A stretch of DNA of 38,465 bases from Xylanimicrobium pachnodae JCM 13526 = NBRC 107786 (GTDB lineage: Bacteria > Actinomycetota > Actinomycetes > Actinomycetales > Cellulomonadaceae), in NCBI GenBank assembly GCA_001592145.1, contig BCWJ01000024.1:1-38465 (forward strand). Reading direction: 5' to 3'. Shown here one piece after another: positions 1 to 38,465 of the stretch (positions are counted from its first letter, which is position 1; every line of letters begins with the position of its first letter). The notes under the pieces are model-generated. The model had not been told where the DNA came from. It was given only the letters and a program-made list of their open reading frames with translations, and did no database searches. The position numbers were made by a program, and so were the translations under genes.

Positions 1-131
1 AGGCGGCTCCGGTGCGTCCCAGCGTCCCTGTCGCTGCCCGTCCGATGCCTCCGGTGCACCCGACTCCTCGACCTCGCGGTGATTCCCCGAAGCCGGGCCA
101 GGCGTCCTCGAACTCTCCCCGGACGCACTAA
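1..131 (+). CDS. C-terminal tail of a partial gene, Pro-rich
   Basis: The frame starting at base 3 is open from the window edge to a TAA at 129-131. It encodes about 42 residues rich in Pro, Arg and Ser, of the kind often seen as a disordered C-terminal tail. The next gene starts 25 nt downstream on the same strand, which fits an operon. The body of the gene lies outside the window, so no function can be given. A competing Gly/Ser-rich frame ends earlier, near base 82, so the choice of frame is an inference from length and the position of the stop. Confidence 0.45.
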   Translation, partial: AAPVRPSVPVAARPMPPVHPTPRPRGDSPKPGQASSNSPRTH

Positions 132-156
132 GTCCAAGTACCCAAGGAGGTACGAC

Positions 157-735
157 TTGTCCATCGACGTCAATGGCGCCTTGCACGACGACACGGGCCG
201 GTACGCCACGAACCCGCACGCGGCTCCCGGGTACGACCTAACCCTGTCGGACGATGAGTACAACGCACGCGGGACGGCCGCGTTCCCGCCTACCCCGCGG
301 TCAGCAGAGCAACACATCGCGTTCTGGAACACGGTCGAGATCCCGGACCGCATCTGCGCGAAGGCGCGGGACACGTATGTGCCGTGGCAGGTTGAGCAGT
401 GCCGGTTGCGGGCCGACGCCGCTGCAATCAAGGTGGCCCGAAAGTACTTCGACAAGCGCTACGTCGACGGCAAGTCCGTCGACTCGATCATCCGCGAAGA
501 AGTCGAACGGGTTTACGACCAGGCAGAACGCGACGAGTTCCCCTCGATGGAGCGCGCCTTGACACGGGACGTGGTCCGCGGATGCCTGATGCACTACTAC
601 TCCAGCACACTGCCCCCCGCGGAGCAGGAGATCGTCAAGAACTACCAGATGGTGGTCGGGCCGTGGCAACTCACGACCGAGCACCTGACCCGGTGGTTCG
701 CCTTCCACGCCTGGTGCGATGAGGTCATCGGGTGA
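157..735 (+). CDS. GALHD-tagged protein, unknown function (192 aa)
   Basis: The TTG start at 157 is chosen because AAGGAGG lies at 144-150 with 6-nt spacing and because the protein then begins with the tag, aligned without gaps to the other copies. Residues 2-28 are the tag, ending in GYDL. The body (about 45-192) is predicted to be mostly helical, with many Arg, Glu and Trp residues and no motif I recognise. It is the only plus-strand tagged gene besides the one at 23772, and the only first gene of a unit without a CCGGACAAG element just upstream. It may instead be co-transcribed with the partial gene before it. An upstream ATG at 79 would put the tag internally and is less likely. Confidence 0.85.
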   Translation: MSIDVNGALHDDTGRYATNPHAAPGYDLTLSDDEYNARGTAAFPPTPRSAEQHIAFWNTVEIPDRICAKARDTYVPWQVEQCRLRADAAAIKVARKYFDKRYVDGKSVDSIIREEVERVYDQAERDEFPSMERALTRDVVRGCLMHYYSSTLPPAEQEIVKNYQMVVGPWQLTTEHLTRWFAFHAWCDEVIG

Positions 736-753
736 GGTGCCCGAGAACCGCCG

Positions 754-2100
754 TCAGTCACCGACGTGAACGACCACCTGCTTGATGAACGAGGGCACCC
801 GAGCCGCACAGCGGGTGCTGTCGCGCTCCCCCGGGGGTCGGACCAGGCACGCGATGACCGGAACCCGCAGCGGGACTCTCGGCCAACCGGACTCCCCATC
901 GGTGACCACGATGACAAGATCCACGTCCTGACGGGCGGCCGCCTCGATCCCGAGCGCCATGTCGGTTCCGCCACGCCCAGCAACTTCCTGCAGCGACGCC
1001 CGCCCGCGGAACTGACGTACGGCGGCCACCTGGGCGTCCACGTCCAGCACGATCAAGTCTTTGCCCTTGATGCGCAGCGCGGCAGCGACCGTGATGATCT
1101 CCGCTGACGTCCTCTCCAAGTCTGCGCGAGACATGGACCTGGACGTGTCCCGCACCAACGCGACCCGGACCTTTGGGTTGGCGCGCCCGGGCAGGATCAC
1201 CTTCCTCCCGTCCACGCCCAAGGTGATGTTGTGGCGGCGCCGGTCGCGGCGCAGGTAGTCGGGGACAAGGGTGCCCGCCACGGTGTGCACGTGACGGCGC
1301 ACGAACGACCCGACGATGCGCCGCCACGGGGTCTTTGTCGGGGTCAGGACCATCGTGGCCCGCTCGACCAGCCCGGCGGGAACGGAACCGCGAGCCTTGA
1401 CGTACGCCTGAATGTCGGCGGACGCGTTGATCGCGGCGATGCGCCGTTCGACGGCGTCCGCAGCGGGGGCCGCACCGCCCAGCGAGTCGTCCTCCGGCAG
1501 TTCGCACGGGGCGGGTGCGCCGCCCGCGCCGGACCCACACCCGGCGTACCCGGGTCCGTCCGCGCTGGAGCCCTCGCCAGACCCGTCACCGGCGTGGTCG
1601 CCCTCATCGGTGCCGCCCCCGCCTCCAGGCGGTGGTGGGGGCATCTTGGCCAGGAGCGCGTCGTAGTAGTACATCCACGTCCGCCAGTCCGGTTCCCCAA
1701 TCCCGCTGGGGGTGATGAACGTGCCGTTGCCGAGGAACGTGCACCCGGCTGCGATCAGGTCGTCGTTGATGGACGCATCGGTGGCGTAGTTTGCAAGGGT
1801 CCGACAGGTGGCGGGCACCTCGAACTCGTCAGCCATTGTGGCGTGCTCCCCGAACAGGTGGGACACCTCGTGCAGCAGCGCCTGCGAGCACTCGTCAACA
1901 CCCCACCCCATCGAGGTCAGTGCCGCGAAGTCGATGTAGAGGCGGAAGAACTTGTCGACCGCCAGCGTGCCCAGCCCGGGGGCGTCCAGCACCCGGACCG
2001 CGAACAGGTAGGACGCCATGTACGGCATGCGGGCCAGCGCGGCGACCCGCGACGCGGCGAACTCGGCGATCTGCTCGGCGGAGGGTGGGCGCGGGGTCAT
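754..2100 (-). CDS. HExxH metallopeptidase-like plus VWA domain protein (DUF2201-type)
   Basis: This 448-aa protein has two parts. The N-terminal part carries HEVSH at residues 77-81, typical of the putative metallopeptidase domain of DUF2201 proteins. The C-terminal part is a von Willebrand A fold with a complete MIDAS site: DTSRS at 318-322, the Thr of GRGGTD near 379, and TDGES at 400-404. A run of five Pro and five Gly (154-163) and an acidic Gly/Ser linker join them. In this family the VWA protein usually works with a MoxR AAA+ ATPase; one is encoded at 7056-8174. The ATG at 2100 is preferred to an upstream start because it sits 6 nt after a CACATG box with GGACCA 16 bp further upstream, as in four other genes here. 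No tag. Confidence 0.85.
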   Translation of the reverse strand: MTPRPPSAEQIAEFAASRVAALARMPYMASYLFAVRVLDAPGLGTLAVDKFFRLYIDFAALTSMGWGVDECSQALLHEVSHLFGEHATMADEFEVPATCRTLANYATDASINDDLIAAGCTFLGNGTFITPSGIGEPDWRTWMYYYDALLAKMPPPPPGGGGGTDEGDHAGDGSGEGSSADGPGYAGCGSGAGGAPAPCELPEDDSLGGAAPAADAVERRIAAINASADIQAYVKARGSVPAGLVERATMVLTPTKTPWRRIVGSFVRRHVHTVAGTLVPDYLRRDRRRHNITLGVDGRKVILPGRANPKVRVALVRDTSRSMSRADLERTSAEIITVAAALRIKGKDLIVLDVDAQVAAVRQFRGRASLQEVAGRGGTDMALGIEAAARQDVDLVIVVTDGESGWPRVPLRVPVIACLVRPPGERDSTRCAARVPSFIKQVVVHVGD

Positions 2101-2106
2101 GCCCGT

Positions 2107-2134
2107 CATGTGGGGCGGGGTGTACGCGTGGTCC
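2107..2134 (-). promoter_or_regulatory. Promoter-like GGACCA-N16-CACATG, leaderless
   Basis: Reading on the minus strand, GGACCA (2134-2129) is followed after 16 bp by CACATG (2112-2107). Six bases later comes the ATG of the VWA gene, so transcription would start at or near the start codon. Both boxes match the best form of this repeated motif. Confidence 0.7.
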
Positions 2135-2135
2135 G

Positions 2136-2144
2136 CCGGACAAG
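2136..2144 (+). promoter_or_regulatory. CCGGACAAG element, copy 1
   Basis: Exact 9-mer on the plus strand, 42 nt before the NrdH-like gene. It lies beside the divergent promoter of the VWA gene, so both signal classes share one intergenic gap. Confidence 0.6.
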
Positions 2145-2186
2145 TGTCTGACACGTTCCTGTTCGCCTCGACCCGGAAGGCCTTCC

Positions 2187-2486
2187 ATGCCGACTCTGAC
2201 CGTGTACACGTCCCCGAACAGCCGGGACAGCGCCGCGACCCGGCGCCTGCTGGACCAGTTGCCGACCAAGTTCCCCGGCCGGTTCGCGGGCCTGACCTAC
2301 CAGCCGGTGAGCATGACCGCTGACCCGGACGCGCCCGCCGTGCTCACCGCCCTGGGGTATCAGGGCACAGCAGTGGTAGTTGTCGTCCGGGACGGGGACC
2401 AGGTGGTGTCGTCATGGTCGGGATACCGGCCCGACCTGCTGCGCCGGGCCGCCGCCGCGGTGTGCGAAGGCCGTCTCGGCGCCTGA
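2187..2486 (+). CDS. NrdH-like glutaredoxin fold, redox cysteines replaced by Ser
   Basis: The 99-aa protein matches the NrdH pattern along its length: an N-terminal VYT strand, an ATRRLL helix start at 17-22, an acidic DPDAP turn and the NrdH hallmark WSGYRPD at 77-83. NrdH normally carries a CxxC active site and passes electrons to class Ib ribonucleotide reductase. Here both cysteine positions are serine (Ser12 and Ser15), and the usual cis-proline before the third strand is also missing (Thr61-Ala62). The only Cys, near residue 93, is far from the site. It should not work as a dithiol reductant and may have become a binding protein. ATG at 2187 is the only start that gives the complete fold. 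It ends 4 nt before the convergent stop at 2491. Confidence 0.72.
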   Translation: MPTLTVYTSPNSRDSAATRRLLDQLPTKFPGRFAGLTYQPVSMTADPDAPAVLTALGYQGTAVVVVVRDGDQVVSSWSGYRPDLLRRAAAAVCEGRLGA

Positions 2487-2490
2487 CCTG

Positions 2491-3183
2491 TCAGTCCTCG
2501 TCCTCTTCGGCGTCGCGCACCCCGAGGTCGAACGCGCACGCGGAGCAGTACGCGTGCCCGCCCCGGTCGATCACGTCGATGTCCGGGGCGCCGCACCGTT
2601 CGCACCCCTCGTCTTGCGGGCCCGCGCAGTCGGCGCACAGGTCACCGACGAAGTCCTCGTCGCGCACCTCGTCCCCGCACTGCGCGCACCGCACGTCCAG
2701 GCATGGGATGAACTCGATGTCCTCGTTTGCGGGGACGGTGAGGTTCATCTGGTCGGTGAAGATGCGGGCGGTGCCGTCGGACCACTCCGAGACGCCGTCG
2801 ACGACGGCGTGCTCGTACTGAGCCGCCATCAGGTCGACGTCGTAATGCTCGTCGCGGGCCCCGTACCGGGTCAGCAGGCGTTCCAGGTCGACCCAGTCGC
2901 CGGGGACCAGGTCGGCGGGCTTGCCTCGCATCAGCAGGCGGGCGTCGTCGTACATCTTCGAGCGCTCCGCGAACGAGACCGCGTTCGCTTCCGCCCACGC
3001 CTCGATCGTGTCCCGCAAGGGCATGTCCCGGGCGGCGGGGGAGAAGTCGCCCGCGGCGATGCGTTCCTCGACGAACGGGTTCACTGCTGGGGTGCTCAGG
3101 TCGTACCCGGCGGCGGGCTGGCCCTGTGTGGCGTATTGGCCGTGCGCGTCGTGCAGCGCGCCGTGCGTGTCGATGGTGGGCAT
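2491..3183 (-). CDS. GALHD-tagged protein with two zinc ribbons (230 aa)
   Basis: Residues 3-29 are the tag. The middle (35-150) is mixed helix without a recognised motif. The C-terminus has four CxxC knuckles: CAQC 166-169, CADC 183-186, CERC 194-197 and CSAC 213-216. These should form two zinc ribbons, followed by an acidic tail. Zinc ribbons of this kind bind nucleic acid or protein, and which applies cannot be told. ATG at 3183 has GGAG just upstream and puts the tag at the N-terminus. It is the last of three tagged genes (6975 to 2491), each with its own CCGGACAAG element, so it may be expressed separately as well as by read-through. Confidence 0.88.
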   Translation of the reverse strand: MPTIDTHGALHDAHGQYATQGQPAAGYDLSTPAVNPFVEERIAAGDFSPAARDMPLRDTIEAWAEANAVSFAERSKMYDDARLLMRGKPADLVPGDWVDLERLLTRYGARDEHYDVDLMAAQYEHAVVDGVSEWSDGTARIFTDQMNLTVPANEDIEFIPCLDVRCAQCGDEVRDEDFVGDLCADCAGPQDEGCERCGAPDIDVIDRGGHAYCSACAFDLGVRDAEEDED

Positions 3184-3190
3184 GAGGTCT

Positions 3191-3230
3191 CCGGACAGTT
3201 GATGCGGGCTGACGGAGGGTTCTTGTCCGG
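3191..3230 (-). other. Inverted repeat pairing the CCGGACAAG element with the RBS region
   Basis: In the mRNA of the 3183 gene, CCGGACA (3230-3224) can pair with TGTCCGG (3197-3191). The second arm runs into the GGAG ribosome-binding site. The hairpin could restrict translation, but only some other leaders show anything similar. Confidence 0.35.
3222..3230 (-). promoter_or_regulatory. CCGGACAAG element, copy 2
   Basis: Exact copy, 4 nt after the stop codon of the upstream tagged gene and 38 nt before the start at 3183. Confidence 0.6.
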
Positions 3231-3234
3231 GTGG

Positions 3235-5109
3235 TTATCGGGTGTGGTGGCGGTGTTCGGTGCGCGGCCCGATCCCGGCCAGCGCGCCGAGCACGAACGC
3301 GCGGTGTTCCAGGTCGGGGGCCCGGCCTGCCACCCCGACCAGGCCGCCGTACTCCCCGGCGAAGATGGACTCCATGCCCACCGAGAGCACTTCGCGGTGC
3401 CCGGACGTGTATTCCTTGCCGACGTACTTCGAGACGAACCCGCCGTCGCGAGCGACTTCGGCGCGGGACCGGCCCGCGTACAAGGGCCGCAGCGGGGCGA
3501 GTCCGTCCTCGGTGGTGGCGCGGCGTCGCACGAACTCGGCTTCGACCGCCATGATGCCCGGCACGGTGGACTCGAACCGGTGGGACGACTCGTGCACGCA
3601 GGTTGCGAAGGTGCCGGACAGTCCGGCAGCGTGGGCCGCACCATCGTTCGTGGTGATCTCTGGGGCGGCTTCGGTCTCCACCGTCTGCATCCGGTACTTC
3701 GGGCGCCGCCAGTACGTGTGCCCGCGCTCCTTGTCCTCGAACTGCTCCCAGCCGCGCCCGCGCGGCGGTACCCCGTCGGGCAGGTCCTGAGTGGCCCAGT
3801 AGTCGGCGACCTCGTACTCCTTGCGCCGCCACATCGGTTCGGTCGCCGGACGGTAGCGCTTGGCACGTTCCGGGTCGTTCTCGCCGATCCACTCCCAGTC
3901 GGCGTATACCGTCTTGGTGTCCGCCCCGATCGCCAGGCCGTGCACCTCGGCGGTGGTCTGCCCGGTCCAGATGCCCGACTCCTGGACCCGCTGCTTGGTT
4001 TTGTGGGTGCGATGGTCGGTGTAGTGGGCGCGGGTCTTGGACAGTTTCGCGACCGGCGCCCCGGTGATGGCGGTGCGCTGGTTGGACGCGGCGACCCAGT
4101 CGGCGGGGAACACGCGCATCGCCTCCCCGAACGCGGCGACAGCGGTCTTGTGGGACCGGGCATGCAACTCGATCGCGCCACCCAGGTCGCGCACCTCACC
4201 GACCGCGCGGGTGTACCCGTCGGCCAGCGCCCGCAGGTCCTTCAGGGTTTGCGTATCTCGGCCCGCCTCGACCCGCCACACCTCGGTGTGCGCCTCGGAG
4301 ACCGCCTCTCGCAGTGGGCGTTCCCGTTCCGACTGCGCCCGCATGGTGCGGGCGTCCTCCTCGCGCGCGGCCCGCACGGCAGGGTCGTTGGTGACCTGCT
4401 CGCGGGCGGCGTCCAGACGGTCTTGGGCAGCGGCAAACGCCTGCCAGGCCGGGTCGGTGCGGTCGGACGCCTGCCGGGCCCGGTCCTGCAACCGGTCCAC
4501 CTCCTCGGACCGCTCGTACACCCCGTACCGGTGCCGGGCGTTCTCGCGGGCCTGCTGCCAGGCGGCGTTTGCGGACAGGTGCTCCGCGGTGTGCGCGTCT
4601 GAGGCCAGCAGGGCATCCAGGTCTGCCTGGGCGGCTTCGTAAGCCTCCTTCGCCGCCTGTTGGCGGGCCAGCCAGCCGTCGCGCACCTGTGATGCGGTGA
4701 TCCCAGCATGCGTCTCCGCGCGGGCCGCGACCGACTCGCCCAGGTGCACGACCGCCTGGTCCAGGGACCCGAACCTGTCGTTCAGCAGGCGGTCGGCTGC
4801 GTCCTGCGCGTCAGCGGCGGCGTCGCGGGTGCGTGCCGCCGCGGCCCGCCGTTCCAGCCACGCCGCGTGCTCGGGGGTGTCGCGTGGTGGGGCGGACGAC
4901 GCGCTCAAAGCGGCGGGCACGCCCCGGACCGGGGTGAGCGCGGTCGCGATGACCTCCCCCAACTGCCGGTCGTACTCGGGGTCTCCGAACGACGGCACCA
5001 CCACGACCGCGTTGTAGGGCCCGGCCAGGTCGTACCCGGCGGCGGCGTGCCCTTGGGTGGCGTACTGTCCGAGCCCGTCGTGCAGAGCACCATGCGCGTC
5101 GATCTTCAT
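3235..5109 (-). CDS. GALHD-tagged HExxH metallopeptidase-like protein, paralogue 1 (624 aa)
   Basis: Tag at residues 2-28. A long charged, Ala-rich region (about 60-330) is probably coiled coil. The C-terminal domain has HESSH at about 506-510 and, some 60 residues on, GHREVLSVGMES, whose Glu could be the third zinc ligand of a gluzincin-type site. HExxH domains with a downstream Glu occur in peptidases and in phage head-associated proteins; the substrate is unknown. It is clearly paralogous to the next gene (5137-6975), sharing SLDQAVVHLG, FGEAM.VFP.DW.AASN and the HExxH block, and likely arose by tandem duplication. ATG at 5109 is preferred because it starts directly at the tag. A GTG at 5118 would add MPG in frame. 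Confidence 0.87.
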   Translation of the reverse strand: MKIDAHGALHDGLGQYATQGHAAAGYDLAGPYNAVVVVPSFGDPEYDRQLGEVIATALTPVRGVPAALSASSAPPRDTPEHAAWLERRAAAARTRDAAADAQDAADRLLNDRFGSLDQAVVHLGESVAARAETHAGITASQVRDGWLARQQAAKEAYEAAQADLDALLASDAHTAEHLSANAAWQQARENARHRYGVYERSEEVDRLQDRARQASDRTDPAWQAFAAAQDRLDAAREQVTNDPAVRAAREEDARTMRAQSERERPLREAVSEAHTEVWRVEAGRDTQTLKDLRALADGYTRAVGEVRDLGGAIELHARSHKTAVAAFGEAMRVFPADWVAASNQRTAITGAPVAKLSKTRAHYTDHRTHKTKQRVQESGIWTGQTTAEVHGLAIGADTKTVYADWEWIGENDPERAKRYRPATEPMWRRKEYEVADYWATQDLPDGVPPRGRGWEQFEDKERGHTYWRRPKYRMQTVETEAAPEITTNDGAAHAAGLSGTFATCVHESSHRFESTVPGIMAVEAEFVRRRATTEDGLAPLRPLYAGRSRAEVARDGGFVSKYVGKEYTSGHREVLSVGMESIFAGEYGGLVGVAGRAPDLEHRAFVLGALAGIGPRTEHRHHTR

Positions 5110-5117
5110 GCCTGGCA

Positions 5118-5126
5118 CTTGTCCGG
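5118..5126 (-). promoter_or_regulatory. CCGGACAAG element, copy 3
   Basis: Exact copy, only 8 nt before the ATG at 5109. The bases after it (TGCCAGGC then ATG) match those after the CACATG boxes at 8181 and 9265, so here the element sits where a -10 box of a leaderless promoter would be. Confidence 0.62.
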
Positions 5127-5136
5127 GGCGGGCGGG

Positions 5137-6975
5137 TCAGGGCCGGGTGTCGCGCCGGTTCGCGGTTCGTTTTCCGAGCCCGGCCAGCGCGCCCAGCACG
5201 AACGCACGGTGCTCCAGGTCGACGCGATGGTTGGTGATCCCGATCAGCCCGCCGAAGTTCCCCCCGAACAGCGACTCCATGCCCATGCTGAGCACCTCCC
5301 GGTGCCCGGAGGCGTACTCCTTGCCGACGTACGGGTCGACGAACCCGCCCCGACGGGCCGCCTCGTCGGAACCATCCGCGTACAGAGGTTGCAGCGGGTT
5401 GACCACCCCGCCAGGACGGGTGGCGCGGCGGGTGACGAACTGCTGCTCAACCTTGGTGATACCGGGCACGGTCGACTCGAACCGGTGCGAGGCCTCATGC
5501 ACACACACCGCGTACGTTTCCGAGACGCCTTCCACCTGGGCGTCCTGACGGTTGGTGACGATCTGCGGGGAGTGCACGACCTGCACCCGGTCAGTCATGT
5601 ACGCCGCCCGCCGCCACACGGTTGACCCGTCGGGGGTCTGGTACTGCCGCCAGCCCTGGCCGTGCGGGCGCGCCCCGTCGGGGGTCGGGTCGGCCACCTC
5701 GTACCGGCGGAACCTCCACGTCGGGCGCGGCGTACCGGAGCCTGTGTCCTCGTGCGCAATCCATTCGTACTCGCCGCCCACGGTGGACAGGTTGCGTCCG
5801 GGCACCAGGTTCGGGTCCCAGTCGGTGCCCGCCCGCGTCTCGATGTTCGCCACCCGGGTGCGGTGCACGGTGGGGGTCCCGTCGGTGTAGTGCGCACGCG
5901 TCTTCTTGATGTGGACCTGCGGGGCGGTGGAGCGCACGTGCACGGGGCCGTCCGGGGTCTGACGCACCCATTCGCTGTCCGAGCGGCGGTTGGATGCCGC
6001 AATCCAGTCGGTCGGGAACACGGCCATCGCCTCCCCGAACGCGTGAACCGCTGCGCGCTGGGATGCGGGGTGCAACTCGATGGTGCCGCCCAGGTCGCGT
6101 ACCTCTTTGAGCGCCGCGGTGTACCCGAACGCCAGCCGGGCCAGGTCTGCCTGGGTGGTCGGGTCGGTCCCGGCGGCTACCGCCTCGGATGTGGACAGGG
6201 CGGCGAGATACGCGTCTTGGTAGTCCTGGTGCCTGGCCCGCTGTCGTTGTTTCGCAGCGGCCAGTTCACGCCAGGCGGAGCGCACGTCCGGGTCCGAATC
6301 GGCGCGGCGGTGAGCCGCCCGCAACGCGGCGTTGACCTCGGCAAGATGTGCGGCCAGGTCGGCCCGGTGCTCGCCGTCCTGCGCCACCTGCCGCTCCAGG
6401 TCGGAGGCCTGCCTGGTCAGGGCATCGACCCGGTACGTTGCGGCGGCGCGGCGGCGCGCCAGTTGGTCAGCCATCTCGTAGGGGGCGACGAACCAGGCGA
6501 ACTCGGGTGAGTGCAGGAAGTCCTGCAGGTCCTGCTGGGCCCTCTGCTTGTCCGCGTCGGCCAGTGCGGTCCGATCCTTCCAGTCGGCTCGAACCTCGTC
6601 CGCCGTGATCTCCGCGATCTTCTCCGCGCGGTACGCCACCGACCGGCCCAGGTGCACCACCGCCTGGTCCAGCGACCCGAACATGGCCGTCAGACGCTCC
6701 TCGGCCTCGCGTCGGGCGTTCTCGGCGGCGGTCAGTCGCTGCCGGTAGTCGTCCACCTCAGCGGCTGTAGGGGAGGGTCCGGGAGTGCCGCGCAGCGTCT
6801 CAGCGGACGGGGTGAGCGCCAGCCCGATGAGGTCCCCCAACTGTCGGTCGTACTCGGCGTCACCGAACTGCGGGGTCCCGCCTGACCCGGTGAGGTCGTA
6901 ACCCGGCTCCGTGCCAGCCGTGAGCGTGTACCGGCCCAGGTCGTCATGCAGGGCGCCGGTGCGGTCAACGATCAA
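5137..6975 (-). CDS. GALHD-tagged HExxH metallopeptidase-like protein, paralogue 2 (612 aa)
   Basis: The TTG start at 6975 follows GGGAGGAG with good spacing and begins the tag; no other start does both. A predicted coiled coil occupies about 70-260. The C-terminal domain carries HEASH at about 493-497 and GHREVLSMGMES about 60 residues later. Sequence resemblance to the 3235-5109 protein extends from the tag to the C-terminus and is strongest in the last 150 residues. The two catalytic-type motifs are both intact, so this is not a decayed copy. Two active copies in tandem suggest two substrates or a heteromeric assembly. A role in processing other tagged proteins is possible but not shown. 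Confidence 0.87.
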   Translation of the reverse strand: MIVDRTGALHDDLGRYTLTAGTEPGYDLTGSGGTPQFGDAEYDRQLGDLIGLALTPSAETLRGTPGPSPTAAEVDDYRQRLTAAENARREAEERLTAMFGSLDQAVVHLGRSVAYRAEKIAEITADEVRADWKDRTALADADKQRAQQDLQDFLHSPEFAWFVAPYEMADQLARRRAAATYRVDALTRQASDLERQVAQDGEHRADLAAHLAEVNAALRAAHRRADSDPDVRSAWRELAAAKQRQRARHQDYQDAYLAALSTSEAVAAGTDPTTQADLARLAFGYTAALKEVRDLGGTIELHPASQRAAVHAFGEAMAVFPTDWIAASNRRSDSEWVRQTPDGPVHVRSTAPQVHIKKTRAHYTDGTPTVHRTRVANIETRAGTDWDPNLVPGRNLSTVGGEYEWIAHEDTGSGTPRPTWRFRRYEVADPTPDGARPHGQGWRQYQTPDGSTVWRRAAYMTDRVQVVHSPQIVTNRQDAQVEGVSETYAVCVHEASHRFESTVPGITKVEQQFVTRRATRPGGVVNPLQPLYADGSDEAARRGGFVDPYVGKEYASGHREVLSMGMESLFGGNFGGLIGITNHRVDLEHRAFVLGALAGLGKRTANRRDTRP

Positions 6976-7021
6976 CGTCGTCTCCTCCCGTCGGGTCGAC
7001 GCAGCACCTCACCGGGGTGCA

Positions 7022-7053
7022 CCGCGCCGGTGACGAACACTTGTCCGGCGCGG
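7022..7053 (-). other. Inverted repeat around CCGGACAAG copy 4
   Basis: CCGCGCCGG (7022-7030) and CCGGCGCGG (7045-7053) form perfect 9-bp arms around a 14-nt loop between the MoxR stop and the 6975 gene. The element lies partly in one arm. It could be a terminator without a U-run, or an RNA or protein binding site. Confidence 0.35.
7040..7048 (-). promoter_or_regulatory. CCGGACAAG element, copy 4
   Basis: Exact copy between the MoxR gene stop (7056) and the TTG-started tagged gene, 64 nt before the start. Confidence 0.6.
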
Positions 7054-7055
7054 GT

Positions 7056-8174
7056 TCACACGGCCAGGGCCAGGCCCGCGGTCTGCATCCGGGAGATGAG
7101 GTCACCGAACGCTTCGCTGGTGCCGCGCGGCATGCGCGTCCCGGGTGGCATCTGCGCGAGCAACCGCTTCGCGCCCGGGGTGGCCACATCCGGCTTGCCG
7201 TCCTGCGCGCACGCGATCATCACCTGCATGCCCTGCTTCCACGCTTCCGTGTCACCGTTCTGAGCCAGGGTGCGCACCGCGGAGACGATCGCGAACAGGC
7301 GGTCGGGACGCTCGGAACGCCACTTGACGATCGACGGGTCGGCCATCACGTCCCGGGCGTCAGGCAGGTCGGCGTTGCGTGCCCAAGCCAGGTACTCGCT
7401 GGCCGCGGCCTCTCCCACGCACCCCTTCAAGAGGAGCAGTCGGGCGGCGTCGTCCCGCGCCTTGAGGTGCGCGATGGCGTGGGCGGCGTTCGTCCACGAC
7501 CGCGGGGTCGGGAAACCCTTGGACTGCCGAACCAGGTCGGATGGGATACGGGAGCGCTGCGCGGCGTGAGCCTTCAAGAACCCGACGATCGATGTCATGG
7601 TGCGCAGGTAGTTGTCGGCGACCTCGCTCAGGCGGCACAGCACGCGGGCCATGTCCGGGGCGGTGGTGTGACGGAAATCGTCCAAGGCGGCTTCCGCCCA
7701 CTCCTCGAAGTCGAAGTGCCACGCGATGTGGCAGAACCGGTTCGCGACCGGGGCGGGCAGGTCAGCGCCGTCCACGGCCACATCAACCGGGTTGGAGATC
7801 GCGACGATCGAAACCGTGCCGGGCAGGTCCGCTTCCCCGACGACCCGTTCTTGGACGATCCGCATGCTGATCCCGAACGTCTCCGAGGTGGACGCCAGTT
7901 CGTCGATGACGAGCAGGCCAGCGTCGGCGGTTTGCAGGCGACGCACCCACTGCGGCGGGGAGTAGACGACCTCCCCGTCGCGTTCGACGGGCATCCCCAT
8001 GAAGTCGCCCTTGTCACGGGACGCGCCGGTGACGACCTCCACGTGACGGTCCCACTGCTCGCCCCACGCCGTGAACGACGCGGTCTTGGTTTCGCCGGGC
8101 ATGCCCTCGATGAGGACCGGGACGTTGGCGCGGACGCAGGCGGCGATGGCGCGCTGGCTCGGGTGGGTGCTCAT
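7056..8174 (-). CDS. MoxR-type AAA+ ATPase (372 aa)
   Basis: A Walker A loop, GMPGETKT, lies at residues 24-31 and a Walker B, LLVIDE, at 87-92. A conserved SNP turn near 128-130 is in the sensor 1 position, and a helical C-terminal half follows. This is the MoxR layout: a hexameric ATPase that remodels or inserts cofactors into partners, usually with a VWA protein. The likely partner is the DUF2201-VWA protein at 754-2100, but three tagged genes lie between them, which is unusual. The start at 8174 is 6 nt after a CACATG box with a perfect GGACCA 16 bp upstream. An in-frame ATG inside that box (8183) would add MPG and is judged part of the promoter. No tag. Confidence 0.85.
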   Translation of the reverse strand: MSTHPSQRAIAACVRANVPVLIEGMPGETKTASFTAWGEQWDRHVEVVTGASRDKGDFMGMPVERDGEVVYSPPQWVRRLQTADAGLLVIDELASTSETFGISMRIVQERVVGEADLPGTVSIVAISNPVDVAVDGADLPAPVANRFCHIAWHFDFEEWAEAALDDFRHTTAPDMARVLCRLSEVADNYLRTMTSIVGFLKAHAAQRSRIPSDLVRQSKGFPTPRSWTNAAHAIAHLKARDDAARLLLLKGCVGEAAASEYLAWARNADLPDARDVMADPSIVKWRSERPDRLFAIVSAVRTLAQNGDTEAWKQGMQVMIACAQDGKPDVATPGAKRLLAQMPPGTRMPRGTSEAFGDLISRMQTAGLALAV

Positions 8175-8180
8175 GCCTGG

Positions 8181-16155: not shown

Positions 16156-17409
16156 TCAGAACGCCTCTAGCGAGTCTGGGATCGGCATCTCGAACGTCTT
16201 CATGGCGAAGTCCAGCGGGTGCGCCTGCGGCGCGCGGGACCGGCCTGTGGTGGGCGCCCCGATCTTGGCACGTGCGTACCCGCCGATGTCGAGGACCTGG
16301 TCCTTGATCCCTGGCCAGTGGTTCGTGCGACGGCATTGGTCCAGTTCACGGGTCGCTCGGGCCGCGTTGACCCGGCCTGCCTCGACCACGTCGGCAGGCA
16401 ACCGGTACACGGCGACCTGATGGGGGGCCTTGGACCCGACCACGATGAACGCGAAGTCCGGCATCATCTCCTCGCCGCGCAGCGCCTTGATCGACTCGGT
16501 GTAGTGCCCCGCCTGGACGTAGTACCCCAGGTCGATCGCGTGCCGGGCGAACGCTTCAGGGGATGGGTCCTCGGCGGTCTTCACGTCTACCAGGACGGTG
16601 CGCTTACCCTCGACGTAGTCGGGCAAGTAGTCGACGCGTCCGCGCTGGCCGATGCCGTCCTCGTTGTGCGTGTAGAACGACACCTCCGCATTGCCGGGCT
16701 GGTCGAGCAGGGCCCGCGCGGTGGGGTGCGCGTCCACGGCGGCCTTGATCGCGGCGATCCGCGCGGCCCGTTCGGCGGCCTTCGCCTCGCGCACGGCACG
16801 CCGGTCGGCCCGCTTCGCTTCAACCTCTGCGACCATCTGGTCGTACTTGGCGCGGACCACCGCCTCCTTACCCTGCGCCTCCGCGTTCGCCTTGAACGCC
16901 TTGGCCGCGGCCGAGCGGAAGTCGGTGAACTCGTCGGTGACGGCGTACCGATCCGGGTCAACCCCCTCCACCCCTTCGGTCGGGTCGATCTCCTCGACCG
17001 GCATCGGGGTGCCCAACAGCGCAGCGTGCACCTCGGAGCCGAACCCCATCGCCTTGGACTGCTCGCGTGGGTTCTCGGACTGCCACTTGAACAGGGCCGG
17101 GTTCGTGGCCAGGAACCGCTTCATGGTCGAGTACGACGCACGCGGGTCCTGGTGGTACCCGTCCTCTCCTTCTTCGGCCAGGTTCAAGACCAGCCCGTCG
17201 AAGTCCTGCGGGACCGGGACAGCCTTGCCGCGCGCGTCCGCAACGACGGCGTCCCCGTCCTGGTAGCGGTAGTACAGGCCGTTGATTTCGGCGGGCGGCT
17301 CATCAGGCGCGCCGGTCAGGTCGTATCCAGGCGCCGACCTGCCCTGTTCGGCGTACCGGCCCAAGGTGTCGTGCAGCGCCCCGTTGGTGTCAATCCGTCC
17401 GCTGCCCAT
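16156..17409 (-). CDS. GALHD-tagged PD-(D/E)XK nuclease, RecE/DUF3799-like (417 aa)
   Basis: Tag at about 5-31. The body matches the exonuclease VIII-type nuclease domain found in phage recombination modules: YSTMKRFL near 93-100, GSEVHAAL at 124-131, then after a charged coiled insertion (165-225) GRVDY with Asp260, VDVK with Asp275 and Lys277, and a YYVQAGHY block with Gln299. These are the expected metal-binding and QxxxY-type positions, so the enzyme looks active and would degrade linear DNA to make single strands. ATG at 17409 begins the tagged protein; a longer frame upstream crosses the CCGGACAAG element. It is the clearest enzyme carrying the tag. Confidence 0.87.
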   Translation of the reverse strand: MGSGRIDTNGALHDTLGRYAEQGRSAPGYDLTGAPDEPPAEINGLYYRYQDGDAVVADARGKAVPVPQDFDGLVLNLAEEGEDGYHQDPRASYSTMKRFLATNPALFKWQSENPREQSKAMGFGSEVHAALLGTPMPVEEIDPTEGVEGVDPDRYAVTDEFTDFRSAAAKAFKANAEAQGKEAVVRAKYDQMVAEVEAKRADRRAVREAKAAERAARIAAIKAAVDAHPTARALLDQPGNAEVSFYTHNEDGIGQRGRVDYLPDYVEGKRTVLVDVKTAEDPSPEAFARHAIDLGYYVQAGHYTESIKALRGEEMMPDFAFIVVGSKAPHQVAVYRLPADVVEAGRVNAARATRELDQCRRTNHWPGIKDQVLDIGGYARAKIGAPTTGRSRAPQAHPLDFAMKTFEMPIPDSLEAF

Positions 17410-17462
17410 GATCCGCGTGCTCCGTTCGCTGAGGGTGACCCGCAAGGTGGGGCCACCCTCTG

Positions 17463-17471
17463 CTTGTCCGG
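17463..17471 (-). promoter_or_regulatory. CCGGACAAG element, copy 7
   Basis: Exact copy between the stop at 17489 and the nuclease start at 17409, 53 nt before the ATG. Confidence 0.6.
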
Positions 17472-17488
17472 GGGCAGGACGGCACGGG

Positions 17489-18883
17489 TCACTCGAAGTG
17501 GACCAGCCCGTCGTTACCCACGGCGATGTCGTACGGGTGCGCCGGTGTCGCATCGGCGAGCGCGGCGAACGCCTCCGCGCGGGTCAGGGAACGCGCCGCG
17601 TCGTCACGCTCTGTTGCGGCCCGCTCGCGCAGCACCCGCAGCGCGGTGAGGGCTCCATGTGCCGTCTCGGCGGTGTGCCGTTGCGCATCACCCTTCGTCT
17701 CGAACACGTACTCGCGGTCCCCGATGTGCGCCACCCACACCCCGCCGGTGGGTTGCCGGGCGTCCATCTCGAACGTGACGTGCGCGCCGGTGGCCCGCTC
17801 CAGCGCATAGTCCGCAGCGACGAGCGCCGCACCCTTCTCCTGCCGGGTCGCCGCGGCGGCGGCCTGCTCGAACGTGTCGTACTTGCCGAAGTCGCGGATC
17901 GGCGGGCCGTCGTGCCCATCCGGCCACAGGTCGTGCGGGCTGCCGTGTCGTAGTAGCCCCCACCGCCCATCACGGTGCCGGGTCGCCTGCCAGTCACCTT
18001 CCTCGGACGAGGTGTACCGGGCGTTCTCGTTCACCTCACCGACGACGTTCTTGTCCGTCCACGCCAACGGCTGGTGCGCTGCCCGCACTGCGGCGGCGGC
18101 GTCGGTCAGAGCCCGACGCCGCTCGGTGGCCTCACGCTCGGCGGCCCCGTATGCGGGGTCCTCGGTCAGCCGGTCCTGGAACCCGGGCCCGTCCCCGTTG
18201 CGGGTGTGCCACCAGGTGCGCGCCAGGAGCCGGACCGGGTCGTCGTCGGGGTCGGTCGCCGCGCAGAACGCCGCCACCGTGTCCGCGTGCTGCGCCACCC
18301 ACTGCGTGAAGTCGGCCTCCACCACCGCCTTCGAGTCCGGGTCAAGGTCGGTCACGGACGGGGCGGCGTCCACGAGCACGGTGTCCCGGACCCGGTGGTC
18401 GGCGGCGTGCGCCGCGAAACCCTCCTCGGTGACCTCGTCGCCGCAGAACGAGCACCGCCCGCCAACGTCCTGCACGTCGGCGGCCTCCACCGGGCGTTCC
18501 ACCTCTCGGGGCTCCACGCCCGCCAGCGCGGTGCGCCACAACTCGGCGTGCGCCGCGGCCAGCGCGTCGGGGCCACCGACCGCTCGCTCGGCGGGGCCCG
18601 TCACGGACGGGCGCAGCAGGTTGCTCCACCACCCGTCGGACGGTTTGTCCGCGTCGGTGCAGCCCGCGTCGATGCACGGGTCGCACGTCTCGTGGTCGGT
18701 GCACCAGCAACCCGGGACCGGGTTGCCGTGCGGGCACGGCGTGGTTGCGGGGGCGGACAGGGATGACCCCGGTGGGGGAGTCGGCGGGACCGCCGCGAGG
18801 TCGTACCCGGCGGCGGCGTTCGCCTGGTCGGTGTACCGGCCCTTCTGGTCGTGCAGGGCGCCGTTGTGATCCACGGTCGGCAT
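17489..18883 (-). CDS. GALHD-tagged Cys-rich protein (464 aa)
   Basis: Tag at 3-29, a Pro/Ser linker, then at 50-75 the same Cys module as in the 11681-12709 protein: CPHG, VPGCWC, CDPCIDAGC. Further on lies a C2H2-like finger, CSFC then AAHAADH, near 145-165. The C-terminal half is alpha/beta with several Trp and Arg residues and no recognised catalytic motif. It is the downstream gene of the pair 20137 to 17489, with 6 nt between the two. Two Cys-based modules suggest nucleic-acid or protein binding; nothing more specific can be supported. Confidence 0.86.
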   Translation of the reverse strand: MPTVDHNGALHDQKGRYTDQANAAAGYDLAAVPPTPPPGSSLSAPATTPCPHGNPVPGCWCTDHETCDPCIDAGCTDADKPSDGWWSNLLRPSVTGPAERAVGGPDALAAAHAELWRTALAGVEPREVERPVEAADVQDVGGRCSFCGDEVTEEGFAAHAADHRVRDTVLVDAAPSVTDLDPDSKAVVEADFTQWVAQHADTVAAFCAATDPDDDPVRLLARTWWHTRNGDGPGFQDRLTEDPAYGAAEREATERRRALTDAAAAVRAAHQPLAWTDKNVVGEVNENARYTSSEEGDWQATRHRDGRWGLLRHGSPHDLWPDGHDGPPIRDFGKYDTFEQAAAAATRQEKGAALVAADYALERATGAHVTFEMDARQPTGGVWVAHIGDREYVFETKGDAQRHTAETAHGALTALRVLRERAATERDDAARSLTRAEAFAALADATPAHPYDIAVGNDGLVHFE

Positions 18884-18889
18884 GACAGG

Positions 18890-20137
18890 TCACTCCCCGC
18901 AGTTGTCGATGTAGGTGGCCAGGCGTCCAGCCCGGTCGAACGGGCCACCGTCCTGACCGCTGGTCCAGCCAAACTTGTCGAACACGGCAGACAGGGCGGC
19001 GTGCATCTCGTCCGCCCGAATCGCCTTACCCGCGGAGAACTCCGCGAGAGTCACCTCGTGCGAGAGGTTGAGCGGGGTTCCTGAGTTCTGTGAGGCTGAC
19101 ACCAACCATGAGGCCATCGCCTTCGCCTCGATCGCGGTGTACTCGCCCTCGACATCCCGGTCGGCGGTCACCGGGCGGGTGGAGCGGGCCAGGTCGGCGA
19201 TGGCGCCTTCGTGGGTGGTGGCGCGGGAGAAGAACGTGCCGTGCGCGTTGCGGTAGGCGAACAGTTCACCGTCCCGCTTGCCGCCCTTGCCGTCCACCGT
19301 CAAGGGGGAAGCGCCCGGCAGGTAGACGGTACCGACGGTCTCGAAGCCGTACCCGTCACGGAACGTCTTGACCGACGCTTCGCCCAACCCGGTGTTGAAC
19401 ACCATCAGTTCGCGCCCGTCGGCGGCCCCGAAGACGGGAACCAGTTGTTTGTCGCGCATCCGATCCGCCCGGGACCCGCCACGTCGGGCCTCGGATGCGG
19501 TGATGTCGTCGCCGTGCTCGTCGTGGAACCTCGCGTCGCCCGGGATCGTCTCGTCCTCGGCGATCTCGGCAAGCGTGTACGCGCGAAACGGTGCACTGAA
19601 CCGTGCCGGGTGCGCCTCATGGTGAGCGGCCAGAGCCGCTTGCACCCGTGCTCGCGACTCGTCGGTCAGGGCGGGTTCACCGGACGCCTCGTACACCTTC
19701 TCGGCTGCCGCTTCGGCTCGCGCCTCGGCCAGCGGGTCAGGGTCTCGCCAGCAGTTCTGTGAGTTGTGGAAGTCGTCGTACTCCGGGGTGCCCGGACGCG
19801 CTCCGCAGTTGCTGCATGGCTCGTCCTCGTCCTGGCACTGCTCGCACAACGCCGCGTACTCCCGTCCCGCGATCCGCTCTGTGCGCTCCACGCCGCACGA
19901 CTCGCACCACGGGGCGTCGTCGTCGAATGCCTCCGCGTCCGAGGCGGTCGTGGCCGCCAGTCCGTGCACCGGGCAGTCGGCGCGGCGGCCCATCCCGCCC
20001 GCCGCGCAGGTGCAACCGTCGTCGGCGGGATTCCACCGGGGGAGAGCGCCCAGGTCGTACGCGGCGGACGCCCCGCCCTGCTCGGTGTACCTGCCCTGGC
20101 CGTCGTGCAGGGCGCCGTTGTCGTCGATGGTGGGCAT
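18890..20137 (-). CDS. GALHD-tagged zinc-ribbon protein (415 aa)
   Basis: Tag at 3-29, with AYDL instead of GYDL. A Cys-rich region follows: CTC and CPVHG at 42-59, CESC 78-81, CEQC 98-101 and CSNC 108-111, consistent with two or three zinc sites. From about 130 the chain is helical and acidic. The C-terminal half contains a possible beta-rich segment near the stretch RELMVFNTGLGEASVKTF. No enzyme motif recognised. ATG at 20137 has AGGAG upstream. It is the first gene of a two-gene tagged operon. Confidence 0.86.
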   Translation of the reverse strand: MPTIDDNGALHDGQGRYTEQGGASAAYDLGALPRWNPADDGCTCAAGGMGRRADCPVHGLAATTASDAEAFDDDAPWCESCGVERTERIAGREYAALCEQCQDEDEPCSNCGARPGTPEYDDFHNSQNCWRDPDPLAEARAEAAAEKVYEASGEPALTDESRARVQAALAAHHEAHPARFSAPFRAYTLAEIAEDETIPGDARFHDEHGDDITASEARRGGSRADRMRDKQLVPVFGAADGRELMVFNTGLGEASVKTFRDGYGFETVGTVYLPGASPLTVDGKGGKRDGELFAYRNAHGTFFSRATTHEGAIADLARSTRPVTADRDVEGEYTAIEAKAMASWLVSASQNSGTPLNLSHEVTLAEFSAGKAIRADEMHAALSAVFDKFGWTSGQDGGPFDRAGRLATYIDNCGE

Positions 20138-20152
20138 GAGGGTGACTCCTAG

Positions 20153-20194
20153 CGGACAGGCGGGTAGCGGACGGGTCCCACCTGCTCTTGTCCG
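20153..20194 (-). other. Inverted repeat using the CCGGACAAG element
   Basis: In the leader of the 20137 gene, CGGACA (20194-20189) can pair with TGTCCG (20158-20153), which lies just before the AGGAG ribosome-binding site. This resembles the arrangement at 3191-3230. Confidence 0.3.
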
Positions 20195-20195
20195 G
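20187..20195 (-). promoter_or_regulatory. CCGGACAAG element, copy 8
   Basis: Exact copy, 11 nt after the stop at 20207 and 49 nt before the ATG at 20137. Confidence 0.6.
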
Positions 20196-20206
20196 CGCGC
20201 ACGCGG

Positions 20207-20893
20207 TTACTCGCCGTCGGTGGCGATCCGTGCCGCGCGGGCCAGTGTCTCGTCGTCCACCGGGACTCCGGCGCCGTTGACCAGGCCGAAGATTTCGGCT
20301 TCCTCCGCGATGGTGGGCACCTTCGCCTCCGCGACCGGGATCAGGCAGTGGTTCGACAGCAGTCGCCGTCCCGCCTTGGTCAACTCGTGTACGTACACGT
20401 AAGGCCCGTCGTCGGTGTCGTGGGTGGTGTGCAGGTACTGCGACTCGAACCAGGTGGCGGGCAGGTCCAGGTCACCGTCCAGCCATGCGAACCCGGCCTC
20501 GATGCGCTGCTTGCCGTCGATGACCGCGTACGGCTCGATCGAGCGGGACTCCACCGCGGACATGCGGTCATTGATGATGATCGCCGGGACGGGCAGCCCG
20601 AGCATGAACGAGCGGAACAGGTTGCGGCGCTGGTCCTGGTCCCACACCGTGCCGCGCTGGTAGGGCGGGTCGAGTTCGAGCATGCCTTCCTGGCGCAGCA
20701 TCGCGAAGTGGTCCAGGAACGCGCGGGCGGACGGCTGCATCGACCGGCGCGCCAGCGGGGCCGCCGCCTGCAACGTGACGGCTTCGCTGCGGGTCTCCGC
20801 TGCGCCCAGGTCATACCCGGCGGACGCCCGGCCTTGTTCGGCGTACCGGCCTTGGCGGTCGTGCAGGGCGCCGTGGTCGTCGATGGTCGGCAT
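20207..20893 (-). CDS. GALHD-tagged DUF262 (ParB/GmrSD-N-like) protein (228 aa)
   Basis: Tag at 3-29. The body is a compact DUF262 domain: PPYQRGTVW at 76-84, a LFRSFMLGLPVPAIII helix-strand at 92-107, and the hallmark DGKQR at 126-130. DUF262 is the ParB-nuclease-related domain found alone or fused in GmrS-type defence proteins, and it hydrolyses nucleotides in characterised members. This protein stops soon after the core, without the HNH nuclease half of GmrSD, so it may be a regulatory or decoy version. ATG at 20893 shares its last base with the stop codon of the gene before it. An upstream ATG four codons earlier is less likely. Confidence 0.87.
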   Translation of the reverse strand: MPTIDDHGALHDRQGRYAEQGRASAGYDLGAAETRSEAVTLQAAAPLARRSMQPSARAFLDHFAMLRQEGMLELDPPYQRGTVWDQDQRRNLFRSFMLGLPVPAIIINDRMSAVESRSIEPYAVIDGKQRIEAGFAWLDGDLDLPATWFESQYLHTTHDTDDGPYVYVHELTKAGRRLLSNHCLIPVAEAKVPTIAEEAEIFGLVNGAGVPVDDETLARAARIATDGE

Positions 20894-22161
20894 CAGTCCC
20901 ACCACAGGTGGACAGCGGGACGGCCCTGCGTCTCGGTCATGGACACCTCGACGGCCAGGCCTGCGTCACCGTCAACCAACTTGCCCGCCTTGACGCCCCG
21001 CAACGCCTCCGCGGTCACGTCCCGCAGCGCGGCCTCCGCGATGTCGTGCTGCTTGTCCAGCGCCTCGGTCGCGGTGCGGGTGTACTCCGACTCCGCCCGG
21101 TTCCACTGCTGCCACTGGGTGACTCGCCACTTCTTCGCTGCGGCGGTGATCCCGTCCTCCCACGCGGACGGCGGTTCGGGGTGGCTGGCCCGGAACGCCG
21201 CACGCGCCTTGTCCGCGGCGTCCACGCGCATCTGGTTGGCGTGCTCCACGTCCTCGACGGCGGCACGCACCGCGGCGGTGCCCCGGTCGCCGAGTTCGAT
21301 GGTCACCCCGTCGAACGTGACCCGTTCGTCCTCGCGTCCGGGGCCGACCACGTACCCGGTGGGGCGGATCTTCCCGCCGCTCTTCGCGGCCAGGGCCACG
21401 ATGGTGCCGGTGGTCGGGGCGTCCCCGTGCCGGTCCCGCTTCGCGCCTGCCCCCAACAGGTCGGCCACCTTCGCTTGCGTGTACGGGGACAGCCCGCCGA
21501 ACCGCAGCACACTGCCGCCCACGGAGCGCTGACCAGTAGGTGTGGTGTCCCGGACGTACTGCGCGTAGTCGGAGACCTGGTGTTCCGGCATGTCGGCCGC
21601 GATGTCCCGGATCACGTCCGCCGTCCACCCGTGCGGTTGCCCGTCGAAGTTGTGGACCGGACCGGTGTACGCGGCGGCGTCTGCCCGGAACGCCTCCTCC
21701 AACTCGGCGGGCATCGCGGCGCGCACCTCGTCCCGGGCGGCGTTCGCCTGCGTGACCACCTGGGCCAACGCGCCGGGCCCGTCCCGGTGGGCCAGGATCG
21801 CCGCGGCGACCTGATCCTTATCAAGTGGGTCCCCGAAGGTGCCCGGCACCGCGGCGGTGAACTCCTGCCCGCCCCACTGACCTCTCACCGTGAGCCCGTC
21901 CGGGGCCGGTTCGACGATCACGTAGACGTGCCCGAGTGCCTTGACGCGGCGTCCGCCGACGGACAGCCCACCGGTGGACGAGACATAGTCCCCGAACCCG
22001 TCCGCCAGGTCCTGCACGGTGACCGCCTGGCCGTTGATGGTGTCCCCGCCGCTGTTGGTGGCCGACCCCGGCGTGGTCAGGTCGTATCCTGCGGCTGGCT
22101 GGTTCTGGTTGGCGTACTGGCCCAGGTTGTCGTGCAGGGCGCCGTGCGTGTCGACCTTCAT
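20893..22161 (-). CDS. GALHD-tagged protein with a domain shared with the 36594 gene (422 aa)
   Basis: Tag at 2-28 with a Gly/Ser/Thr linker. A domain at about 213-290 has GDAPTTGTIVALA, then GKIRPTGYVVGPGREDERV, and strongly resembles the C-terminal region of the tagged KTSC protein at 36594-38327 (GDSPKVATLLAAA, then GYIVGPDRSDERV). The family is not one I know; the pattern is GKxxxxGYxVGPxRxDERVxxDxV. The C-terminus is helical and charged. ATG at 22161 starts directly at the tag. First gene of the pair 22161 to 20207, with one-base overlap. Confidence 0.86.
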   Translation of the reverse strand: MKVDTHGALHDNLGQYANQNQPAAGYDLTTPGSATNSGGDTINGQAVTVQDLADGFGDYVSSTGGLSVGGRRVKALGHVYVIVEPAPDGLTVRGQWGGQEFTAAVPGTFGDPLDKDQVAAAILAHRDGPGALAQVVTQANAARDEVRAAMPAELEEAFRADAAAYTGPVHNFDGQPHGWTADVIRDIAADMPEHQVSDYAQYVRDTTPTGQRSVGGSVLRFGGLSPYTQAKVADLLGAGAKRDRHGDAPTTGTIVALAAKSGGKIRPTGYVVGPGREDERVTFDGVTIELGDRGTAAVRAAVEDVEHANQMRVDAADKARAAFRASHPEPPSAWEDGITAAAKKWRVTQWQQWNRAESEYTRTATEALDKQHDIAEAALRDVTAEALRGVKAGKLVDGDAGLAVEVSMTETQGRPAVHLWWD

Positions 22162-22200
22162 GCTGCTGATCCCGTTCGTGAGCGTGAGTGCTGCGGTGTA

Positions 22201-22209
22201 CTTGTCCGG
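22201..22209 (-). promoter_or_regulatory. CCGGACAAG element, copy 9
   Basis: Exact copy, 4 nt after the stop of the 22214 gene and 39 nt before the ATG at 22161. Confidence 0.6.
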
Positions 22210-22213
22210 GTGG

Positions 22214-22537
22214 CTACGGGCCGCTGAGCGCGGCGGCGACCGCCTGGCGGGCGTGCGGCACAATGCAGCAGCCGATCGCCAGGTCGATGAAGACGACGTC
22301 CCCTTCCAGGCCGAGCAGCGGCACCCCGTCCCGTGCGACCTGCAACCGGCCCCGGTCGGTGAGGGTGACGACGGGTTTGCCGCGCAACGGGCGGTCGGTG
22401 ATGCGAGGCGTGTGCGGGGAGTGATCGATGCGCAGGGCGGGGCGCCCTCCTGCCTCGATCACCGTCCAGGACACCGCGGTGTTGGCAAGGCACCCGGACG
22501 ACAGGGTGCGGGCGATCTGGTCGAGGTCGACGCTCAC
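22214..22537 (-). CDS. Small protein of unknown function (107 aa)
   Basis: The GTG start at 22537 is preceded by AGGAC and overlaps the stop of the upstream gene by 4 nt (22534-22537). The protein is mostly beta-rich, with a middle LTDRGRLQVARDG turn and a hydrophobic C-terminal stretch (VVFIDLAIGCCIV). No known domain is recognised and there is no tag, although it begins MSVD. It is one of the few untagged genes with a CCGGACAAG element in front. Confidence 0.75.
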   Translation of the reverse strand: MSVDLDQIARTLSSGCLANTAVSWTVIEAGGRPALRIDHSPHTPRITDRPLRGKPVVTLTDRGRLQVARDGVPLLGLEGDVVFIDLAIGCCIVPHARQAVAAALSGP

Positions 22538-23673
22538 GGTGTCCTCTTGTCCGGTACGGACCCGCCCCGCTCTTCGGTGGGGGCACCGGCAAGGGACACG
22601 GCGGGCGGCACGTCACGCCATGCGGGGGTCAGCGCCGCGGTGGTGCCCGCCAACCACTTGTTCTGGGTCTTGTCCAAGGCGGTGCCGCGCCCGAAGTACG
22701 GCTTCTCGGTGAGCAGGTATTCCCGGTCTGGGACCACGGTGCCGCGCCCCTTGACCCACCCGGTGATCGTGATCTCCCCGCCCTGGTCCGCCTCGACCCG
22801 CAGCACGGTCAGGTTGTACGCGGCCCCCAGCGCGGTGACGTCGTCGGGTTGTTCGTCGGGTAGCGGGACCAGGTTCTTGTCGGTGCGGGTGGTGATCGGG
22901 CCGAGCGCCACGAAACTGCCGTTGCCAATAGCGCGGACCCGCATGACCGACCCGTCCATCTGAGCGCGGCGGCGCCCTACCAGGTCGAACCGGGTGGCGG
23001 CGTCCCACCACGTCATCAGGTTGGACGCGTTCCGCATCCCGTAGATGTCCCCGGTCAGGGACCGGCCCCCGGTCAGGTACTTGAGCGTCTCGTACTCGAA
23101 GTCGTGTGCGCTCAGGTCCCCGCCTGTGAAGTAGCCGTCGAACCAGCGGTGCTTGACCGCCGTCTTGAACAACGTCATCGTCAACTGCGGCAGGGACGGG
23201 GCGGTCACCCCGAACGCGTGCGCCCAGCCTTCGACGGTGCTGGTGTCCGTGCCGCGCGGGGCGTAGTACTTGCGGTCCAAGGCGCGCGCGACGACGTTGA
23301 CGTAGAAGTTGATCGGCAGCCGCAACGACAGCGCCACTGCTTGAGCGACACGTGGGGCGGCGCTGGCGGACGCGGTAATCAGGTCGCCCGCGGTGTCCTC
23401 GTCGGGCAGCACGATGCGCGCCGTCTGGACCTGGGACCCGAAGATCGCGTTGTCCATCAGGGCGAGGGTGGACCTACCCAACTTGGTCGCCGACACCTTG
23501 TTTCCGCGCGGGTCGAAGGAGGTCACGTCCAGTCCTGCGGACGACGACGTGACCACGAGGTGGTTGACGGCGTGCGCCGCGCTGATCGCGCCGGGCCGGG
23601 CCAGCCGGGCCACCGGGCGTCCCTTGCTGGTGGCCTGCTCGATCTTGCCTGCGTCGTATTCGCTGGGGCGCAC
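22534..23673 (-). CDS. Protein of unknown function (379 aa)
   Basis: GTG start at 23673 with GAGGA upstream. The chain is mixed alpha/beta and basic, with segments such as VARALDRKYYAPRG, HRWFDGYF and GRRRAQMDGSVMRVRAIGNG, and a C-terminal tail rich in Pro, Glu and Gly. No family recognised, no tag, no Cys pairs. Its last codons contain CCGGACAAG copy 10. A CACATG box lies upstream at 23705 with a weaker partner. The next gene (22214) overlaps its stop and is likely coupled. Confidence 0.8.
   Translation of the reverse strand: MRPSEYDAGKIEQATSKGRPVARLARPGAISAAHAVNHLVVTSSSAGLDVTSFDPRGNKVSATKLGRSTLALMDNAIFGSQVQTARIVLPDEDTAGDLITASASAAPRVAQAVALSLRLPINFYVNVVARALDRKYYAPRGTDTSTVEGWAHAFGVTAPSLPQLTMTLFKTAVKHRWFDGYFTGGDLSAHDFEYETLKYLTGGRSLTGDIYGMRNASNLMTWWDAATRFDLVGRRRAQMDGSVMRVRAIGNGSFVALGPITTRTDKNLVPLPDEQPDDVTALGAAYNLTVLRVEADQGGEITITGWVKGRGTVVPDREYLLTEKPYFGRGTALDKTQNKWLAGTTAALTPAWRDVPPAVSLAGAPTEERGGSVPDKRTP
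22546..22554 (-). promoter_or_regulatory. CCGGACAAG element, copy 10
   Basis: Exact copy within the last codons of the 22534-23673 gene, 8 nt before the GTG start at 22537. It is the only copy inside a coding sequence. Confidence 0.5.
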
Positions 23674-23704
23674 CGGGTCCTCGTCTCGTCGGGGGTCTAC
23701 CGGT

Positions 23705-23732
23705 CATGTGGGACGGGGCGGGGATCTGCTTC
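23705..23732 (-). promoter_or_regulatory. Weak GGACCA-like-N16-CACATG promoter
   Basis: CACATG (23710-23705) followed by ACCGGT. The box 16 bp upstream is GAAGCA, 4 of 6 matching. The 23673 gene starts about 30 nt downstream. Confidence 0.4.
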
Positions 23733-23754
23733 GCCGCAGGAAACGTTGCGCTCG

Positions 23755-23763
23755 CCGGACAAG
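23755..23763 (+). promoter_or_regulatory. CCGGACAAG element, copy 11
   Basis: Exact copy on the plus strand, 8 nt before the ATG at 23772. The following TAGCAGGC then ATG closely matches copy 3. This plus-strand copy before a plus-strand tagged gene shows that the element keeps its orientation relative to the gene. Confidence 0.62.
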
Positions 23764-23771
23764 TAGCAGGC

Positions 23772-24347
23772 ATGACGAAGATCGATGGCCACGGCGCCCT
23801 TCACGACACAGCAGGCCGGTACGCGGGACAGGGTCGCGGGTCCCCCTCCTATGACCTGGATCTGGTGGACCCGGACCCCGCCGCGTTAGACCGGATGCGC
23901 CATCGAGCGGCGGGCAAAATCGCGTACGTGCGCCGGTTGCGCGAACGGGCGGAAGGTGAAGGCAGGGTCGTGACCGACGCAGACGTTCCGCCGCAGATCA
24001 CGGCGCAGGACGACCCATACGAGCCGCCTCGTCCGTTCGTGCGCAACGACCGGCTCGACATCGGCTTGCACATGCGCGACCAGATGGCTGCGAAAGGGTT
24101 CAGTCCCCAGCAGATCAACGCGGCGCTCAAGACGCCGTACAAGATCACCCCGGTGATCGGGAGGCACAAGCAATGGCGGTTCTGCGGCGAGGGTGCCGAC
24201 GGGCTTCAAGGCGTGGCAGTGGTGGTTGACTTCTCCGGGGGGAAGCCGCGGACGCGCACCTGTTACCTGGACGGGGTGCGTACCGCGTTGCGTCCCGATC
24301 AGATGAACGACCCGCGAGCGTTGGGCTCGAATCGCGTCCTGCGTTAA
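23772..24347 (+). CDS. GALHD-tagged protein, unknown (191 aa)
   Basis: ATG at 23772 opens directly at the tag (2-28, ending SYDL). The body is basic and helical at first, with Arg-rich stretches (MRHRAAGKIAYVRRLRER), then a small alpha/beta part containing KQWRFCGEGADGLQGVAVVVDF. That last segment resembles the core of small phage/plasmid proteins with a beta-rich C-terminus, but I cannot name a family. It converges with the 49-codon gene on the other strand, and the two stop codons overlap by 4 nt. Confidence 0.85.
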   Translation: MTKIDGHGALHDTAGRYAGQGRGSPSYDLDLVDPDPAALDRMRHRAAGKIAYVRRLRERAEGEGRVVTDADVPPQITAQDDPYEPPRPFVRNDRLDIGLHMRDQMAAKGFSPQQINAALKTPYKITPVIGRHKQWRFCGEGADGLQGVAVVVDFSGGKPRTRTCYLDGVRTALRPDQMNDPRALGSNRVLR

Positions 24348-24493
24348 GGGATCACCGTCTCGACCCGGCCCGGGTCGATAGCGTCCGCCAACTCTGCCGC
24401 GCATTCGTCGAGGGTGTTGGCAACGTCATACGCCCCGACTTCTCGTGCCGTTTCGGCACCTTCGGTCCACCGGCGTACGAGATCCTTGAGCAT
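24344..24493 (-). CDS. Small acidic protein, unknown (49 aa)
   Basis: ATG at 24493 has AGGGAG just upstream and is preceded by a perfect GGACCA-16 bp-CATATG pair at 24553-24580. The product is a short, mostly helical acidic protein with one Cys, rich in Glu, Ala and Asp. Its stop overlaps that of the convergent tagged gene by 4 nt. Support comes from the promoter, the ribosome-binding site and the lack of any other explanation for this gap. No function can be inferred. Confidence 0.7.
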   Translation of the reverse strand: MLKDLVRRWTEGAETAREVGAYDVANTLDECAAELADAIDPGRVETVIP

Positions 24494-24552
24494 GCGTTTC
24501 TCCCTTTGTCTGGGCTCGATCATAGGTCACGCCACACGATTCTGTTTACTGT

Positions 24553-24580
24553 CATATGGGATGGGCGATTGACCTGGTCC
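24553..24580 (-). promoter_or_regulatory. Promoter-like GGACCA-N16-CATATG
   Basis: GGACCA (24580-24575), 16 bp, CATATG (24558-24553), then ACAGTA. The spacer sequence is nearly identical to that at 34441. It drives the 49-codon gene with a leader of roughly 50 nt. Confidence 0.68.
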
Positions 24581-24638
24581 AACACCAGGCGGGTGAGTAC
24601 CAGATCGGCCCATCTCCGTACCTGTCCGCGCCGTTTCG

Positions 24639-26765
24639 TCAACGATTGAACTGATCGAACGCGGCCTTGGCCTCTGCGGCGTCGAGCACCGCCTGCCGTT
24701 CCCGTTCCAGGATCGCGAGCCGGTTGCGCTCGTCGGACTCGGCCTGGCGGGCGCGCTGGTCGGCCAGGTACTGCTCGTGGCGGGCACGGCGTTCCGGGTC
24801 CATCTCGGCAACACGCTTCGCTTCGGTGGCCTCCCGCGCGGCCCGGTACGCGGCCAGTTCCCGCTCACGTAGTGCCTTGGTCTCGGCGGCCACGCGCCGC
24901 CGCTCAGCCATCTCGTCGGCGTGGGCAGCCTCGTACGCCGCCTGCTCCGCCGCGTACCGCGCGTCTCGCTCGGCCCGGTCCCGGACAGTCTGCTCGGCGT
25001 GCGCGCGTGCCTTCACCGCGCGGGTCATGATCCGGGTGTAGGCGTCGTCAGGCAGGGTGCCCGCCTTGCGATCGCGGGCAGCCTCCGCCACGGCCCGGTC
25101 TACAGCCTCGGGCAGTATCGTCGCTTCGACGGCGCGCTGGTGGTCCATGAACCGGGTCGCGTGCCGCAGGTAGTCCTCTCGCGCCTGCGGGTCCGGTACG
25201 ACCGGGCCGCGAGCGAACTGCTCGCGCAGATGCTTGGCGGCGGCGTCCAGGTGCTTCTTGCCGATCCGCCACCGCTCGTTCGCGGCGGCAATGGCGGCGC
25301 CCAGTTCGGCCTCGTTGGTCACGCCGTCGAACGCTGCGATCATCTCGGCAGCGTTGCGGCGCACCGACTCGGGCAGGTTCGCCTTCCACGTGGGCAGTGC
25401 GGCGATGTCGGCCTGCTCGGCGGCGGTCGTGAACTTCACGCGGGTGAGCACCGTCTGGTCCACACCTCGGAACTGGCCGTGCTCCTTGACCGACCCTGCC
25501 GTCAGGGTCAGTTCGTCACCGGCGGTCATGTCCTGCTGGGACGACGCCCACCACACGACTTCGTGTCCGGCCTCGTCGCGCATGACGACCTGCGTGCGGG
25601 TCACGTCGCGCCCCGTGTATCGGTCGACGCTCTGATGGTCGACGGCCTTGATCACAGTCATCTTGGCGCCTGCGACCTTCGCGCCGACCTCGGCCATGAA
25701 CCCAGGGACCACACCACCTGCCGCGTCGGCCTCAGCCTTGCGCTTGGCGGTCCACTCCTGATCCTTGGCGTACACCTTCACCGCGGACGCCACCACACCC
25801 AGGCCACGCGACGAGACGTGCTCGCCCGCCGTGTACGTCTGGAGGTTCGCCGCGTAGTCCGAGTCGGCCTTCATGTTGGCGACCGAGACGAGCACCTTAT
25901 CCACGGTGCCGTCCTTCTCGTACTGCTCGGCCAGCGCCCACATCTGGGCGGCCCAGTCGCGTTCCTTGGGGACCGGCCACAGCGCGGCGGTGATCTGCTC
26001 CTTGGTGGAGCCCTCCCACGACGCCGGGCGGTACTCGTGCCCGCCCTTGGTCACCGCGAGGGCGAGCCCGATCACCGACGTGGTGGGGATGGTGGCGTGG
26101 CCCGCGGAGAACGACTCCCGCCCGAACCCGTCGCCGTCGTCGCTCAGGTCATCGAGCGGGTCCAGCCCGAGCGCCCACAACGCGGTCGGCTTGACCCCGA
26201 GGTACGGCTCGATGCACGTGGACCCGACCTGAACGCGCGACCCGTCCGGGGCCTGGATCAGGTAGGTGTGGTTGCGTTCGATCGCCCGTCCGCAGTGCTC
26301 GCACGTCATATCGTCCGGGCGCCACCCGCCCAGGTCAGCGTTCGGTTGCACCCGGGTGACCAGGCCGCCCTCCTCCCGGTCGACGGCCGCCAGGAACGTG
26401 TACCCGCCGTACGCGATCTGCGGGTGGTTCAGCGTGATGGTGACGTACTCGACCTGCACCCCGTCCCGCGTCGCCGTCTTGCGGTTCGTGACCTCGTACG
26501 CGAACCGTTCGTCGATGCCCGCCTTGGCGAGCCGCTTGTTCGTCGCATCGAGGCGGGCTTGCGCGTCACCCAACTGCCAGGCGGGGAACGTGTACTCGGT
26601 GCCCGGGGCTGGCGCGTCGTCGCGTGCAGCGTCCGTGGTCGGCATGCCGTCATTGTCCCCGCCCGCGGTGGGGGAGGCCAGGTCGTAGGCGGCGGCGGGC
26701 TGCGCCTTGTTCGCGTACAGGCCCAACGGGTCATGCAGGGCGCCGTTACGGTCGATGGTGGTCAC
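24639..26765 (-). CDS. GALHD-tagged zinc-ribbon and OB-fold-like protein, long coiled coil (708 aa)
   Basis: The GTG start at 26765 overlaps the stop of the upstream gene (GTGA). Tag at 3-29, then a beta-rich region. A ribbon with CEHC at 155-158 and a later Cys near 184 (VQVGSTC) follows. At about 390-465 an OB-fold-like stretch (GDELTLTAGSVKEHGQFRGVDQTVLTRV) resembles nucleic-acid-binding barrels. The last 200 residues are a highly charged coiled coil. Proteins of this type occur on actinobacterial plasmids and phages without a known role. It is the longest tagged protein in the window. Confidence 0.87.
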   Translation of the reverse strand: MTTIDRNGALHDPLGLYANKAQPAAAYDLASPTAGGDNDGMPTTDAARDDAPAPGTEYTFPAWQLGDAQARLDATNKRLAKAGIDERFAYEVTNRKTATRDGVQVEYVTITLNHPQIAYGGYTFLAAVDREEGGLVTRVQPNADLGGWRPDDMTCEHCGRAIERNHTYLIQAPDGSRVQVGSTCIEPYLGVKPTALWALGLDPLDDLSDDGDGFGRESFSAGHATIPTTSVIGLALAVTKGGHEYRPASWEGSTKEQITAALWPVPKERDWAAQMWALAEQYEKDGTVDKVLVSVANMKADSDYAANLQTYTAGEHVSSRGLGVVASAVKVYAKDQEWTAKRKAEADAAGGVVPGFMAEVGAKVAGAKMTVIKAVDHQSVDRYTGRDVTRTQVVMRDEAGHEVVWWASSQQDMTAGDELTLTAGSVKEHGQFRGVDQTVLTRVKFTTAAEQADIAALPTWKANLPESVRRNAAEMIAAFDGVTNEAELGAAIAAANERWRIGKKHLDAAAKHLREQFARGPVVPDPQAREDYLRHATRFMDHQRAVEATILPEAVDRAVAEAARDRKAGTLPDDAYTRIMTRAVKARAHAEQTVRDRAERDARYAAEQAAYEAAHADEMAERRRVAAETKALRERELAAYRAAREATEAKRVAEMDPERRARHEQYLADQRARQAESDERNRLAILERERQAVLDAAEAKAAFDQFNR

Positions 26766-27763
26766 GCCGCGCCTCCGGCGGGGGAACTGGGGGCCTGGTC
26801 GTCGCCGAGCACCTCGCCGTCGAACGTGCGCACCACCCGCATCTGCGAGGTGGGGACGGCGTCTGGGAGATGGCTCGTGCCGCGCGGGTCGTCGGTGGGT
26901 GTGGTGTCCGCCGGGGTGGGAACCGCCATGACCCGGCACGCGGTCCCGGTGGTGGCCTCGTAGTGGTCCGCCCACCGCGTCGCCTGGTCGAGCGTGTGCC
27001 AGTACTCGGCGCCCGCCGCGAATCCGTCACGCTCCACGGCGGCGGTCCACACGTCCTCGGGCACGACCCGGTACAGGACGGCGCCGCTCGGGGGCGGCGC
27101 GGGGACGGTCATGGTGTCATCTTCCATCGCGAGCAGGTCGCGTTCGCGTCCGCCGTCCTCCTGGTCGCCGTGGTACCCGAGGTGTTCGTTGAGGCGGCAG
27201 TCGGCGGGCTCACCTGTGTGCGCGGCCCGGCACCCGTACCCGTCGCAGAACGGGCAGGTGGGTGGTTCGTCATCCCAAGCGTCGTCAGGCTCGACTGCCG
27301 GTTCGGTTGCGCTGGCTGGGAGCGGGACGGTTGTCGTGTCGCCGCTGTACCAGTCCGTCTTGGTCAAGGTGCCGTCCGCGTTGTCCCGCCAGGTGCTGCC
27401 CGACCCGTCGTAGAACGCGGTGACGTACGCACCGTCCTCGTCCCGGTAGACCAACGCGTGTTCCCCGTCCGCTCCGACGATGCGGGTGCCGTGCAGGGTG
27501 TACCCGCCGCCATCCAACGACCAGTGGGTGGTTGCGGACACGCCGGGCACCACGTACCCGCCCGCCCCGAAGTGGTGGGCCGCGATAGCGGAGGCCACCG
27601 GGTGCGGGATCGGGTTGTCCGGGTCCCCGTGCTGCGCGAGCGCAATCTCCGGTTCCGGGGCGCCGGGCGCCCCCAGGTCGTACCCGGCCTGCGAGTTGCC
27701 CTTGTGCGTGTACTGACCGTGTGGGTCGTGCAGGTCCCCGTTGCGGTCCACGGTCGTGTTCAT
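26762..27763 (-). CDS. GALHD-tagged protein with a Cys/His cluster (333 aa)
   Basis: ATG at 27763 has GGAAGGA upstream. The tag is diverged, with Asp at block position 7 and Thr at 16. A beta-rich part (65-150) carries repeated Gly-Asp turns. A cluster at about 170-200 (CPFC, GC, then DC and an HLGYH) could bind zinc. The C-terminal region contains VLYRVVPEDVWTAAV, which vaguely resembles small ADP-ribosyltransferase-like or RNA-end-binding folds, but the similarity is too weak to call. First gene of the pair 27763 to 24639. Confidence 0.84.
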   Translation of the reverse strand: MNTTVDRNGDLHDPHGQYTHKGNSQAGYDLGAPGAPEPEIALAQHGDPDNPIPHPVASAIAAHHFGAGGYVVPGVSATTHWSLDGGGYTLHGTRIVGADGEHALVYRDEDGAYVTAFYDGSGSTWRDNADGTLTKTDWYSGDTTTVPLPASATEPAVEPDDAWDDEPPTCPFCDGYGCRAAHTGEPADCRLNEHLGYHGDQEDGGRERDLLAMEDDTMTVPAPPPSGAVLYRVVPEDVWTAAVERDGFAAGAEYWHTLDQATRWADHYEATTGTACRVMAVPTPADTTPTDDPRGTSHLPDAVPTSQMRVVRTFDGEVLGDDQAPSSPAGGAA

Positions 27764-27768
27764 CACGG

Positions 27769-27805
27769 GTCCTTCCTGCCGGTGTCGGGCCTGTCCACGA
27801 AGGAC
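27769..27805 (-). other. RBS-sequestering hairpin candidate
   Basis: In the mRNA of the 27763 gene, GTCCTTC (27805-27799) can pair with GAAGGAC (27775-27769), which contains the ribosome-binding site. The first arm begins within the CCGGACAAG element. Confidence 0.3.
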
Positions 27806-27813
27806 TTGTCCGG
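27805..27813 (-). promoter_or_regulatory. CCGGACAAG element, copy 12
   Basis: Exact copy, 5 nt after the stop of the lipoprotein gene and 41 nt before the ATG at 27763. Confidence 0.6.
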
Positions 27814-27818
27814 GGCGA

Positions 27819-28694
27819 TCACATGAACGACGGCCCGTGGTCCTCGATCTTGGCGGCGGGCATCTCGGCTGGGTTCGCGTCATCGACCCGCCAGCCGTTC
27901 GCGGTGTTGGCCAGGGTCAACTTCATGTACGACTGGTCTCCGTACCAGTTGTCGGTGTGCCGGTTCCCGGCGTGCGCCCGGATGCGGTAGGAGACCTGCA
28001 CCTGGAACGTAGACGCGTCATGCGGGCCATCCAGAACCGGCTCGACCTCCATGTATCCCAGCCCGGAGGACGCGAACCCGCCGCCCATCCCGACCCACGC
28101 ATCCCAGGTGGGTCCCGTGGCGAGACCCTTGACGACGGTGGCGAGGTGGTCCGTGCCGAACCCGGCAATCGCAGCCGACATGGCCTCGGCGGGGCTGGTG
28201 GGCACCGTCTCCCCGTAGGAGTTCTGCCCGAACGCCTCCATGTCCCACACGGTTGCAACGAAGTGCTGTGCGACGGCTCCGGCGGCGTACATGTCCGTCT
28301 GAGACGGCCATCCGGGCAGGTCGACGACACACAGCCCCTTGAGGCCAATGTCGTAGTCGCCGCACGAGACCCCGGGGGCGGGGTTCTCCGCGCTGAGTGG
28401 GGCCGCGGTGGGTGAGGGCGCCGCGGGCGTCGGATCGCTGGCTTTGTCGGTGTCGGTAGGCGGGGTGGGATCCTTCGACGCGGTCGGGTCGCCGCCGGGC
28501 GACGGGGTGGGTGTCGCACCGGGAGAAGGCGCGGCGGAGGGACCTACCGGCACCGTGAGCGCCGGTGCGGTCCGGGACGCGGACGGGGCGGGGGATGGCG
28601 TCTTGGCACCGCAGCCCGCCAGCGTTGTCGCCGCCAGGGTGGCCACGAGGGCGGCGGTGCCGACCCGGATCAGGATCGAGGGTGATGTGTGCAT
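27819..28694 (-). CDS. Lipoprotein with an NTF2-like domain (291 aa)
   Basis: A typical lipoprotein signal: charged start, hydrophobic core, then LAGC with the lipidated Cys at 28. A long Pro/Ser/Thr/Ala linker (30-100) follows. The C-terminal domain ends with the pattern YRIRAHAGN, then QSYMKLTLAN, then GWRVDDANP, reminiscent of NTF2-like domains, including those of VirB8/TcpC-type conjugation proteins. It sits directly downstream of the transglycosylase-NlpC/P60 hydrolase, an arrangement seen in conjugation regions of Gram-positive elements. Its role as a transfer-apparatus or surface protein is inference. No tag. Confidence 0.75.
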   Translation of the reverse strand: MHTSPSILIRVGTAALVATLAATTLAGCGAKTPSPAPSASRTAPALTVPVGPSAAPSPGATPTPSPGGDPTASKDPTPPTDTDKASDPTPAAPSPTAAPLSAENPAPGVSCGDYDIGLKGLCVVDLPGWPSQTDMYAAGAVAQHFVATVWDMEAFGQNSYGETVPTSPAEAMSAAIAGFGTDHLATVVKGLATGPTWDAWVGMGGGFASSGLGYMEVEPVLDGPHDASTFQVQVSYRIRAHAGNRHTDNWYGDQSYMKLTLANTANGWRVDDANPAEMPAAKIEDHGPSFM

Positions 28695-28700
28695 GGCCTA

Positions 28701-28709
28701 CTTGCCCGG
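28701..28709 (-). promoter_or_regulatory. CCGGACAAG-like element, copy 13 (one mismatch)
   Basis: Reads CCGGGCAAG, then TAGGCC and the ATG of the lipoprotein gene at 28694. One mismatch, same orientation, 6 nt before the start. Confidence 0.45.
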
Positions 28710-28718
28710 GTTGTTGTG

Positions 28719-30827
28719 TCAGGAGGTGGCGGTGTCCGCCGTCGTGTCGGCACCGACCAGGCGTGCAACATACGGCTTGGTCTTGCCTGACCAGTACGTG
28801 TCGAGAATGTTCGAGTAGCGCGGGCCGCTGCTTCGGCTGCCGTCGGAGTTCGGGGCGAGCGAGAGGATCGACTCGTACGTCATCTCGACGCCGTTCTCGA
28901 CGCCCGCATACATCGCGACGTGGCTAACCATTCCGCCCGGACCGCCTTGCGAGAAGAAGATGAGGTCGCCGGGTTGGCGTTGCGCGTACGGGACGGACGC
29001 GAACAGGGGCCGGGACCCTTCCGGGCGGGCCATCGCCTCCTCATACGTCAACGCACCGCTGCGCGGGTCGGCGTACGCGGCGTACTGACCCGCCGAGTTA
29101 CGCACCATCAGGTTGCTGCGCCCGGAGGCGGGCAGTGGGTTGGCCACCGCCCCGGCTTCGGACAAGGCGGTCAGGTAGGCGTATTGCACCAGCCCGGAGC
29201 AGTCGATGCCGGAGTACAAGGTGGGGTCGTTGCAGTAGGGCCCGGACGAGCACTGCTCGTAGTGCAGCCCCGGCTGGTCGGACACCGCCTTGGCAATGGC
29301 CAGGGCCCGACCCACGACCCCTCCCACACTGCCGCTGACCCCGCCGCACAGCGTCGCGGCGCCCCCGTCGAGTACGAGGAACGCCCCTGCGGGGTCGCTG
29401 GGGTCGGGTTGGACGCCAATCTTGGCCCCGGTCAGCCCGGTCACGATCGCGACCGCCTTGTCGAACTGGGCGAGGTAGTTGAACCCGGCTGGTTTGCCGT
29501 TCTTCCCGGTCGCGAACGACCCCTGCACCGACTGGGCGACGATCCACGGCCAGTACGTGTCGAACCGGCTCGTGGGTGTGGCGTTGATCTTCACCTTGCT
29601 GGCGTTCGGCAGGTTCGTGAAGTGGGCGTCCAGGCCGGGGGCCCGCAACCGGTCCAGGAACTTCCCGGCAGCAATGGTTGGGTCCATGCGTTCGGCGGTG
29701 CTACCCCACGAGGCCCGCTGCTGGAACAGGCCAACCGAGTCCCTGTCACCACCCGGGTTGTTGTTCAGACCCGATTCGGTCAGCACGACCATGATCGAAA
29801 TGACCGCGTCGCGCACGTCCCCGCCGTTGGCCACGGCGGCAGCGATGACCGCCGAAGCGTTAGCGGTCTGCGCGTCGTTGAGTCCAACCCCGGCTGCCGT
29901 CCCGCTCACCGTCGTGGTCGCCGCGCAGAGCCCTTCGCGGGCGCCCGGCGTTTCCTTGCCGAGCACCCACGCCAACGCGGTGGCGTAGACGGACTCGGCC
30001 TGCGCATTGTCCAGCGACAATGGGACCTTCGGGCTTGAGAGGGCCGCCACCCAAGCGTCGTGGACCTCCTGCGCGTCATCCGCCGCGCCGGGATCGACCC
30101 GCCACGCATCATCGGGTGTGGATGCGGACGCGAGCGCGACGTCATAGGCGCCGGTGGCGTCGTCAGCGAGCACCCCGCGCAACAGCGGAAGGTCTGAGGG
30201 GCGCTGCCCGGACACGTCTCCGATCGCGTCCGTCAGTGCGCCAAGCAGCGCGCGTCCCGACACCTCGACGTCCGCCAGTCCGTCCGCGTCCAAGGACGAT
30301 CCGACCAGCCCGAACACGTTGGCTCCGTTCTGGGAGTCGTCCGCGTGGGGCCGGGCCGCGATGGCGGCAAGTAACTGCCAGTCGACACCTGCGTCGCTGG
30401 CCAGCGCTCGGATCGTGTCCAGGTTGTCCACGATGCTGTCCCCGGTCAGCGCCGCCTCGACCACTTGGGCGGACGTGGTTTCCACGCTGCCGCCGCGCGC
30501 GGCGACCACCGTCCCGACCACCACCGAGTACAGGGCATTGGCCATGAACATGACGTAGAACAACTGGACCACAACCGCGATGGCGATGATGCGGCGCACG
30601 ATCTTGTTGCGCAGCAGCCCGACGACCCCGGCGACCACGTTGCCGGACGCGATCTTGGTGACCTGCTTGCCTACGTCCGCGGCCTGCTTGGCGACCGCCG
30701 CGGCGCGTGCCCCGGCGGCACCGAACGCGCCGTTCGAGGCGGCCCGGCCAGCGGCCCGGCCCATCCCGCCGCGCCGCTGGGTAATGCCCTTCAACGAGGG
30801 AAGTTTCGTCAGGCGGTCGGCGGGCAA
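28719..30827 (-). CDS. Membrane-anchored peptidoglycan hydrolase, transglycosylase-like plus NlpC/P60 (702 aa)
   Basis: The TTG start at 30827 has AGGAGG 6 nt upstream. A basic N-terminus leads to a transmembrane segment at about 78-108. A lysozyme-like domain has its probable catalytic Glu at 351 and SVGLFQQR at 364-371. The C-terminal NlpC/P60 domain has DCSG with Cys543 and the catalytic His636 in SHVAMY. Such two-enzyme, membrane-tethered hydrolases (CwlT, TcpG) open the cell wall for conjugation channels in Gram-positive elements; the same pair also occurs in phage entry proteins. No GGACCA-CACATG pair is visible in front of it, so it may be read through from the SSB gene. Confidence 0.85.
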   Translation of the reverse strand: MPADRLTKLPSLKGITQRRGGMGRAAGRAASNGAFGAAGARAAAVAKQAADVGKQVTKIASGNVVAGVVGLLRNKIVRRIIAIAVVVQLFYVMFMANALYSVVVGTVVAARGGSVETTSAQVVEAALTGDSIVDNLDTIRALASDAGVDWQLLAAIAARPHADDSQNGANVFGLVGSSLDADGLADVEVSGRALLGALTDAIGDVSGQRPSDLPLLRGVLADDATGAYDVALASASTPDDAWRVDPGAADDAQEVHDAWVAALSSPKVPLSLDNAQAESVYATALAWVLGKETPGAREGLCAATTTVSGTAAGVGLNDAQTANASAVIAAAVANGGDVRDAVISIMVVLTESGLNNNPGGDRDSVGLFQQRASWGSTAERMDPTIAAGKFLDRLRAPGLDAHFTNLPNASKVKINATPTSRFDTYWPWIVAQSVQGSFATGKNGKPAGFNYLAQFDKAVAIVTGLTGAKIGVQPDPSDPAGAFLVLDGGAATLCGGVSGSVGGVVGRALAIAKAVSDQPGLHYEQCSSGPYCNDPTLYSGIDCSGLVQYAYLTALSEAGAVANPLPASGRSNLMVRNSAGQYAAYADPRSGALTYEEAMARPEGSRPLFASVPYAQRQPGDLIFFSQGGPGGMVSHVAMYAGVENGVEMTYESILSLAPNSDGSRSSGPRYSNILDTYWSGKTKPYVARLVGADTTADTATS

Positions 30828-30897
30828 CGTCTTCCTCCTGGGGGCGGGGTCTTCACAGGCGTCCTGGTCCGGGCACCGGCTTCACAAGGCACCATGC

Positions 30898-30940
30898 GCA
30901 GCAACGAAGGCCAGCCCCGAATGGGACCGGCCTTCGCTGC
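30898..30940 (-). terminator. Hairpin after the SSB gene
   Basis: Arms GCAGC-AAC-GAAGGCC and GGCCTTC-GCTGC, with a 3-nt bulge and a loop of about 16 nt, lie downstream of the SSB stop. There is no U-run, as is common in high-GC actinobacteria. Confidence 0.5.
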
Positions 30941-30975
30941 TACACCCGCGTTACCTCACGAGGAGGCGGCGACGA

Positions 30976-31461
30976 TCAGAAGTCGTCGTCGTCGTCGAAC
31001 GCAGCGGCGGCCTTACGGCTGGCACCGGCGCGAGCCTTGGCCTTGGGAGCCGGAGCCTCGTCCTCGTCGTCGTCCTGGGCCGGACGCTTGGCCTTCCCGT
31101 TCGACGCGTTCGCCTTCTGGTTGCGCTCCACCTCGACCGTGGCCCAGCGCAGGTCGGGGCCGACCGCGGTGGCGGTGAAGGAGACCCGGATGATCTTCTT
31201 CCCTTCACCGTCGATCTCGACGGCCTGCTCGTAGGTGTTCACGCGACCCAGCACGACGAGTCGTGTCCCCTTCTTGAGGGACTCGACGACGTTCTCGGCG
31301 AGGGTGCCCCACGCGGTGAAGTCGAGGAAGTGGGTGACCTCGTTGTCCTCACCGCGCTGCTCGGACACGGCCAGGCGGAACGTGGCCCGCGGAGTCTGAC
31401 CCGACTTGCTGCGCAGAACGGGGTCGGCGGTCAGGTTGCCGACAAAGGTCTGAGTGTTCAA
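30976..31461 (-). CDS. ssb: Single-stranded DNA-binding protein
   Basis: A 161-aa SSB. The TTG start at 31461 follows GGAAGG. The OB fold spans about 1-110 with the usual RLAVSEQR, HFLDFTAWGTLAENV and KGTRLVVLGR blocks. A charged linker follows, and the acidic tip ends AFDDDDDF, the C-terminal peptide with which SSBs recruit partner enzymes. Plasmid- and phage-encoded SSBs are common. It has no tag, so the tag is not a generic feature of this element's DNA-metabolism proteins. Confidence 0.95.
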   Translation of the reverse strand: MNTQTFVGNLTADPVLRSKSGQTPRATFRLAVSEQRGEDNEVTHFLDFTAWGTLAENVVESLKKGTRLVVLGRVNTYEQAVEIDGEGKKIIRVSFTATAVGPDLRWATVEVERNQKANASNGKAKRPAQDDDEDEAPAPKAKARAGASRKAAAAFDDDDDF

Positions 31462-31527
31462 GGCAAATGCCTTCCTAGGATGCCCATGAGGGCGGGGATG
31501 CCGGGGCGGGATTGCCTCGACACCTGC

Positions 31528-31555
31528 TATATGGGATGACGAAAATGCCTGATCG
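31528..31555 (-). promoter_or_regulatory. Promoter-like CGATCA-N16-CATATA for ssb
   Basis: CGATCA (31555-31550), a 4 of 6 match to GGACCA, 16 bp, then CATATA (31533-31528), followed by GCAGGT. The ssb start is about 65 nt downstream. Confidence 0.5.
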
Positions 31556-31573
31556 AAATCGTGTGGTTATGGC

Positions 31574-31969
31574 CTATGACCTGCGAAAACCGAGCCCAGC
31601 CATAACGGCGGTGATACGGCGCACCTCCGGGTCTGCGTCCAGCCGCCGGGCGTCTTCGTCGGACAGGTCCCAGCCACGCCGCGCAATGGCCCGCACCAGG
31701 GGGTCCGGGTCGTTCGCGGCGCGAGACGCAACACCCGGATACGGGGTGGATGCGGCGGCCAGTCGAGCGGTAACCGGGGCGGTGGGGGAGGACATGGCGA
31801 TCAGTTCCTCGTAGGAGACGTCGGGGGCGCTCGCCCGGAGCGCTGCGGGGACCTCGCGCGGTTGGCTGCCTGCGGGTGCGGTGAGGTCGTACGAGACCGC
31901 CGGTCGGCCCTGTGTCGAGAACTGGCCCCGTCCATCGTGCAGGTTGCCGTGGGCGTCAACGGTCGTCAT
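31574..31969 (-). CDS. GALHD-tagged small protein, unknown (131 aa)
   Basis: ATG at 31969 lies inside the end of the upstream gene (14-nt overlap), so translation is coupled. The tag is diverged, with Asn at block position 7, Phe at 15 and SYDL at the end. The body is short, with Pro-rich and helical parts (ARRLDADPEVRRITAVMAGLGFRRS at the C-terminus, cited by its Arg-rich nature). No family recognised. Second gene of the operon 33020 to 31574. Confidence 0.83.
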   Translation of the reverse strand: MTTVDAHGNLHDGRGQFSTQGRPAVSYDLTAPAGSQPREVPAALRASAPDVSYEELIAMSSPTAPVTARLAAASTPYPGVASRAANDPDPLVRAIARRGWDLSDEDARRLDADPEVRRITAVMAGLGFRRS

Positions 31970-33020
31970 CGGTGCGCTCCTTCTGGGTCGGGCGGACGCG
32001 CCGGATCGTCGCGTCGGTGACCGCCGCGTCAAAGAACTTGTGGGCCAGTTCCGCGTGCTGCTCAAGGAAGTTGACGACCTGGCGCTGCTCGGACGCGGAC
32101 CGAGCCCCGAACGTCGCGGTCAAGATCGCGGCGGCACGGGCCTGCGCGGCGCCGGTCTCCCACCAGTCGTCCACGACCCGCATCACATCGGCGGCGTTCG
32201 GACCGACCATGGTTCGCAGTGCTCGCGCTCGCGTCTCGGTGAGCGTCTCGGCGGCGGTGAACGGCATGTCGAACGTCTTGGCGGTCAGTAGCCACTTGCC
32301 GCGCTTCGCGTTCGGGTCCACCGTCACGTCCTCGCCGCTACTGTCTGCGGCGGCCAGGGCAACCGACTCGGCTGAGGGGGCGTAGTCCTGGTACATGCCC
32401 CGGGCGTTCGCATCCACCTCGTTGCCTGTCAACCCCCGGGTGACCTTCGCGGAAACCCCAGAGCGGTGGAACCCGAGCGGGGGGCGGTTCCCGGGCGGGA
32501 ACCCGTCGCGGATCGAGGTGGCGGCCGCGTCTTCCTCGGACGTTGTCATCTCGCGGCCAGTGCGTGCCGCGAACGTTCGGCGGGCCGCGGCCAGCGCCGA
32601 CCACGCACGCACAGTCTGCCGGTTGACCCGCATGTAGTCCTCCGGCGGGCGGCCCTGCCGCACCGCTTCCAGCGCGTTCGACTGCATGTTTCGGGCGACT
32701 GCCCACACCCACGCGGGGGTGATCTCGCGCACCTTGTTCGCCCCGCCCGCCCCGGCGGACGCCCTGACGATCTCCTCGGCCAGGGAGGACTCCATGTCCG
32801 CGGACCAGTCGGTGCCGCCGACGCCCCGCCCAAGGCTGCGAGACGCGCTGGCCGCCGCCTTGAGCAGGCCGCGCAGGTGCGCCACATCGGACGGGTCGGA
32901 CCAGTCCACGGCCCGCGGGTGTGCGGGCGCGCCCGCGAGGTCGTAGGTGGCAGTGGCCGAGCCGTCGGAGGCGTACTGGCCCAGTCGGTCGTGCAGGGCT
33001 CCGTGCGCGTCGATCTTCAT
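31956..33020 (-). CDS. GALHD-tagged helical protein, unknown (354 aa)
   Basis: Tag at 2-28. The body is strongly helical and Ala/Arg-rich. A middle region (about 120-200) has the layout of helix-loop-helix with REITPAWVWAVARNM and FAARTGREMTTSEED, loosely like sigma-factor or HTH-type regions but without a clear motif. ATG at 33020 has GGAGG upstream. It has the longest distance of all to its CCGGACAAG element (86 nt). If it is a DNA-binding regulator it could control one of the two promoter classes here; that is speculation. Confidence 0.84.
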   Translation of the reverse strand: MKIDAHGALHDRLGQYASDGSATATYDLAGAPAHPRAVDWSDPSDVAHLRGLLKAAASASRSLGRGVGGTDWSADMESSLAEEIVRASAGAGGANKVREITPAWVWAVARNMQSNALEAVRQGRPPEDYMRVNRQTVRAWSALAAARRTFAARTGREMTTSEEDAAATSIRDGFPPGNRPPLGFHRSGVSAKVTRGLTGNEVDANARGMYQDYAPSAESVALAAADSSGEDVTVDPNAKRGKWLLTAKTFDMPFTAAETLTETRARALRTMVGPNAADVMRVVDDWWETGAAQARAAAILTATFGARSASEQRQVVNFLEQHAELAHKFFDAAVTDATIRRVRPTQKERTDDDR

Positions 33021-33106
33021 GGTGCTGCGTCCTCCAACCAGGTGCGCCCGTGAGGTTCGGCCCGCTTCGGGTCGGCGGGTGGTTCGCGGTGCGCTCGTGC
33101 TGGTCA

Positions 33107-33115
33107 CTTGTCCGG
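33107..33115 (-). promoter_or_regulatory. CCGGACAAG element, copy 14
   Basis: Exact copy in the divergent gap between the 33020 (-) and 33164 (+) genes, 86 nt before the minus-strand start. Confidence 0.6.
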
Positions 33116-33163
33116 GGGCGTCCGGAACCGTGCAGGCTGCGCGGCCAAACCACATAGGAGGAC

Positions 33164-33715
33164 ATGAGCAACCACGTATTGGCCGGTGCCAGCCTGGTCG
33201 GGCTGGTGTCGGTGCGGCCTCGACTGACCCGCGCGGTGACGTCAACGCTCGTTGGTACGCACGGGTTCACCGCCGTGACGGTTGAGGACCTGGTACGCCG
33301 AAGCGTCGAGGAGACAGACCTCCTCACCACCTATGGGCTCCAAGAGCCGGTGGGTGCCTTGGGCTGGGACGACACGCTCACGTCCCGTGAGCACGGGGCT
33401 CGTCTGCGTGTGCTGATCGACACCTACCGGCGTGCACGCCCCGCGCGAGAGTGGGCGGACATGCTCACCGCGGCCATCTACGACCTTGGCGGGCCAGGAC
33501 CGCAGGCCCCGATCGTCGTCCCCGACGCAGGAGACCCGGCGATCGCTGAACGCCTGCGAGACCTGGGCGGAGCGATCTGGGGAGTGGGCTCGTATGAGAA
33601 CAGCGCGGACATCACCATTCGCTGCCCGCCGGACCTGATGACCCTGGGCGGAGACGTGGACCGCGCCCTGAGGTGGTCGGCGCTGGCTCACCGCGCCAGC
33701 CTCCTTGCCGCGTAA
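33164..33715 (+). CDS. Degenerate deoxynucleoside monophosphate kinase-like protein (183 aa)
   Basis: The layout matches the phage dNMP-kinase family: an N-terminal strand LVGL, then HGFTAVTVEDLVR, a middle with a GALGWDD block, EWADMLTAAIYDLGG, then IVVPDAGDPAIAERLRDLGGAIWGV, matching the family's VVTDVRFPNEA..LRALGG region, and a final ADxxI-type strand. The P-loop GxxxxGK[DT] should follow the first strand, but here the sequence is VSVRPRLTRA, lacking Gly and Lys. The protein therefore probably does not bind ATP in the normal way. ATG at 33164 has GGAGG upstream; a CACATA box lies at 33151. The family assignment is by pattern only. Confidence 0.6.
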   Translation: MSNHVLAGASLVGLVSVRPRLTRAVTSTLVGTHGFTAVTVEDLVRRSVEETDLLTTYGLQEPVGALGWDDTLTSREHGARLRVLIDTYRRARPAREWADMLTAAIYDLGGPGPQAPIVVPDAGDPAIAERLRDLGGAIWGVGSYENSADITIRCPPDLMTLGGDVDRALRWSALAHRASLLAA

Positions 33716-33716
33716 C

Positions 33717-33744
33717 GGATCAGACGATCGACTGGTCCCACATA
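33717..33744 (+). promoter_or_regulatory. Promoter-like GGATCA-N16-CACATA
   Basis: GGATCA (33717-33722), 16 bp, CACATA (33739-33744), then exactly 6 nt (GACGTT) before an ATG. The box has no internal ATG, which shows that the motif is a DNA signal and not a coding constraint. Confidence 0.6.
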
Positions 33745-33750
33745 GACGTT

Positions 33751-33822
33751 ATGCACTACCAGCGTTCGCGGGCGCGCTTCGTCCGATATCTCTCCGCGCA
33801 CCGCGGACTCACAGAAGGTTGA
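33751..33822 (+). CDS. Putative 23-codon leader peptide
   Basis: ATG at 33751 is 6 nt after the CACATA box, so the mRNA would start at this codon. The short frame is Arg/His/Tyr-rich (7 of 23 residues are Arg or His) and stops at 33820-33822. The AGAAGG that serves the next gene at 33831 lies inside its last codons. Translation of the leader would therefore cover that ribosome-binding site. This could be a coupling or attenuation leader. It could also be chance. Confidence 0.45.
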   Translation: MHYQRSRARFVRYLSAHRGLTEG

Positions 33823-33830
33823 CGACACCC

Positions 33831-34367
33831 ATGACGTATCGACTAATCGCGGCGGACGACACCACCACACGTCCTACCGCAGACGAGCAGTTCGTGCTCC
33901 TGTATCCGGGCGGCGGGGAGATGGTCGTCGCCCCGGACCGCACCGGCCTGGTCGAAGCGCTGATCCCCGGATACGAGGACCTCGGCGACGACCAGGAAAG
34001 CACCGAGGAAGCGCTTTACCAGCGCTACCTTGCCGCCCGCAACATCGCGGCCCAGGTGTCGGAGACGATCTTCGCGTCCCTGGTCTCGGAGGGGAAGGTC
34101 GACTATGCCGACTACACCGAGGACGAACTCAACACGATCATGCCGCACGGCGCGTTCGAGCCGTCCCCGCCGTTCGTGGGGGAGTGGACCGACCGGGTCC
34201 CGCTGGTGCTGATCCGCACGAACTACGCACCGTTCTCCGCGCTGGACGTGCCCGAGGGCAACGTGCTGTTCGTGGACCCGTACTCCGAGACGACGTTCCT
34301 GGACAGCCTGGACAACCTGGGCCTGATCAAGGTGCTGGTGCGGGAGGACTCGGACGTCGACGCCTGA
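33831..34367 (+). CDS. Acidic protein of unknown function (178 aa)
   Basis: ATG at 33831, 8 nt after the stop of the putative leader peptide; AGAAGG lies inside the leader's end. The protein is very acidic, with a Gly-rich turn (YPGGGEMVV), Asp/Glu-rich stretches and a C-terminal VPLVLIRTNYAPFSALDVPEGNVLFVDP block that looks like a compact alpha/beta core. No family recognised, no tag. A hairpin at 34394 follows the gene. Confidence 0.82.
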   Translation: MTYRLIAADDTTTRPTADEQFVLLYPGGGEMVVAPDRTGLVEALIPGYEDLGDDQESTEEALYQRYLAARNIAAQVSETIFASLVSEGKVDYADYTEDELNTIMPHGAFEPSPPFVGEWTDRVPLVLIRTNYAPFSALDVPEGNVLFVDPYSETTFLDSLDNLGLIKVLVREDSDVDA

Positions 34368-34393
34368 CGCCGGACGCCGCGTTACGCGACCTG

Positions 34394-34434
34394 ACCGACC
34401 CCGCCACCGCCGTCCCCGGCGGGGCGGGGTCGGT
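34394..34434 (+). terminator. Hairpin after the 33831 gene
   Basis: 12-bp arms ACCGACCCCGCC (34394-34405) and GGCGGGGTCGGT (34423-34434), followed by GCTTTC. It sits directly before the next promoter at 34441, a natural place for a terminator. Confidence 0.65.
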
Positions 34435-34440
34435 GCTTTC

Positions 34441-34468
34441 GGACCAGGTTCCCCGCCCATCCCACATG
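34441..34468 (+). promoter_or_regulatory. Promoter-like GGACCA-N16-CACATG, leaderless
   Basis: GGACCA (34441-34446), 16 bp, CACATG (34463-34468), then ACCGGC and ATG at 34475. Both boxes are perfect, and the spacer nearly matches that at 24553. Confidence 0.7.
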
Positions 34469-34474
34469 ACCGGC

Positions 34475-34600
34475 ATGAGCACAGTTGGTACCCGTCCCGA
34501 GTCCCGCACCTACCGGGTGCGCCGCGCCGCCGCGATCGTCCTTGCCACGGTCGGGGTGTTCGCCGTCGTCCTTGCCCCGCTCGTGAGCGCGAGCCGCTGA
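34475..34600 (+). CDS. Small single-pass membrane protein (41 aa)
   Basis: ATG at 34475 is 6 nt after the CACATG box; an ATG inside the box (34466) would add MTG in frame. The product has a basic N-terminus and one hydrophobic helix at about 19-37. The gene itself is well supported by its promoter. Its role is unknown; such small membrane proteins include holins and membrane-remodelling peptides, but a holin would usually be longer. Confidence 0.7.
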   Translation: MSTVGTRPESRTYRVRRAAAIVLATVGVFAVVLAPLVSASR

Positions 34601-34606
34601 TTTGTC

Positions 34607-35041
34607 GTGGAACCGGCCCGCATCACCGACCTGCGCACGCTCTCGGACGGCAGCACCCTGCGTCGCGCGCTCGACCTGCTCCGCCCCATCGCGGACGGCC
34701 TGCCCCGGCGCCAGGACCGCCTGCGCTGGTGGTCGTACTACTACGCGCTACGGCGCCTCGACCAGGACTCGGACGCGATGCGAACCGTCATGCGGGACGC
34801 ACTCGACACGCAGGCCGTCCTCCCGTTCGCGCAGCCTGACCTGACCGCAACCTGGCGTGACGCCTTGGTCCGTCTGAGCGACCTGGACCTGGCCCGGCTG
34901 GTGCTGGGCTCCTCTGGCGAGGCGTCCGGGTTGCGCCGCTACAACCTCGTCACCGACGTGCTGCGCCCGTGTGAGGCGCGGCTGGCTACCGAGTACGCGA
35001 CGTTGGCGGCCCCCGAACGGGGGTTGCGCGCCGTCACCTGA
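34607..35041 (+). CDS. Protein of unknown function (144 aa)
   Basis: GTG at 34607 gives the longest frame consistent with the upstream stop (34600); no strong ribosome-binding site is visible, so translation may be coupled. The protein is helical, Arg- and Leu-rich (LRRALDLLRPIADGLPRRQ), with a WWSYYYALRRL segment. It has no recognised domain and no tag. Confidence 0.65.
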   Translation: MEPARITDLRTLSDGSTLRRALDLLRPIADGLPRRQDRLRWWSYYYALRRLDQDSDAMRTVMRDALDTQAVLPFAQPDLTATWRDALVRLSDLDLARLVLGSSGEASGLRRYNLVTDVLRPCEARLATEYATLAAPERGLRAVT

Positions 35042-35094
35042 ACCCACCCACTCGTGCGCATGGTGCACAGAGCCCGCAGAAACGTAAACCGAAC

Positions 35095-35118
35095 GGGTGG
35101 CCCGTAGTGGCCGCCCGC
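35095..35118 (+). terminator. Hairpin in the gap before the NlpC/P60 gene
   Basis: CGGGTGGCC (35095-35103) and GGCCGCCCG (35110-35118) pair fully with one G-T wobble around a 6-nt loop. It could end the 34607 gene or act in the leader of the 35143 gene. No promoter of either class is visible here. Confidence 0.45.
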
Positions 35119-35142
35119 ACAGGAATAGGAACAACGCGACCC

Positions 35143-36183
35143 ATGAAGAACAACCGCAAGTCTGCCGTTGTCGGGGCTGTGGCTATCGCAGTCATGGCAC
35201 TCCCGCTGACGGCCACCTCCGCGGCAGCCGCGAGCAGTGCAGGGCGGGGGCACACGGACCTGATCCAGCCCGTGTCCGCCGACGGACTGCACCACCCACT
35301 CCGTCTTGACCATGCTTCTCGATCCGCGGATCGAGACAGGGCCCTTCCGGCCACCGAGGAACCGTCTGCGCCGCTGACACCGTTGACCGCTGATGCGGTC
35401 AGCAGCGGCACGACCAGCATTGCTGACCTGGTCCCTGTCCCGGACGCGCAGGAGCCGCCCGAGCAGCCGCCCGTCCAGGTTCCGAGCGACATGGCGCTGG
35501 AGGTGGAGGTCGCTGCCGTCACCGTGCAGGCCGCCCCGCTCCCCGTCACCCCGCTCGACCAGAACCTGTTTGTCGTGGCTAGGCACATGGCCAACGTCCG
35601 CGGTGACGCCAGCCTGGACGCACCCATCGTGTCCACCATCGCGCGCGGGCAGCAGGTCCACGTCGACGGCACCCGCGACGGATTTGACCGGATCGCCGGG
35701 ACGAGTACCTGGGTTCACGCCAGCCTGCTGGCCGAAGCCATGCCCGTACCACCCGCCCCGGTCGCGCCGCGTGCCCCGCGGTCGGCTCCGCAGGCGGCAC
35801 CGTCCGCCGCCACGGCACCGTCCACCCCGGTGGCCCCAGCCCCGGCACAGCACGCGGACGGCATCGTGGGAATCGCCATGCAGTACCAGGGGGTCCCGTA
35901 CGTGTGGGGTGGCACCACCCCGGACGGGTTCGACTGCTCCGGCTTCGTGCAGTACGTGTACGCGCAGGCGGGCATCGCCATGCCCCGCTCCTCGGGTGCG
36001 TACCCGGGTGTCGGTACTCACGTCTCACGTGACCAGGCCCAGCCTGGTGACATCATCTGGTCGCCGGGCCACGTAGCCATCTACGTCGGCGGCAACCAGC
36101 AGATCGACGCACCAAAGCCGGGCGGGGTCGTCTCCGTGCGGAACATCTGGCAGGACAACCCGACCTTCATTCGCGTCGGCTGA
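35143..36183 (+). CDS. Secreted NlpC/P60 peptidoglycan hydrolase with SH3 domain (346 aa)
   Basis: A Sec-type signal peptide (basic start, hydrophobic core 7-20, cleavage expected after an AxA near 28-30). A disordered Ala/Pro-rich stretch is followed by an SH3b-like domain at about 143-196 (NVRGDASLDAPIVSTIARGQQV, a cell-wall-binding fold), then a second Pro-rich linker. The NlpC/P60 domain has Cys265 in DCSGF, His310 in GHVAIY and a third polar residue Asp322. All catalytic residues are present, so it should cleave peptidoglycan cross-links outside the cell. It could be a cell-wall remodelling enzyme for transfer or a lysin. No tag. An in-frame ATG upstream (35107) would bury the signal peptide. 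Confidence 0.9.
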   Translation: MKNNRKSAVVGAVAIAVMALPLTATSAAAASSAGRGHTDLIQPVSADGLHHPLRLDHASRSADRDRALPATEEPSAPLTPLTADAVSSGTTSIADLVPVPDAQEPPEQPPVQVPSDMALEVEVAAVTVQAAPLPVTPLDQNLFVVARHMANVRGDASLDAPIVSTIARGQQVHVDGTRDGFDRIAGTSTWVHASLLAEAMPVPPAPVAPRAPRSAPQAAPSAATAPSTPVAPAPAQHADGIVGIAMQYQGVPYVWGGTTPDGFDCSGFVQYVYAQAGIAMPRSSGAYPGVGTHVSRDQAQPGDIIWSPGHVAIYVGGNQQIDAPKPGGVVSVRNIWQDNPTFIRVG

Positions 36184-36198
36184 CTCTCTGGAGAACAC

Positions 36199-36528
36199 AT
36201 GAACACGGACAACCGAACTGGCGACGAGATGCCGTACGACTCGTCGGACGCGGTCGCTGCCGTTCAGGATCGGGTACGGGCGGCGTTCCAGGTGGATCTG
36301 CGCTTCGTCCCGCTGCAGGTCAGTGACCGCTACCGGCGCGCGGTGACCCGGCTCACGCGAGCCGAGGTCACGCTAAGCAAGGTGCGCGCCCTGTACGACC
36401 TGCGGGCCGCGGAGATCGGTGCGCGGCCCGACAGTGACGCGGAGGGTGTCTTCCTGGACCGGCTCGCCGCGATCCTGGAAGGCTCCAGCAGCCGCGACGA
36501 GCAGATGGCCCACGAGTTCGACAACTGA
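36199..36528 (+). CDS. Small helical protein, unknown (109 aa)
   Basis: ATG at 36199 has GGAGA 4 nt upstream and follows the NlpC/P60 gene by 15 nt, so the two are probably one operon. The product is helical and charged, with a heptad-like middle (RRAVTRLTRAEVTLSKVRALYDLRAAEIG) suggesting a coiled coil. No known family, no tag. Confidence 0.75.
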   Translation: MNTDNRTGDEMPYDSSDAVAAVQDRVRAAFQVDLRFVPLQVSDRYRRAVTRLTRAEVTLSKVRALYDLRAAEIGARPDSDAEGVFLDRLAAILEGSSSRDEQMAHEFDN

Positions 36529-36542
36529 CCTCATGCGGGCAC

Positions 36543-36585
36543 GCGCTACGCCCCGGCCACCGTCACGGTGACCGGGGCGTAGCGC
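36543..36585. terminator. Bidirectional terminator hairpin
   Basis: 14-bp perfect arms GCGCTACGCCCCGG (36543-36556) and CCGGGGCGTAGCGC (36572-36585), with an inner CACCGT/CGGTG stem, lie between the convergent stops at 36528 and 36594. It can serve both genes. Confidence 0.8.
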
Positions 36586-36593
36586 TGTGAGGC

Positions 36594-38327
36594 TCAGTTC
36601 CAGAACAGCGACCACGCCTTCTCGCCGGGACGCCACGGCACCTCCGTGCGCCGCATGCTCGGCATGCCCGCCGCTTCATCGAGCCCGTACCGCTGGCTCA
36701 GCACCGGCCACGCGTGCCCGGCGTCGTCGGGCAGCGTGTCGTCAAACACGAGCACCTCATCGACCGAGACCCGCTCGTCGCTGCGGTCTGGGCCGACGAT
36801 GTACCCGCCCACCTCGACCTTACCGGGGTGCTCGGCGGCGGCCGCCAGCAAGGTCGCCACCTTGGGGGAGTCACCCTGCCGGTCCGCGAGGTTCCCTGCG
36901 GGCAGGGCAGTCAGCAGGGTTCGGGCCGTCTCGGCGGTGACACCCGCGTAGTCCACCACCCCGCGCTCACCGTTCGTGTACGTCTCGCCGGGCGCGCCGA
37001 ACAACTTCGGGGCGAACGACTTGGGGCAGTACATCGAGGACGTGTTCGCCGCCAGGGTGGGGGAGACCGCGACGGTGAACCCGGGCTGCCCGAACGTTCC
37101 GGCCTGCCGCGCCGCCGACTCGTGCGCCCACCGGTCCAGCGTGGCGGTCAGGTCGATCGTCTTGGTGCCAGGGCGGGCGGAGGCATGCCGGGCGACCGCC
37201 GGGGTGGGAGCGGTCTCGGGTGCCGGGCGGACCGGGGCGGGGGAGGACGAGGTGCGGGCGTGCTCAGGGCGTGGCGGTACCGCTTCGGCACCGCGCGCCG
37301 CCGCGTACCAGGCGCCCAGGTCCGCCAGGTGGGCGGCGACCATCCGGTTGTGATCCGTCTTGTCGGCGGGCGCGCGCAGGTGCTGTGCGCACTCGTGGGG
37401 CCCGTCGGCGGCCTTGAACCGTCCGCACTTGGTGCACCGCTGCGCGTCGGTGCGCCTGCTGGTCAGGCGGCCCTCCTTGACCCCGCCCTTGATGTTGCGG
37501 TTGTACGCGGCGCCGGGGGAGTCGGCGGTCACGACCGCGCGGAAGTCCTCGAACGTGGCGCCCTGGTACTCCCAGGTGCCGGACGCCATTCCGACGACCA
37601 TCGTGTGGGTGCGTTCGTCGTAGCCGACCGCGGTCAAGAAGGTGGACTGCACGTCTCGGGTGTAGCCGGTGCCCATGTGGGCGCGGCGTTCGGCGCGACG
37701 CGCCAGGACTCCGTTGACATCGGTGGGGTGCGAGGATCGGCGACGCGACTCCAAGGCGCAGTTGACCGTCTCGGCGACCACGTCCCCGTCGAGCCCCTTG
37801 AACCCGAGCGGAGAGACCGTCCACCGGCCTGGACCGTTCTTGGTGACCCGGACCCAGCCCTGCACCGACCTGCCGTTCATCGTCGCCGAGACCGGCACGT
37901 CGAACGTGCCGCCCTGCTCGTCGGCGAACCGGTTCAGTGCCGCCTTGGACGGCATCCGCACGGTCACCCCGCCGACGGTGTGCTTGGTGCGTGAGGTGCG
38001 CCGGTTCCCCGACAGCGCCAACCCCTCCCGCATCGACGGGGTGTAGTCGTCGGGCATCTGCGGGTAGTCGCCGCCCTCGCGGTTGTATTCCGCCTGAGCG
38101 CGCAACGTGTCCCACCAGTCAGCGCGGCGCCGCGTGGTGTGCGCCTCGACGATCGCGGTGCGGGCCACGGGAGGGGTGAAGCCCCGCAACTGCGCGGCCC
38201 GCTCCGCGATGAACTTGTCGATGGCGCCACGCCCCGACCCGGTCATGTCGAACTGGGGTGCGGAGAACGCCGCACCGGCGAACAACCCTGCATCGTCGTG
38301 GAAGTTGCCACGCACGTCGATCTTCAC
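36594..38327 (-). CDS. GALHD-tagged KTSC-domain protein (577 aa)
   Basis: GTG at 38327 has GGAGG upstream and begins directly at the most diverged tag (Phe at block positions 8, 15 and 25, Met at 27). A KTSC domain, a small fold often linked to RNA or nucleotide proteins, lies at about 228-280 (YDERTHTMVV, then GTWEYQGATF, then SPGAAYNRNIKGG). A CTKC to HEC cluster at 298-313 may bind zinc. The C-terminal region carries the same domain as the 20893-22161 protein (GYIVGPDRSDERV). All three modules look intact. Function unknown. The CCGGACAAG element is 40 nt upstream. Confidence 0.85.
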   Translation of the reverse strand: MKIDVRGNFHDDAGLFAGAAFSAPQFDMTGSGRGAIDKFIAERAAQLRGFTPPVARTAIVEAHTTRRRADWWDTLRAQAEYNREGGDYPQMPDDYTPSMREGLALSGNRRTSRTKHTVGGVTVRMPSKAALNRFADEQGGTFDVPVSATMNGRSVQGWVRVTKNGPGRWTVSPLGFKGLDGDVVAETVNCALESRRRSSHPTDVNGVLARRAERRAHMGTGYTRDVQSTFLTAVGYDERTHTMVVGMASGTWEYQGATFEDFRAVVTADSPGAAYNRNIKGGVKEGRLTSRRTDAQRCTKCGRFKAADGPHECAQHLRAPADKTDHNRMVAAHLADLGAWYAAARGAEAVPPRPEHARTSSSPAPVRPAPETAPTPAVARHASARPGTKTIDLTATLDRWAHESAARQAGTFGQPGFTVAVSPTLAANTSSMYCPKSFAPKLFGAPGETYTNGERGVVDYAGVTAETARTLLTALPAGNLADRQGDSPKVATLLAAAAEHPGKVEVGGYIVGPDRSDERVSVDEVLVFDDTLPDDAGHAWPVLSQRYGLDEAAGMPSMRRTEVPWRPGEKAWSLFWN

Positions 38328-38337
38328 TGGGACCTCC

Positions 38338-38365
38338 GAAGGAACCGGAACTGCTTGCTTCCTTC
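38338..38365 (-). other. Inverted repeat before the 38327 start
   Basis: In the mRNA, GAAGGAA (38365-38359) can pair with TTCCTTC (38344-38338), next to the GGAGG ribosome-binding site. It could influence translation. Confidence 0.3.
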
Positions 38366-38367
38366 CT

Positions 38368-38376
38368 CTTGTCCGG
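38368..38376 (-). promoter_or_regulatory. CCGGACAAG element, copy 15
   Basis: Exact copy, 40 nt before the GTG at 38327. Upstream of it, bases 38379-38398 hold a small inverted repeat, and 38399-38465 hold an unusually AT-rich spot. I see no gene in the last 90 bases. Confidence 0.58.
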
Positions 38377-38465
38377 CGCCAGATCCCAAACGATCTGGAT
38401 AAATAGTGTGCCAAGCGCCAATCGTCGCGATGCCGAAGTTCCCAGCAACGGACAAGCCGATGCGG

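What the first reader, a model, noticed from the sequence alone, without database searches (positions are those of the whole stretch)
157..38327. One ungapped N-terminal tag shared by 21 predicted proteins with unrelated bodies
Seen directly: 21 proteins begin with the same block of about 27 residues. In the block, Asp3, Gly6, His9, Asp10, Gly13 and Asp26 are identical in all 21 copies; position 2 is Ile/Val/Leu, 8 is Leu or Phe, 15 and 25 are Tyr or Phe, 27 is Leu or Met. There is not a single insertion or deletion. What follows is completely different from protein to protein (peptidase-like, nuclease, DUF262, zinc ribbon, KTSC, OB-like and unknown). Linkers rich in Gly, Pro, Ser or Asp often follow. 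The tag is hydrophilic, so it is not a Sec or Tat signal. Inference: it is an address or docking signal. Options are packaging into a particle or capsid, export through a type IV channel with the DNA, sorting into a protein compartment, or docking on one shared partner. The genes start at the tag, so it is not an accident of domain fusion within one family.
Basis: partly seen in the sequence, partly recalled or inferred. Interest (0 to 1): 0.95.

Follow-up and report, generated by a model that had tools for sequence, protein, structure and literature searches.

The report
Shared address tag on plasmid proteins
Dozens of otherwise unrelated proteins made by large plasmids of certain actinobacteria carry the same short detachable end-tag, which looks like an address label read by the plasmid's own gene-transfer machine, perhaps so that these helper proteins travel with the plasmid into a new cell.

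Summary
In detail: 21 window proteins start with one ungapped ~27-residue block, and the shared DNA ends sharply at the block's edges. The genome has 38 copies. The block is one lineage's form of a wider tag: G-x-[FY], often a basic or polar residue at +7, [EDA] at +9, often [PA] at +10, a hydrophobic residue (mostly Leu) at +14 or +15. It marks 6.5-9.3% of called genes on three Micrococcales plasmids read whole, and occurs on other plasmids and on chromosomal contigs. 220 tags scored N-terminal; in four proteins (three orthologues) a tag sits at the extreme C-terminus, ending on its final Leu. Tagged proteins almost never have membrane segments (1 of 220, against 366 of 1682 untagged). Tags keep company with a conjugation-type module (VirD4-like ATPase, an unclassified 458-aa protein, NERD protein, FtsK-like ATPase): 9 of 10 plasmid records with the 458-aa protein carry tags. 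Best reading: a portable sorting signal read by the element's transfer machinery, probably for co-delivery of establishment proteins into recipients. The paper searches named below showed no description. Encapsulin and HK97-capsid families were not found on the tagged plasmids searched.

The parts
157..240 (+). tag 1; body resembles tagged W01 362856 (by eye); its blast hit W04 315210 was called untagged
3097..3183 (-). tag 2; C-terminal zinc-ribbon-like Cys pairs (by eye)
5026..5109 (-). tag 3; body with an HESSH (HExxH) region that matches four phage families, one of them annotated minor head protein (E 6e-4)
6892..6975 (-). tag 4; body like that of tag 3 (by eye; both hit the same Mycolicibacterium protein)
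9615..9707 (-). tag 5; unknown body
10586..10672 (-). tag 6; unknown body; tag DNA 94% identical to tag 7, flanks at chance
11521..11607 (-). tag 7; unknown body
12623..12709 (-). tag 8; body with tagged homologues in pACHL01 and three other Arthrobacter-type plasmids
13498..13584 (-). tag 9; zinc-ribbon-like body (by eye)
14594..14680 (-). tag 10; unknown body; its two weak homologues in Arthrobacter-type plasmids were called untagged
17317..17409 (-). tag 11; PD-(D/E)XK DUF3799 / exonuclease VIII-like body
18797..18883 (-). tag 12; body resembles that of the tagged gene on contig C43 (by eye)
20051..20137 (-). tag 13; zinc-ribbon-like body (by eye)
20807..20893 (-). tag 14; DUF262/GmrSD_N body
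22078..22161 (-). tag 15; unknown body
23772..23858 (+). tag 16; weak DUF4258-like body (below cut-off)
26679..26765 (-). tag 17; phrog_2319-type body, tagged in Microbacterium and Curtobacterium, untagged homologues in four comparison plasmids
27674..27763 (-). tag 18; unknown body
31883..31969 (-). tag 19; body with tagged homologues in three Arthrobacter-type plasmids
32937..33020 (-). tag 20; family shared with Microbacterium, three Arthrobacter-type plasmids and G270; the pACHL01 member shows a weak sigma-70 region 2 match (below cut-off)
38244..38327 (-). tag 21; KTSC body, homologues tagged in three Arthrobacter-type plasmids
754..2154 (-). untagged gene shared with the plasmids: DUF2201 metallopeptidase/VWA-like
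7056..8183 (-). untagged gene shared with the plasmids: MoxR-type ATPase (by homology to an annotated MoxR gene)
14764..16044 (-). untagged gene shared with the plasmids: AAA/helicase-type ATPase
28719..30827 (-). untagged NlpC/P60 protein (candidate cell-wall hydrolase)
30976..31461 (-). untagged single-strand DNA-binding protein
33831..34367 (+). untagged small protein whose family was found in 11 of the 16 other elements

Best explanation
The block is a short linear sorting signal of a family of large conjugative-type plasmids and chromosomally placed relatives in Micrococcales. It is added, as a DNA cassette running from the start codon to the last tag codon, to soluble plasmid proteins whose bodies are unrelated. 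It is read by a component encoded by the same element, most likely the VirD4-like coupling ATPase or its partners (458-aa protein, NERD protein, FtsK-like ATPase). The likely purpose is to bring the tagged proteins to the transfer channel and send them, with or beside the plasmid DNA, into the recipient, where nucleases, a DNA ligase, peptidase-like proteins, a Fic protein and a DUF262 protein would help the plasmid settle. Shown: portability, terminal position at either end, near-restriction to proteins without membrane segments, general conservation on orthologous bodies, co-occurrence with the module.
For: Terminal and portable: 220 N-terminal tags among 1963 proteins (1492+50+200+221) of tagged elements and 0 among 175 of comparison stretches; of 6 matches elsewhere I judge one true. 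One orthologous soluble family has the tag at its C-terminus in three elements, each ending on the tag's Leu, plus one small membrane protein; this speaks against an RNA leader or an N-degron. Cassette: up to 94% DNA identity inside the tag with flanks at chance. Soluble cargo: 1 of 220 tagged against 366 of 1682 untagged proteins have a hydrophobic segment, p=1.5e-20. Kept on orthologues: reciprocal best hits, own genome vs pACHL01, 3 both tagged, 0 discordant, 32 both untagged. Linked module: the 458-aa protein is in 10 of 72,556 plasmid records, 8 of them exactly the records found by the generic tag query; of the other two, read for this test, Glaciihabitans has tags and Euzebya shows none. 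In 396 genomes of the order, tag and 458-aa gene co-occur, p=1.4e-6, 2.5e-5 without the source genome. The window's genome has a VirB4-like ATPase and a VirD4-like one whose homologues are annotated as a T4SS DNA-transfer protein or match TraG-D_C below cut-off. Of 41 tagged proteins scanned with Pfam (21 of 21 in the window, 10 of 17 elsewhere in the genome, 10 of 48 in pACHL01), 8 match above cut-off: DUF3799, GmrSD_N, KTSC, SprT-like, NAD ligase, PolyA_pol-HD, Fic, DUF2958. Conjugation systems carry many proteins (PMC8406263, PMC11288057, passages).
Against: No transfer experiment and no partner prediction. The Euzebya plasmid has a distant module but no tag in the 100 kb of 571 kb read. 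Two genomes of one genus (G114, G379) have the module and no tag in 57 and 80 kb, apart from two weak six-frame matches in G114 that I judge chance. Five genomes without the full-length 458-aa gene have one or two tag-profile matches that I did not read. Discordant orthologues: 7 of 184 pairs for W01/W03, 5 of 187 for W01/W04, 7 of 344 for W03/W04, and a ligase tagged in W01 and W03 but not in Microbacterium; several look like start-codon or cut-off errors of mine. Two window bodies (157, 13589) have weak homologues called untagged. Two of the four C-terminal tags (W01, W04) score under my matrix cut-off and rest on motif and homology. Tagged lipoprotein-like proteins (C30, W04 218226) are odd cargo. 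Nearness of tags to the module is not significant under circular shifts (p 0.23, 0.06, 0.15). F-plasmid substrates tested in PMC11288057 use C-terminal or internal signals.
Confidence: 0.5

Rival explanations
1. The tag docks soluble proteins on one shared plasmid-encoded hub inside the donor (a transfer, partition or replication assembly), without export.
For: The tag need only be exposed in the cytosol: it also occurs on membrane proteins (Curtobacterium C-terminal case; lipobox-like proteins). Lineage-specific spellings suggest co-evolution with an element-encoded reader.
Against: The donor-side machinery that I looked at (DnaE-like and ParA-like by eye, SSB, gyrase-like, VirB4-like and VirD4-like) is untagged; known cargo looks like establishment proteins.
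Confidence: 0.27
2. The tag loads proteins into a particle or protein compartment (phage-like head, encapsulin-like shell).
For: Works like capsid-targeting or cargo-loading peptides (recalled): short, terminal, on proteins without membrane segments.
Against: No encapsulin-family match in 7 of 7 and no HK97-capsid match in 6 of 6 plasmid records; the 3 capsid matches of the window's genome lie on C1 and C12, which carry no tag. No match in 50,697 phage records by tblastn with two tag forms. Other shell folds untested.
Confidence: 0.1
3. The tag is a degradation or regulatory handle for a protease/unfoldase.
For: Terminal peptides at either end can serve as degrons (general knowledge).
Against: A host-encoded reader would be expected to be conserved, yet the spelling changes between lineages and the tag follows one transfer module.
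Confidence: 0.07
4. The block is a 5-prime translation or RNA leader, or a hitch-hiking 5-prime DNA repeat without protein function.
For: Shared DNA starts at the start codon; same-residue codons differ in 30% of pairs against 40% expected, so copies are more alike in DNA than codon use alone predicts.
Against: C-terminal copies in three orthologues and one membrane protein; conservation of the protein motif across lineages with different spellings.
Confidence: 0.03

Closest known systems
Protein substrates of conjugative type IV secretion systems (F-plasmid 'conjutome')
   Same: Many plasmid and chromosomal proteins are passed to recipients through the coupling ATPase (PMC8406263, PMC11288057: passages read).
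   Different: [quoted passage not shown] here one consensus tag marks up to about 9% of a plasmid's genes, mostly N-terminally, in a Gram-positive order.
Polyvalent and other early-phase effector proteins of conjugative elements and phages (PMC5512222: passages read)
   Same: Overlapping type of cargo: metallopeptidase-like, ParB-like, nucleases, modifiers.
   Different: Those proteins are multidomain and no common terminal address is described in the passages that I read; here mostly single-body proteins share the tag.
Phage capsid-targeting sequences and encapsulin cargo peptides (recalled)
   Same: Short terminal peptide sorting unrelated proteins.
   Different: No match to the one encapsulin and one capsid family tested; sequence unrelated as far as I recall.
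Shared N-terminal trafficking domains of polymorphic toxins (recalled)
   Same: One trafficking part, many bodies.
   Different: Those are folded domains with C-terminal toxins; here about 20-27 residues that can sit at either end.

Membership tests
T4SS-translocated substrate set | Element encodes VirB4-like and VirD4-like ATPases | tested here: met
   VirB4-like on C40 of the window genome, split by an insertion (AAA_10 in the query homologue); VirD4-like C20 81627-84101 by homology to an annotated T4SS DNA-transfer protein and TraG-D_C below cut-off. That C20, C24 and C40 are one molecule is inferred
T4SS-translocated substrate set | Signal exposed to the cytosol on soluble proteins | tested here: met
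   1 of 220 tagged with a hydrophobic segment; terminal position
T4SS-translocated substrate set | Coupling-protein-dependent transfer into recipients | not testable with these tools
   needs a transfer assay
Polyvalent proteins | Several disparate domains in one polypeptide, delivered early | tested here: inconclusive
   LPD1 (E 0.006, below cut-off) in one tagged protein; of 41 scanned, 33 show no domain above cut-off
Capsid-targeted phage proteins | Element has capsid genes | tested here: not met
   PF05065 absent from 6 of 6 plasmid records; other capsid folds not tested
Encapsulin cargo | Element or host encodes an encapsulin shell | tested here: not met
   PF04454 absent from 7 of 7 genomes/records, controls positive in 3 of 14
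Sec/Tat signal peptides | Hydrophobic core at the N-terminus | tested here: not met
   tag region enriched in Q, P, G, H and depleted in L, V, M and W relative to bodies

The most novel reading that the evidence does not exclude
A plasmid-wide protein address code: large Micrococcales plasmids mark from nine to about fifty of their own soluble proteins with an interchangeable terminal tag read by a dedicated, plasmid-specific receptor at the conjugation channel, so a whole establishment proteome is delivered with the DNA, and tag and receptor spellings diverge together between plasmid lineages.
Probability: 0.45. Interest if true: 0.95.

Novelty: new variant of a known kind. Interest (0 to 1): 0.87.

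Why it matters
If true, the tag would be the first consensus, readable signal for conjugative protein delivery that I know of: it would predict the delivered proteome of a plasmid from sequence alone, turn many 'hypothetical proteins' into candidate establishment or counter-defence proteins, and give a ready signal for a direct transfer assay. Even if the tag only docks proteins in the donor, an interchangeable address on up to about 9% of a plasmid's genes is unusual and testable.

Tried and rejected
Exact window tag elsewhere (counts include the own genome): 3 of 149 relatives, 2 of 396 in the order, 1 of 396 in the phylum (in only 20 candidates per genome were scored), no confirmed viral contig. 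A degenerate pattern in genome contigs gave 15 stretches, of which I judged 2 real (L094, L096) and 13 chance from their position and reading frame. This made the tag look almost unique until the Microbacterium and body-homologue leads showed the wider form.

Clamp-binding motif: considered from memory, spacing does not fit. Type IV pilus genes (C30) as partner: their homologues are in the Arthrobacter-type plasmids but not in my Microbacterium hits, which have tags. Nearness of tags to the module: Fisher test positive (p 1.4e-3, 1.2e-3, 5e-4), circular-shift test not, so not used. Structure of one tagged protein from a two-row alignment: mean pLDDT 53; residues 1-57 are nearly all under 50 and the first domain starts at 56, but residues 190-354 are as low and the model is poor; tag alone mean pLDDT 70, pTM 0.28. 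G207 and G340 have the 458-aa gene without the other three within 80 kb; G261 and G049 have partial or weak hits and were not read. Pfam does not name the 458-aa protein; a resemblance to Replic_Relax was a memory lead only.

Limits: genes were called by my own simple script, not by a standard program. The tag matrices were trained on N-terminal hits that they then score, from 202 of 203 first-round hits chosen to have Phe/Tyr at +2 and Leu/Ile/Val at +14 or +15, so those columns are partly circular; counts elsewhere and in controls are not. W02, W05 and W06 were scored over about 40 kb only. In one search the pACHL01 count stopped at 50 candidates, and matches there are six-frame, not all checked for position. 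The loose C-terminal scan printed 9 rows, of which I judged 3 to be tags. Paper searches that showed no description of such a tag: (listings only; no paper met the terms), 60 for pACHL01 (listing only).
Full report
THE OBSERVATION. The window is the whole of contig C24 (38,465 bases) of a 4.0 Mb, 79-contig genome. A genome of the same genus corresponds to a Cellulomonadaceae MAG. The 21 tagged proteins are real: the alignment is ungapped through the block, with invariant D, G, H, D, G, D, and the strict pattern never occurs in 200 shuffled proteomes. The profile of the 21 finds 38 copies in the genome: 21 on C24, 12 on C20, 2 on C33, and one each on C30, C32 and C43. The two C33 copies have a one-residue insertion, and one C20 copy has HG for HD.

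IT IS A CASSETTE. Between copies, mean DNA identity rises from about 0.3 near the start codon and falls back to 0.38 and below just after the last tag codon, with 0.35 to 0.94 per 6-base bin inside. Two neighbouring genes share 94% of tag DNA with flanks at chance. Same-residue codons differ in 30% of pairs against 40% expected from contig codon use, which suggests partly recent copying.

THE WIDER TAG. The exact block is nearly absent elsewhere in what I searched. Two leads opened the family. A pattern scan hit Microbacterium esteraromaticum, where 13 proteins on the 220 kb read of a 222.5 kb contig score as tagged, many of the form ID..GN(I/L)HD..GRFDGH.R(T/S)E.E..L. And body homologues of window 24639-26765 led to Curtobacterium plasmid pS16, where 14 of 50 proteins in 41 kb form one N-terminal cluster. 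A generic form at E up to 10 then hit 8 of 72,556 plasmid records (best E per record 2e-4 to 0.8), with up to 31 places in one record, and no phage record. In whole records, a 33-row profile at E<=0.01 finds 50 (candidate limit reached), 38, 27, 36, 48 and 21 matches in six plasmids and 1, 0, 1, 0 in four comparison plasmids that share a body. Aligned on the core glycine, the lineages share Gly at 0, Phe/Tyr at +2, often a basic, His or Gln residue at +7, Glu/Asp/Ala at +9, often Pro/Ala at +10, and a hydrophobic residue at +14 (176 of 202) or +15. Each lineage has its own spelling.

POSITION. With matrices per lineage at score 10 or more, 220 of 1963 proteins of tagged elements carry the tag near the N-terminus: 153 of 1492 in five Arthrobacter-type plasmids (three whole, two over 40 kb), 16 of 50 Curtobacterium, 13 of 200 Microbacterium, 38 of 221 in the window genome's six contigs; 0 of 175 in the comparison stretches. 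Six matches of that score lie elsewhere; the four scoring 11 or more were shown, of which I judge one convincing: the C-terminal end of a small Curtobacterium membrane protein. A looser scan printed nine rows, of which I judge three tags: that protein, and a soluble family with the tag at its extreme C-terminus in Arthrobacter zg-Y1110 and G345; a blast of these found the pACHL01 orthologue, all three ending on the last tag residue. The zg-Y1110 and pACHL01 copies score under the matrix cut-off. The tag therefore looks like a self-contained terminal peptide, not a 5-prime leader.

WHAT CARRIES IT. Among proteins of 60 residues or more, 1 of 220 tagged and 366 of 1682 untagged have a 19-residue hydrophobic segment (p=1.5e-20). 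The exception, and by eye the tagged protein on C30 and those of the related MAG, have a lipobox-like segment after the tag. Of 41 tagged proteins scanned with Pfam, 8 match above cut-off: DUF3799, GmrSD_N and KTSC in the window (21 of 21 scanned), SprT-like elsewhere in the genome (10 of 17 scanned, one of them in part), and NAD-dependent DNA ligase, PolyA_pol-HD, Fic and DUF2958 in pACHL01 (10 of 48 scanned). LPD1 and a sigma-70 region are weak leads below cut-off. One HExxH-bearing body matches four phage families at E 2e-5 to 8e-4, three of unknown function and one minor head protein. Of ten window proteins scanned against PADLOC, only the DUF262 one matches. phrog_2319 aligns from residue 58 of its window member, after the tag.

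CONSERVATION ON ORTHOLOGUES. Reciprocal best hits (E<=1e-8, coverage 40%): window genome against pACHL01, 3 pairs both tagged, 32 both untagged, none discordant (p=1.5e-4); against W03 3, 29, 0; against Microbacterium 2, 15, 0; Microbacterium against W01 1, 25 and 1 discordant, against W03 1, 23 and 1; W01 against W03 15, 162 and 7; W01 against W04 16, 166 and 5; W03 against W04 26, 311 and 7. Several discordant members carry recognisable tags under my cut-off or have a doubtful start. So the tag mostly stays with the body while its spelling changes. Homologues of one body on four comparison plasmids lack it.

THE MODULE. In the window genome, C20 58-73 kb carries twelve tags; one exonuclease-like gene further lie an FtsK-like ATPase with a homing-endonuclease-like insert, a NERD protein, a 458-aa protein and a VirD4-like ATPase. 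The same four genes occur in pACHL01, both Arthrobacter plasmids read whole, Microbacterium, Glaciihabitans, G345, G051, G296, G372 and G425, three of the four in G270; all four also in G114 and G379, which show no tag, and distantly in Euzebya. A tblastn with the 458-aa protein hits 10 of 72,556 plasmids: the 8 tag plasmids, Glaciihabitans and, weakly, Euzebya. I read the last two expecting a tag variant in both: in Glaciihabitans 9 proteins form a new spelling (H.R...G.F.DK.QSAPE..L), in 100 kb of the 571 kb Euzebya plasmid there is none. In 396 genomes of the order the 458-aa profile matches 13 (11 over most of its length) and the tag profile 10, with 5 of the 11 in common (Fisher p=1.4e-6; 2.5e-5 without the source genome). 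Reading around the gene revealed another spelling (RKRDTGE.GN.G[EQ]FG...R.(E/D)A.V.V) in three genomes of one genus. Counting genomes with at least three of the four module genes, 7 of 9 have tags. One or two tag matches without the full-length 458-aa gene occur in 5 genomes that I did not read. A VirB4-like gene is on C40 of the window genome.

READING. A terminal, portable signal on proteins without membrane segments, mostly kept on orthologous bodies, spelled differently in each lineage and tied to one conjugation-type module, is best explained as a sorting signal read by that module. Since conjugation machines pass many proteins to recipients (PMC8406263 and PMC11288057, passages read) and mobile elements ship early effectors (PMC5512222, passages read), delivery into the recipient is the most likely purpose. 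The docking step I hold at about 0.85, delivery at about 0.5. No capsid or encapsulin of the two families tested lies on the tagged plasmids searched. A model of the tag alone has mean pLDDT 70 with only short bridges, and a whole-protein model is too poor to judge.

NOVELTY. The paper searches named under Tried and rejected showed no description; the library holds open-licence papers only. The kind (one sorting peptide, many bodies) is known; this signal, its element family and its either-end use were not found described.

Noticed in passing
C20 59489-60808 of the window genome (L011/L012), between tagged genes: A 439-aa RRXRR + HNH protein, the architecture that I recall for IscB-type nucleases, sits inside the tag cluster.
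   Followed up: partly
C-terminal ends of FtsK-like proteins (pACHL01, zg-Y1110, Paenarthrobacter stretch), the pACHL01 NERD protein, a 155-216-aa protein in three plasmids and a 990-aa pACHL01 protein: Shared acidic C-terminal ends of the form DDxDPFA, reminiscent of SSB tails (recalled); a second possible short docking motif.
   Followed up: partly
C20 73317-78875 and C40 about 5966-10345 of the window genome: The FtsK-like and VirB4-like genes are interrupted in frame by insertions, the first with LAGLIDADG/homing-endonuclease matches, so possibly inteins.
   Followed up: partly
window 754-2154, 7056-8183, 14764-16044: DUF2201/VWA, MoxR-type and AAA-helicase genes recur on the three Arthrobacter-type plasmids and on Mycolicibacterium pJCM12272, which shows no tag in the stretch read.
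   Followed up: no
C32 9696-13352, C33 13178-13990, C20 53816-58628 of the window genome: DnaE-like and thymidylate-synthase-like genes (named by eye) have homologues on the giant plasmids; gyrase-like genes on C20 (GyrB matches Pfam) have none in my hits.
   Followed up: no
L018-L020 (same-genus MAG) and C30 25416-26144: Tagged proteins with an internal lipobox-like segment (by eye), a possible membrane-anchored member of the tagged set.
   Followed up: no
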